Positions 1 to 64,000 of a stretch of 64,000 nucleotides of DNA are shown here, one piece after another. The translations under genes were made by a program, and so were the position numbers. This DNA is from Paramacrobiotus metropolitanus (taxonomy: Eukaryota > Tardigrada > Eutardigrada > Parachela > Macrobiotidae), in NCBI RefSeq assembly GCF_019649055.1, contig NW_026570266.1, positions 620,001 through 684,000 of the forward strand, written 5' to 3'. Every line of letters starts with the position of its first letter. The first letter of the stretch is position 1. A model generated the notes under the pieces. That model was not told where the DNA came from, did no database searches, and saw only the letters and a program-made list of their open reading frames with translations.

Positions 1-1614
1 ATCCGCGAGGGGATTATACGAGTCGATCTCTTTATTCGTTTTCTTATCGACTATACGTGCCGTAACCTTTCGTTCCTTATGGTCTTCCCCAGTGTACTTG
101 GCCGTGAAACTTCTACACTTCGGGAATCGAATCTGACCTCCTGTTCCAGCCGGTGTGGGTGGCGCACTCTTTCTACCCACTGGGAATGGGCCTTGTGGCT
201 TTGCCGGCTCAGCTGGTGTTGCTTTACCTGACGTGGCCTTCTTCGTTCGCTGCCCTTTCTTGTCAGTTTCTTTTGGGCTTATCGTCGGTGATCGTACTCT
301 TTTTCCACTTTTCGCTGTCCCGCTAGACGGTTCCGTAACCGAACTGGTCCGTCCTCGTGTTGATCCTGCAGTCGAGCTGGCCCGTGATCTTTCTGCTCGT
401 TCAGTTAACTCGGCATCAATCTTTCTCTTTGTTGCCAACAGGTCCTCATCCGTCATTTCATCGACCGGGGCGTCCCTTTCCGCTATTGGTTTGGATGGTC
501 CCGCGACGCTGGTAGTCGGCGTCTGTCTTGTTTCTGGGAACACCTTGAGATATCTAAGGATCTTTTCGACAGTCTCCGGCCACCTTCTACCTTTTATTGT
601 CGGATGGTATTGCCACATCGATGCAACTTGGATTGCGTATTCCTTGCGCTTTGCTTCAACCTGTTTCGTCTTGTCTTTCATGGCAATGTGGCATGGTTTG
701 ATAACAGCTTCCAAGCTGATTAACTTTCCATACCATGCGTGTTCGTCTTCAACTCGCATGTGGATTCTATAAAGGTCACGGCATTTCCGATTGAAGTCGC
801 GAATGGCTTCTAAGTCGGCTTCCGTCAGTTTTTCCTTTTTATCCACTATTAAATTCAGGTTCGGGTCATCATCTCTCAAATCCAACGGAAGCTTCGGTGC
901 GTATTCATGTATTGAAGGTTCACCTGGGGGCGTAAGCCGTAAACCATCTGGTCCAGTCTGATCCAAATTGGGACCCAGTGACGGTAAGATACCTCTCGGT
1001 CGCCTTCCTCCTCTGTGTGGCGAATTACGATGAGGGCGCTGCGCTCCAAGTTGCTGCGGTGTTCTCATGCGAGGCGCTCCGATGTCTGACAGTGACAAGC
1101 CTCCCGTCTCCGGAAAAGGCGGTAATATCGGAGATGACCTTTGTGACTGTACCGGAGTCGCTAGCATTCCGCCGAATCCTCCGTGTCCCGTAAATCGGCT
1201 CGGTGTAGTCTGTTGTGGTGGCGGCATCAACATTCTTGCCGGTCCCATTATCACCTGTGAGGGTCCCGCTGGTGGGGTATACGATCCCGGATACGGTTGA
1301 TAGGGAGCGCCCGTTGCTTGTCCCGGGTACTGGGTTCCGGCAGGTGAGCCGTGGTGCACCCAGTTAACCGTGTCCTGATAATTCGTCTGCTGTCCTGGAT
1401 CGTGATACACGTAATACCCTGGACTGCCGTAGTAGCCTCCTTGAACTGTTCCGGGTTCATTCTGGGCCGTTCCCACTGACGACGTCGACCCTTCACCGTA
1501 TGAGGTATCGTAACCATATTCCCCTTCCATTCTTATTGGTGTCGATGTCTTTAGTGGGTTTCCAATTATTTCCGAATCGGAATTATCGGAATTTTGCCGT
1601 CCCAATCTTTTCAT
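1..1614 (-). CDS. Extra 3' ORF after integrase, partial at window edge
   Basis: An open frame starts at the ATG at 1614 and runs without a stop off the left edge (538 codons visible). It begins about 130 bases after the stop of the RNase H/integrase ORF, the position of env in errantiviruses. The first 200 residues are rich in Gly, Pro, Tyr and Gln. A folded-looking, charged segment follows at about residues 265 to 375 (DLRDDDPNLNL, then a Trp/Tyr-containing helix-rich stretch), and then a Ser/Thr/Lys/Arg-rich tail. I see no signal peptide, membrane anchor or furin site in the visible part, so nothing supports an envelope role. The nucleotide motif AAAGGTCA continues here (about 770 and 1137). 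Function unknown; a nucleic-acid-binding accessory protein is a guess from the basic tail. Confidence 0.75.
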   Translation of the reverse strand, partial: MKRLGRQNSDNSDSEIIGNPLKTSTPIRMEGEYGYDTSYGEGSTSSVGTAQNEPGTVQGGYYGSPGYYVYHDPGQQTNYQDTVNWVHHGSPAGTQYPGQATGAPYQPYPGSYTPPAGPSQVIMGPARMLMPPPQQTTPSRFTGHGGFGGMLATPVQSQRSSPILPPFPETGGLSLSDIGAPRMRTPQQLGAQRPHRNSPHRGGRRPRGILPSLGPNLDQTGPDGLRLTPPGEPSIHEYAPKLPLDLRDDDPNLNLIVDKKEKLTEADLEAIRDFNRKCRDLYRIHMRVEDEHAWYGKLISLEAVIKPCHIAMKDKTKQVEAKRKEYAIQVASMWQYHPTIKGRRWPETVEKILRYLKVFPETRQTPTTSVAGPSKPIAERDAPVDEMTDEDLLATKRKIDAELTERAERSRASSTAGSTRGRTSSVTEPSSGTAKSGKRVRSPTISPKETDKKGQRTKKATSGKATPAEPAKPQGPFPVGRKSAPPTPAGTGGQIRFPKCRSFTAKYTGEDHKERKVTARIVDKKTNKEIDSYNPLAD

Positions 1615-1742
1615 TAACTGTGCTTACCTTCTATAAAGTGAAACAATAAAGGTTAACTTTTTGCACGGTGATGACCTTTCTTTTACACCTTCCCAACTCC
1701 TATTTTTATTGCCGAAAATTTCCTTAATCATATTTATGTGGG

Positions 1743-4574
1743 TTATTTGTTTTCGCGTCCTTTAGTTATCCGATCAAGAAGTTCTTTTTCGGCTGCATCC
1801 TCAGGTTCGCCTTTCTGTGTTAACAGTTCCGTAGGAGTTGGTTTCTTCTTCCTCTGTTTGACCTTTCGCTCATTGATTGCTTTCGCTATATCGCGGCCCA
1901 ATTGTTCAGCTTTTGATTTGACCGCCTCTATTTCCTCTTTCCGCTTTTCTATGAGGTCATTCTCATTGCCGGTAGCAGCACGTGGTTCGAAAAAATTCGG
2001 GTCACGCTCTGATATCTCAGCCTCCGTACGCTGTTTCGAAGGGTCATCCTTATCTTCGGTAGCAGTGCGTGGTTCGAAAAAGGATTGTTGCAAGTCCTTT
2101 TTGGGGGTACGCTCTGGTACTTTGGAGGTCGGTTCGTTGTCTTTTTCCAGTGACCTTTCTGCCAAATTACCAGCCTCTGCGTTCAACTTGATTGTGACTG
2201 CTGTTTCGAAATCCTTATCCTCTTTCCGCTTTCTTCCTCTTTTCTTTGTAGGTTTGTCTTCCTTTTTCATTTCAGGTAGCAGAGGTGGTTCGAAAAATTG
2301 ATTGGTACAATTTTTTGAAGCATGCTCGGTTTCTACCATTTCCTTTTCGTTTGACATTCGTTGCGGATCTTTCTCTTCGGGTAATAGTGGGTGCCACGGC
2401 TTTAACCGATCAATCGAAACCACTTTTAGATCCGCTTCCTTCTTCGGATTCTGTTCGATGACCTCCGCTTCGTTTGTTCGCGGGAAGCTAAGAATTTTCC
2501 ACACTTTATCGTATTTCGACTTGAAGTCCGACTGGTTTTCTTTCTTCCCCTGTTTCGTATCTTTTGGAAGTCGTATAAGTACCAAGTCACCCACTTTGAA
2601 ATTCGGTTCCGATTTCTTCTTATTATAAATTTCCGCATTTTTCTCGTATGCATCTTTAATATTGCATTTGGCTACTTCTTCTGCAAAGGTCAAGTTCTTT
2701 TTCATAGTCTCCACCCATTCGTCTGGAGTCCCATAATCATCGGGTATATTCGTTTTCGTAACCACATCTTCCGGCATTGTCGTTTCTCCGCCATGTAGCA
2801 TATAATATGCCGAATATCCCGTTGTAGCGTGTACGACTCTGTTCATCGCCGAAATAACATATGGGAGATACTTGTTAAACTTTCTTTCATTTCCCGCTTT
2901 CAGGTATTGTGCCAAGCCATCCGCAATTGTCTGCATCTGTCTCTCTACTTGGCCTTGACCTTCTGGATGATACGCCGTTCCAAATGTGTGTTTAATCTTA
3001 AACACATTGGTGACCTTTGCCAATACTTCAGCTGTAAAGTGTCGTCCGCGATCCGTATGTAGGATGTGCGGTGCTCCGTGTACCAATATCACGTGCTTCA
3101 CGAACACTTTAGCGAACTCTTTAGCCGTCGCCGTTTTCATTGGTACCGCAATCACGTATTTCGTCAGTTGGTCGATAAACACCGCTATGTACTTATATCC
3201 CCGTTTCTTGGTCGGTAACAAAGGCCCTTTCAAGTCAGCATATACTCGGAAGAACGGATGTCCCACTTTAATCTCTTGCAATTTTCCAGGTGGGCATTTC
3301 CTCGGTGTTTTACGGAACTGACATCCTTGACAGGCGAGTATGTAATTCTTCACATCTGTACTCATCCTATCCCAGTAATATCGGAGTCTTATTGCTGACA
3401 ATGTTTTCTCAAATCCCAAATGTCCCGCTGCTTTCTCGTCGTGCAATGCGTGGATTATCGCTCTTCGCATTGACAACGGAACGACATATGACCTTTCAAG
3501 TTTTCCATTTTTATCCTTTACTCGGTATAATATACCATTCCACAACTGGTAATGCACTTCAAACTTCGATCTTGTTTCCGCGTCTGGTAGATGTTCCAAT
3601 TCGTCTATGATCATTGCCAGATGGGGATCTTTCAACTGTTTATTCCGCAATTGCAAGTTTGAGTCATCAACCTCTTCTTCGTCACCCTGCAGGTTGACAA
3701 TGCGGACTGTCGCTGTGCTGAGTTCGTTCCAATCCTTGATGACCTTGCATCGCGGTAGCGGTTTGTACCTCTTTTTCGTCTGTTTTGGGAATTTCAGCAA
3801 CTTAATCGGACACTCATTCAACGCTTGTGTGATTTTGTCCGTTTCCCAAAGGTCATCTCCCTTCTCCGCTGCTTTATCAAGTCCGGTGACCTTTCCATTC
3901 TGCATTTTAGATTCCGCGTCAAGTCCGGTGACCTTTAAGTCACTAACGGCGGGCAACCAGCTTTTAACTCGGTTCACTTGGACTTCGTTTTCAGTTGACT
4001 CATTCGCCGTAGCTGAAGTGACCTTTAATCGTTTTTCTCGTTGTTCCACCATCTGTAGGAACAGCTGACCGATTTCGATTGCTGGTTCTTTCGTGTCAAA
4101 TTCCTTCTTGTAATCCTCGAAGTTTGGAATCTCATCAAATTCTTCTTCTTGACACGTCGGGCCTTCGATTGGCGCTCTTGATAATGCATCCGCGTTGTCG
4201 CAGTATTTTCCCGGTTTATATTCGATTTTGAACTGGTGACCTTGTAATGCCATTGCCCATCTCGTCAGACGTGGGTTCATCCCAACTTTATTCGTCTCTG
4301 ACCTCAGCAAGTTAGTCAGCGCCTGATGATCCGTCCTTACGGTAAATTCGGCATAATCGATGTACGGCTTGAATTTCCTGACAGCGAACACTACTGCCAG
4401 ACATTCCCATTCCGTTACGCCGTAATTTTTCTCGGCTCCATGCAAGACGCGGCTCGCATATGCGATTGGATGTCCATCTTGTGACAGTACTGCTCCAATT
4501 CCTTCCCTTGCTCGCGTCGCATTCAATAACGGTCGGTTTTGCTGGGTCAAACTTTGCCAGTACTGGACCTTCAC
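1743..4574 (-). CDS. pol: Pol C-terminal ORF: RNase H remainder and integrase
   Basis: The first ~90 residues continue RNase H (SQDGHPIAYASR, then TVRTDHQAL). Integrase follows: an HHCC zinc domain at about residues 375 to 420 (HDEKAAGHLGF ... CQGC), then the catalytic core with Asp in VYADLKGP, Asp in HTDRGRHF and Glu in EGQGQVERQM, so the D,D,E triad is complete. The last ~250 residues are a Lys/Glu-rich tail with three FFEP motifs (FFEPP, FFEPRTAT, FFEPRAAT). The apparent start at 4574 is GTG and the frame overlaps the RT ORF by 263 bases, so this is probably a separated part of one Pol reading frame rather than an independently initiated protein. The stop at 1743 to 1745 is TAA. Confidence 0.9.
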   Translation of the reverse strand: MKVQYWQSLTQQNRPLLNATRAREGIGAVLSQDGHPIAYASRVLHGAEKNYGVTEWECLAVVFAVRKFKPYIDYAEFTVRTDHQALTNLLRSETNKVGMNPRLTRWAMALQGHQFKIEYKPGKYCDNADALSRAPIEGPTCQEEEFDEIPNFEDYKKEFDTKEPAIEIGQLFLQMVEQREKRLKVTSATANESTENEVQVNRVKSWLPAVSDLKVTGLDAESKMQNGKVTGLDKAAEKGDDLWETDKITQALNECPIKLLKFPKQTKKRYKPLPRCKVIKDWNELSTATVRIVNLQGDEEEVDDSNLQLRNKQLKDPHLAMIIDELEHLPDAETRSKFEVHYQLWNGILYRVKDKNGKLERSYVVPLSMRRAIIHALHDEKAAGHLGFEKTLSAIRLRYYWDRMSTDVKNYILACQGCQFRKTPRKCPPGKLQEIKVGHPFFRVYADLKGPLLPTKKRGYKYIAVFIDQLTKYVIAVPMKTATAKEFAKVFVKHVILVHGAPHILHTDRGRHFTAEVLAKVTNVFKIKHTFGTAYHPEGQGQVERQMQTIADGLAQYLKAGNERKFNKYLPYVISAMNRVVHATTGYSAYYMLHGGETTMPEDVVTKTNIPDDYGTPDEWVETMKKNLTFAEEVAKCNIKDAYEKNAEIYNKKKSEPNFKVGDLVLIRLPKDTKQGKKENQSDFKSKYDKVWKILSFPRTNEAEVIEQNPKKEADLKVVSIDRLKPWHPLLPEEKDPQRMSNEKEMVETEHASKNCTNQFFEPPLLPEMKKEDKPTKKRGRKRKEDKDFETAVTIKLNAEAGNLAERSLEKDNEPTSKVPERTPKKDLQQSFFEPRTATEDKDDPSKQRTEAEISERDPNFFEPRAATGNENDLIEKRKEEIEAVKSKAEQLGRDIAKAINERKVKQRKKKPTPTELLTQKGEPEDAAEKELLDRITKGRENK

Positions 4575-6945
4575 ACAACAACTTTTTCAAGCTATTGAAC
4601 TCTTCCTCATGTACTGCTGTCCAGTCCTTTTTCACGTGTTGATCTTGTCTCAGCAACTCGTACAAGTGGCAAGTCTTCTGTGCGTATCCCATTATGAACT
4701 TGCGATAATAATTCGCCAGTCCAAGGAATGACCTTAACTGCCTTTCTGTTTGAGGCCGTTTAAATTCTGAGACCGCGGTGACCTTTTCCGGATCCATTCG
4801 AATTCCATCTTCGCTGAGTATATGACCCAGAAATCCCATTTGTCTCATTCCGAATTCGCACTTGGTTGGTTTAATCGTGAATCCCGCTTCAACCAGACTC
4901 ATTAAGACATTTCGCAGGTTCTGCATGAAAATCTCCCAAGTTTTTCCGGCGAAGATTACGTCATCGATGTAACCGAAAACGCAGCCCTTTCTTTTCGCTT
5001 TCGAGAGTACTTTATCCATACACAATTGAAATGTTGCTGGTCCGTTGCAAACTCCAAATGGCATTCTTTTAAACCGGTACATTCCATCTTGTGTTACAAA
5101 GGTCGTCTTATTGATTGACGCCGGATCCATTGGAATCTGCCAAAATCCACTTTGTAAATCCATTTTTCCGTAGTATTTGTTGCCTGCGCACGCATCGAGC
5201 AACTCATCTGGATTCGGTAGCGGGTAGTTATTCTTTCTCGTTAGCTTGTTAAGCATGATGTAATTGACGCAAAATCTTGTTCCCATTGTTCCGTCGCCGT
5301 TTTTCTTTATTGCCAGCACGACTGGGAAACTCCAGTCGGCATCGGACGGCTCAATTACATCTTGTGCCAACATTTCTTCAATATGCTTCGTTATAAACTC
5401 ACGGCCTGTCCAACTCGTTCTGGCCGGGTTACATTTAACTGGTTTCGCATCTCCCGTATCGATTACGTGAGTGACCCCTTTCACATCTCCGTATGGTTTC
5501 TTCGATGTGGGTAAGACCTTCCAGAATTCCCAGAACGCGTTATACACGTCGTTTTTCTGCTCTTGGGTAAGGTCAGGTCCCAATTTCAAGTTTTCGATTA
5601 TCTTTGTAAGTTCAGCTTTCGTTGTATCATCCACCTCCGGGTCCTCGAGTACGTTCTTTACTGTCCCGGCGTTGACCTTTACATTTTCCATATGCTCATA
5701 CGGTTCAACGTATCCCAGAAGCTGATTTTTCTTCACGATCCGGTATTTGCTACTATGATTCGCAATGACGATTTCAAAATATTTTCCTCTATGGTCCGTC
5801 ACTCCTGCCAACGGTTGTACTTCAGTTTCCACTTGTGGGACCGGTGTAAACATCAACTTGTTTTGGGCCGGTGCATATTTTCCCATCTTAACCTTTACAC
5901 GTGTGCAGTTTGACGGTTTCAATTTAATTCGCTGGTCGCTGTAGACTTTGATCACATCCTTCGACATTCTGGCTTTTTCCACTTTTAGTCTTCTGACTTT
6001 AATGTCTTTTTCTTTCTCTTCATCTACTTCGTCATCTTCATCCAAATCCAATAAGTCCTCTTGTTCCGAAAGGTCACTTACTCCTGAATCTTCCGAAGTT
6101 GTTGAGTTATCACTTGAACTCGTCCACTCCGAATCCGAGTTACTGCTCTCATATTCTTGCGCGGTAGCTTGACCTTTGTCAGCTTCTTCGAGTGGGCGCT
6201 CATCAACTCCTTCGTCTTCTGATGAAAGGTCACTTTCATTTTCCCGTGAATCGCTAAGTTTTTTCGCTTTCGAATTTTTGAGCAGGGGTTTGTCCCCTTC
6301 CTTTGCCTTTCGCCCATTTCGTGCGGCGACTCTCGGGTGACTCCTTGCTACTCGGATTCTCGCTGGTGACCTTTCTGATTGGTCGGAGTTTGACCTTTCT
6401 TCGTCCGGTTTTGACTTTTCCAGTTCATTTATGTTTTCAAGGCTCGTAAATGGCTTTTCGGTCAACTCGACCGGCGGACATTCCTCACCGTTATCGAGTG
6501 ACCTTTCCCCGTTTTTTGTCTCAGTTACAGGGTTTTGTTCATTCGATATCCTCTCAACTTCCTCTTTAAACTTCTTCCACATTTCTCTTCTGTCCGTTAA
6601 CATCTGTGCAATGTCAAAAGCCGACTTTGAGCTTTCTTCTGTTTCGTTCGAGCCTCCTTCAATTGGTTCCTCTTGTTCTGTTCCTTTGTCAGCTTCGTTT
6701 TCTTTGTCGGCTTTATCCTGTTGGACCGTTTCATAACCTTTAGGTCGTTTTGGGCCAATGAAGACACAATTTGCCATCAATTCCTCGGTGACCCACTCAT
6801 CATCGGGAATCGTTTCATACATGCACCATCTATCGCCGCCTCGTTCAGGGTATTCGACTCCATCTGGGTCTGGTGCAAAGGTCACCTTTTTCTTTTGCAT
6901 CAGTCCCGGTAAGCTTCTTTTCCGAGTTACTTGTAATTCTCTCAT
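4312..6945 (-). CDS. pol: Reverse transcriptase ORF with long acidic N-terminus
   Basis: It starts at an ATG (6945 to 6943) that overlaps the protease-ORF stop as ATGA. Residues 1 to about 420 are acidic and low complexity. The RT domain spans about residues 490 to 770: MDLQSGFWQI carries the first catalytic Asp, MPFGVCNGPATFQ is the Gypsy-type motif, and YIDDVIFAG carries the catalytic pair (YIDD, where most Gypsy RTs have YLDD). The connection and start of RNase H follow (FLGLANYYRKFI, then the first RNase H Asp in ECDAS). Just after that Asp the natural protein continues in another frame, and the last ~50 residues of this ORF are out-of-frame sequence. AAAGGTCA copies are read here as ERS and KVT, and reversed copies as SDLS. 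Confidence 0.92.
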   Translation of the reverse strand: MRELQVTRKRSLPGLMQKKKVTFAPDPDGVEYPERGGDRWCMYETIPDDEWVTEELMANCVFIGPKRPKGYETVQQDKADKENEADKGTEQEEPIEGGSNETEESSKSAFDIAQMLTDRREMWKKFKEEVERISNEQNPVTETKNGERSLDNGEECPPVELTEKPFTSLENINELEKSKPDEERSNSDQSERSPARIRVARSHPRVAARNGRKAKEGDKPLLKNSKAKKLSDSRENESDLSSEDEGVDERPLEEADKGQATAQEYESSNSDSEWTSSSDNSTTSEDSGVSDLSEQEDLLDLDEDDEVDEEKEKDIKVRRLKVEKARMSKDVIKVYSDQRIKLKPSNCTRVKVKMGKYAPAQNKLMFTPVPQVETEVQPLAGVTDHRGKYFEIVIANHSSKYRIVKKNQLLGYVEPYEHMENVKVNAGTVKNVLEDPEVDDTTKAELTKIIENLKLGPDLTQEQKNDVYNAFWEFWKVLPTSKKPYGDVKGVTHVIDTGDAKPVKCNPARTSWTGREFITKHIEEMLAQDVIEPSDADWSFPVVLAIKKNGDGTMGTRFCVNYIMLNKLTRKNNYPLPNPDELLDACAGNKYYGKMDLQSGFWQIPMDPASINKTTFVTQDGMYRFKRMPFGVCNGPATFQLCMDKVLSKAKRKGCVFGYIDDVIFAGKTWEIFMQNLRNVLMSLVEAGFTIKPTKCEFGMRQMGFLGHILSEDGIRMDPEKVTAVSEFKRPQTERQLRSFLGLANYYRKFIMGYAQKTCHLYELLRQDQHVKKDWTAVHEEEFNSLKKLLCEGPVLAKFDPAKPTVIECDASKGRNWSSTVTRWTSNRICEPRLAWSREKLRRNGMGMSGSSVRCQEIQAVHRLCRIYRKDGSSGAD
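4507..4515 (-). other. Frame break between RT ORF and RNase H/integrase ORF
   Basis: Within RNase H, three or so codons after the first catalytic Asp, the conserved protein moves from the RT frame to the frame of the next ORF, a +1 change. The sense bases here include GCG AGC A followed by GG, near an AA/GGG run. A one-base insertion (mutation or homopolymer sequencing error) is the simplest explanation. A programmed +1 shift is an alternative, because GCG-AGC-A resembles the GCG-AGU-U site used by yeast Ty3, but a programmed site inside a folded catalytic domain would be unusual. Confidence 0.75.
6942..6945 (-). promoter_or_regulatory. AUGA stop/start overlap between protease and RT ORFs
   Basis: The protease-ORF TGA (6944 to 6942) overlaps the RT-ORF ATG (6945 to 6943). 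The RT frame has a TGA only four codons upstream of this ATG, and no canonical X XXY YYZ heptamer lies in that short window. Coupled termination and reinitiation therefore fits better than -1 frameshifting. Confidence 0.6.
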
Positions 6946-9900
6946 GTTTTGACATCAAATGTGGGAATTTCTCTTTCAAATTTATCCCAGTATCTCTCAA
7001 ATTTCTCTTCGTTTCCCTCTTTTAACGCGTCGTAGTATACTTGAAGCGATTCGTAAACGGGTGTGCCAAGTCCTGCTGGGAAAATAATCGTTCTTCCTTC
7101 GCCTTTATACATGTGGTTTACGCGAAAGTCCCAGAAAAGGTCAACTCTTGCTTCTTCCCACATTTCTCCTTCTTCGTTCATCTCCTCTATCTCTCTTTCG
7201 AATCTCTTTTCGGTTGCTACCGGATCAAGAGGATCTTGGATTCCCTTTTCGACACGTTTTAACCAATGATTTAGCCATTTGCCTCTCCCGATTATAAAGC
7301 TTCCCACACATGATAGCCACGTTCGATATCTGTTCCAATGATATCGTTCGATGTGTGGTTTCCACATTTCGTTTGTCCGCATAATGCCTTTCACTTCCTT
7401 TTGAGCTTGACCTTTAAGGTCTGCTATTGCGGCATTGCATTTCGGCCATTGTGAAAGGTCATCTTGAGAGGCATTTTCGCAACATTCTGCGCATTCCCAT
7501 TGTGGTTGTATTCTGCACGGGTCTTCAAAGTAGCCGTGGTGACAACTCCTGGCCCGTTCGTCTGAAGTTAATATCCTTTCACCCGCTTGCGGTTTAACCT
7601 CTTCCTGTGCTTTAGTATCTTCCTCACTTACATTTGGGGTCACGCTTTTGTCCTCAGAGGGTATTTCGATGACCTCTGGTTCTCTTTGTGTTCGGTGACC
7701 TCTCAACTGTTCGAGCGCCTTGTGACGAATTTCACTTGTAAACATCTGTTCCTCTTCGGCTATTCGTTTTAAAACGCGTAACCTTTCACTCTTTTTATCT
7801 TTCCACACTTTGGCCGTCTTTATTCCCAGTGCCTCTGGTACTGGGATAGGCTTTGCCCACTCCATGCCTGGCACGAGCGATTGTTTCGCCGCAGCTGCTG
7901 CTTCTTTCTGTGTGGCAGCTATCTCTTCAAGTGTCGGTGACCTTTCGTCATTGATAGCAGAGTGTGGTTCGAAAAATTTCGGATTACGCTCTGGTTCATT
8001 TTCAGCTTCATTTTCAGGATTGGGCTCTGGTGCCAAGTTCTCAGCTCTTATGACCGGTGACCTTTCATCTTCCTTTCCCAGTGCCTCTGGTACTGGGATA
8101 ACTTTTTCGACATTTCCATCTTCTGTGGCTCCTTGTTCACGGTCATCTGCGATCATACTTCTCCCGTCCGGGAGAAATATGATCGCCTCATCCGGTTCTG
8201 GCGCAAGCAGTTCCTTTTTCCTTTCGTTGACCTTTTTGACGTTTGCGCTATCGCTTTTCTTTTCCGGTGCCTCTGGTACCGGGATTATCCGTTGGCTAAT
8301 CTCATTCTGCTGCGCTTTTGTCATTCCCGGTGCCTCTGGTACTGGGATGACCTTTTCTCTTCCCTTTTTTGTCGGCATTGTCCGGTTTAACGTGTTTTCG
8401 ATCTCTTGCCGAATCATTTGCAACTGCTCAACTGGTGACAATTCTTTTTGCGCCATCTTTTTCTTTATGTTTCCCGGTGCCTCTGGTACTGGGATTAGCG
8501 TTTTATTAACAGTTGGAACATTTTCCTGTTTTGCAAGTTCGGTGACCTTTCCGACTTGTACTTTGGCAACTGGTTTCGAGTCATCTTCCTTTTCTTCTTC
8601 ACCTTCATTGTCCATCAATACGAATTTCTTTTCCAAGAAGTCAAATCCCAATAACACTTGTACGTCGTCACACTTCGGTCGGACGTAGAATGAATGTTCA
8701 CTTGTCTTCTTCCTTAAGGTCACTGGTGCTACGCAGTAGTGCGTCACCAGGAATCCTGACGTTCCGCTGATTCCATTAATCTTCACCAATCTATCTGGTG
8801 GCAATGGGAGCATATGGAGTCCATTCTTCTCGCAAAACGGTTTGCTGATCAGCGACGTCTCAGCGCCGGTGTCCAACATTGCGTTGACCTTTATGTCTCC
8901 CACTTTCACTTCATGTGTGTACGCTTCGATCCTCTTGGGCAGTTTTCCATTTTGAATCTTCAGGGTATGAATCTTACATTTCACAGGAATGAGCGATACT
9001 GGTCCCGGATCCATTTCGGGAAGCGCTTGTCCTTTCGCTGGGGTACTGTGACCTTTCAGTATCTCGCTCAACTTATCAATCCTGTGTGGCACGTCAGTTC
9101 GGACATCGTAAAATTTCCGTGTCTCTTTCTTGTCTGTCAGCTTCTCAGGAGTCTTTTTACTGCTGGTGACCTTTTCGGCATTTTGCACTTGCTCGTTTGC
9201 TTTTGTGCCATCCGCGTGACCTTTAGTCACTTCATTTATTGCCTGATGAATCAATTCCTCTTTACGGTTTTCATTTCGTTTGTCTCGCAATTTCTCAATG
9301 ACTTCACTTGTTATTTTGTCAGCTCGCTTCAATTCGTCTTCTTCGTTATCTTTCGTTTCATCTGGTGACCTTTCATATGTAACCATATCATATCCCTTTT
9401 CGGTCATCCATTCAATCACCTTTGCAGACACTTCATTGTTTGTTTTCGTCGGGTCAATTTGTGAAGACATTCCGTCTGTTCGGGCTGGTGACTTGTCATT
9501 GGCATCCTTTTGTAGTGCTTGAGATAAGTCCCGTGACCTTTCAACTGCGCTACTCTGTTGCATTTGCGTTATCTCATTTGACCGTCCCTTTTGTTCATTT
9601 TGCGCTAGGTCCTGTGATCTTTCATTGTGCTTCATGACAAATCCGCCGCCTGTCAACTTTTGTATTGGGACTTTTTCTCCATAATTCGGCGGTTTATCCT
9701 GTGGCGGGGCATTACGTGAATGATTCCAGTCAGCGAGTGTCTTCTTGTATTCAGCTGGGTCAAATGCTGGGACTTGGTTCGGTGACCTTTGCGCTGGTTT
9801 CCCGGTAACCAACTCTTCTAATCGCTTTCTTTCGCATTGCGTTCGCAACTGTTGCATGTCCCAGTAATCCTCTTGTGACATTCTCGCTTTCTGCTTTGCT

Positions 9901-10190
9901 TTTGGCGTCACGGGTATCCACATCCCGTGATTCCCATTTGGTCTGTAGGCCACTTTTTGCCACCTTTCCTTCTGTTGTAACGTTACTGCATCATCAAGTG
10001 AGTCATCGGAGTTCTGTTGTGCCGGTTCGTTATTCTGTTGCTGCGCTGTTCGCAGTGTCAAGTCATTTTCTTGACCTTTTAACACGACGCTGTCGCCGCG
10101 ACCTTTCACATTCGCACTCGCTCCGTGACCTTTCGCTTGAACTTTTCCAACAGAGGGTGACCTTTCATCCTTACTGTTAACGGTGATGTT
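6942..10190 (-). CDS. pro: Protease ORF with long repeat-rich spacer
   Basis: The frame is open from just after a UAG (10193 to 10191) to a TGA at 6944 to 6942. The first in-frame ATG is about 90 codons in, so translation probably enters through the UAG. A retropepsin-like core lies near residue 410 counted from 10109: AMLDTGAETSLI holds the catalytic DTG, and LLGFDFL about 60 residues later is the second conserved strand. The spacer after it carries five copies of IPVPEAPG or IPVPEALG and one FFEPHSAI. A Cys/His cluster (HHGYFEDPC ... WECAECC) and a charged Trp-rich C-terminal domain ending before the RT ORF are of unknown family. The TGA overlaps the RT start codon. AAAGGTCA is read here in all three frames (KGHADG, ERSPDE, KVTSSK). 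Confidence 0.88.
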   Translation of the reverse strand, partial: NITVNSKDERSPSVGKVQAKGHGASANVKGRGDSVVLKGQENDLTLRTAQQQNNEPAQQNSDDSLDDAVTLQQKERWQKVAYRPNGNHGMWIPVTPKAKQKARMSQEDYWDMQQLRTQCERKRLEELVTGKPAQRSPNQVPAFDPAEYKKTLADWNHSRNAPPQDKPPNYGEKVPIQKLTGGGFVMKHNERSQDLAQNEQKGRSNEITQMQQSSAVERSRDLSQALQKDANDKSPARTDGMSSQIDPTKTNNEVSAKVIEWMTEKGYDMVTYERSPDETKDNEEDELKRADKITSEVIEKLRDKRNENRKEELIHQAINEVTKGHADGTKANEQVQNAEKVTSSKKTPEKLTDKKETRKFYDVRTDVPHRIDKLSEILKGHSTPAKGQALPEMDPGPVSLIPVKCKIHTLKIQNGKLPKRIEAYTHEVKVGDIKVNAMLDTGAETSLISKPFCEKNGLHMLPLPPDRLVKINGISGTSGFLVTHYCVAPVTLRKKTSEHSFYVRPKCDDVQVLLGFDFLEKKFVLMDNEGEEEKEDDSKPVAKVQVGKVTELAKQENVPTVNKTLIPVPEAPGNIKKKMAQKELSPVEQLQMIRQEIENTLNRTMPTKKGREKVIPVPEAPGMTKAQQNEISQRIIPVPEAPEKKSDSANVKKVNERKKELLAPEPDEAIIFLPDGRSMIADDREQGATEDGNVEKVIPVPEALGKEDERSPVIRAENLAPEPNPENEAENEPERNPKFFEPHSAINDERSPTLEEIAATQKEAAAAAKQSLVPGMEWAKPIPVPEALGIKTAKVWKDKKSERLRVLKRIAEEEQMFTSEIRHKALEQLRGHRTQREPEVIEIPSEDKSVTPNVSEEDTKAQEEVKPQAGERILTSDERARSCHHGYFEDPCRIQPQWECAECCENASQDDLSQWPKCNAAIADLKGQAQKEVKGIMRTNEMWKPHIERYHWNRYRTWLSCVGSFIIGRGKWLNHWLKRVEKGIQDPLDPVATEKRFEREIEEMNEEGEMWEEARVDLFWDFRVNHMYKGEGRTIIFPAGLGTPVYESLQVYYDALKEGNEEKFERYWDKFEREIPTFDVKT

Positions 10191-10193
10191 CTA
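10191..10193 (-). promoter_or_regulatory. In-frame UAG joining linker ORF and protease ORF
   Basis: The linker ORF ends in CAG TAG AAC, and the next frame without a stop (protease ORF) is the same frame. The next in-frame ATG is about 90 codons downstream. This is the arrangement expected for stop-codon readthrough, as in gammaretroviral gag-pol. A simple nonsense mutation is the alternative. Confidence 0.55.
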
Positions 10194-10991
10194 CTGAATC
10201 CATTGTTGCCTTATCAACTCCTCTTCTTCATCTTCTGAGTAATTCCAGAATTTCGGCTTTATCTCCCCGTGACAGTCACAACATGGCTCATTCGCTTTGT
10301 CGTTTTCTGCCAGGAATTTTCGGAATTTCTCATGCTGCTCATTGTTTTCTTGCGCAGTATCGTTCTGCGGTTTCTTCTGATTCAGCAGCGCCTGTTTAAT
10401 CTTTGCATTTCGTTGTGCACGTCGTTGCGCTAGCACTTCTTCGCTACAGTACGGTGACCTTTCGTTTTGCTGCACTTTTTGCAGTGTCGCGCTACCGTCA
10501 CGACAATTTCCACTCGCAGTACCATTCTGCGGTGACCTTTGGTCCCGTTGCGCGCTTCCACTCGCAGTACCATCCTGCGATGACCTTTTGTCCACTTGAA
10601 CGTTTCCACTCGCAGTACCATTCTGCGGTGACCTTTTGTCCACTTGAACATTTCCACTCGCAGTACCATTCTGCGGTGACCTTTGATTCTGTGACGGTAT
10701 CCTTATAACCGTTCCAATTTCTTTTTGCGATGACGGCATCCATATAGCCGTTTCTCTTTGCTGTGGCGGCATCCATCTAGCCGTTTCCTTTTGCGCTGAC
10801 GGCATCCATATAGCCGTTGCAGTGGTCACATTCACTGCAGTACCATTCTGCAGTGGTGACCTTTCCCTTTTATCCGGTGGTTTAGGGTCGGGGCGATCAG
10901 TAGGCTCACCGGTGCCTTTTGATCTTGCCCGTTTCCCTGAACCGGCGCCCCACCTTGTTGCGCGCCCTGCACATTGCCTTGTTGTTGTCCG
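10191..10991 (-). CDS. Repeat-rich linker ORF in -1 frame relative to Gag
   Basis: This frame opens after a TAA at 10994 to 10992, overlaps the end of Gag by about 160 bases in the -1 frame, and ends at the UAG at 10193. It has no ATG near its beginning, so entry by -1 frameshifting from Gag at GGGAAAC is the natural model. The protein is composed of short tandem repeats: three 11-residue units (TAIWMPSAQKE type) and four 16-residue units (RSPQNGTASGNVQVDK type), then a charged segment with a small Cys/His motif (CCDCHGE) and an acidic end. I do not recognise a family. It may be a spacer between Gag and protease. Each 16-residue unit carries one near-exact AAAGGTCA at DNA level. Confidence 0.7.
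   Translation of the reverse strand, partial: RTTTRQCAGRATRWGAGSGKRARSKGTGEPTDRPDPKPPDKRERSPLQNGTAVNVTTATAIWMPSAQKETARWMPPQQRETAIWMPSSQKEIGTVIRIPSQNQRSPQNGTASGNVQVDKRSPQNGTASGNVQVDKRSSQDGTASGSAQRDQRSPQNGTASGNCRDGSATLQKVQQNERSPYCSEEVLAQRRAQRNAKIKQALLNQKKPQNDTAQENNEQHEKFRKFLAENDKANEPCCDCHGEIKPKFWNYSEDEEEELIRQQWIQ
10513..10700 (-). repeat. Four 48-bp in-frame tandem repeats, each with the AGGTCA motif
   Basis: Units begin at 10513, 10561, 10609 and 10657 (exact 48-bp spacing) with ctcgcagtaccat, and each contains TGACCTTT on the plus strand. They encode the 16-residue repeat of the linker ORF. Confidence 0.9.
10735..10830 (-). repeat. Three 33-bp in-frame tandem repeats
   Basis: Units starting with ggcatccat at 10735, 10768 and 10801 encode three copies of an 11-residue repeat around the peptide TAIWMPS at the start of the linker ORF. 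Confidence 0.85.
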
Positions 10992-13900
10992 TTACCAATT
11001 GCCGGGTTAGGGTTTTGTCCGTTTCCCATGTTCTGGCCGCCACCAATATTTTGTCCGCCACCCTGTTGGTAGTTTCCTTGGCCGCCTCCGTTTCCACCGC
11101 CTTGATTGTTGCCATAGTTCCCGCGGCCATAGCCTCTGCCTCTTCCTCTGAAGCCGCCGCGGCCGAAGCCACCACGGCCGTAGCCGCCATTGTTCTGGCC
11201 ACCGCCGTTACCATTTCCGTAATTCCCGTTTCCATTCCCTTGATTTTGGAAATTTGCTTTATGTTGGTACCATTGGGTGATGAGGTCATATCCGTTTGCG
11301 ACCGCTGGGCGCCAGCCACCTATAGCTCGGAGGCGTTGCCACTCGTTAAAGGCAAACAGATTCGGGTTCTGTTCTGGTGGTGTATTGGCGAACTTGCACC
11401 CCTGTGTCTGATGGTTGCCGTACATACAGTACTGGCACATCTGCACATTGTTCGCCACCCATCCATCAATCATCTGGAACTTGAATTCGGTTCGTGATCC
11501 TTGATTTTGCTGTTGATTCCCTCTGAAGTTTCCTTGACCTTGACCTCGTCCCTGGTTCTGGAAGTTCCCCTGACCTCCATTCCAGTTTCCATTTCCGTAT
11601 CCATTTCCGCCAAAGTTTCCGTTACCCCCTCCTTGTTGTGGTAACACGACATTCATAGGGACCATATTCTGTGGTGTAGGTGGGGCTACATTCTGGGGAG
11701 CCACATTTTGGGCTACTGGGCTCACTTGAGCTGCTGCCTGTATCGCCGCCACCATCGCATATGTTATCGGTTGTCCCGTCTGACTGTCGATAAAGGTCAC
11801 CTTTTCTGTGACCTCCCTAACCGGAGTCTCCACTCGGTATTCAACCGGCTGCTGGACTGGCGCAGCTGCCATTCTAGGTTGCGGCACGTTTTCGACTTGG
11901 CCTTGCCGGATGGTCACGTATTCCTGATTGCGTTGACCTTTCGGCGCTTTATACTTTTCCTCACCCGTTGCCCAATGACGGAAGAAGTCCTTCACGTCCG
12001 TTGGCGTCTTACACTTCTGTATACGCAATGCTTTGTAGAGTTCATTGTCCACTCTACATCCTTCGATTAGGAAGCCCACTGCTTGCTTTTCCGTGATGAT
12101 CCGTTTTGCTTTGAATCGCATCATGGCCTGGTAATACTGGTCAAGCGATTCCTTTCCGAGCTCGAATTTCCTTGCGTAGGCCTCGCGTAAGCCTAGGACT
12201 TCCTCATCTCGGTCGCCATATTCATCTTTAAATTTTTCCATCCATTCAGTTATCGAGTATTCGATTCCGTCTTCTGCTGCAATGTCCTTTTCTCCTTCAA
12301 ACCAGGTTTTTGCGGGACCTTTCACTGCACTGGCTATCTCAATCATGATTTGGTCATCCGTCAACTGATAAGTCCTTTGGGTTTCTTTCACCAGTCGTGT
12401 CCACCCACTCACTGTGTCGCGGCTGCCGTCAAAGGTCATGAGGGGCGTTTTCCTGGCCATCGAGTTGAGTGCTTTTGTCAATTGTACCGCTGTATTTTCT
12501 GCTCTCTGGTCCTCGTCTTCTTCGCTACTTGCATCATCACTTTGATTTCGTTTCGCTTTTCCATAACGGGATTTCCTTGGACGCTCCTGCCGGCTGGAGG
12601 GTCTGTCCCGTCGCCCTTCATCGATGAACACATTTGTTTCAAAGTGCGGGGGGAATTGTGAAGGGTCACCTCGACTCATATGCGGGTGACTTTCCGAGGG
12701 TGGCTCTTTGTCATCTTTGACCTTTTCGCCATCTCGTTCCGTTTTCACGCTTCCTTTTCCGGTACCAGTTCGTAATGGCATATCAAAGTGGAAGCTTTTG
12801 CCCGTGCCCGTTTCATGCGCCTTGCTGTAACTGGGCGGAGGAGACTCCACTGTTGCCGTTTTAACTCCGTATTGTAGGAGTTGTTCATCTTTATGTTTGT
12901 TGGACATTTGAAGAGCTTTATTTTCATCTTCGAGGCGCTTAATCCTAAAATCGGATTGTTCTTTCTCATTCTTCAGGTTCTGGTTCTCTTGGTTGACCTT
13001 CGACATCTGCTGATGCAGTTGAAGCGTTTTGTCTTGAATGACCTTTTCAGTATCATTTTCCACTTTCCTGATGTGTTCCGCCAACTGGGTCACGTCCCTT
13101 TCCAATGTCATGTATTCCTCAGCTGCTGCTTTCAGCTGATTCTTGGTTGCAATCAACTCATCGTCTTTCGCCAGTGCTGTAGTTGTCATCTCGAGCAGTT
13201 CAGTATTCAGCTTTGTGACTTCTTGGTTCTTTTGAGCTACCTGTTGTTGCCATTCTTTGTCCTTCAGCTCCAATGCTGTGACCATTATATCCAGTCGCCG
13301 TGCTTCCTTTTGCCATTTGAGCCCCTCTTTGGTGACCTTTTGAATTTCCGCGGTGACCTTTTCATTTTCATCGTTGACCCTTGTAATCTCTTCCTTCAAC
13401 CTTTCTCCTTCTGTTGCTGTAATGTCTCTCGCTTCACGCATCGCCTTGATTGCGTCATTGCGTAGCTTCTCAGCTTCGTCCGCCCGTTCCTGATGACCTT
13501 TTGACTCGCTTTGCAGAGTGCTGATGGCTTCGTCTCGTAGCTTCAAATCGTTTCTAAGTTTGAAGGTCTCTGTTGCTAGCGTTGTCAATCGTTGTGTGAC
13601 CCCCGCAAGGTTAGCCGCATACTCGTCCCGCTTTGCCTCCGCTTCGATGACCTTTTGGCGTAACTCGTCACATTCGTCCTTCAATTCGGCTAAGTGCCGT
13701 GACCTTTCCGCTGACTCTTCCGACATGCTCTCGTTAAGGTCACTGACTGCAAGATGACCTTCCATTTCTCTGTCATCTACCATTTTCAAGTATTCGTCGG
13801 CCAGTTCCTTCTGTCTTTCGTATTTCACTTTCCAACCGTCTGCGGCACTTTGAAGGTCACCCTGTTGCTGCTCCAGGTCGAAGAGGCGGGTTTCAAGTGT

Positions 13901-14425
13901 GGTCAGTCTTTCTCGGTATTCCTGTTTCCGCTTGTCCGCCTGGCGTTCGTTAGCTTCAAGTTCATTCTCCAGTTCACTCACACGTCTCTTCAAAGTTGAC
14001 GTGGGGCTGTTCGGTGAGGGCGGTCGTACGTTGATGACCTTTCCTGTTTGTGTCCGTTCGATTAGGTGCTCCGGTATATCTTTGAAAGGTGTTATCCCTT
14101 CAGCGCGGTCAGCCTCCTTCATCGCGGTGTTGAAGGACATGTTCATCGTCGTTTCATCATCCGTGAAATACGATTCGTTCGATTCATCTGAGACCATCGG
14201 AGTTGCCCAAAGGTCATCCTCTGCTGCTTTGTCGTTCAGTGAAAGGTCACTCAATCCCAGTTCAGCCAATTCCTCTTCGGTGACCTTTGTCTTTTCCAAT
14301 TCCGATTGAGTCAGGTTCACATTTTTATCCTGCTCCTTTGTTCGGCTAGTGGTAGCATCCAACTGTGATGCTCCAGCTAGTTCCTCTCTTCTTTCTGTGG
14401 GTTTATCCTCCCCGGTGACCTTTAT
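10832..14425 (-). CDS. gag: Gag: long coiled coil, Retrotrans_gag domain, zinc knuckle, RGG box
   Basis: The frame is open from just after the UAG at 14428 to a TGA at 10834. The first in-frame ATG is about 76 codons in, so translation probably continues from the small upstream ORF. Counting from 14362, residues of about 100 to 500 form an extended heptad-rich coiled coil. A Retrotrans_gag-like helical domain lies at about 645 to 800 (VSGWTRLVKETQR, then AKTWFEGEKD). A CX2CX4HX4C zinc knuckle (CQYCMYGNHQTQGC) is at about 975 to 990, and Gly/Asn/Arg-rich RGG sequence (GRGGFGRGGFRGRG) at about 1045 to 1100. Together these suit a self-assembling, RNA-binding capsid/nucleocapsid precursor. The coiled coil makes it about twice as long as usual Gypsy Gag proteins. 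The end overlaps the linker ORF in the -1 frame. Confidence 0.9.
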   Translation of the reverse strand: MKVTGEDKPTERREELAGASQLDATTSRTKEQDKNVNLTQSELEKTKVTEEELAELGLSDLSLNDKAAEDDLWATPMVSDESNESYFTDDETTMNMSFNTAMKEADRAEGITPFKDIPEHLIERTQTGKVINVRPPSPNSPTSTLKRRVSELENELEANERQADKRKQEYRERLTTLETRLFDLEQQQGDLQSAADGWKVKYERQKELADEYLKMVDDREMEGHLAVSDLNESMSEESAERSRHLAELKDECDELRQKVIEAEAKRDEYAANLAGVTQRLTTLATETFKLRNDLKLRDEAISTLQSESKGHQERADEAEKLRNDAIKAMREARDITATEGERLKEEITRVNDENEKVTAEIQKVTKEGLKWQKEARRLDIMVTALELKDKEWQQQVAQKNQEVTKLNTELLEMTTTALAKDDELIATKNQLKAAAEEYMTLERDVTQLAEHIRKVENDTEKVIQDKTLQLHQQMSKVNQENQNLKNEKEQSDFRIKRLEDENKALQMSNKHKDEQLLQYGVKTATVESPPPSYSKAHETGTGKSFHFDMPLRTGTGKGSVKTERDGEKVKDDKEPPSESHPHMSRGDPSQFPPHFETNVFIDEGRRDRPSSRQERPRKSRYGKAKRNQSDDASSEEDEDQRAENTAVQLTKALNSMARKTPLMTFDGSRDTVSGWTRLVKETQRTYQLTDDQIMIEIASAVKGPAKTWFEGEKDIAAEDGIEYSITEWMEKFKDEYGDRDEEVLGLREAYARKFELGKESLDQYYQAMMRFKAKRIITEKQAVGFLIEGCRVDNELYKALRIQKCKTPTDVKDFFRHWATGEEKYKAPKGQRNQEYVTIRQGQVENVPQPRMAAAPVQQPVEYRVETPVREVTEKVTFIDSQTGQPITYAMVAAIQAAAQVSPVAQNVAPQNVAPPTPQNMVPMNVVLPQQGGGNGNFGGNGYGNGNWNGGQGNFQNQGRGQGQGNFRGNQQQNQGSRTEFKFQMIDGWVANNVQMCQYCMYGNHQTQGCKFANTPPEQNPNLFAFNEWQRLRAIGGWRPAVANGYDLITQWYQHKANFQNQGNGNGNYGNGNGGGQNNGGYGRGGFGRGGFRGRGRGYGRGNYGNNQGGGNGGGQGNYQQGGGQNIGGGQNMGNGQNPNPAIGNGQQQGNVQGAQQGGAPVQGNGQDQKAPVSLLIAPTLNHRIKGKGHHCRMVLQ
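10931..10937 (-). promoter_or_regulatory. Candidate -1 ribosomal frameshift site G GGA AAC
   Basis: Read in the Gag frame (CAG GGA AAC) the heptamer is G GGA AAC, a canonical X XXY YYZ slippery sequence used for example at the gag-pro junction of simian type D retroviruses. It lies inside the overlap where the -1 frame is open (10991 downward), about 100 bases before the Gag stop at 10834. A downstream stem-loop or pseudoknot was not folded here. Confidence 0.65.
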
Positions 14426-14428
14426 CTA
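14426..14428 (-). promoter_or_regulatory. In-frame UAG between 5' ORF and Gag
   Basis: The small 5' ORF ends ATG AAC TAG, and the long Gag frame continues in the same frame with no ATG for about 76 codons. Readthrough or a recent nonsense change would explain this. The AAAGGTCAC motif begins three bases after the stop. Confidence 0.6.
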
Positions 14429-14716
14429 GTTCATCGGATTGCCTCCCGCTGCAGATGCAGGGGTTTCCTTTCCGTCACCGCTGGAGCTCTCTTCGTTCTG
14501 TATTGCTCCGAGCGCCACTTGGTATGTGTTATCACTGCCTTTGCTGTCTTTTCTTGCAAAGGTCACAGCCGCTCGGGTCTGTCTGTCATGTCCGACTGGA
14601 CGCGCGAGCGACTTATATTCCTTCTTATAAGGATCAACTGTGCCTTGTTGTGATCCTCGGGAGCTCCTGCTTCCCTGACTGCTGGTAGATGTCGGTTCTT
14701 CTTTGTCTTTGTCCAT
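14426..14716 (-). CDS. Small 5' ORF, in frame with Gag
   Basis: The first ATG of the retroelement transcript in this frame is at 14716 (MDKDKEEPTST). It gives 96 residues, rich in Ser, Gly, Lys and Gln, with no recognised domain, ending in UAG. An in-frame TAA lies upstream of 14761, so 14716 is the most likely initiation codon for the whole Gag region. It probably forms the disordered N-terminus of Gag if the UAG is read through, or a short separate peptide if not. Confidence 0.6.
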   Translation of the reverse strand: MDKDKEEPTSTSSQGSRSSRGSQQGTVDPYKKEYKSLARPVGHDRQTRAAVTFARKDSKGSDNTYQVALGAIQNEESSSGDGKETPASAAGGNPMN

Positions 14717-14791
14717 GTTGATCGGATAACTTGGACGCTCCTGCCAATTGTTCTCACGCAAACGTTATTATATGGTTCATTCAATTTTCCT

Positions 14792-15340
14792 AAAGGTCAC
14801 TCTGTACCTCCGAAATTTTTCTAAGTCCTTATTAAAGGTCACTTCTCGACTGAAAAATTTCGACTAAGTCCCGTGTAAAGGTCACTTTTTCGATAAAAAG
14901 TTCGAGAGATTTGCCCTAAAAGGTCACTTTCGGACAAAACTTCGAAACCGTTTTTACAGTTTGAAACACGTTAGCAAATGAAATCCTACAGCTGCTGATA
15001 TCGCTGTGTCACTATTCACTTCAATTTCACTTCGATAAAGGTCACCTTTCGTCAGTTTCAGATCACAAAGGTCACTTAAATAAGTCAATTAGGACAATTC
15101 CAACTTTTCAGTAAAGGTCACTTTTCAGGTCAAAAGTCCTGTTCTGATCTCAAAGGTCACTTTCCCTCTCAGTTCAACTCAAAAGGTTGCTTTCCGACTC
15201 AATTTCTGTTAAAAAGGTCACTTTCCCGCTCAATTCAAGTTAAAGGTCACTTTTAAGCTCAATTCGATCAAAGGTCACTTTTCCTTCGTCTCAACTCAAA
15301 AGGTCACTTCTCAACTCAATTCAAGTCTAAAGGTCACTTT
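14792..15340. repeat. Leader array of AAAGGTCA sites
   Basis: On the plus strand, AAAGGTCA starts at 14792, 14834, 14877, 14919, 15037, 15067, 15113, 15152, 15213, 15242, 15270, 15299 and 15329, with a degenerate copy at 15182. Spacing is 42 to 43 bases for the first four and mostly 28 to 31 in the second block, where the intervening sequence (ctcaattcaagt-like) also repeats. AAAGGTCA is the published NBRE, the monomer site of NR4A nuclear receptors (DHR38 in insects), and contains the general AGGTCA half-site. The array sits between the promoter-like block and the first ORF. Confidence 0.9.
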
Positions 15341-15429
15341 CCCGCTCAGTTATCTCATCTTAAATCAAGTTTCCCATTACGACTCGAGTTCAACGGAAAA
15401 TCCCCATTCGGGTTGTTTACTTCGTTCTG

Positions 15430-15640
15430 ATTGGTCCGCTAGCTCAAAATATTCAGTTCAAATGTCGACCAATCACAGCTCAGATAACTGACCAATCCCG
15501 TTTCACCATTTAAATTTTATATTAGCCTGACGTCACGGTCAACGGCCAGACATGCGTGCCGCGTGCAAAACTCCGCCTACATCTACGCTCAGCTCAGAAC
15601 GGACCAATAGAAATTGATAATTTTACCGTCTAACCAATCC
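15430..15640 (-). promoter_or_regulatory. Promoter-like block: CCAAT boxes, CRE palindrome, TATA
   Basis: On the minus strand a TATAAAA (15521 to 15515) lies about ten bases downstream of a perfect TGACGTCA (15528 to 15535). CCAAT or ATTGG pentamers are near 15430, 15470, 15491, 15605 and 15635. Transcription would start near 15490 and run into the AAAGGTCA array. It is probably the U3 part of the 5' LTR, but no second LTR copy is available for confirmation. Confidence 0.5.
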
Positions 15641-15699
15641 CGTACTTAATAACGGTTTTTCTACCTGTTAACCGTCCGTTCCACGGGAAAGTGATCCAG

Positions 15700-17480
15700 A
15701 TGATCCAATTCTTCTCCACCGTCCGTTCCCGCGCTGCCGCTTTTCCGTAGCGGTTGTGCCGCCCGCTTTTTTGTATGCTACTGTGCCGGCTGACTGCCGT
15801 AGCAACAGTAGTGGTGCTCTACTCCAGTTTGGAGGAGTCTGATCTGTCTTTTCCCGTGCGCCCCTTTTAGCGCTTCGCCGCTTGTGGCCCACGGCTTAGG
15901 ATTCGCTGAATCCTTGCCGAGTATCAGCGACACCAGTGTAGGTCTTCGCTGAAGACTCTACACCGAGGAACGCTGACGACTGAACTCTTGGACTCTTGCT
16001 CAGCTGAGGAAACAGCACAGGTCTTCGCTGAAGACGCTGTACCGAAAACCAGAGCTGGAAATCCCCGTCAGATGAGGCAGTTCACCGCTTGTGGTGTGCG
16101 CTTTGCTTTTCAAAGGACCTGTGCCTTACTGGTCAGATATCACATCAAATAACAGGCCAACTTTGCCTGGCAAAAATCAGATCAAATCAGAGAACCGCTG
16201 TCGGCTCTGCTACCATCTAATGGTAGATCCAGGATGGATCCACAGACGGAGACAGAAACGGAATCTATCCCGTGGAGTGAGCGACACGATCTGGGTCGCG
16301 AGCTATGCGGAAACACAAAACGTCGCACCGTAATCGCTGACTTTTAATAATGTTGAAAGTCTGGAGAACAGAAATCAACAAGTGATCGGCGCAGCTCGAT
16401 CGTAAAACGTGGAGCCTATTCAACAGTGTGTAACACTGTGCAGCACGTGCTATGCCGCGCCCACTAACAGAACACAAGCCAATCAGAAGCGAGACACAAC
16501 ACAGACCGTAATCCAAAGGCGTAGCGCCTAGCGCCACGGGCGTGAACGCTAGTGAAGCCTCGTCTCACACTGTAATAGGCAAAAGTCGCAAAACAAATTC
16601 CTTAACGTAACTTCCGTATTGGAATTAGGAAGACCGTCGCCACGCTCCGGTCAATTAAAAATTCGCACAAAATTATTTATACAGGTACGTGAAGTAGTAA
16701 ACTATTACTGTAATTTTTGTCTCGATTTGCCACTTCTAATAATTATTTATTTTTCGCAATTTGCGCGAGGCCTGCTGGTGATAGCATCATAAATTATGGT
16801 TTACATGAGAACCCGTGGTGCTTTGCAGGTACGAATGACAATGGGCATCCATCGCTAAAATTGTTTTGTTGTGTAATATCGGTACGATGCTCGTGCAGAT
16901 GCATAAAAACCAATAAGACGAGATAGATCCACAATTTTGGATAGAACCACATTTGGCTTGGCACGGATTAGCCTGAAGGATCAGAATTGTTGAGCATGGA
17001 CATTTCACGTAATCTTTCACGTAATCTTTAACGTAATCTTTAAGAGACAGCTTATTTCTAACTAACGCATCCGCTCACATCTGGGGTCAACCACCAGTTA
17101 ACACCGCTGTGCGTCCATGAAGCGAAAGTGACCTACTTTGGAAATGAGCGAGAAAAGGTAGGATCTGGCGGTGGCATACTTGTTGACTTAGTTAACTGAT
17201 TAACCTGCTGTACCACTGGGTAAGTAATTGGGTTTCATATAGAAAGCACTCTAATTCCCGGGGGTGTCTTGAGTGCTCCGAGCACACTGTTCGTTACAGA
17301 TCTTATTTCAACACTCGGTAAATGTACAAATGTGATGGAGGATTGCAAATTGAAATAACAGTATCGTAATACTACGGTATAGCACATTGGGCATTGTGAT
17401 AATTCACTCTTTAATTATATATTTACTTTATACCATGGACACTACCAGTGCCATCCAGGGAGAATTATATTATCCAGTGT
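15700..17480. other. Non-coding stretch upstream of the retroelement
   Basis: No convincing exon is seen. Part of the 5' LTR may extend into 15.7 to 16.5 kb. The right part (from about 16730) is the first copy of a diverged duplication described separately. Confidence 0.5.
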
Positions 17481-18660
17481 CACACTGGAAAATACGATTT
17501 TTTCCCTGGCTGGTGTTAAGTGCGTGGATTACGCCGGTTTATAACCAGGAGACGCCCGCCGGTCTGCATGGATATGTGAGCCAATGGAAGCCCGTTTTGC
17601 AAGCGAGCCAGTGACAAGAAAGGCGGCCTGGGGTTGTATCAGACTGTTGTAACAGCGGACCAACTTTCTTGTTACGTTACTGACAGGTGCTAAGCGGCGC
17701 TTGCAAGTTAGACCACAGACGGATCCGGACGCTGTCTTCTCCCTGCTGGGCATTGCACACGCTGCCTCGTACACCGAGCAATGCGTATGGAATTTTGCGT
17801 AGGCAAATTGGTGCCCTGCCCATGCTGCACAAGTTTTCACCGTTCCGTTGTTATGACGCCGAAAAGCGCTGGCATGAGAAGCATGTGGCGCTATGGTCGT
17901 AGAACGCTGGTGGGCGTTGGCTGAATCATACTGAATGCACCACCGAGCTACGCGATCACTGTCCCAGATTTCACTCTTAATTGAGATTATCTCAAAAAAT
18001 CATTTATGTGTACTCGTAAATTACGTTGGAATTTTTAAACATACTTAAGCAGACAGTAAGCCATAAAATAATAAAAAAACTGCAAACTACGTACACAGTT
18101 CACAACTGACAACAGTTTCTGTAACATTTTGTATTGTTTCTTAATTTTTTCCGCTGTTCATGTATTCCGCGCATTTGCGCGAATCTACCAGCGACTGCGA
18201 TATCATACCTGGCATTTGGCAAACATTATCGTAGCGGGTTCACATTAAGAAACCGTAGTGCGATGCCAATGGGTATGTATTGTCAAGACTGCCTTTATGT
18301 GTAATAAGACGAGATTTAGCCAAAATTTACTTAACCACTCGGCTTGGCAGAAATCACTCAACGGAAATCAGAAACTGTTGAGTATGTATGGAGGGTTCAC
18401 CTATTTTTGACTAGCGCCTCCGCTCAGATTTGACATCAATCACCCCGCTCAAATTTGACATCACTTTGCGTCCATACAGCGAAATTAACTGCTGTGCGGA
18501 TGAGCAAGAAAAGGTAAGATGCTGTGGCCTATTTCTTGACACCATTAACTTATTAATCGGCTGAAACACTGGGCTAAGTAAATGAGTTTCATACAGAAAG
18601 CACTTTAATTCCTGTAGCGTGCTTAGTGCTCCCAGCAGAATGTACTCGTACATTACCATA
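16730..18660. repeat. Diverged tandem duplication upstream of the membrane-protein gene
   Basis: Blocks in 16730 to 17300 recur in the same order in 18150 to 18660: a gcgcgag/gcgcgaat motif, an aataagacgagat motif, a ggcttggca motif, the tgcgtccat motif, gagcaagaaaaggta-like sequence, and ttcata-agaaagcact. Copy 2 leads into exon 1 of the intact gene at 19871 and is interrupted by the hAT element. Copy 1 leads into a decayed exon-1 relic at about 17492. Confidence 0.6.
17492..17590 (+). pseudogene. Relic of exon 1 of the membrane-protein gene
   Basis: The translation contains a hydrophobic leader followed by TPVYNQ, matching the signal-peptide exon of the gene at 19871 (leader followed by TPVYIQG). 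The position of the start ATG reads ACG here and no further exons were found, so this is a dead partial copy in the upstream unit of the duplication. Confidence 0.45.
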
Positions 18661-18877
18661 TTTCTTGCTTCGACAGTCGAAAAATAAAGCTGTTCAGGAC
18701 AGAGTAGTTGCTATTTTTCTTATTCATGCCTGCATGTTGCTCGTGTTTCTGTTAGCTTTGTAGTACTTAAATAGCAGCATATTGTGAATTTTGCAGCATA
18801 TTGTGCATATTTCCGTGGCAATTCTTACTTTGTAATTTTTGACCGTTGTCCACTGCTGCTAAACGGGCTCTGCTCTG

Positions 18878-19746
18878 TAGAGCCCTGCAACGGACTGGTA
18901 AATCCGAACCGCTCCGAATCCACTCCGATTTTCGGAGCGGATTGGACGGAGTTGTTTTAAAAAAATTCGGATCGGAGTGGTTTCGGAGTTTAGGCTTGCC
19001 TGAATGGATCGGATTCGGATGTAATTATGACTCCGAATTATCCGAAATAAAATTATATTTTCAACTGATTTTTATAGAATTTCCATAATTTTTAGGACAA
19101 AAAGCACCGCCAGCTTCGCGCTCCGCGCGAGGCTTCTGTGTGATTCGGTAAAGCACTAAACGTAGCTACTTCTATTACTTACGTTAACTTCAGTTACTTA
19201 CTCTGTGCCCTTTGTTAGAAGCGAAGCTTGTTCAATAAAAAAAAAATCCGAATTACAACTTTTATGAGTTCTTTTGTTGAGAACTAAAAGAGATGCCACT
19301 AACACGTGAAAGCACCAGTCAGAAACTGTGGTTTTTGCGATGGCAAAAAGATCAAAATTTTCGGAATTCGCAACTCGAAAAACGCTCAGGTATGAGCAAT
19401 CTATGGCTAAGACGACGCAAAATTTAAACGGAGATTGTATAAAAATCAAATCAAACGTTCCGAAGATTTTAAAAATTGAAAATTTCGATGATAACTTGGC
19501 GTGCGCTATCTTTAATTGTTGCAGCGGATAGTATAGGTATTATGGATTTTTCTGGAATGAAATAAAAAATAAATATCACAAAAATTTTCGGAGCGGATCG
19601 GACTGGATTCGGATTTGTAAAAAACATTTACGGATCGGAGTGGTCGGAGTATGATTTTGAAAATTCGGAGTCGGACTGGGTTCGGAGAAAAATTTATTAG
19701 TTCGGGTCGGACTGGACGAAGTTTTCGACTCCGTTGCAGGGCACTA
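18878..19746. mobile_element. Non-autonomous hAT-type transposon
   Basis: The termini are TAGAGCCCTGCAACGGA at the left and the inverse complement of TAGTGCCCTGCAACGGA at the right. They start with the hAT-type YAGNG and are flanked by a perfect 8-bp target duplication CTGCTCTG (18870 to 18877 and 19747 to 19754). Subterminal regions carry many TCGGA/TCCGA repeats. The 869-bp interior has no transposase. Confidence 0.9.
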
Positions 19747-19870
19747 CTGCTCTGTCGCACGACAATAAATTAACCCGCATTTATTAGTAGTTCTACAGTA
19801 TAACGGGAATATTTCAATAATGCTGTCTTTATTTATGAAGTCGCCCTTCTTACCGCGGACAGTGGATGGT

Positions 19871-21819
19871 ATGATATTTTTCTGGCTGGTCGTGCAGATA
19901 TGTGTAGGGCCAACGCCGGTGTATATCCAAGGCGCCGGTCAACATATTTATCATAGCCAGTGAGGCCCTGTCTGCCAGCGAGTAAAAGACAAGAAAGTAG
20001 ATCCGCTGTTATATCAGGTAAATTTGGCAAATTTGGCAACCATAACATTTGCGCGGATTTTTTTGTACCGTAAATGGCTGTTTAGCGCGGCACCAAGTAG
20101 TTTATGCTTACACAATATAGTACCAGTAACGCATTTACAACAATTGGTTTCATTGTGGGGAAAAGGCTCATTTATAATACATGTGCATTTGTTGTTCCAT
20201 TGAAAATTTTGTCATGTCAGCCGAGATTCACCCTGATTATCGTAGGCGTGTGCCAACATAGTCCACAGCCGGTGCGGAGGAATCAAGCAAGCGCCAACTG
20301 GAAAGTGAGTCAGCCTTTTCACGAATGATGAATTGCATAATAGTTTATGTACCTGTCGTAGTGTAATTTATTGTCTGATCGAAAACAAAAGTGCCCAAGA
20401 AATTACGATGGACTGCGAGCAGCATCTGCAAGAACTGCAAGAATCTTGGTCGCGGGACATCGGTTTGGAGGATGAACTATCATTCGACTGTAATGATTTC
20501 AATAAAAGGGCGTGCGGCTTAAAAGATGATCTGCTGACGCTACCGGATGGAAATCGGTGGCAGGTGTCGGCTGCCGTTCCCCTGGTAAAGTGTCTATTTC
20601 GGCGCGCAGTTATCCACGGCTCGGATCAAACTAAAGTATCACCAGACAATACAGAATTCGAGGTGATGCGTATATAACTGCCGGTCGTGCGGTGTTGTGG
20701 AGTGGTACACTGCTAATATTGTTTTGTGTGTGCAGTGCGACTGCAACATCCGTGAAAAGATGCATTGGCGGGTTATCACCCGTGATTTGTCCCCAGAGAC
20801 TGACAGAATCTGCGCTTACGAAATAGCCCTCTTATGCAGGAACATGTTAACTCGCCCTGGCCAGGTACCGTGTGGAACAACATTAAAATATATATAAATT
20901 TTTTTTCATCAATATTATTGTTCAACTTGCAACCATGTGATTTTATGGTGATAGCATTAATATTGTCATTAGTAGCCAAAACAGCTTTAATCAGCTTCTC
21001 TTAATTTAGGCATGTTACTGGGAAAATTGCTTACAGTATTCCCAACTGTTCTGTGTTGAATATTGTAGAAAAACGAATATTGTATAGTATTGTAGAAAAA
21101 CTGTATTGTATTGTATTGTAGAAAATTGTAGATTGTATTGTATTGTATTGTATTGTATTGTATTGTATTGTATTGTATTGTATTGTATTGTATTGTATTG
21201 TATTGTATTGTGTGTTGTCGTTGTATTGTAGAAAAACGAATGGATCTTAGATGAAAACCGAGAAACTTACCGTAGTGCAACGACTGCGGCAAGTGCCCAG
21301 GAATCATCGTCCTCGGACGTTGGGCAGATAACTATTGGAATCGTTGTTGGAGGCTTTGTCCTGGCCGCAATCGGTAAGAAAATTTTGTAATGTAATGTAA
21401 TGCAACCAATACAGCAAAGCAGCGTGTTCGACGGTCACAGTCAATGCGTGATCAATGCGTGACACAGATTCTCTTCGGTCGATAATGTGCAAGTAATAAA
21501 TATCATGGGTGAATCGACCGATCGATCATAACCGAATTATTTGTTTTCGCATGGAAACTGTAAATTACCTCGATCCATAAAATATATATAAATTACGTAG
21601 CTCTTATACTGTGCATTAGTAAAAATTTTTTGTTTTACAGGTTTCGCATGCGCCGTCTTTTATTACCGCAGGCTCAAAAAAATGCACCCTGATCGAACTA
21701 AAGAATGGGAGGAGAAAACGCTGAAGGCCGGCTTTGCATGTTTAGGTTTGTTTGTTTTTGTGGTGGGAATTGCTTGTGAGATTGTATTGATAAAGAAAAT
21801 TGCAAAACGTACATCGTAG
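19871..21819 (+). CDS. Small signal-peptide membrane protein, five exons, unknown family
   Basis: Model: 19871-19959, 20392-20662, 20736-20864, 21232-21373, 21641-21819. All introns are GT..AG, the phases (2,0,0,1) fit, and the total of 810 bases gives 269 residues and a TAG stop. Exon 1 encodes a signal peptide (MIFFWLVVQICV). Exons 2 and 3 encode a Cys-containing ectodomain (DCEQHLQELQESW; CDCNIREKMHW; RICAYEIALLCRN). Exon 4 encodes a Ser-rich stalk and the first membrane helix (ITIGIVVGGFVLAAIG). Exon 5 encodes a short charged loop (MHPDRTKEWEEK), a second hydrophobic helix (ACLGLFVFVVGIAC) and a Lys-rich end. I do not recognise the family. The exon 2 acceptor (caaaag) is the weakest site. 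Intron 3 holds a pentanucleotide microsatellite next to its acceptor. Confidence 0.7.
21132..21211 (+). repeat. (TATTG)n microsatellite in intron 3
   Basis: About 16 uninterrupted TATTG units lie about 20 bases upstream of the exon 4 acceptor. Degenerate copies of the acceptor junction (ttgtag then aaaaacgaat-like) occur near 21060 and 21090. Confidence 0.95.
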
Positions 21820-24800
21820 CTACTTAATTACCACTCAACAAATGAGAAAGTTCTGCGCTTGTGAGGAAGTTTAACCGCGCGGAAGAAGTGAGACACGTGG
21901 AAGGCTTTACCTTGCTTCCGTGATTTAAGAACTATCTGTTCAAGGTTTTTTTTGAGCAAATTCTATAATACACCTAATTTTTACAATGAATGCGAAATTT
22001 TACTTCGGAATAAATGTTGTACAGTCCAAACTGTATGGTTGCATTAAATATGTGCAGTATCACAATATTGTGCCATACACCTGGCTTCGATGCTGAGAAA
22101 CTCGTACAGAATTTCATAGTTTTGATTTTTCCACAGAACTTCGTTCACGGTAACCTCACGCTCACAGAACACAGCTGTTTTCGTGTGTAGCAGTCAGATA
22201 CTACAACAGTTGGCACTGTCCTATCCCATGGACGGATTGTTACGTATAAGTTAATCATACGGGATCAGGAGGCAGTTACTTATTTATCTATCCACCAACA
22301 TAATATTACTCGACTTGGCAGTACAGTACAGTACATGCTTCGAACTTATTGTTAGTCGGAAGCAGCAAACGCCCTTTAATTTGAGTTCATCAAAGAGCTA
22401 GGGAAAAGACTTAAACATCAAACGGGAGAAGGACGTTCGCATGAATTTCTGCGGCAGCGGTTGTCGATAGAAATCCAAAGGGGGAATGCAGCGTCAGTGC
22501 TGGCACGATGGAAGGGCAGGATAAACTGCATGAACTTTTGCTGTTGTAGTTTTGTGTTTTTTCTCTAACAGTTCTGTATGAGTTTGATTTGACCAATAAA
22601 AATCCCACAACATTTGAGTTTAAGCATCAGATGACAGACAGCAAATACGAACAAGTAGCACCATGTCCATCCCTGCCAAACATGACAGGAAATATTAGAA
22701 TGAACTGCTTGTCCGCTGTCTAAGTTATCTGTTAATTTAATGATTTTGCAATAAGGTCCGCTAGGTTGCCTTGGCTAATTTATTTTCGAATTTTTTTATG
22801 CTGGAAGGCTGCAAGGGAAGACCTACCCGAACTCAGAATTCTTGATTCTGGTACATTTGGTCACTTGTTGTAAGCCGCGGCCACACCGTATCTGAAAGCC
22901 GAATTTTTTGAATGATCCTTAACATCTCTACTGTGAAATATGGATAACCTTTGACTAACTTGGAGATTGTGCGCAGTAATGCTATAGGTACTGCTGTGAG
23001 CGATGCTCCCCTTTACAGATATTACGAATAAAGGTACCATCTCTGAATGCATTACGCGCAGTTGTAGAAAAAAAGTCTCACACCATGTTACGTGACAGGG
23101 ATTGCAGGCAACGAGTTAAGGGAAGTGTGCCGGTGCCAAATTCGTGCACATGTACGATAACCACTTTCGCACACTCCGAAATTCCGTAGCACTTTTGTGC
23201 ATCATTATATGTTACATCTCACTTTTGTACCGCAACAAGAACCAGTTTTGAGGAAAAATCTGCAGTTCGAGAGAAAACGTGAAGAAAAGCTAAAACCAAA
23301 AACCTAGGGAAATTGAGACAGTCGTGGGGGTGGTTAATTTTACAAAACGCCGCTGTTTCTTTTCCCTCTACGTCTGGGTGAATGTTTTATGCCTATGTTG
23401 TGACACTACCGACGAGCATCCCTTTTATAACCTTTTATACACTTTTTACCAGATTTTTTTTAATGAGACCTTTACTGTTCGCTGTTAATACGACTGCTCG
23501 TTACCGAGCCAACCATACAACTAAACTCTAAACAAAACAACAACACTGGACATAGCTACCCCGTTGTTACGGCGCATTATCCGTAGAACATCCAGCTTCA
23601 CGAGATACTCGTACAACCTTTGTACGTGTACGATGTACGTACATAGACAGGGTACTACACAAATGCTGGAATGCTTCAGTATTTGCAACGAGGTTTTTAT
23701 GAAATTCGAACAGGGTTCACACCCGTCGTATTTAAAGGCGAACTCGCGGGCGACGCCGAGCTGCGGCGCGAGCGGAGCTCGTGGATCGGACAGAATGATC
23801 GGACACTGTATCGGACAAAATAAATAATGAAGTTAAATGGGGCATGCGCATAGCGGCGTGCGCATAACGAGGTCTAGAAACGATTTAACAAAACAACATT
23901 TTCAACGGTACCAATCACAGAAGCCGCGTTACCATGTCGAATATTCTGCTTCAAACACTCAAGACAACTACACTTGGCTGTTTGTACCGAATTCCCGTTC
24001 CGATCTCGTTACCATTCCTTTTCGCCGGTGTACCCAAGCTACCGATTGTTTCGAAATCGACACTGTAGCAAACTCGCCGTCCTGACAGGAAGGGCACCGC
24101 GACATTTCGCCGCGGACATCTAGTCGCAGGACTTTTGGTCGCGGACATTTCACCGCAAGGCTATCTCGCCGCGCGACGTTTCGTCGCAGGAGAATTCGTC
24201 GCTAGGAATTTACGCCGCGAAACTTTCCGTCGCATAGCCGTCCCGACGCAAGGAAATTTCGCCGTAAAAATATCTCGACGAAGCGACAATTCGCCTATCA
24301 GATAAAATAATTATTAAGCTAATTAAAAAGTCAGCGCACTTAACGCTACGAGCACTCGTCGAGCAGAGTGAAGCACGTAGCTGAGTTCACAGTCTACCGA
24401 TCGTTTATTCTGATCATTTTTTATTAACATTTTTCCGTTCAGTGCGCTGCAGGCATAACCTTTATAGCCCTGAAAAATTGCCGTTTTTTGTATTTGCCGT
24501 TTCATAAAACATCCTTCGGGTTTTTTCCATATCAGTCGTCAAGCAAACTCCGCTTAATTGATTAAAATCTGGTCCACTCGTATCAGAATTTTTGGAACCA
24601 TACTTATTTAGTATCAAGAAAATCAGACCAGGAAATACAACTTTCGGTCCGCACCCGGACAATTGGGAGTGTGACATTTCACCGCTGACACCGCACTCAA
24701 CTCGACGCGCGACTTTTCGCCGCGAAGACATTTCGCCGCCGGACTTTCGGACGCTGGGACGCTTCGGTTTGGGACATTGTGCTTTGAGACATTTTACCTT

Positions 24801-25430
24801 TGCGACATTTCGACGCAGGACGTCTAGTCGCGAACAATTCGTCTTGGAAATTTTCGAACGATGCGATTAAATGACGCAGAATATTTCACCGAGCTTAATT
24901 CTCACTAGTTTTTCAGTTTTTAAAAAAATTCAGTTTTTATTACTTACTACACTACTTTGTATTGGAATATTAATTGCTCCACGCATCAGTATTTTATTAG
25001 AAAGTCTTTCAAGGTCACCTTGAACTCATGTCTGTACCGGTATCGGCATCCGAACGATGGTCTCAGGGAAGAATTTTTTGGAAAATAAATGCATGTGGGT
25101 CCCTTTTGGAACATGCTGAGTTTATTGGTGAAATCAGTTTTTTGATTTGCTTAGCGGTTTTTTCTAGCCACGTTCCACGGGGCGGCCGATCATAATATAG
25201 ATCTATTTCCCTTGATAGACAGACTACGTCTGCCATATGTTATCCAAGAAAAAGCTTCGGCTTCGCCTCCGCGTTTCTTGGGATCCGCGGCCGGTTTGAA
25301 TGGAGAGTTTGGTTCATTCGTACAGTAAATGTGTTAACAGCCTTAGCAGTTATTGCAAAACGTCTTCAGGAAAAACTCTAGATTGGTTGCTGATGTCTCT
25401 TACCAAAAAATTATAAATTGAACCAGTTGA
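21820..25430. other. Intergenic stretch, no supported gene
   Basis: Only short unsupported reading frames are present. It contains the GACATTTCGCCGC-type periodic repeats described separately. Confidence 0.6.
24095..24880 (+). repeat. Two clusters of degenerate 13-15-bp GACATTTCGCCGC repeats
   Basis: In 24095 to 24300 and 24660 to 24880 the phrase GACATTTCGCCGC (variants with CGTCGC, CACCGC, CTAGTCGC) recurs every 13 to 16 bases in the same orientation. The ~350 bases between the clusters are ordinary sequence. It is probably part of a mobile element, but ends and target duplication were not found. Confidence 0.75.
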
Positions 25431-25908
25431 CTGGACAGTGGTGGAAGTTCGGTCACTCTTTCATCTTGTAGAGAATCTTCTCACTGGATAGTGATGGTAG
25501 CTCAGTAACTCATTCGTCTAGTGATTTTTCTTGCTGGTCAGTGGTCGTAGCGCTGTTTCTCGCTCACCTAGAGATTCTGCTCATTGGACACTGGTGATCG
25601 CTGGGGCACTCAATCATCTAGTGCTTTTTCGTAATGGACAGTAACTATAGCTCGGTCACTCACTGTTCTAGAGATTTTGCTCATTAGACAGTGGTGGTAG
25701 CTCTAGCACTCACTCATCCAGAGGTCACTCGTCACTCTCAAAGTGTATTAATTTGTTTATTCGGCAGTGGTAGCTTATTTACCCATTCGCATAGAGATTT
25801 TGCTCACTAGGCAGTCGCAGTGGTGGTAGCTTGGTCACTCATTAACGTAAAGATTTTGCTTACCGGACAGTGGTGGTAGCTTGGTCTCTCTGTCACTTAC
25901 AGTGGCTA
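25431..25908 (+). repeat. Degenerate ~50-bp minisatellite, about nine units
   Basis: Each unit has the form CTGGACAGTGGTGGTAGCT, then CGGTCACTCA, then TCTAGAGATTTTGCTCA, with about 20 percent divergence. One unit is extended by about 25 bases near 25735. No coding potential. Confidence 0.85.
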
Positions 25909-27785
25909 TAAGCTTATGGTAAGTGTTTAGACGAGCAGTTCTAACTTCTAGGAAAATCCAAGAGCTCGATAAACTTACAGTATTTGTAACGGTCCGTGCG
26001 TATATTTCGTAATACGTACAGATACGGTATGCAGTTAGAACCTCTCAATTTTCTACAAAATTAAATTCGCCGACAACAATAGCCGAGAAACTAACTTGAG
26101 AGTTGAGATTACTTATTAGATTTTGCGTTGGTGACAGACCGGTGTTATTCGAAAATAAGGCAATTTATTCCGTTCAATTAGCGTATTTAATAATTCAAGT
26201 TAGTATTGTATCCAGGCAAAATTTTTATAAGTTTCAAGGTCGCCTTGAAACAGGGTTGGATCGTTTGCGGCATCGTGCCGGCACGATTCTGATCGAACGT
26301 TGTCGAAAAAAAATATCATGTGAGCCACTTTCGGACTATACTCGATCTAATGGCGTTGTCCGTTTTTTTCTGAAGTTCTGTGGTTAGCGAGATCTGAAAA
26401 CCATGGGGCGCCGCGCGTAGTATAGATCTTGTACTTCATAGGCTTGCCGGTTTCAACCGTGCAGCGCCTACGTAAAATTGGTTCATTATAATAAGATAAT
26501 TCAAGGGAGGAAAATTATTATTTTTTGGGAAACTTTTTAACCATAGATTAAGAAGGGCGGTAGCCTGCCAGACTGACAGAAATGGGCATCGTGCCCTTCG
26601 GCAGGTAACACGCCGAAATTTATAAAGGCTTATGGAGGGTAGTACTGCCCACGGTGAGGGGCGACTACTTAAACGAAAGGTATCAAAAAGCGCTTCATTT
26701 TTTCGACAGCGCGGTGGTCATCGAGACGATTAGTGGTCAGTAATAATGAAATCGTTAAAAAAACACATTTCTGTATCATATCTAAGTACATGTTGGAAGA
26801 GATACATACATACATTACATTGTCAACCTTTGTAAAAAAAGAACGACATACTCGTAAAATGAGCCTCAGTTAAATACAGTATAACATATGCATCTTCAAC
26901 AGTATCTGCCGTGTTTTTCGTTATATCTATACTCGTATACCGTATGGACGGATGACAGCGCCTTGGAGCAAAAATCGTCGCTCCGCACCGTTGCATCTGT
27001 GGTGACTGGGTGGACGCCCGAGGCTAACAAGGAAAGCCGAGGCAGGAAGGCCAGACACAGCAGCCTGAATGTTGTCTGTAAACGAGCATTCGCATCAGCC
27101 GGGAGTCGAAACAGAGTTTGAACCACCGGGATTACCTCGAAAGAATGGCAAACGCCCTGACGGCGTCACGTTGGCTCCGTGGGAAAGATTAATACTCCGA
27201 TTTTGATTAATACCAGAAGCTGTCAGTCTTAAACTGTACTTGCAGTTCCGCATCCGTTTTAACGAGCGTGTAGCCCAGATATGTGACTGTAATGTGCTGG
27301 AAGCCCATGTATAAGATTTATCGAATTACTTGTACTCCAGTACAGACAATAAGAAATCAAGCACAGGGGTTTTTTCTGAACTACAAAACCGTGTGAGTGT
27401 ATGTACTGTACAGATACCGCTGTACCGCACACTCAACACCGATTACAGATACTAAGAATGCAATTTTTATTGGACCTTTTCTAAACTTTACAGTGTACTG
27501 CAACGAAACACAAATTTGGCCGCGGATCGAACCAGCTCCATTAAAAAACCCATATTAGATAAGAAAAGGTCACTGGATGGTACCGTAAAAATCACCAGAG
27601 TCTAACCAGGCGCATGCTTCACACATTTTGCGAAAAATGCCTGACTATTTCAGAAAAAAACAAGTAAAGCTTCCACAAAAATCCCTGACTATTCCAGAGG
27701 AAAACAAAAAACTGCCAGAAATACAGCTGCATACAAGATGTATATACACACAGCTGGCAAGCCGCTAGCTGAACTGTAGCCCAGT
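25909..27785. other. Intergenic stretch, no supported gene
   Basis: I see no exon with splice signals or recognisable protein. The left limit of the segmental duplication is near 27515. Confidence 0.6.
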
Positions 27786-29708
27786 TTAAAGGACGTGCAG
27801 ATAGGCTTCCTGTAAAATCCATTCGTCAAGACGGTCGTTGATGCGGAACCAGCATTCGTAGCGACCGGCGTGTTTCTTCATGGCACTGTTGATTTTGAAC
27901 GTAGAGTTGCACCGACATAATTCATCCACGCCGAACTCGACGTCTCCAGTCACACCATACGGCGCCCAAATCTTATCGGCCACTTCCGGAATAGAATGGG
28001 CCATCAGCAGGGAGCTTTCCTTGCGCCAGAGGAAGCGCGTTATTAAGGCGCCCGGCAGGAAATTGAAGCGGACCGCACAGACCATCTTCGCTGGATTGCC
28101 GTTGCGTACAGTGACGTTCTTCATGGGCGGACTGAAGACCTCATGACGAAAGAGGGTCGCGCTGAGCCAATAGCGCTGCGTCACCACCCGCTGGCTCCCG
28201 TTGGAGTGCAGGCACTCGTACAGACCGGTGTAGGCGTACGTGAAATTCGTTAACGCAATGGAAAACGCACCACTGACGCTATTGTATTCGAACAGCCGCC
28301 ATGAAAGCGATATAACGGGATTGGTGTCTTCCGTGCAGTTGCAGCAACTGTCCTTTTGGTCGGATGGGTCTCCTTTTATGCCGCCCGAGTTGATAACAAC
28401 TTGGAATCCGTTGTATCGAATGGCCGGCGGAATTGCGATGTGGGAAACCTGCGCGTAAGGACGACAATCTTTCAAAAATCGTTTCGCAGTTGAACTCAAC
28501 TTGTCGTTTTAGCGACTAAAACGACAAGACGAACTCCACTGCGAAGAAATAGAACTGGTTTGTTTCTTTAAGAAATCAGTTCTGTTAGCATATTACATCT
28601 AATATTTGCAGCACTTTACATTTTCATATCTGCATCATTTTTTTCTTCGTTTTTACATTTTATTTTACATAAGTATTTTACATTTACGTGCGTTTTCGAT
28701 TACGAAAGGCAGTCGTATCAAATGACAAGCAAAACTGTTAATGGCGGTGTGTTGGTATTTTAAGCGCTCATTCCTGCAGTATGTATTTTAAAATAAGCCG
28801 AGGGCCCAATTTAGCGAAACAAACTGGTCAAGCGCTAAATCTTAGTTACTGTACATACCTGCGTGCCGTTGGTGTTGTGGCTGTTGTTGCAGTGAATGAG
28901 CAGGGTGCCGCCTTCTGGCGCTCGCAGGATCTCAGTGTTCGGGGGCCATTCCGCGATGGGGTACTTTCGGGAGGAGGTACCGCGACAACAACCATCCAGG
29001 CGCATGATCCCCGTGCCGTTGCGTTCTCTGGCGCGATCCAAGATCTGATTTACTGCAAGCAAACACGAATAGATAAGAACAAAAGTAGTAGAATGACTAG
29101 AATCATTACTTCGCATGGGGCCTTAAGTTTTCCCCTCATATAGTAGGGGAAATTTCGTTTTCCCCGCACATGTGCCGCTTAGTCGCTTACACGAATGCAG
29201 CCTTAAGTTGGCTGCAGCTAAAAACCGGTTTCTGGCCAACTCGGCATAATTATCCAGTTGCGCAACTGAACAAGAGAGCAGAGACAACTCAGATAACCGT
29301 AAACGTGTTGCCGCAGCGCACGCGGCTTTAAACTGTAGTCAGCTTTAAGCGTGTAAGCGACTAAGCGGCACATGTGCGGGGGAAAACAAGATTTCCCGTA
29401 CTATATGAGGGGAAAACTTAAGGCCCCATGCGAAGTACTGAAAACTGCAAACCATGACAGGCTTGCGCCCATCTCTTTTTGCCACAGTCTTAGCTTGTTA
29501 ACTGCATGTACGTGTCATGCGAGCGGATATGCCACACATCCAGCGCCATACAGAAAACTACAAATTTCCCCCCCCCCCTGCCGTAGCTGTACAGTAGCGT
29601 ACGCTTAGTGACAGTCAGCCCCTGCTGCACCGGACAGCTAAAAGTTCCAGAGAACCCGCTGGCCAAATACAGCAGGACGGCGACTATGGCCATCATAAGG
29701 CGATCCAT
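27786..29708 (-). CDS. Secreted two-Ig-domain protein, copy A
   Basis: Model on the minus strand: 29708-29603, 29052-28859, 28448-27786, giving 963 bases and 320 residues ending TAA; phases 1 and 0 fit. Exon 1 encodes a signal peptide (MDRLMMAIVAVLLYLASG). Exons 2 and 3 encode a first Ig fold (GTLLIHC ... SWRLF ... TGLYECLH) and a second (AKMVCAVRF ... FLWRKE ... HAGRYECWF), each with the Cys..Trp..YxC signature. Several NxS/T sites are visible, and there is no membrane segment, so a secreted protein is expected. The exon 1 donor (AAGC then gtacgc) is weak but identical in the paralogue. Close relative of the gene at 32656 to 35896. The ligand or role is unknown; two-Ig secreted proteins act as soluble receptors or recognition molecules in other animals. 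Confidence 0.82.
28498..28560. repeat. Imperfect ~30-bp hairpin in Ig-gene intron 2
   Basis: The arms CTTGTCGTTTTAG and CTAAAACGACAAG are perfect over 13 bases around CGA and extend imperfectly to the flanking cgcagttga/ccactgcg. An equivalent hairpin with partly compensating changes is at about 33387 to 33440 in the paralogue. In both genes it lies 50 to 110 bases upstream of the exon 3 acceptor. Confidence 0.7.
29109..29435. mobile_element. 327-bp MITE with ~85-bp inverted ends, TA duplication
   Basis: Both ends read CTTCGCATGGGGCCTTAAG (inverted) and similarity continues for about 85 bases. TA flanks both sides. The paralogue's intron 1 reads attactgaaaactg without the insert, which is the empty site. 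TA duplication and short size suit a Tc1/mariner-type MITE. Confidence 0.9.
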
Positions 29709-31433
29709 TGTTCGAGATTGGAAAGGAACGAAAATTAAAATGCTAAAAAGATAAATCAGTAACAAGTTAAATCCAAGTGCTACACTGTTGGAAAATCACT
29801 CTAGCAGATGCCGCACGATCGAGGCTAGTTGCGTGGAAGCCCTCAACCCAACATTACGGAGGTGAAGTTTTACTAGCTCTTACAATTGCTAGAGTTTTAC
29901 TGCTGTTGTTTGTTGCCCCTTCTCAAATACGTGAAGTTTAGCGCTAGACTAGTGCAGCCACGACGATAACTTGCGAAGTTACCGTAAGGCCTGCGTGCTT
30001 AACAAAGCACTGCATATACGGGCTGTGTTGAGCTGGACGTACGTACGTCACGGAATGTGCTTGTATCCGCTATGAGTACTAGAGTAGAGTCAGTACTAGA
30101 GTAAAGAAAGGCAGTGGCGCGACGCTGATCAGCTGATTTATTACTCGCTCCGACGCTCCCTACGCCATCAGCTGTTTGACAGTGGACTGCAAAAATTGAG
30201 CACACAACGGACTGGACCAGTTGTGCAATCAGCTTAAAGGACTACATCGGCCAGCGTGTACTGTACTCAGTTTTGCAGTTCGTTGTACTCGTAGAAGTCG
30301 TACGGTTCGTTTGGTTGGCCACCTATAGTACTTACAGTAAGTGAATGGGCAATGGTCATTGGAGCTGGGCATCGTGAGTTAAAATCTCCACACACCGTTT
30401 TCCTTAGAATTTTCTGCTTTACCGAATTTAAGCATAGCGTAATTGCACTCTTTCCGCAGTATTTAAATTCTGAAGAAATCTTGAATCAATTTCTTGCAAA
30501 TGTCGTTCAAAAACCGTTAACGAATTACTTTGGCCACACCTATGTCTGGAAATGATGCACGGCAATTTTAGAAGTGGGAAAACCAGTTCACTCGAATCGT
30601 TTCTCGGTACTGCAGAGGACACGTTGCCGATTTCTTCGTTTCCGCCTTTAAACGCCCAAAATTCTACGTTTCTATGTACTGCCGTCACCCCGCTAGAGTG
30701 TGACGTTGCGGCAGTACACATATGATATGGTTAAACACGGCGCCCGTGTTCAGTTCTAACTTCGCCCTCCAGCCGGGTGACAGCAAAGTACACTGAAACG
30801 GTTTGAGTACAACGGTTTTCACCATTCTATAAGGGCTATATAATGTCGGGTCCCTTTCCATGCACATTCGGGCAAATTTTTTTTTCGAGTGTATTTTTCT
30901 AGCAATACTACTGTACAGGTACAGTATTATGTGTTTCGTCGCAGTACACGGAAATGCTAAACAAAATCAATAAAAAAATCGCATTATTAGTCAATTATTG
31001 ATCTTTCTTGTGGTATTGCCGTTCCACTCTTGTTTTGCCACATACTGCTTTCCTGCAAGCTTGCAGTGAGTGATCTGCTTTCTCCAGTACCTGTTCATTT
31101 TTATTGCCTTTGCTGTCGCTAGATGCTGCCTGTTTACTGTTTTTTGTCTGAAATACATTTCAGCTAAAGGACGACGGTTTCATCTGAATCACAACAACCT
31201 GAAGCATGTATTCATGTTACACTTCATCCCAAGATGCTAAGTGCGGTCCTTTGTTGAGAACTAAGACTGCAGCGCAAATAAGTACTCAGAATACCAGGAA
31301 TAAGTCGGAAGCGGAAATATCGAGACACAGTGCGATGTCGGGCTTTGCCAGTCACAAGTACAACTGGCAAGGTTCACCACGAACATCCTATTCAAACTGC
31401 AAAAGATGGGCTACAGGTGTGATGTGTCAGTTC
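29709..31433. other. Duplicated intergenic spacer, unit 1
   Basis: Very similar to 35897 to 37610. A minus-strand reading frame at 36447 to 36869 in unit 2 is broken in this copy, so I do not call a gene. Confidence 0.6.
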
Positions 31434-32390
31434 TCATTGAAACTTAGCGTCTAAAAGTGCATACAGTCCCGCTGGACGTAACGGGACTATCTGTGCTCTA
31501 GGAACAGCTGTTAGAGAACCGTCCATTGCAGTACCAACACCATCTCCATACGAGATCACGTACACTTCCAGAGTGCAGGTCTCAGTGTACATGTAGACTA
31601 CCGTGGGTATTACGGCGATACTGTAGCAAGGATTTCCATCGGTCGACAGCGTCACACCATTACCCACGGGCGGTGTCTGGATGCTTATGTATTGCAAGGT
31701 AAATAATAAAATTATGTGACGCTAGAATCCACCACCGTTTGGGTCACAGGCTCCTCACTCACAGGGGGGTCTCCGCTAACAGGCTGAACGGTCGCAGGCT
31801 CCTTAGTCGTAGTTCCCCTTGTCACAGGTATCGTACGCTCGTGAGTCGGAGGCCCCTCAGTAACAGCCTCCTCAGTAACACGCTTATTATCAGTCGAAGG
31901 ATCAGTAGGCATCTCTTCTGGGGGAACCATTCGCGTGGTGTAACCTGTAACCACGGTGAGCATGCACATGGAGTTCACAACGGTTTCCGTCAAGGTTGTT
32001 GAGAGTGTGAGACAAGGCGGTAAGCACACTGTCGGTGAGCAAATTGTCACGGTCTCGGTAATCCGCCGCCAATAAGTGCTGACGTCACAAGTGGGTAGCG
32101 CTGCGTTCGTGGCACTGCTGGTCGGTGTGGGTTGGATGCAATGACTGCAGTTGCTCTTCGCGGCGTACACGTGCTGCCCGCGCCACGGTACCGGTCCGTC
32201 ACCGGACCCCGGAGCGGCGTAGTACTGCGTGGTTGCCGGGGTCTATTGGCGTATTTTCAATGGGGTCTTTGCCGATTGGTGGTTGGCGTAGTAGGCGTTG
32301 CCCAACGCCATTCCTGGCTGGATTTGATACTCAGCAATGGCGGCCTTGTACCGGGACTGAATTCAATGCGGCTCGGGTCGAACTAGCCCC
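31434..32390 (-). pseudogene. Thr/Pro-rich secreted protein gene, broken copy 1
   Basis: Similar to the intact gene at 60387 to 61747: RRITETVTICSPTVC, then NSMCMLTVV, then a Thr/Pro/Glu-rich region, then TLSTDGNPCYSIAV. The TGG Trp codon of the conserved QWTP peptide reads TAG here (about 32247). The coding frame meets a stop after VDSSVT and the C-terminal similarity resumes in another frame. The signal-peptide exon is missing because the duplication joint cuts the gene. Confidence 0.75.
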
Positions 32391-32655
32391 AATAAAGAAT
32401 CCATTTCCGGTACGAAATAAACCACTGGAATGTATCGTAAAAATCATCACAGAATGAACGGCGCGACTGCGGTAAACATTTTGCGATTCAACCTTAGACC
32501 ATTCCACAAAAAAATAATGATGCTTGAAGAAACTGTGACTATTCCAGAGAAAAGGAAAAAAGCTTCAACAAAAATCCCTGATTATTCCATAGGTATCACA
32601 TCTATATATAACATGACTGTACACGCAGCTGCTAAATCGCTAGCAGAATGATGGA

Positions 32656-35600
32656 TTAAACGACGTGCAGATAGGCCTCCTGCACGACCCACTCGTCGAG
32701 ACGGTCGTTGATGCGGAACCAACATTCGTAGCGACCGGCGTGATGCCATGTGGCACTGTCAATTTTGAACGTAGAATTGCACCGACACATTTCATCCACG
32801 CGGCCTGCGCCGAACTCGTAGTGTCCAGTCACACCATAAGGCTGCCAGATCTTATCGGCCACCTCCGGAATGGATTTGGCTATCAGCAGGGAGCTTTCCT
32901 TGCGCCAGATGAAGCGCGTCATTAAGCCGCCAGGCAGGAAATTGAAGCGGACCGGGCAAACCATCTCTGCTGAGTCGCCGTAGCGTACGGTAACGTTCTT
33001 CATGGGCGGACTGAAGACCTCGTGACGGAGGAGGGTCGCGCTGAGCCAGTAGCGCTGCGTCACTACCCGCTGGCTCCCGTTGGAGTGCAGGCACTCGTAC
33101 AGACCGGTGTAGGCGTACGTGAAATTCTTTAGCGCGATGGTAAACGCGCCAGTCAAGCTACTGTAATCGAATTGCCGCCAGGAGAGCGGTATAATGTAAC
33201 CGGACGCTGATTCAGTGCAGTTGCAGCGAGTGTCTTTCTCGTCGGATGGCAATTTGTGGTCTCCGCTTACTCCTCCCGAGTCGAGAGCAACTTGCAATCC
33301 GTTGTATGCAATTGCCGGCGGAATCGCGATGTGGGAAACCTGCGGGCAAGAACGACAATCTTTCAAAAGTCGTTTCCTAGTTGAATTCAACTTGTCGTTC
33401 TAGCGCCAGAAACGACAAATTGAACTCAACTGCGAAAAAAACACAACCAGTTTCTTTACTTAATAAATTCATTTTCTTAGCACATTACATCTAATAATTG
33501 CAGCATTTTACAATTTTCTTAGTGTGCGTTATCGATTACGAAAGGCAGCCGTATCAGATGATAAGCGAAACGGTTTATGCCGCTGTGTTGGTACATTCAG
33601 CACTCATTCCTGCAGTACGCATTGCAGATATATTTTAGAGTCAGCCGGGCCCAAATAAGCGAAAACAAACTGGTCAAGCGCTAAATCTTAGCCGAGCCCA
33701 AAATAGTGGAATTTTAATGACTGACGCCCCCTGGGGGGTGGGCTGGGGGCCGGAAGGGCGGGGGGAGGGACAAGAATTTTTGAACTTCGAAAATCATGCA
33801 GGACATTTTTGTATGTATAAGTATGTTGCGAGTGGCACACGCTTTACATAATGCCACCGCAACGAGACTCGTTTTATTGTACGAGTATTACAGTACTATT
33901 GGTAAAATGAGATTTTAACATACTCCGCTGTATGAAAAATAGCCAACTAGGTGACATGAGAAAACATAATTCTATAACCATAGCACGAATGAAGTGTCAT
34001 TCGTGCTATGCTATGACACACTACGGCTCTACGCTCTCCTGTTCTAACAGATATACGTACACTGCAGTGCTCTAAAGAACGGAACGCAGTTGGCCGACGT
34101 AACGATTAAGGTGACAGTGAGTTTCGCATAAACCAATGTAATTAAACTATTATTATTCTTAATAGTTGTGTACTTTTAATTTATTTTTAAATCGCAGACC
34201 CTGTGTCACGACGTGGAGCGTCGTGCTCTTTAATAATTAACCAACTAAATACGTAACTAACAAATATAACAAGGTATAAATACAACATTGCACTGGCACA
34301 TGTTGCCATGCATCACATCTCCCTTTGTTAAGAAAAAGTTTCTTAACACAGAAAATTGCGGAATTTCGCATTAAATTGCAGAAAAAAAATCCAACTGTTA
34401 GTGAGACTGGTACATTTACCGCCTTTGACAAAAGTTTAATAATATTAATTATTATTTTCAGAGACAAATGTTTAAAGAAATTTGCAAAAGTCTAAATAAA
34501 TAAATATTAATATAATTTTAAAATGAAATAAATTTCATTAGGCAAAGGTTAAACTTCGAAGGCTGGCTAGTCCATGTTCGAATCGCGCTGATGCGATGGA
34601 ATTGAGTCTCCTTGGAAACGTTGCTGTGGTTCGCAAATAATGACCTTCACTTGAAGAACTGGGGAACCAGGGAACTTGAGTGGGCGTTTCCCTTCTCGCG
34701 TTGCCTTAAATGGCTGAATACGGACGCGGCTCTTCGTATCCATAATAGCGGCACTGCTCTGCTCTGTCCTTCGATGTAGGCTCGGGCAGGATTTGGCTGC
34801 TGACTCTGCTCTGCTCACTTATCTGGGAGTCTGGCAGTATCCGTAAAGGTGCGCGGACTGTGTTCCGCCGATGGCCACCATTGCTCGGTACCTAGTGGGA
34901 ATCTGGCAATACTATTTTGGCCAAACATCGCATGGGCGGGGTTGGTCATTTCCCTTCTCTCCTCCCACGGTATAAAAATTATTTGCCAATTCAGATCGAG
35001 TATAACCATTAATTAATATTTAAGATTACTTCTTCTGAGTGTTTTAATATAACATTTCCAAAAATTTACACGAGTTTTCAGAATACTACATCTCATCCTT
35101 CACGCCAATTCTGTCACGACGTGGAGCGTCGTGCTCTTTAATAATTAACCAACTAAATACGTAACTAACAAATATAACAAGGTATAAATACAACATTGCA
35201 CTGGCACATGTTGCCATGCATCACACCCTGTCGTCTTTTTTACTGCAGTTTTTCGCCTTCGAAAGACTGACTGTTTTCCCGTACAGTTTCACAAAAACCT
35301 TTAAAGATTGACGCTTGTGTCAAATAATGGACACTATTTTAGGCTCCGAATCTTACAAGTTAGTACATACCTGCGTGCCATTGGTGTTGAGGCTGTTGTT
35401 GCAGTGAATGAGCAGGGTGCCACCTTCTGGCGCTTGCAGGATCTCAGTGTTCGGGGGCCATTCTGAGATGGGGTACTTTCGGGAAGAGGGACCGCGACAA
35501 CAACCACCCAGGCGCATGGTGCCCGTGCCGCTGCATTCCTTGGCTCGGTCCAAGATCTGATTTACTGCAAGCAAACGCGAATAGATGAGAGTAAAAGTAG

Positions 35601-35896
35601 TAGAATCATTACTGAAAACTGCAAACCATGACAGGCTTGCGCTCAACCTTCTCTTTTTGCGACAGTCTTAACTTATGAACTGCATGTACGTGTCATACGA
35701 GCGGATATAAAACGCCCATGCCACACATCCAGCGCCATACAGGAAACTACAAATTTCCCCCCCCCCTGCCGTAGCTGTACAGTAGCGTACGCTTAGTGAC
35801 AGTCAGCCCCTGCTGCACCGGACAGCTAAAACTTCCCGAGAACCCGCTGGCCAAATACAGCAGGACGGCGACTATGGCCATCATAAGGCGATCCAT
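32656..35896 (-). CDS. Secreted two-Ig-domain protein, copy B
   Basis: Model on the minus strand: 35896-35791, 35564-35371, 33339-32656, giving 984 bases and 327 residues ending TAA; phases 1 and 0 fit, and exons 1 and 2 have exactly the same lengths as in copy A. It has the same signal peptide and two Ig folds (GTLLIHC ... TGLYECLH; AEMVCPVRF ... HAGRYECWF). Exon 3 is 21 bases longer than in copy A, in multiples of three, with extra residues around KLPSDEK and GAGRVDE. Intron 2 is enlarged to 2 kb by a nested transposon. Both copies stay open after duplication, and differences are often amino-acid changes, so both are probably functional. Confidence 0.82.
34204..34317 (-). repeat. TRIM 3' LTR
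   Basis: 114 bp, TG..CA ends, apparently identical to 35112-35225. It is preceded in sense by the purine run AAAGGGAGA. Confidence 0.93.
35112..35225 (-). repeat. TRIM 5' LTR
   Basis: 114 bp, apparently identical to the other LTR; no mismatch seen by eye, which implies recent insertion. Confidence 0.93.
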
Positions 35897-37610
35897 TGTT
35901 AGAGGTTGGAAAGGAACGAAAATTAAAATGCTAAAAAGATAAATCAGTAACAAGTTAAATCCAAGTGCTGCACTGTTGGAAAATCACTCTAGCAGATGCC
36001 GCACGATCAAGGCTAGTTGCGTGGAAGCCTTCAACCCAACAATACGGAGGTGAAGTTTTACTAGCTCTTACAATTGTTAGAGTTTTACTGCTGTTGTTTG
36101 TTGCCCCTTCTCAAATACGTGAAGTTTAGCGCAAGACTAAAGCAGCCACGACGATAACTTGCGAAGTTACCGTAAGGCCTGCGTGCTTAACAAAGCACTG
36201 CATATACGGGCTGTGTTGGGCTGGACGTACGTACGTCACGGAATGGGCTTGTATCCGCTCTGAGTACTAGAGTAGAGTCAGTACTAGAGTAAAGAAAGGC
36301 AGTGGCGCGACGCTGATCAGCTGATTTATTACTCGCTCCCTACGCCATCAGCTGTTTGACAGTGGACTGCAGAAATTGAGCACACAACGGACTGGACCAG
36401 TTGTGCAATCAGCTTTAAGGACTACATCGGCCAGCGTGTACTGTACTCAGTTTTGCAGTTCGTTGTACTCGTAGAAGTCGTACGGTTCGTTTGGTTGGCC
36501 ACCTATAGTACTTACAGTAAGTGAATGGGCAATGGTCATTGGAGCTGGCCATGGTGGGTTAAAATCTATACACACCGTTTTCCTTATAAGTTTTTGCTTT
36601 ACCGAATTTAAGGATAGCGTAATTGCACTCTTTCCGCAGTATTCAAATTTTGAAGAAAATCTTGAATCAATTTCTTGCAAATGTCGTTCAAAAACCGTTG
36701 ACGAATTACTTTGGCCACGCCTAAGTCTGGAAATGATGCACGGCAATTTTAGAAGTGGGAAAACCAGTTTACTCGAATCGTTTCTCGGTACTGCAGAGGA
36801 CACGTTGGCGATTTCTCCGTTTCCGCCTTTAAACGCCCAGAATTCTACGTTTCTATGTACTGCCGTCACCCCGCTGGAGTGTGACGTTGCGGCAGTACAT
36901 GTATGATATGCTTAAACACGGCGCCCGTGTTCAGTCCTAACTTCGCCCTCCAGCAGGGTGACGGCAAAGTACATTGAAACGGTTTGAGTAAAAGTTGTAC
37001 GACGGTTTTCACCATTCTATAAGGCTATATATCGGGTCCCTTTCCATGCACATTCGGGCAAATTTTTTTTCGAATACATTTTTGTAGCACTGCTACTGTA
37101 CATGTACAGTATTATGTGTTTCGTCTCAGCACACGGAAACACTAAACAAAATTCAATAAAAAAACGCATTGTTATTTAATTATTGATCTTTCTTGTGGTA
37201 TTGCTGTTCCACTCTTGTTTTGCCACATACTGCTTTCACTGCAAGCTTGCAGTGAGTGATCATTCTGCTTTCTCCAGTACCTGTTCATTTTTATTGCCTT
37301 TGCTGTCGCTAGATGCTGCCTGTTTACTGTTTTTTGTCTGAAATACATTTCAGCTAAAGGACGGCAGTTTCATCTGAATCACAACAACCTCAAGCATGTA
37401 TTCATGTTACACTTCATCCCAAGATGCTAAGTGCGGTCCTTTGTTGAGAACTAAAACTGCAGCGCAAATAAGTACTCAGAATACCAGGAATAAGACGGAA
37501 GCGGAAATATCGAGACACAGTGCGATGTCGGGTTTTGCCAGTCACAAGTACAACTGGCAAGGTTCACCACGAGCATTCTATTCAAACTTCAAAGGATTGG
37601 CTACAGGTGT
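35897..37610. other. Duplicated intergenic spacer, unit 2
   Basis: Near-identical to 29709 to 31433. No gene supported in either copy. Confidence 0.6.
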
Positions 37611-38943
37611 GATGTGTCAGTTCTAGGTAAAACTTTGCGTCTAAAAGTGCATACAGTCCCGCTGGACGTAACGGGAGCTATCTGTGCTCCAGGAACAGCT
37701 GTTAGAGAACCGTCCATCGCAGTACCAACACCATCTCCATACGAGGTCATGTCCACTTCCAGAGTGCAGGTCTCAGTGTACATGTAGACTACCGTGGGTA
37801 TTACGGCGATACTGTATCAAGGATTTCCATCGGTCGACAGCGTCACACCATTACCCACGGGCGGTGTCTGGATGCTTATGTATTGCAAGGTAAATAATAA
37901 AATTATGTGACGCTAGAATCCACCACCGTTTGGGTCACAGGCTCCTCACTCACAGGGGGGTCTCCGCTAACAGGCTGAACGGTCGCAGGCTCCTTAGTCG
38001 TAGTTCCCCTTGTCACAGGTATCGTACGCTCGTCAATCGGAGGCCCCTCAGTAACAGCCTCCTCAGTAACACGCTTATAATATCAGTCGAAGGATCAGTA
38101 GGCATCTCTTCTGGGGGAACCATTCGCGTGGTGTAACCTGTAACCACGGTGAGCATGCACATGGAGTTCCCAACGGTTTCCGTCAAGGTTGTTGAGAGTG
38201 TGAGACAAGGCGGTAAGCACACTGTCGGTGAGCAAATTGTCACGGTCTCGGTAATCCGCCGCCAATGAGTGTTGACGTCACAAGTGGGTAGCGCTGCGTT
38301 CGTGGCAGTGCTGGTCGGTGGGGGTTGGATGCATTGACTGCAGTTGCTCTTCGCGGTGTACACGTGCTGCCCGCGCCACGGTACCGGTCCGTCGCCGAAC
38401 CCCGGAGCGGCGTAGTACGGCGTGGTTGCCGGGGTCCATTGGCGGATGTTCAATGGGGTCTTTGCCGATTGGTGGTTGCCGTAGTAGGCGTTGCCCAACG
38501 CCATTCCGGACTGAATTTGATACTCAGCAATGGCGGCCTTTTACCGGGCTGAATTCGATGCGGCTCATAACCTATCTGTACCGCGGCATCACTTGGCCGT
38601 GCACGCTCTGTAAAACCATGTACCTGGAGATCATAACTTGGAGCTTCCAAAAGAAGCAAAAACACGATCACAAAACAACCCAAATCTATTGTGCGTAATG
38701 TTAGAGGTTTAGGTTGAATTCAAACCGTATATCAATAAATCAGTATAAGAACATAGTTCGCGGCTTAGCGCTCGGTTAAGACAGCAACTGTAAGGTGACC
38801 TTACAGTTGCTGTCTTTACCGTGCGCGAACTCTGCTCGTATACTTAGTTATTAAGCAGCGTTACTTTATTAAAATAATTTACACAGGCTTACTGAAGCAA
38901 ATATAATCAGTATAAAACGAAAGCCGTTAACTGCCGGCAACAT
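37610..38943 (-). pseudogene. Thr/Pro-rich secreted protein gene, broken copy 2
   Basis: A plausible signal-peptide exon at 38943-38893 (MLPAVNGFRFILIIFAS, donor TCA then gtaagc, phase 0) precedes an acceptor at 38607. Exon 2 begins like the intact gene but meets TAG after eleven codons. It then carries a 2-bp insertion near 38075 (relative to copy 1) that shifts the frame, and a TGC-to-TGA change in the conserved NPCYSI peptide (about 37815). Several independent lesions make this a pseudogene. Confidence 0.75.
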
Positions 38944-39695
38944 TTTGACACGTGCTCCGTGGTGACAGATGTGCAGACTGCAGTATGAAAGAACACCTAG
39001 TAGTGTAGATCGTACGGAGCAAGATTTGTTAAGCCGGTCAGTCGCAGTCATGAGTTCCGCCGAAAGCTTTGCATATAGGGGACTCGTATGATATATTGGG
39101 GCTTTTAACGGTGCCAGCTTTCAACAAGTACTGTAAATGAAAAGCGAGCTGATGGACGCACGCTAACTGCTCTGCTTCTTGGCCAATCGCAGTCGACAAT
39201 GCCGAAAATTGTCCACTTATCTCTAATGGTGCGATATTTATCTCGTCAGTTTTGTAATGAGAGACATTTAGAAGCGGGAACGTAAACCGCGAAACTCGAG
39301 ATATTGTTTATTCAACTTGCAAAACAATCCAGCGGCAAGGAGGAAACACTTGCAAAGCACACGAAACCTTCTGGCCGAAGATCAGTTTGGCGAATGCCCG
39401 GGAAAGCAGGTCAAACGGCAAAACAGAGCGACATGTAAAGTCGTTAAAATTACTTGCAGTTGTGATCAGTTAAAGTCCGTAATCATACAGTACTTCTACA
39501 ATCTTCTACAAACTTCTACAATCTACAATCTTCTACAGTCTTCGCTTGCTCAGTTCAAGTGCGGATCTTATTTTCTGAATATTTTTTGCTGCGAAGACTA
39601 GTATCCGGGTTGCTATTTACGTGTGTCAAACTGAGCGCCGGTCTCGGTGACCTTTTGCCCTGCCGTTTGCCTGCTGTACTTCGACCCCCACCAAC

Positions 39696-40360
39696 ATGGG
39701 ATCAAAATCGGCGTCCAAACTGTCTCAACGAACTATTCCTGAACTCTTGGAAAGCTTCAAGGACGAGATTTCAAAGAGCACAACGTCTACTTATAAAAGC
39801 CTGAAAGCAGCAATCGACGAATTGTTGCCTCTAATGAGTCGCATGGTCAGCCAAAACATCGAACAGCACAACAGAATTCTGGATTTGGAGCGGGAAGTGC
39901 ATGAACTGAAGAAGAAACAAATCGCCACTGCGCTGGTTGCCATTCCTCGTGTCCCTGAAAATACCGCAGCAACGGCTACCACTGCCAGAAAGAATGGACC
40001 TCCTATCCAGTCAACCGCCTCGAAAACTGGAAAAACCTATGCGCTTGTTGTCTCAGCGGAAAAACCTACACACGATGCCAGCAGTGCAGAAGATGTCGTT
40101 GATGAAATTGAAAGAAAGCTGCCCCAGTGCATTCCTAATGCCAGCGAGAGATTCAATATGGAGCATGTTCGCCGTACACAGAATAACAATATCGCCATCC
40201 GGTTCAAGAACGAGAATGACAGAGAGGCCGCGCGAGCAGAATTGGACAAGCACAAAAAAGATTTGGGAATAACGGTGATTGAGACTCGTAAGCGCGTACA
40301 TAATCCTATTCTGTACGTAATGTTCACCCGTTATCCGCGAAAGCATCTCGGAATCAAAGT
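39696..40360 (+). CDS. LINE ORF1-like N-terminal half
   Basis: From ATG 39696, residues 1 to about 75 form a coiled coil (NRILDLEREVHELKKKQ). A Thr/Ala/Lys-rich linker follows, then an RRM-like segment (FNMEHVRRTQ, then IAIRFKNENDREAARAEL). This resembles ORF1 of Jockey/CR1-type LINEs. Similarity ends near 40360; the frame continues to 40613 through sequence antisense to a relic signal-peptide exon (ATG at 40593 on the minus strand). A 5' ORF1 piece without the rest of a LINE is unusual, since LINE copies normally lose the 5' end. It may be a deletion product or a captured host exon. Confidence 0.55.
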
Positions 40361-41093
40361 GTACATACAACACATTTTAATTTTAACACTTGCTGTGGTG
40401 ATTGATAGGAGCAAAATTAGTTACTTATATTTTATTACTCCTGTAATATCTGTAAGAAAGAATAGAAGTACAGGTACACATGAGCGCTGCACTTGCGGAA
40501 AAGTCAGTAAACCCGTCGCAAAGAATGAAATTACAAGTAGTCAAGTAGAAAACCGTAAACCTGAAAACGACCGCCATTCACGGCCGGCAGCATTTTGGCA
40601 CGTGCCATTATGACAGTACAGTACGGAGGTAAGCATTATGACAATACTACTATACAAAAAAGTAATAACAAGCGAACAGCAAACTATTACAATGCATAAC
40701 ATACAATGGACGACAAAAAGAGGTTGAATTAGACCGGCCAGTGTGCGGTCGCGCCTCATCAACTTCTTTTTGTCGTGCACTGCACTTACATTCGAAAGTC
40801 AGCTAGCAGAAATCTGCATTAAAGAGTTTGCGAAACGTACCTGCTGCGGTGCAACTACAAAAATATCTTATTATGCACACGTCACAAATCTCAGTGGTAG
40901 TGCTAATGCATAGTACTGCTAAATTCCAGTTCCTCAAAATAAAAATGTCAGCGGAGAGCCACTGCGTTAACTACAGCAAAGAAACAGTCTATCGAAAACA
41001 GCCCATTGCTACTTAAATAACCACAACAGATCCTGGCTTCGTCTTGACGGACAAAACACTCCACAGCAATAACGGCGGCCGTGACCATCCACC

Positions 41094-44000
41094 TCATTTC
41101 CTGACGCGCAACATATTGTTAATCTTTCGTGACCGATTGGTTTCGCCGACCACCCAACTGTTAGCGATCTCGGCTTCATAGGATTGCTCTCCGTATACCA
41201 CCGTCAGGATGTGCAGGCCCGCCTGGCAGTATTCGATAAGCACCTGGAAAGCATCTCTGCACATAGTCTGCAGTTGTTTTTTAGCCGGTCGCGACAGCTT
41301 CTTAATCCGATCCTGCACGTGCTTCTCTAATGCGTCAGCAGCGTAAAGTGCGGCCAGCCCCAGCAGCATAGCGCCGAACGGTTCGTATTTGGGATAGATG
41401 ATTCTAAAAAAGTCCAGTTCAATGCTAAATTATTAAAACGCTGGCAAATTAGGAACTAAAAAATTTTAAGAAACCCCAACACAATCGCACGAAAACCAAA
41501 CGAAAATGTGAACCAACCATTATTTTTTCCCATTTTCCGAATCCTGCTTGTCACGAGACTCACGACGGCATACAAGTTCGAAATCAATAGGGAAATTATT
41601 TACCGCATGCTAGCCACCAGTTGCTGCGTCATCTTCCAGCCGTCCTCAAAGCGGTCCTCTTCAAAGTATTTCTGCGGCAATCTCCAGCCGCAGACCAAAC
41701 GGAAATGCGCATCCGGCTGAAGGATGCCGGCCGCATCCATCTCCTCACACATCACTAATCTCATGGCTTCGGGCATATTGGGCTGCGTGGGACTGAAGGC
41801 CTTGTAGTCCGCTAACCGCTGCTGGTACCGGCGGAATTCCTTCAGGCGTTCGCTGTTGATGGCTCCACATTCCGTACATGCTTCCATCGCCCGACGGTCG
41901 CTGGGAATCCGGTTACTACAGCCGGCTGTCACACACTTCAGGAGATTGATTTCCGCGTCCTACGAAAGCGTCAAAAAGTCTGACAGTGATAAAGGCTGAG
42001 ACTGAACTTTGATGTTCTTCTGCACCGTACATATTCTTCCGTGCATTTCCGGCACGTGCATGGATGTCCGGTACTCTTCTCGAAATCGGTGCGACGCACG
42101 TCTCTCGTCGTGAAAGTCTGCTGGCGCATTTCACTGAAGCGTAGCTGGAAAATAAATCGGTGGTTCAATTCAAATACCGAAATACAACTTTGCCGCACAG
42201 CCCGTGACCAAGTAAATCCTGATAATTGATCCTAATCCAGATAATTAAATTTCTTAATTAATCTAGCTCTCCTATCCTCAACCGTTGTACTAATCAAATT
42301 TCGAGAAAGGACTGCTTATGTATAAGAAAGTAAATCTGATAGTTCTGAGGTTCTCCCGCGCTGGCCCCGCAGGACTTAGAAAAAGGAAAATCAGGTGCAA
42401 GATTGCTTAAGATGAAGTCTCAGGTTTGGTGGCTATGAGAACTAACGATATAATTCTATGATTTCTATCAACACTATTTACTAACACTACTCAGCAAGGA
42501 ATCTAACGGTAACAAGAGCAGGCTTATCCTATCCAAACACGGTCGGGAAACCGCCTTGCATTTAAATAAGTACTGTAGCGATAGAAGTTAATAAATATAC
42601 CGCCAGTAGGAGCCTTGCTCTTCATTCATTGGTTGTTGTTGTGATATAAATGTAAATCAAAATCCTAATTTCATCAAATTTTTAGCGACAGCATGCCACA
42701 GTCACATTCTTCTAGGAATGAGTGTATTCTTGTTGCTGCAGTCTTGCCCCTAATTGCTCCTGGCCCCGGCTTACTTAACTCGCTGAACCCTTGCTCTAAG
42801 CACTTGCTAATAGAGTTCTGCTGTGAAGTCTTTGCCAACCAAACTGGCTACTGTCGACCGTTTAGTCGTATTAATTTTGATGCCATTTGGACAAAGAGTT
42901 CTGTAGATTATGGCCAAGTACTCGTACGTGTTTGCAAATGAACCCTCACCTCACTCACGACACTTCGAAACCATCCTTGTGCTGGCAACACCCAGTGGCT
43001 GTTACCGATTAAACGAGTGTACGAGTACTTAATAATAATATACATTCAGTTACCTAAGGAAGTGATTACTTAATCAATTAATTACTTATTCAATTACTTT
43101 ACGTACTTTAGTTACTTGTTAACTGGCAATAACCGATTCAGGAAAGCCACACGCGAAATTTTAAAATAAAACACAAGCACTGCTGTAGAGAGTATCGGAA
43201 GTCGCAGACAGTAAACTCACATCCTGCAAGCCATTGTATATCGGAATGTCCTCCGTGGCGTGAATGACCATACGGCGGCCCGGAAATTGATAACAACGTT
43301 CACATCCCAGCACACCGCCGTCATGTCGTGCTGCGGCGTCAGTGGGTACACGGCAAACCCGTTGGGTGTGTTGCCGCTGACAATGGGTGAATTGAAGATA
43401 GTCTGCGTGTTTTTCGCGACAATGCCGTGACAGGCGAGGATATCCAGCATAGTGACCCCTGTTGACGGGTCCATCTCACGCAATCTGTGAAGGACATCAA
43501 CAGCTGAAAACCACAACGAAGACACAGAGACGAGCGCTTTAGGTCTACGCACTCCATCGTCTGCTGGATGACGTTCTTGTCCTGAACCAAAGGGTGTTGC
43601 GGGAGACTGTCCAGAACTTCTCGCGCTGTCCGCAGTCCCTGGCCGGGCACATCGACCCTCACGTTCAACTACAAAACAGCGTTTAATTAAAATGCCGCGC
43701 ACAGTACGGTCGCATGCGTACCGGAATTTTTTTCCCTACCGGGTAGTAAATTACTTAAAATTTTCTCAAGCAACTGCCATGTACTGATTTACATATATAT
43801 ACATATGTACACTCAAACTCAAATATCCAACAGCCAGAACAACTAAAACAACTCTTCTAGCTCTTCTGAATTGCATCGGGATTTATATCGCAGTTAGGTA
43901 AATTGTTAATTTAACAGCAACTTCAGTAGTTGCACTTTTTAAGCGCATTCTCTCTGACTACTGTCCACTTTGGTAACTTAATCGGTCATCAACAGACAAT

Positions 44001-44893
44001 AGTTTGATATTTGAGTGCAATTATATAAATATAAAACTTTACCGGGAAAGAATAAAGTTGTTGACAATAGTGATTTTGGTTGTTTTTTCAATTCTTGATT
44101 GTGCAGTATTGGCCGTAGTGGATTGATTGACTGTTATGTCGCTGAGTGAACATAAATAAAAAGTAAATTTGTTATTAATTGCACTAATAAAAATTATGTA
44201 AAATTGTGATTATTGTAATTACCGTAACTGTAAAATAAAAATTTGATATGAAACTGTAGTTACTTATAGTTAATTACACTGAGATAACCGAATGTACCGC
44301 TATTTTATGGACCATCTTAGTCAACAGTTCCTGCGGAGGCTGAAAACTGTAGACTGTCCCGATGCCCGACGAATGGCTACTCGACTCCATCTTCGTCCCT
44401 GCTTCTATCTTCGCCAGCAGGGAACACTCTAATCTATGCTCCAGTTTCCAGTCGGCAGTCTATCAAGTCAATCCAAGACACATTACACAGAAGACATGAG
44501 GATAACAATTTCAGTAAAAAACGGCAAATGATATGCGTACATGTCGTTCAATTCATATTATACACTGCATAATACAGTTCTCGGACAAAAAAACTGAATT
44601 TATGTGTACGAGGGAACTGTGCAAAGGAACCATATTATTAGGTATGTATGCTACATCAATGGCTTAATACTAACTTATTCTATCACTTTTACCTGACAGG
44701 TGACGCTGCAGTAGCGGTGCAGACGACATCCGGTACACGTACGCAAGGGCTCCTTATTGCGGAAGCAGAAAGCGCAGTAAGTCTTGTAGCAGCTGGGCTC
44801 CAAGGCCCACACAAAGGGATCACACGCCATGACAACATCCCCACCGGCAAACGAGCGGCGAACATTCTCTGGTACAACATCGCGGCTCCCCAT
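41094..44893 (-). pseudogene. SET/MYND (SmydA-like) gene 1, frame broken in SET
   Basis: Exons on the minus strand: 44893-44693 (MYND finger: CAFC, CTGC, YCSVTC), 44459-44298 (DWKLEHRLEC), 43668 to about 43549, 43503-43221 (SET core), 42144-42031 (post-SET CTCRKC), 41959-41604, 41403-41094 (C-terminal helical region). The lengths of exons 1, 2 and 5 equal those of the neighbours. The exon 3/4 joint is not resolved (only ~45 bases between the candidate sites), and exon 4 has one base too few near 43282: after NVVIN the homologous GRRMVIHATEDIP is in another frame. It is either a decaying gene or an assembly error. SMYD proteins bind proteins and some methylate lysines; the NHSC motif is absent here. 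Confidence 0.75.
42145..43220. other. Intron 4 of SET/MYND gene 1
   Basis: 1.08 kb, against 0.33 kb in gene 2. I see no gene or recognisable repeat in it. Confidence 0.5.
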
Positions 44894-47615
44894 TTCCACA
44901 AGCAGATAAGCGCGCGGCAGCAGCAATAATCACAAACTACGATGTGTCGGAATCGCGAAAAAATATACCGCAAATAATCTTTTTATTCTAAGAACGCAGT
45001 ACTACGCTGTCAATGTTCCCTGGTGCGGCGATTTACGTCGAAATAAATTTATGCACTGTTTTGCAGTAATCGAAAATAAGGGCCGTACGGTCGTGCTGCC
45101 TGAGCCGGATAAACAGAAGCGTGGCGCAAATGGGGATTCCGGATTTCGTATTAATATCCGTAATCCGCAGCAGGCTTTATCGCTGGTTTACTTGGTTCAT
45201 TCCTTGAGGCAACATACTTTTAATAAGTATCACACGTAAGCACAAAACCGAGTCCTATAACAAAATTCATAATATAAACACTTTATTACGAACTATAACA
45301 AAATCCATTGTAGCCTTTAGATTGTAAAATATGTGACCTGACGCAGTATGAAACGACACTTCGGTAAAACATTACAGTAACTTCAAGCAGACCAGGCACA
45401 GGTGCGTTTGCGTTAGTAAATACTGTCACGCTGTGTGCTTGATGTATGCAGCAGCCGCCCCAGGTGGCTGCCGGTGTAGAATTCATGCATTTCCTTTGGA
45501 AATGATCAGTTTGTTGCTTTCCTTTTCCCATATTTCTGTATTTTTCCCCTTTTGGGCCATAAACTCTTCTTTTGTGGGAGACCAGTGCTCTCCCACATCC
45601 CGATTTATCTGTTATTTCGAGGGGGTGTTAGACCTTTCTCGTTACAATACTAATTACCTGAGAGAGCACGTTCGACTGTTCTAGAAAAGCGGCGGCTTGC
45701 AATGATAATTGCTACCGAGTAGGTCAGTACATCACATAACATGAAACAACTATCCAACACTTTTTGCATCTGAGGTCTCCAAGATTTCAGCGTGCTACGA
45801 ATTACAGAATTTCAAAACTAGAGAAGACTTCCTTAAAAATGCGGCAGTCCCGCGGCAGATACCGTGGTTGCCTCGTTTTCAAATAAAATTCGTGTTAAAT
45901 TCTCATTAATTTAATTTTTATGCCACCAAGAGCGCCAAATCTAGTGCCTTAGCCAACTAATGGCTTTTCGGAGTGCACTTCACAACATTAACCTGAAGTA
46001 TCTAACGGGTCAGGGCAGCAGTATGACTGTGGGCGTGGCCAAACTGTAGGATGACCTCCTTCGCGATGTAACCGTGCAACCATAGGAAGTCCTCCTTGAC
46101 CATGTGCCAAAAATACGATCTTGGGCGCTGACTTTTTCACCACCTTCCGCAACAAAAGCGCGTTATTACACATCCTAGCAACAGTTTTCAGTCGCCAGCA
46201 GCCCTTTTTTCTACGAGCACATTTTTTGATCGAAAAAACGCTTTTGCTCGCTTAGGCGTTGTACAGGCTTGTCTAGCCTTTGAGTTTAGTCCACAAAACA
46301 CTCTCTTGATTGCATAATTCTAAGCGCTAAAGAAGAAGTTATACCATGTCGGGTAACAAAAATTCTAATTTTTCGAACTTTGTGATTGCATTTAGTATGG
46401 TCTGACCTAAACTGCACACCACACCAATTCCTAACAAATTTCAATTTAAAAAGTTATTCAGTTTTTTGTGCGAATTGCTGTCATCATTTTGGCGGACTGG
46501 CGATCTTTCTGCTCTGCTGCCACCTGTGGTCAAATCGTTTATTTGAATGACCGCAGCTGGCAATGAAACGGCACGTCCATATGAACGCACTTTCCGCAAC
46601 GGTTCAGGAATAACAGCCCACTGGCAAGTGCAAAAGCGAGCAGACCGAAATCTTGTGTACGCAGTAAGGACAAGATGAGATAACAAAAGCCGTGAGACAA
46701 AGGGAAAGACATAACACTGTTCCGTGAGCGCTCACTACTCACCAGTGGTCATTCTGTGCATACAAGAGCAAACTAACTGTGGCGGCACTGTAGGCGCAAA
46801 AATGACAGGTTCGGCGAAAGTGCAGAACAAAGAAAGTTCTCCGCTGAATTCTGAGCAATTTGGCAACTTCAATTCGTAAAATCAATAACTAATTCACAAA
46901 TCGTAATTAAATTCTTAGATTTGATCAGAATGTAGAAAAATCATTTGCCAACAACTTTAGGGAGGCTTTTTTTGATAACTGTATTCTAACTCTCAACAGA
47001 AAAATAAAAGTGACTTCCGGTGGACAAAAATGCAAATTTTAGACGCATTTTAAACTTAAAACAAAAAAACTCTTCTCAGAGTTTTTCCTATTTCAGTAAA
47101 CCCCACTTCTACGTCGGAGTTTAATTTTTTTGGAATCAATGAAATTTGTTATTACATTTCGAAAATTTGGGTTGAAAAACATCGTTTTTTTCGGCTTTTT
47201 TCATACAAACATTTTTTTCTCTCATGAAGGTGTGTAGTATAATCATTCTGGTTGTTATAAATTGTACGGGTTCGGATGTCAACGTTTCGCGCATTGAGCG
47301 CAAGCGATTTTGCCACTTAGACCACGAACACGGTATAACTTCTCGTTAAAGTCATTCCTGATTTTATGGCTGAATTAAATGTTTTGCCAACATTGTCACG
47401 ACTCGTTCCATCGATGCCATCCCTTCCGAAGGTGTTTCTCGCAGAATCGCAACGACCAGTCTAGTAATTTATGATCAGAAAATGCACAAGAAAACTACGC
47501 CAAAAACTTTAAAAACCGAGAAAACTTGTGCGACACGATCCGGGAGAATAATACAACGCCGTCCTGTCAACCTGTTGCACCACGCTAAGGTCAATTCAGG
47601 ATATATATCGAACGT
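44894..47615. other. Intergenic stretch, no supported gene
   Basis: Short frames only (for example 45051 to 45239, plus), without domain or splice support. It ends at a foldback element. Confidence 0.5.
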
Positions 47616-48401
47616 TTCGTACCAAAACAAATGGAGCGTTTTTTCCTTCTTATAGTCACTGTAGTCATCTGTAGACAACCTGTAGACACCCTAAGAAACC
47701 TGGTGACTACAAGGAACCTAGGAAGGGCTGCCTGTATACAGCGGTAGGCATCCGTAAACAACCTGTAGGCGGCACACCGACAACTCGCTGACGACTGTCC
47801 TGCTGACCGACAACTTGCTGGCGACTTCCTGCTGACCGACGAAATGTTGACCCGACAGTTTGTTGAAACGACAAATCGCTGAACGACTTTTTGTGAACAC
47901 CGACAACTTGCTGCCGACAATTTGCTGACTTGAGAAACCCAAGAAACCTAAGAAACCTAAGAAAACTAAGAAACCTAAGAAACCTAAGAAACCTAAGAAC
48001 CCTAAGAAACCTAAGAAATCTAAGAATAAACAACAAAAAGTTAAGGAAACTCAAAAACTAACGTCTCGAACTTGACAGCAAGTTGTCGGTCAGCAGAGAA
48101 AGTTTCAACAAAACATCGGTCAACAGCTTAGCCGAAAAGCAAATTGTCGGTCAACAAGTTGTCGGTCAGCGAGTTGTGTAAGTCAGCAACATGTCGGTCA
48201 ACAAATGGTCGGTCAGCAAATTGTAGGTCGGCGAATTGACGTGCTACCCCTGTAGGCACCGTTGTAGACACGCTGTAATTATACATCCTAAGAAACCAGG
48301 TGACTACCGATAGTACTACAGGATGTCTACAGCCTGTATACAGATGTCTACTGTGACTACAAGAAGAGAAAAGACGATTCACTTTTTTCCTTTGGTACGA
48401 A
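47616..48401. mobile_element. Foldback element with central 9-bp minisatellite
   Basis: Outer ends TTCGTACCAAA (47616) and its inverse TTTGGTACGAA (48391-48401), followed inward by AGTCAC..GTAG on both sides. The inner arms are complementary repeat arrays: CCGACAACTTGCTG-type on the left and the inverse CAAATTGTCGGTCAGCA-type on the right. The centre (about 47934 to 48027) is about ten tandem AAGAAACCT units. The Leu/Phe/Arg-repeat reading frame on the minus strand is a translation of the repeats. Confidence 0.75.
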
Positions 48402-48728
48402 GCGTGCCACAAATGTTTCAGGAGCATTGGCCTTGGCGTGCATTACGCATGATCACCGATGTATTATGAAAATTAACTATTATGAATGGTTGATGCAATG
48501 AAATCTTTAATCTTCTACAGTACTCACACTCACAAGTTCTACAAATAAACAATAAAAATATCATTCACGAAAAAAAAACAGACAAGGTCGGCCAAATGAA
48601 CAATATAAACACACATTATTGCTTGTTTTCGAATTAACCATTTGCATAACAACATCCACGCAAAAAAAGTTGAATTAGAATACTGTATACAGCAGACGAC
48701 GATGGCACCGACAAGCAGTCAAACGTTA

Positions 48729-51700
48729 CTATTTGCGGAGGCGAAGCATCTGCTGGATGCAGAGCAGTTTGGTAACAGCCTGCTTACAATCCGCATCGCC
48801 ATCCTGGACCTCCTTCGACTGTTTACCGAACAACTTGATCAAAATACCTCGGGCTTCGCTGCAGAAATCCATATTAAGAGCCCACACGGTGGCCGCGGCT
48901 ACGTCGTGCTTCTGGATGTCCAAGCTCGACATCCGGTCCACTCCAATGTTTAGCATTGGCTTGGGGAGCGCATCAACGACAGACAGTCCGGCTGACATCA
49001 GGAGGCGTGCGCGAATTAGTGAATACTCTGGGTATATTTTCCTGCAAGGACAAGTAATAACCATATAGGCAATAACAGCCTCAATAACTTCAAGCGCACT
49101 CTCACTACAAAATAGTAAATAATAATAATTCAGCCTTGCAGTATGCTGTACTTGCAGTATTGTTGAGGGACTATTTTTCCGCTAAAGTTTTTAATTGACC
49201 TTTGACGGTGTCTGCAAATCTCGATAAGAAGTGATTCCTTGTATTTGCAGACGTTAAGCATTAAAACCTAAAACCTAAACATTAAAGAAATAGCCGTCGT
49301 CATTAACTTCTATCGGGGTATAGGGTAAAGTACTCAAACACCGGCAGCATTTCCTTTGAAAAGATCAAGGCAGTCAGTTTGATTGGTTAATGGAGTGTTA
49401 ATGGGAGTGTCCCGGTACATAGCCTTAAATTCGTGTATATCGACGGGAGCTTTCGGTTTTCGCACACTTTCATACACTTTTTTGGATTGCTTTTTGACAA
49501 TCTGTAGCCAAATGATTTGCGAACGTCGGCGCGGACTCCGCTTTCGCGCGGAACGTTTGGATGCGGAGTTATTGGTAACAAAATTCCAAAAAGTTTAAAT
49601 GCATGTCGGCGCAACGAAAGCCTCATTATAGACCGATCTCTTCTTATCGATCTACACCAATTTATTGCTATGTAACAGGTTATTTTCCTGATTTAGTAAA
49701 AAAGCCTTACAGCGGTACGTGCGATTTTCACGCCTTTACTAATAAGTCTCACCACCAGCAGAACTGATTTTGGCTCCGAGGGCCGCCTCTGAGCTCCGTT
49801 ATGCAGAGCGTTGCAATACTGATGTGCTTATTCGCGTATTGAGAATTCCATTTATTTGTTGATTGAGAAATTTGAAATTTACCGTACGCAGGCAGTAACG
49901 CAGCCAACCAATTCCACGATCGTTTTCAAGCCCTCCTCCAAGCGGCACTCAACATAATATTTGTTCGGTAATTCCCGGCCGCAGACGTAGCGGAAATGCG
50001 CATCGGGCTGCAGGATTCCGGCAGCGTCCATGTCCATACAGACCTGCAAGACCATGGCCGAGTAGGACTCCATCTCCGAGCTGGCCGTAATGGTCTCATA
50101 CCGCAGCATGAACTGATGAAACTGCGTCAAGCGGTCTCGATTGATGGCACCGCATTCGAAGCAGGCGTGGTGTGCGCGGATATCGCTGGGAATGCGGTTG
50201 CTGCAGCCCTCCGTCACGCAGCGTAGCGGATTAATCTCAGCATCCTGCGAAAACATATGGACTAACGTAAATTTACAGGAAAAAACTGAAGATGCTGAGT
50301 AGCGGCGTACACATTCTGGCGAGCATCGGCGACAAGTACACGGATGACCGAATTTCTTCTCGAATGCAGCACGTCGCTCCGCTCGTGTCTGGCAAAATGG
50401 ATCCGGATGCTCATTGTAACGCAGCTGCAAGATATGCTGACATTATAAAGTTAAATGATGCTTGCGTTTTCAAATTCGGCGACCGACACTTCCTCGAACA
50501 GACACAATGTCGACCCGTCACAATATCGAGCTACCGTTTAGCTAAACCGTCTCAGTTTTCTTAGGCACTTAGGTTTTCATAAACTCTTTTAAGGTTTCTT
50601 CGGTCGACGATTCGTTCGTAAGTCGGCGAAGTGTCGGTAAGCCGTTCAGAAATTTAAGACGTTATTTGTCATAAATTACAAAATATTTATCTCAACGTGT
50701 AAGCAATATAATCAGTTCACAGATTATAATTAATTCATGTTGCACGAAGCCGACTCACGTCTCGAAGTCCAGTATACTGCGGAATGTCTTCTGCGGCATG
50801 AATAAACAGCCGTCGTCCATGGAAGGTCAGCAACACATTGATGTCCCAGCACACTGGTGTCATCCGCCGCAGCGATGCCTGTGGAAAAACGGCTAAGCCG
50901 ATCGGTCCGCTGACGCCACAGAACTTCGTATCGTAAATGTATAGAGCGTTATAGTGGAGCAGTCCATAATAGTTCAGAACGTCTGCTGCGGGTACGCCGG
51001 TTAACATGGAGTTCTCCGACTCCCACGCCAGCATATCCCTGTAAACAGCACCAACACCTCCGAATTTAGCCGGATATGGCTAAAACACACGGGAAAGACA
51101 CATCTTACGCTGGCGACATAAGCTGCTCGTATTCTGATTGTGCGGGATTCGCTGGCAGCATGGACAGCAGATCTCTGGCGGATTTGCGACCCATTCCCGG
51201 GATATCCATCATCGTGTTCAACTACGTAAAATGGACGAATAGAACACAACAAACAGAAACCAATGCGGGCAAACTAGTTTTCAATTTTCCCTCTCGCAGT
51301 TTTTTTAAATTTTTAATTTCGAGATGTGCAAGATTAAGGCTTCAATCCATCGAGGGAAGTTTGGAATACTTAAAGTCTTAAACTTAAACATCTTGATTAA
51401 GTTTCTGCTTCTGTTAAAATTTCTCCGATTTTCAGGAATTTATTTGCTTTCTTGGATTTTTCGTCAACTGCGCGCGAAATAGACGGTATTTCATGCATTA
51501 ATCGTATCAGTTGAGGACCCTGATCATCGTGTATTAGTATTACCGACGCTATCAAACGAAATTCAATTCCACACTGGAGAAGTGTAGGTGCTATCGCTTG
51601 ATAATTACAGCTTCTAGAATCAACTGTCACACCTTGCCGAAAAAAGCGGAAACTGCATAGCGCACTAACCTTGATTTTGTTGGCGAGCTTGGCGATGAGC

Positions 51701-52202
51701 TCTTGTGGCACCTCCAGACCATACTGCGAGGAGTGCACGATGATGTCATGCTCCGTGCCATTCGTGCTATCAGTCGCGGTCTTCAGCAGGGTGCATTCCA
51801 GTTTATGCTCCAGCTTCCAGTCAGTAGACTATGTACACAAAAACTTTAATCTTCTTCTTGTCGCAGTGAACGTCATCTTCGTGTCGTTCAACAATAACCG
51901 CGACCGTCTTAGAAATTTACAGTAATTCCTGGCGCCACTACGTACAGATCGCCCATCTGGCCAAAAAACACGAGTAGCTCAGCAAAGCTACACATGATAC
52001 ATCATACCTGGCAAGTGACGCTGCAGTAACGGTGGAGTCTGCATCTTGAGCACGTGCGCAGTTCCTCGCTCTGCCGCAGACAGTAAGCACAGCGTGCTTG
52101 GTATTCGTCGCTCTCCAGCACCCACACGAAGGGCTCACAGCGCAGTACAAGATCCCCCGCCGCGAACGAACGCCTGTCAATGGGCTCCTTCGTTTCCATC
52201 AT
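48729..52202 (-). CDS. SET/MYND domain protein (SmydA-like) gene 2, intact
   Basis: Seven exons on the minus strand: 52202-52008, 51828-51670, 51221-51109, 51038-50759, 50424-50311, 50244-49883, 49041-48729. All phases (0,0,2,0,0,2) fit; 1536 bases give 511 residues and a TAG. The MYND zinc finger is in exon 1 (CAYC, CSRC, HRYCSVTC). The SET domain is split around it (FAAGDLVLRCEPFVW; then GLAVFPQASLRRMTPVCWDIN, RRLFIHAAEDIP). Post-SET cysteines are CTCRRC in exon 5, followed by CVTEGCSNRIP and a helical C-terminus. SMYD proteins are cytoplasmic/nuclear lysine methyltransferases or adaptors. The conserved NHSCxPN is replaced by MTPVCWDIN, so catalysis is doubtful, as proposed for arthropod SmydA proteins. 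An upstream in-frame ATG at 52289 is possible; 52202 was chosen because it aligns with the starts of genes 1 and 3. Confidence 0.85.
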
Positions 52203-52469
52203 GAATTCACGACGCACTAATATCGCACTGCTAACAATCGCACATCTATTATAGGAGAGTACGAGTCTGAGTCTTTGCTGTGAGAGCATTGAGCAGGTCT
52301 GTAGTAAGTACGAAAATGCGTCAGCCGGACTGGACTAGCCCGTACTCTGCAATTCTTAAATCTCAGCCGGCTGCTCTACCAATGCTACCATGTCTGTTGC
52401 GCAAGCGGATATAAGTAAGTATACTGGAATATCAAAATGGTTTAATGGCGGAGTTACAGTTTTTACGCA

Positions 52470-53514
52470 ATGCGCTTAAGAATCAACTTCAGAGGATCAT
52501 TTTCACAGCACTTGAAAATAAAAACGTTTCCTGCTAGCTTATTCCCGAGTTTCTTTATTCCCGTCCTGCAGCATAACCTCGTATTTAACGGTAAAAAATC
52601 TGCATGTATTAAATTTTCATCTCGTGCGAAGTCGTCCCAGTGCTATCAGCTAAATGGAGAAGACATTCCCATAGCTGATTCGGCAAAATATCTCGGAATT
52701 TACCTTGAGCGTAATCACAAATGGAAGTTACAGTGTGAAAATGTCTCTAGCAGGATGTTAAAACGACTAAGATATCTTAATACATTGTTCCGACGTCGAG
52801 ACTTGTCGGCGCGTTGCGTATTATATAAAAACGTTGTTCTTCTCGTTTCCGACTATTGTGCATCCGTAACATTTCCAGCCCAGAAAGGTCTAATCGATAC
52901 TATCGAAAATGTGCAAAGAAGATTTCTTAGGTCGCTTCCTTTCAAATGTCAACCGAGTAATTATGAAACCAGGCTAAAAGAACTTGAAGGGGAACCGATC
53001 GTGCGGCGAAATCTCAAACACAGCTTGCAACTGACATAAAAATTTTTGTTCAACCTTATTCCATACGGAGATAAATTATTCCGCAAGGATACTGCGCGTT
53101 GTGGTGTTGCAGGTGCGACGCGTCATCGGCAGAAGATGGCTGAACATCCGTGCCCGATAATTCCTGCTGGATCAACGTTTTGCGGCCTGACACTTCCACC
53201 TTCGGATAAATCTTTCGCCTATCGGATGGCAAGGATATGGAACGATTTATACCTACCGGCAGAACCCTCCGGGAAACTGACTAAATTTAAAACGGCTTTA
53301 AATGATGTTAACTGGAAGACAGTGAAGTCCCTTAAGAAGTTTTATCATACTGATCATGTGCAGTTGTTGGAAATATGAATGAATGTTATTTTTTCTGCCT
53401 ATCGTTGTTCGATATTTTGTGTTATATTTTTTAATTATGACGAGTCTGCGGCCTCGGATTGGGTCTTACCCAGATTGTGTGCGGACGTTAAACGATTAAA
53501 CTTAACTTAACTTA
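52470..53514 (+). pseudogene. LINE 3' fragment: end of ORF2 and tail
   Basis: The frame contains the end of a reverse transcriptase and its C-terminal region (NLVFNGKKSACIKFSS, then KYLGIYLERNHKW, the motif that follows the RT palm in Jockey/CR1-type LINEs). One in-frame TAA at 53037-53039 interrupts it and the same frame resumes to 53378 (FAYRMARIWNDLY). The 3' untranslated part ends near 53514 in tandem TTAAC units, typical of LINEs with short-repeat tails. It is 5'-truncated near 52490 and inserted between SET/MYND genes 2 and 3. Confidence 0.8.
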
Positions 53515-54645
53515 GCAGCAAATGGAAAGTTCAAAACGCAATTCAGAAATAAAATGTAGAACTAAAAAGCCCCGCTTTGACGCATACTGCGCAAAATTAG
53601 CGCTTCTAATTGTCTTTTCGGACCACTGCTGACGATTTCCGCGCGCTAGTGTTCATGCTGTTCCACAGGACCACGTGGTGGATTGATTTTATTAATCAAT
53701 TTTGATACACGAAGTCGCGAACCGGACGATAAAAGCCGGAGAAACGACTCCCGCAAGGCTAAGTGCTACTGACTGGAGAGTACAAATCTGAAGAGCCCAC
53801 ATATTCAAGCCGGACTCTGGTAGAACATCAATTTCGTACCGAAATCTGTGGCCAGAATGGACCCTATTGGCCAGCAATGGTCGCAGGAACACACCTGTAC
53901 AAAAGCGGCAAGTTGAGCCGGTTACCTTAAAAAAAGTTTTTTAAGCAGGCAACCCGGGTATAAAAGGCACAGTTGTCTCGGAGTGGCGTCTACGCTGCAT
54001 AGAGAAAACACGGCGGAAACAACAACTCCTCAAACAAATCGCTTTTATTTCATTGAAATAAATGCTATAATCACATCAAAACACAAATCTAATGAAAGGG
54101 CACGAAATCATCAGAAGGCTAAAGGAATCGATGTTGTCGATTCCGATGCTGGCACTCGACTGGACTGGATGGAGCACGCGGTGGATCTGCGTGTGTAATT
54201 GCCAATGGCGAGCCGATGGTGAGGCGAATGTGCCGGTCTCATCTCATTGAGCCATCGCTCAATCCTGTGCTTTATGCACGGCACTCTGACAGTTGTACAG
54301 TAGTGTTGCACGGGTGTAAGTGACGGGATGACTGTCTCACCTTGACCACGGTCTACGGTAATGGAGAATTTGAAATGCATGAATATTACGCTTTATTACA
54401 GTATAATAGAGGACATACATTTTAAAACATCACTGACAACGATGTCACCCACCGTATTTTTCACTGCATAAATAGTGCTTAACATTGTCGTCTATAGATG
54501 TTCTGGATTAATAATATCCTACAATATATATTCTAAGCCAACACTTATAGGCAAAGGGTTTAATCGGGAAACAAGTATGTGCAAGGTCAATCAGAAGCAC
54601 TGCTCTGAAAATGTAAAATCCACATTCCACTGGTTAGTACCGTAC
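53515..54645. other. Spacer where the last exons of gene 3 should be
   Basis: Nothing resembling exons 6 and 7 of the SET/MYND genes. A TATA-like gtataaaagg lies near 53957 on the plus strand without a convincing gene. Confidence 0.5.
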
Positions 54646-57600
54646 ATATTCTTCTGTGCATCTCCGACATGTGCACGGATATCCGAAAGTCTTCTCAAAA
54701 CCGCTTCGTCGTTCGGCTCTTGTCATGGAAAACGGCTGTGATGCAAAACCACTAAATCGCAACTGAAAAAAAACCGTACTTTGTTCCACCATGAAGTAAA
54801 TGCACACTGCAAAGGTAAAATAATTTAATGCCGCCTTGACATAAATAGTTAATGTCAATTGTCATGTGACCTATTTTAGTCATTTTCATGGTAAACGCAT
54901 CAGCTGGTGAGCAATCTGCAATTTTTTTAAAACTCAGAAGTTAGAAACTGTGGCGTAGTGCAGTGGCACTTGTGCCACGAGAATGTGTTGTCCTTTAGCG
55001 ACCTCTGTGACTGTGTGTTGTCCGTCTAGCATGGCAACTGCGAATAGCAGTATGCCCTTGTTTTCTTGTTGACAACAATCTGTTGGTTTTGTGCGCCCTC
55101 AGTGGTGGTTCATAATAAATGTATTATGCCGCCACCTCAAGTCGTGACAGAAACGCTAAGAGCAGATATATTGGCAACGACCAAACTACTCGAATGTCCA
55201 GTAAATTTTATAGCTTCGCTCACTTCTCACTCGTTTGATTGCACCAAAAGCAAAATAATAAAAAAGCAAAAATAAAGCATACAAGGAAGTGGAAAACCGG
55301 GTTTGCCCACAGCTCGGTATATGGTCCTACGTCTTCGTACAGTGGCTCACTGTTTGGTATTTACGAATAGCTGTCGATTTACCCTGCTTACCAGAATCTC
55401 ACTTTAGGAAAATGTAGTGTACGTAGTAATAAAATTCGTACACATTCAAGAGAACTTTTGCTTCTGCGCGCTCCCCAACACTAGGATCAACTGTTTTATG
55501 ATATTCTTCTACCAAATGTTATGTTCGTTTACGTAGCAAGAAATCCGCTGGTGTGCGCAACATCTGATTGGAAAGCTAAATGCGAGATAAAATTTCAAAA
55601 AGTTTAAAAGCATCCACGGACCACGTGTACCAGTAGTCTCACTATGTACCAATTTTCTTTAGGTTTCGCAGGCTAACGCACTCAGCCATGAAGATCGTTC
55701 TCAAACCGATTAAGATTAAGGTCTGCAAAATGATTTCCAAATTCTAAAACAAACTGTGAAATTTCGAATATTCGTTCTAAGACTATGAAATATAGTGAAT
55801 CGAAACTGTTCGAAATATAGTGAATCGAATTTATGGAATTTTGTAATTTGTGGATCCCGCCTTACGGCTTTTCTTGTGCCTGCTATTGTACTTTCCAGTA
55901 TGTTGCCTTTTTTTTAAGTTTATATTATTTCGGTTTCTAAGAGGTCAAAAATCTGCACAGCAGACTGTTTTCATAATATTGCATCGCATCAAAAACCAGT
56001 CATACAAAAGCGTCTTTACTACATCGGTAGACGAAGTAGTACAATTTGATCATCGTATTGTTTTGTGTATTGTGACTGGCTGCTGCCGAATAAAATCATT
56101 ACAAGTATCGTTAGATGTTATTGACATGCTATGCGGAAGTCGCACCGCGGCAACCGCACTAGATGACCAAACCTACTCAATCGGTAGAGTGGGAATATGC
56201 TCTGGACTCCGTAAGTGGTATTACTGCCTACTTCCGCTAGGTACGAGCGGATTGCTGTGCTTAACGAAAGTTACCGAAACCAAACACTCAGGAACTTCCC
56301 AAATGTTTAATCACCAAACTGAACGAACGAACAAACAGAACAGAACGAGATATGAACTTCCTTCTAACCTAGAGTCACACGACCTTTCAGCTAGAAACAA
56401 GCTCACAGATTTAGTTGAAGTTAGAAACTTCAGACTGATTCGTTAAACCAGAATCATGGATGGAATTAGCGATGAAATGCAGCAAGTCATACGTAACGGA
56501 ACAGACAACACGTACGTAATACGCGCAACTACGCATAGCGCGTTATTATACTAAGCACCTAGAAACGAAGCGAGTTAACTTACATCCTTCCATCCGGTGA
56601 ACACCGGAATATCTTCCGTGGCAAGAACGACCATACGGCGCTTTCGACAGATAATGACCACATTAACATCCCAGCAAACCGGCGTCATGTGCCTCTGCGG
56701 TACCACCGGATACACCGCGAGCACAGCCTCCCAAGGTGCACTGCTGATGGACGGACAACTCAAGCCCTGCGCATTACGGGCCACAACGGCTTGGTAAGTC
56801 AGGATAGCCGCCATGGCGATCCCGGATTGCGGTTCCACAGTTGGCAATCTGCAAAAAGAAATTTCCAAGAACATCTAGACCGATGAGTGTCAAAAAAGCA
56901 CGAACGATTGCAGTCTTTGTATTATGCGTGGGTCTTGTCGAAAGGAATCTTGCGGTAGCATATCTACCAGCTGCTGCGCTGAACGCTGTCCCTGGCCGGG
57001 GATTTTGACCATCGCGTTTAATTTCGTAAAAATTATCAAGTCACATATTTGAATATGTACAAAGGAATTACAGTGATAAACCAATTATACGTTGTCAGGT
57101 TGTTAAAAGTTTTTAACAATTTTCTTGCAGTTTTCATAGCCAAGGGCGGTGGACTCGATGTCAAAAAGCAAGTGGCCAAGCCCAAAACAATGATTGGAAC
57201 TTGGGTAACTGTTCATAGTAATAATATTTTTAATAATATTTAATTAATGCAAACGATGCTAAATAAGTTACAATAAACTGCAATATAACGCATTTAAATC
57301 GGCAGAATTTACCTTGACTTTGTTGGCCATCTTGATAACCAACTCCGAAGGGATGTTCTCGTTGCAGTCTATTCCGCAGCGGTCCATCACGCGCAGTACC
57401 TCCGTCTTCGTTTTCGCATCCATCTTCGCCAGAATAGCGCACTCTAGTTTATGCTCCAATTTCCAGTCGGCAGTCTATCGTGGCGGTCCAAGAATTACAC
57501 CGACGAATTATAAAAATTGCAAAAAATATGGCCACGGCTCTATAGCAGCATAGCGCGTTATAGAAGCATTGGTTGCTTAATTTTTTAAAAACTGAGAAAG

Positions 57601-58023
57601 CCGAAGACACCAGTTCAAGAAACTTACATTACTGAATTATGGTATATTGCTGAAGCCTGAAAGCAAGTTGTTGAAGCATGTTACTGAAAGTAGTGGAAGA
57701 CACCAGCCTGAGAAACGTACGCCGGCATGAGTTCGGCAAAATATTTTAACCAATTGTGTGCAGTGTTCATTCAGGAGTGACCTGCAGAGAACCCAGCTGC
57801 GGTATTCGCGAGTTATTTTTACCTGACAAGTGACATTGCAGTAGCGGTGCACACGGCACCCGGAACATGTCCGGAGAGATTCGCTCCGGCGCAAACAAAG
57901 TGCACAATGGGTTTTGTAGGCACTGGATTCCAGTGTCCACACGAAGGGATCACACGCCATGACAACATCTCCAGCGGCGAACGAACGCCGATCTGCCAGT
58001 GATGGACCGCCGCGGCTCCCCAT
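54646..58023 (-). pseudogene. SET/MYND gene 3, truncated and splice-defective
   Basis: Recognisable exons on the minus strand: 58023-57823 (MYND: CALC, CSGC, HRYCNVTC), 57474-57313 (DWKLEHKLEC), about 57021-56909 (NAMVKIPGQGQRSAQ), 56848-56584 (SET core ending FTGWKD), 54762-54646 (CTCRRC). At exon 3 the acceptor that reads tacgtag in gene 2 reads tacgaaa here, and no donor GT is found near its expected end. Exons 6 and 7 are absent. Exons 1, 2, 4 and 5 keep good splice sites and open frames, so decay is recent or a shortened product is still made. The SET core shows the same MTPVCWDVN replacement of the NHSC motif. Confidence 0.75.
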
Positions 58024-58821
58024 TTCGACGGTTATCGAGCTCTAATTTTTGCAGATCAAAATCGGAGAGGAACTCTTTACGGAAATCCACTCTATAGTGA
58101 CGGCGCAACACTATTACGCTGTCACAACGTTTCCTCAAAAAGGCAATGTAAGCGCTACAGCAAATTGGAGTAATTTAGTCAAAATGAAGGTAGCAGAACA
58201 CTTCGAAAATAAACTGCAAACAAGGTGCCAGCACTGTATGTAGCACACTAAGTACTGCTGTAGTCTGAGTCAAGAGATTGTAAGAGACTGACAAGGGATG
58301 GAATGCGGTTCTCAGAGCTGGTAAAATATAGATCCGGGTGGGCGTTCTGCTAACCCGGAAATAATAATCTCGACCTCATGACCTTTACTGCTCTGAAAAA
58401 GAAAAATCTTAAGCAGATGGTAGCCACAATCTAGCGGCCGGAAAAAATTTCGCATTTATTTTCGACCGATCAAAACGAGGAGACGGCCTGAAAGAAGATG
58501 TAAAGTTAGTACTGGCTTTCCGGTGTAAAGCAGCATAATGTCAGCATAACAAACAATACTGTACTTAAATGATGCCACGGTTCGTATTGTTATGATTTTG
58601 CGTTTTGAGCCACGTAAAAGTTGGGTGTTCCAAGTTTAAAGCACCGTATACTGTTGCACAGTTTATTTAGTGTGTAATGTGAGGTATGCATTTGTAACTT
58701 TTCTTATTATATGTACTGAAAAACCTGAAATCCGCCTGGAAGTGTTCTTTATACTGCATGTAAATTATACTCGTAGTTATCAGTTTTAACCATTTTTCCG
58801 CAAACCAACTTGGACAGCTTC

Positions 58822-59464
58822 ACGAGGCGCATACCCCAACTCTTGATTCTCTGACATACCTGTGCTTGGTATCGTTAGAATCCTCAGAAATTAATCAACA
58901 TTTTTGCAAAATTAACTTTTCCCCAGCTAAAGAACTGGGGTTCAAAGATCCCGGAGAAACCAACGCACACATGATGGCTGACTTCGATCAGAACGTCAGC
59001 ATACGCCATACGCATTTGTGCGCAGAATCTGCGACGTCAGACTGCAAATCTGTCGATTCTGTATTGTGTTTATCTCGATAGCTATCACCTTTTTTGCCCT
59101 ATCGCGCGCCAGCGTCCAGTGTTGCATTGATTCCGATGCAGCCAGTCGATGCCAGTACGCGCAATGGGGTGAAAAGGTGCGATAGCTATCGACAAACACT
59201 GCTTTGTATTGCCCATAAAAGACGGTTGCGTAAGCACGCATCCGTAAATGGACGCCGTAGATCGTATTGCGGTCTGAACAGCGTCTGCTGAAATTCTGAT
59301 CGAAATCGACCATTTTGTATGAGTTGGTTTCTCAGAGATCTCTGAATCCCAGTTCTTTAGCTGGGGAAAAGTCAATTTTGCAAAATATTGCTTAATTTCT
59401 GAGGATTCTAACGATACCAACTACAGGTTGATTAGAGAATCAAGAGTTGGGGTATGCGCCTCGT
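58822..59464. mobile_element. 643-bp foldback element, nearly a complete hairpin
   Basis: Both ends are ACGAGGCGCATACCCC (inverted), and pairing between the arms continues with few interruptions for about 300 bases to a short loop near 59115 to 59150 (inner arms share GATAGCTATC). Translations in both directions therefore look alike (MVSLESSEI on each strand), which is not evidence for genes. No clear target duplication found. Confidence 0.85.
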
Positions 59465-60386
59465 CAGTTGATTACAAGGATTACAAATGGCGTACCAAAC
59501 TTAAAACTAAGTTTCACCTATTTTGCATCTCCGTCCACAAACACATTTCAGCACTCCCATTGCCGTTGCTGTAGGAGTACGAGAGGAATGAATGAACCTC
59601 GTATAATCGTATTCATTCCTCCCGTACTTCTAGAGCAACGGCAGTGCTAGCACAGATATTTTTACTGACATCGGCGATGAAAAATTCAGGAAAATGACCC
59701 GGTACATAGCGTCAAAAATGGGATACATACACTAAAACTTTGGCTTTCGCGCACTCCGAATCACTTTTTTTGTAATAGTTTTGGTCATTCATTCTAAAGC
59801 TAAATGATTTGTATACATGGTTCAAAAAACCGTATGCGCGGTTGCCGAGATATGGCGTACTAAAATGGGTGAAAAGTCTAATTGCATTGCTGTGTACCAA
59901 AAGTCTGGTTATTACTCGATCTGTTTGAAACTCTGCTGCAAAAGACATATTGCTATAAAGTCGGGCTATGGTAGAGGCCCAGCTGATAATACACGTTTTC
60001 CAAAGGTGAATTTTTGTCAACAATACCGAGAAAAACCTAATTTGCCAAAGGTACAGAAAGCTATATAAGAATCTCAGGTATGAGTCTGTATGACAGGCAG
60101 GTCTTTTTATTATGGGAGGAGTTTTGAAAGGCGTCTTTAATGCGTGACGAGCGCAATGATAAAACGTTACGTAGAATGACATGAATGGGCGTGAAGCCGA
60201 CGAATGATTTTGCTTTAAACAATTAAGAAATTCCAGTAAACATATAAAGTTGGATTCAATTTTTTTACTTGGCACACCCCTGCAACGTTTTCTCAACGGA
60301 TATGAACTCTTTTAATCCTGCACATTTAAGAAATTAGAAGTACACAAAATACATACAGACTGTGTAATAACGTACACTGTTGTAAC
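59465..60386. other. Intergenic stretch, no supported gene
   Basis: A short inverted repeat near 59570 to 59645 (gagtacgagaggaatgaatg and its inverse) is the only structure seen. Confidence 0.5.
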
Positions 60387-61747
60387 CTAAACTCCATTCT
60401 CTTGGAAAGTGCAGGTTGTCCCGCTGGATGTGACCGGAGTCAGCTGTGCTGCATCGGTATCAACCGTTGGCGTGCCGCCCGCCGAACTACCAATACCAGG
60501 ACCATAGGAGGTCACCATGACGTCCAGGGTGCAGGTCTGACGGCCAACCACGGTGGGCGTGATGGCGATACTGTAGCAAGGATTTCCATCGGTCGACAGC
60601 GTAACAACGTTGTCCAGTGCTGCCGTCTGGATACCAAGATAACTGCACGGTGACGTGTTCCTCCTCGAGCGAACCACAGTAACCTCCTCGACGGCTCTGG
60701 GGACCCGGTTAACGACTTCATTAAACGGTACATTCGACGCAATGTGCGTAGCTATGACGGTGATTTCTATCACATCTTCCACCCGCGTCGTGTAGGTTGT
60801 TCCTATGGTGCGGATACACATGGAATTGACAAGGGTTTCCGCGAAAGTCGTCGAAAGCGTAAGGCAAGCCGGCACGCAGACCGTGGGCGAGCAGGTTGTC
60901 ACCGTCTCGGTAATCCGACGCCAGTGCGTGCTGATGTGACAGGTTGAGGGGGCTGAGGAGGTGGTGCTGCTGGTGGGCGTTGGCTGGATGCACTGGCTGC
61001 AGTTGCTCTTCGGAGTGTACACGTGCTGGCCGCGCCATCGTGCTGGCCCGTCACCGGATCCGGGAGCGGCGTAATACGGCGTGGTCGTCGGCGTCCATTG
61101 AGGGATTTTCACAGGGGTCTTTGGCGATTGGTGGGTTGCGTAGTGCGGGTTACCCAGTGCCATTCCTGGCTGAATGCCAAAATCGTCCATCGTGTCTCTG
61201 TACCGGGGCATAACGTGGCCCTGTACCCTCTGCAAGACAGCAGAATATAAGTCACTGGTCTCTTAAGGAACAAAAAATCGCAGAAGAACTGCGAATGTGT
61301 GGCTACGCGCCTAGTAGCGCGTAGCAACCCGCATGGTTGTGCTGACCTTTAGAGGACGCATTTTATGTGGTACTACGAGTATTTCTAGAAGATCATCATT
61401 TGCCAGTATCTATCCGGCCAGAGTGGCACAATAAAGACCTGTGTTAAGGATCTTAAGGCGTGACAGGTATCTTAAGGAACGACGTGACAGGTATCTTAAG
61501 GAACGAAAAAATCCGCAAAAGAACTGCGAATATATTTCAGTTCGTGTGGAAATCGGCTGGATTCTAAACTGGGTTTTAATAAATAATACTTATGCAAAAT
61601 AAATACTGTAACCCTTCTTATTCAGTTATGACAATTCCAATAAAATGAACAAATCTGTGTGAGCGTTGTCCTCAGGTAAATCAGTAAACTTACCGCAGAC
61701 GATAAAATTATTAGTAGAAGACAAATGCATTTCGCAGCCGGCAGCAT
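60387..61747 (-). CDS. Thr/Pro/Cys-rich secreted protein, intact family member
   Basis: Two exons on the minus strand: 61747-61694 (18 codons, signal peptide MLPAAKCICLLLIILSSA, donor GCG then gtaagt) and 61229-60387 (acceptor ctgtcttgcag). The joint is phase 0; 897 bases give 298 residues ending TAG. The mature part starts with RVQGHVMPRY, continues with a Pro/Tyr-rich segment, then a Cys-containing core (SNCSQCIQ, CSPTVCVPAC, NSMCIRTIG) and a second half with TLSTDGNPCYSIAI and CTLDVMVTSYG. Ser/Thr content is high, so O-glycosylation is plausible. I do not recognise the family. Two broken relatives lie in the segmental duplication. Confidence 0.72.
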
Positions 61748-62573
61748 TTTAGGGAGTGGAAGGTAGAGGATCAGATGATCAGTATGACAGCTGCGTTACG
61801 GTTTACTTGTGGAAAGACACAGTGTTTACTGCACAACGTTTTAATACTGCGGGACGGCAAACAAAACGACATGTATTATATTACTCGTATATGGATTAAC
61901 TGCCACTGGACTAGTACTACCACTGTTAGTACCGTTCCGTTGGTATAGCTGTTAAACTAAGTACGAGTACAAACATTGTTGATAACTATCAGGTTCTACT
62001 GCCGTACTGCAGCCAATCTTGCTGGCAGTGACCTATTTACGCATAATGTGCTCGATTTATCTAGTAATTTGAAGCGCGAAAGTGATCCGCGTACAATGCC
62101 TCTCGATGCCATCCATAGGCGGTCGTTCAACTCGCAAAAAAAATCCAGTGACATGAGAAAAAAGTGGCATTGTTACCAGTAATTGGGGACTACACGCGGC
62201 CCATGTTCAAAATGACGTTTATCTACTTCTGGGGAAAGCATTGCAGAACAGAACGACACTTCTATTAATTTGTGTGTAGCATAACGTACGTATGTAGTAT
62301 TAACTATTAGTCTATTACCAAAATACCGTAATGTAGTTATTTCTGTGTCTCGTTTGATCACCACTAGGCATCTCTGTCCAAAGTACCGTACAACTCGGTA
62401 CATGGTACAACTTTTTATGCGTTTTGAATGAATGGTTTTTTTACTATGTTTTTACTACGTTTTTCCCCTTTAAATACGGTATTTGGTATGTTACCGTATT
62501 TTACACATGTTACTTAATTACTTGATATAGGTACACTAATTTGGTACGAGGCAAGTGTCCCTTAAATTAATAG
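61748..62573. other. Intergenic stretch, no supported gene
   Basis: No supported exon. A 14-bp tandem acgcgttttgcctt pair marks the probable 5' truncation point of the LINE at about 62575. Confidence 0.5.
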
Positions 62574-62894
62574 ACGCGTTTTGCCTTACGCGTTTTGCCT
62601 TCTGACGTCCGAATCGTGAAAAAATTAACAAGCAAATCTGAGTTTGTTAAAACGTGTGCCCTAGTGTTCGAAACGTCAGCCGAAGGATGCGAGTTTCTTG
62701 AAAAAACTGGTAGCATAAGGTTCGATTTTTCAGTGTGCCCAGTAGAACGTTTTGTCGTGAGATGTTACAACTGTGATCATGCCGGCCACGTAGCAAAATT
62801 CTGTAAGAGTCCTGATCGACGTAATATCAATAACAGTACTGATGGCGTGGGTTCTAATGGAGCCGGCGATCTAGCCAGTTCAAAAAACCTCTGA
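62574..62894 (+). CDS. LINE ORF1 C-terminal part with zinc knuckle
   Basis: The frame is open after TAG at 62571. It encodes an RRM-like segment (KTCALVFETSAEGCEFL) and a CX2CX4HX4C knuckle (CYNCDHAGHVAKFC), then a Ser/Asn-rich end and TGA at 62892-62894. This is the nucleic-acid-binding part of a LINE ORF1 protein. There is no ATG start, consistent with 5' truncation. The missing N-terminal half resembles the piece at 39696 to 40360. Confidence 0.8.
   Translation, partial: TRFALRVLPSDVRIVKKLTSKSEFVKTCALVFETSAEGCEFLEKTGSIRFDFSVCPVERFVVRCYNCDHAGHVAKFCKSPDRRNINNSTDGVGSNGAGDLASSKNL
62882..62888 (+). promoter_or_regulatory. Candidate -1 frameshift heptamer A AAA AAC at LINE ORF1/ORF2 joint
   Basis: In the ORF1 frame the bases read TCA AAA AAC CTC TGA, a perfect X XXY YYZ slippery site one codon before the stop. 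ORF2 lies in the -1 frame, which is open across this point and has no near ATG. Confidence 0.6.
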
Positions 62895-64000
62895 ATTTTC
62901 TAAAGTGTAATAATAAAAATTCTGACAACAATGGCCGCTTAAGACATTTTCGAAAAATCACTGTGAAATGCTCCAACATAAATAGTATTTATTCAAAACA
63001 CGATAATGTAAAACAGTTTTGTTCGGTTTCGGATGTGATTGGCTTAACGGAGACCTGGGACAAAGAGGTTTATTGCGATAGTTTATTTGCAGATTTACGG
63101 AGTTTCAATGTTTTTCGGAAAAGTCGTAAATCGGATAATCATGGTGGTGTTGCTTTAATTTTGCGGAAAAAGTTTAAAGGTTTTAGACGTACTGATCTTG
63201 ATCACGATAAATTGGAGATCATATTTGTTGAATCAGCGGTACTTGGCTGTTTGTTTGGTGTGTTTTACGCGCCTCCCAGATCTAAGGCTTTGGCAGTGCC
63301 AATGCTTGTGGAGCATTTGCAAGAAAACTTTTCAGTTGAGTTACGCAATAAACTTGTGCTTATGGGTGATTTTAATTTGCCGGATATTTGTTGGAAAACG
63401 CTGAGTGCGCCAACTGGTGCCTCACAAATTCTTTTGAGTTCGTTAAAAGAGTTTAATTTTCGCCAGATAATTGATTTTCCGACTAGAGAAAACAACATCC
63501 TTGATCTTTGCATTGTTTCTACCTACCGTTTGATCACGGATGTACAAAGTGTGTCCCCTCCGTCTGAATCTAATGACCATTCAGCTTTTCAATTTTATCT
63601 GTACGTCAGATCGCGGAAGTTTGAACTCGATTCTGTAAAAGAGAAATGGAACATTCCAGTAAATCAAGTTATACCTTTTCAAAACGCTATGTCTGCAACG
63701 AACTGGTCGGTTGTTCTCTCGGCGCCTGACCCATGTAGTGCTGCCATTCAGTTAGAAAACGAAATTATTAAAGTTGCGCATTCTTTCTTTGTTTTTGGTA
63801 AAAGTAACCAGAGAAAGCTGAAAAACTATCCATCTTCAATTTTAAAAATGGTAAGAAAGCGAAACAGACTATATCGGAAATTTATTAACGAAAAATATCC
63901 AGTAAAAAAAGAACGTGCGAAATTACTCTGGAAAGAATCTTCGAGAAAGGCCAGTTCTCTGTTAAAAGCCCACAGCAGGCATAGCGTTTTAGAAGTAGCG
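62885..64000 (+). CDS. LINE ORF2, endonuclease domain, partial
   Basis: Open in the -1 frame relative to ORF1 to the end of the window, without a stop. Endonuclease motifs in order: KCSNINSIYSK (Asn), DVIGLTETW (Glu), NHGGVALILRK, LLVFGVFYAPP-like strand, LVLMGDFNLPDICW (Asp/Asn), and SNDHSAFQF (catalytic His). These identify the APE-like endonuclease of LINE ORF2 that nicks target DNA. The reverse transcriptase would follow outside the window. Confidence 0.88.

What the first reader, a model, noticed from the sequence alone, without database searches (positions are those of the whole stretch)
1..15340. Retroelement saturated with the NR4A-type site AAAGGTCA in all reading frames
By eye I count about 60 exact AAAGGTCA/TGACCTTT octamers in the ORF region and 13 in the leader, against about five in the other 48 kb and less than one expected by chance in 15 kb. 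In ORFs the same bases are read as KVT (3889), ERS (6365) and KGH (9216), and reversed copies as SDLS (6225) or VTF, so selection or spread acts on nucleic acid, not protein. AAAGGTCA is the known NBRE of NR4A receptors (DHR38/NHR-6 in ecdysozoans). The element may recruit a host nuclear receptor along its whole length, or use the word as an RNA or DNA mark of its own. I know of no described retroelement with this property.
Basis: partly seen in the sequence, partly recalled or inferred. Interest (0 to 1): 0.93.

Follow-up and report, generated by a model that had tools for sequence, protein, structure and literature searches.

The report
Retroelement saturated with one nuclear-receptor word
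A 25-kb jumping element in what matches a water-bear genome spells one exact DNA word 99 times, using most of the places its proteins allow, and an unrelated virus-like element in the same genome is enriched for the same word, so both likely recruit one DNA-binding protein of the animal, possibly the NR4A receptor, that would help keep them active.

Summary
The window holds two thirds of a 24.8-kb Ty3/gypsy-type LTR element (identical 354-bp LTRs, 4-bp target duplication, gag-PR-RT-RNaseH-INT plus extra ORFs) in a genome matching the tardigrade Paramacrobiotus metropolitanus. AAAGGTCA occurs 99 times in 24.46 kb (1.3 expected), 5 times in 47.4 kb beside it. It fills 60 of 85 sense and 13 of 15 antisense places that the proteins permit synonymously (400 permuted words: 366 of 5164, 49 of 2542). 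Copies keep it far more than other 8-mers; the next base is never G (0 of 99). New here: a relative with 39% gag identity and an unrelated Polinton carry the same word, neither with G next. Saturation on both strands and presence in a DNA transposon favour reading of double-stranded DNA, probably by a host factor. The word is the NR4A monomer site and the host has an NR4A DNA-binding domain, so NR4A is the leading candidate; very sharp specificity and a site-free LTR count against simple promoter use. An element-encoded, VANC-like reader is the main rival. No binding, expression or silencing data could be obtained.

The parts
16216..16569 (-). 5' LTR, 354 bp, without any AAAGGTCA
   Evidence: 100% identical to C46:611756-612109, the 3' LTR; flanks give target duplication ACAG; 0 motifs in 10,311 nt of LTR of 29 other copies
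16204..16215 (-). likely primer binding site TGGTAGCAGAGC directly after the LTR
   Evidence: sequence; likeness to initiator tRNA-Met is recalled, not tested
15341..16215 (-). motif-free 5' stretch between LTR and leader array
   Evidence: no motif here; 0 in 25,313 nt over 29 other copies
14792..15336 (-). leader array of 13 TGACCTTT, all in one orientation, partly a 29-30-bp tandem array
   Evidence: 11 of the 13 sites could be scored and are kept in a mean 93% of copies against 45% for other 8-mers; the two dropped for gaps are exact in 10 and 1 of 29
10832..14425 (-). gag-like ORF (Gly/Asn-rich tail), 16 motifs
   Evidence: position and tail, motifs; no Pfam hit over cut-off
10194..10991 (-). 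ORF B, repeats RSPQNGTASGN built around the motif, 6 motifs (one shared with the gag overlap)
   Evidence: 48-bp tandem repeat
6945..10190 (-). protease ORF, 18 motifs
   Evidence: Asp_protease_2 E 8.7e-08; motifs
4315..6954 (-). reverse transcriptase ORF, 9 motifs
   Evidence: RVT_1 E 6.4e-26; motifs
1746..4586 (-). RNase H and integrase ORF, 9 motifs
   Evidence: RT_RNaseH E 2.4e-27, Integrase_H2C2, rve E 5.1e-12; motifs
1..1614 (-). N-terminal 538 codons of ORF F (about 1666 aa, continues in L039 4617-8000); C-terminus weakly like linker histone
   Evidence: Linker_histone 18.9 bits, cut-off 22.4

Best explanation
This 24.8-kb Ty3/gypsy-type element carries the exact word AAAGGTCA at 73 of the 100 places where its proteins allow it and 26 more times outside its long ORFs, and the word is likely a docking site on double-stranded DNA for a host-encoded protein, most probably the NR4A nuclear receptor, which would help keep the long element open and transcribed. 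Shown here: the count, the saturation on both strands and in every frame the code permits, the conservation across copies, the next base never G, the absence from LTR and near-absence from flanks, and the same word, again never followed by G, in a divergent relative and in an unrelated Polinton.
For: Count 99 against 1.3 expected. Saturation 60 of 85 and 13 of 15 possible sites against 366 of 5164 and 49 of 2542 for 400 permuted words. Copies: 8-mer kept in a mean 93% (leader, 11 of 13 sites scorable) and 75% (11 sites from 14565 to 13340) of up to 29 copies against 45% and 25% for other 8-mers; in RT/INT pieces of three copies 16 of 22, 17 of 19 and 16 of 18 motifs kept against 0.30, 0.32 and 0.46 of other 8-mers, fourfold sites also higher. 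Next base G: 0 of 99, 2 of 602 in loci L010-L038, 0 of 14 in L066 and L067, 0 of 40 in five Polinton copies. Boundaries: 6 motifs in 42,213 nt of upstream flanks of 29 copies, 0 in their LTRs. Divergent relative L067: 12 motifs in 2 kb, 6 of 6 possible gag sites used. Polinton: 14 motifs in the 19.0 kb fetched, all in the 11 kb of L064 and L007, 8 of 22 possible coding sites against 1 of 29 in ORFs of at least 100 aa in the rest of the window. NBRE = AAAGGTCA, monomer binding (passages of PMC12539977, PMC4777543, PMC6912296). Host NR4A: best PDB matches NR4A1 and NGFI-B, E 2.1e-39, extension RTDSLKGRRGRLPTKPK present.
Against: No binding or expression data. All 24 single-substitution variants together are only 52 against 26.6 expected, a sharper cut-off than I would expect for a nuclear receptor. 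The LTR and the next 875 bp have no site. Sites in the leader, just below it and in the 3' UTR are almost all in one orientation (20 of 21), as is the Polinton intron array, which could hint at an RNA role; tandem duplication may explain part of it, and the five other sites between ORFs (window 1679 and four at L039 4257-4514) are in the other orientation. Three other C4 receptors that look like FTZ-F1 and ERR (labels recalled) share the AGGTCA core. The relative L066 (51% gag identity) has only 2 motifs in 2 kb. The sites are not equally kept: 15336, 15220, 14565, 13501 and 13361 are exact in only 10, 1, 10, 11 and 11 of 29 copies.
Confidence: 0.4

Rival explanations
1. VANC-like self-recognition: a protein of the element itself, for example ORF F with its possible tandem winged helices, would bind the word along all copies and remove silencing; the Polinton and a few host genes would then be hitch-hikers or targets.
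For: Linker-histone-like match at the C-terminus of ORF F (18.9 bits, 21.4 bits for the shorter piece, both under the 22.4 cut-off; 2 of 14 homologues match); helix-helix-helix-strand-strand order in low-confidence models; VANC21 binds a 9-bp motif accumulated in its own element (PMC5735166, Results part 1 and section 9 read); the very sharp specificity would fit a co-evolved reader.
Against: Same word, never followed by G, in an unrelated Polinton whose ORFs match the element's ORFs only in the integrase core (blastp) and in a relative with 39% gag identity, whereas VANC motifs differ between related families; both AlphaFold models are poor (mean pLDDT 35.5 and 41.9).
Confidence: 0.25
2. Another host DNA-binding protein, for example a zinc-finger protein, an ERR or FTZ-F1 receptor, or a chromatin or insulator protein, is the reader; the likeness to the NR4A site is coincidental or secondary.
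For: Nearly all-or-none 9-bp specificity AAAGGTCAH; several C4 receptors in the genome (63 zf-C4 matches, exons counted apart; labels other than NR4A recalled); host-like loci with paired words (L004, L068, L069, L070).
Against: AAAGGTCA is the exact published NR4A monomer site, and the 5' AA is what distinguishes it from other half-site receptors (recalled).
Confidence: 0.22
3. RNA-level signal: the word or its complement in the element RNA binds an RNA-binding protein, pairs leader with ORFs, or acts in splicing.
For: Leader, the site below it and 3' UTR: 20 of 21 TGACCTTT in the sense strand; Polinton array inside a short intron in five copies; complementarity of leader and ORF words.
Against: Both orientations are similarly saturated in ORFs (60 of 85 and 13 of 15); single-base variants, those that would still pair by G-U among them, are far below the exact word (0-6 each against 99); a DNA transposon shares it.
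Confidence: 0.08
4. No function: the word spread by repeat expansion or copying errors.
For: Part of the leader and ORF B are tandem arrays.
Against: Most sites sit in unrelated contexts, in all frames and both strands, and are conserved in diverged copies while flanks change.
Confidence: 0.02

Closest known systems
VANDAL21/VANC21 sequence-specific anti-silencing (Arabidopsis)
   Same: Many copies of one short motif within one transposon family, partly in tandem arrays; single-base changes matter; gain and loss of sites between copies
NR4A response element NBRE (AAAGGTCA)
   Same: Identical 8-base word, read by a monomer (passages)
   Different: Known to me as single or few sites in promoters and enhancers, not as about 100 sites through coding sequence; no binding shown here
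Burro giant Gypsy-like elements of planarians
   Same: LTR elements with an internal region of up to 25 kb and extra domains (passages of PMC6431247)
   Different: The passages I saw mention tandem repeats but no dispersed word; the MATH, midasin and env likenesses named there were not found here by Pfam
Polinton/Maverick elements
   Same: The second carrier in this genome: DNA_pol_B_2, rve integrase, adenovirus-type protease, A32-like ATPase
   Different: A DNA transposon; lower motif density (14 in the 19.0 kb fetched)
DNA uptake sequences of Neisseria and Haemophilus (recalled)
   Same: Exact short words dispersed through coding sequence as a mark read on DNA
   Different: Bacterial transformation; no such process is suggested here

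Membership tests
Ty3/gypsy LTR retrotransposon | Two LTRs, target-site duplication, primer binding site | tested here: met
   354-bp LTRs 100% identical, ACAG duplication, TGG-start site after the LTR
Ty3/gypsy LTR retrotransposon | Order gag-PR-RT-RNaseH-INT | tested here: met
   Pfam hits for PR, RT, RNase H and INT in this order over three ORFs; gag by position only
Endogenous retrovirus / errantivirus | env gene | tested here: inconclusive
   No Pfam family over its cut-off in ORFs F-I; no structure of adequate quality
VANC-type anti-silencing system | Motif accumulated within one TE family | tested here: met
   but also in an unrelated Polinton
VANC-type anti-silencing system | Motif and reader in non-coding regions | tested here: not met
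   73 of 99 motifs in long ORFs
VANC-type anti-silencing system | Reader encoded by the element, loss of silencing marks | not testable with these tools
   weak winged-helix hint only
NR4A-bound sites (NBRE) | Exact AAAGGTCA | tested here: met
   99 exact copies; word as printed in passages
NR4A-bound sites (NBRE) | Host encodes NR4A with its C-terminal extension | tested here: met
   L056
NR4A-bound sites (NBRE) | Binding in vitro or in chromatin | not testable with these tools
   needs EMSA or CUT&RUN
Polinton (second carrier) | DNA polymerase B, rve integrase, adenain-type protease, packaging ATPase | tested here: met
   ATPase 22.2 bits, just under its cut-off 22.8; terminal repeats not found

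The most novel reading that the evidence does not exclude
A guild of unrelated mobile elements in one animal genome, a giant LTR retroelement and a Polinton, has converged on a single 9-base host password, AAAGGTCAH, written by the retroelement into nearly every position its proteins allow, so that a host nuclear receptor coats the element from leader to 3' end and shields it from silencing: a whole-body, coding-sequence-wide licence that no transposon known to me has.
Probability: 0.35. Interest if true: 0.95.

Novelty: new variant of a known kind. Interest (0 to 1): 0.86.

Why it matters
It shows a retroelement whose protein-coding sequence carries a DNA word at close to the maximum density its proteins permit, with the same word in an unrelated DNA transposon. 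If a host receptor reads it, it would be an animal counterpart, built on a host factor, of the plant VANC anti-silencing systems, and would offer a natural system with about 100 sites per element for asking how many sites keep a locus open. It also gives a sharp experimental handle: one word and one predicted protein in a tardigrade.

Tried and rejected
Protein-coding explanation: rejected, since every permitted frame and both strands are used and synonymous shuffles fail. Chance by composition: rejected. Repeat spread alone: rejected by contexts and conservation. TATA-linked host motif: TATAAAGGTCAC is 289 against 19,414 AAAGGTCAC, no excess over 1 in 64. Helical or regular spacing: none seen (gap CV 0.88 and 1.25, phase at 10.5 bp 0.15 and 0.2). 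Self-targeted insertion near the word: upstream flanks of 29 copies hold 6 motifs in 42,213 nt. Structure of ORF F: two models, both too poor for a fold search, so none was run. Rfam and tRNA scans of the window were empty; the RT protein had no match in the phages collection. One search gave the saturation test for copies too (RT/INT pieces of three copies 38 of 57 and 13 of 17; gag starts of 29 copies 169 of 187 and 55 of 58; 300 permuted words 7-8% and about 2%, single permuted words up to 0.55 and 1.0 there), but its row for the window's own ORFs had three small ORFs trimmed out of frame and is replaced (62 of 87, 13 of 15) counted ORF overlaps twice. In one search the last stretch (F_env, 137-1612) was out of frame and is not used.

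Full report
WHAT IS THERE. The octamer count is exact: 74 in window 1-15340, 5 in the remaining 48.66 kb. The window is G000:C46:620001-684000 of a 169.8-Mb genome. Relatives of the RT and ORF F proteins are named Paramacrobiotus metropolitanus, and the lengths of their contigs equal contigs of G000 (4484719, 937287, 974462, 1283027, 1881097), so the species is inferred to be this tardigrade. Fetching the left neighbour gave the 3' LTR, 100% identical to window 16216-16569. The element runs C46:611756-636569, 24.8 kb, with ACAG at both ends and a TGG-starting site after the 5' LTR. Pfam gives protease, RT, RNase H and integrase in Ty3/gypsy order; downstream lie ORF F (about 1666 aa), G, H and I without a Pfam family over its cut-off. 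Of 386 first-look candidates for the LTR-leader stretch 40 were scored; they gave 44 matches, the window itself at 100% and the others 77-92% identical.

IS IT MORE THAN CHANCE. In 24,460 nt of the element the word occurs 99 times, 1.3 expected; the 24 one-base variants total 52, 26.6 expected; the next base is C 57, T 26, A 16, G 0, although G follows GTCA in 40 of 149 cases outside AAGGTCA in the window part of the element. The real unit is therefore AAAGGTCAH. Genome-wide, AAAGGTCAC occurs 19,414 times against 3,461 for the word read backwards, AAAGGTCAT 10,618 against 3,478, AAAGGTCAG only 4,042 against 2,427 (part of it a tandem array of about 91 bp). AAAGGTCAA was not counted.

SATURATION. 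I asked at how many codon-frame positions the encoded protein would permit the word by synonymous codons, and how many have it. With overlaps trimmed and frames kept: AAAGGTCA 60 of 85, TGACCTTT 13 of 15; 400 permuted words of the same letters 366 of 5164 and, reversed, 49 of 2542; the best permuted words with at least 10 possible sites reach 4 of 10. A site that is present is by definition possible, so the ratio is biased upward, equally for the controls. The two orientations are similarly filled, which argues that the excess of the sense form in ORFs is a coding constraint. Peptides that spell the word recur (ERS 17, KGH 6, KGQ 6).

CONSERVATION. Over 30 aligned copies (window copy as reference, 29 others), leader sites are kept in 93% on average against 45% of other 8-mers, sites from 14565 to 13340 in 75% against 25% (11 sites each). 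Two of the 13 leader sites, 15336 and 15220, were dropped from that mean because most copies have a gap there; they are exact in 10 and 1 of 29, and 14565, 13501 and 13361 in 10, 11 and 11. Eighteen alignment sites occur in other copies and not in this one; six single ones correspond to the six motifs in upstream flanks, and a few of the other twelve may be alignment shifts. Counts per copy stay within 9-15 (leader) and 6-12 (1.5 kb below it). In RT/INT pieces of three copies 16 of 22, 17 of 19 and 16 of 18 sites are kept against 0.30, 0.32, 0.46 of other 8-mers; fourfold sites inside motifs match in 23 of 26, 20 of 23 and 18 of 18 against 0.76, 0.81, 0.90 outside. The motif stops at the element: 6 in 42,213 nt upstream of 29 copies, 0 in 10,311 nt of LTR and 0 in 25,313 nt between LTR and array.

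BEYOND THE FAMILY. A paired pattern brought eight loci; none matched the element's DNA or proteins. L001, L002, L003 (same place as L002), L005, L006 and L007 align with each other and the two tested, L005 and L007, encode a DNA_pol_B_2 polymerase. One locus extended on both sides has an rve integrase, an adenovirus-type protease and an A32-like ATPase, so I call it a Polinton; no terminal repeats were found. In the five copies its polymerase gene has what looks like a short intron (gtgag...tacag) with several TGACCTTT. L064 and L007 together (11 kb) have 14 motifs; the next 8 kb (L065), whose status as element or flank I did not settle, has none. It uses 8 of 22 possible coding sites; 62 ORFs of at least 100 aa in the rest of the window, not all of them genes, use 1 of 29. 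None of its 14 sites, and none of 26 in four further copies, has G next. Of nine further stretches fetched on C1 four are relatives of the element: L071 and L072 close, L066 (gag 51% aa identity, only 2 motifs, no possible site in its gag piece) and L067 (39%, 12 motifs in 2 kb, 6 of 6 possible gag sites). L068-L070 are host-like DNA with pairs or triplets of the word; L073 and L074 remain unassigned. From the excess of nonamers I estimate some hundreds of element equivalents; this is inference.

HOW IT MAY WORK. Orientation-blind saturation in ORFs, intolerance of single mismatches including those that would still pair by G-U, and presence in a DNA transposon argue for recognition of double-stranded DNA. 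One unchanged specificity in two unrelated classes and in a diverged relative argues for a host reader. AAAGGTCA is the NBRE (passages in PMC12539977, PMC4777543, PMC6912296). The genome encodes an NR4A DNA-binding domain, best PDB matches NR4A1 and NGFI-B, and the extension that in NR4A contacts the 5' AA (recalled) is there. Against it stand the near all-or-none specificity and the site-free LTR. Sites inside the element but not in the LTR make a body-wide chromatin role the likeliest benefit; this step is inferred from the plan of the element and from VANC systems, where binding leads to loss of silencing marks over whole elements (PMC5735166, Results part 1 and section 9; PMC10398659, passages).

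AGAINST MY READING. Sites in the leader, just below it and in the 3' UTR are one-sided (20 of 21 TGACCTTT), the Polinton intron too, and host-like loci L004, L068 and L069 seem to have it in the sense strand of the neighbouring ORF (my reading); the five other sites between ORFs are the other way round. An RNA-linked or oriented role is not excluded. ORF F could be a DNA-binding protein: Linker_histone 18.9-21.4 bits against a cut-off of 22.4, 2 of 14 homologues; models at mean pLDDT 35.5 and 41.9 are not evidence.

IN PRINT. Searches, seen as listings: 'NBRE' with 'retrotransposon', 'AAAGGTCA' with 'transposable element', NR4A with LTR terms, tardigrade retrotransposons, P. metropolitanus genome, anti-silencing motif terms, giant retrotransposon. 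None of the listed titles and abstract starts describes such an element. Passages of a tardigrade transposon curation paper (PMC11071193) name Gypsy and Maverick elements in two other tardigrades, and a term count there finds no mention of Paramacrobiotus. Most subscription papers and bioRxiv preprints are not held.

Noticed in passing
L001, L002, L005, L006, L007 (L003 is the same place as L002); L064: Polinton polymerase gene with what looks like a short intron rich in TGACCTTT repeats; copies differ in number of repeats.
   Followed up: partly
L039 4617-8000 with window 1-1614: ORF F of about 1666 aa ends in two stretches that may be winged helices; weak linker-histone match under the cut-off.
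   Followed up: partly
L068 928-1080, L069 937-961, L070 984-1010, L004 1501-1524: Host-like loci with two to four copies of the word within 170 bp near or in ORFs (L069 tetraspan-like and L004 kinase-like by eye, labels recalled); possible host targets of the same reader.
   Followed up: partly
G000:C1:2537724-2538368: Eight AAAGGTCAG at steps of 90-91 bp, a tandem array with the very ninth base that the elements avoid (place list).
   Followed up: no
window 22387-22605: 220-bp stretch 98.6% identical to C1:331121-331340 (L068 121-340), a dispersed repeat in host DNA.
   Followed up: no
window 27789-33399: Two minus-strand ORFs with immunoglobulin-domain matches below the cut-off, perhaps exons of one gene.
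   Followed up: no
window 15341-16569: LTR and the following 875 bp hold no motif in this copy or in 29 others (0 in 35,624 nt), possibly avoidance.
   Followed up: partly
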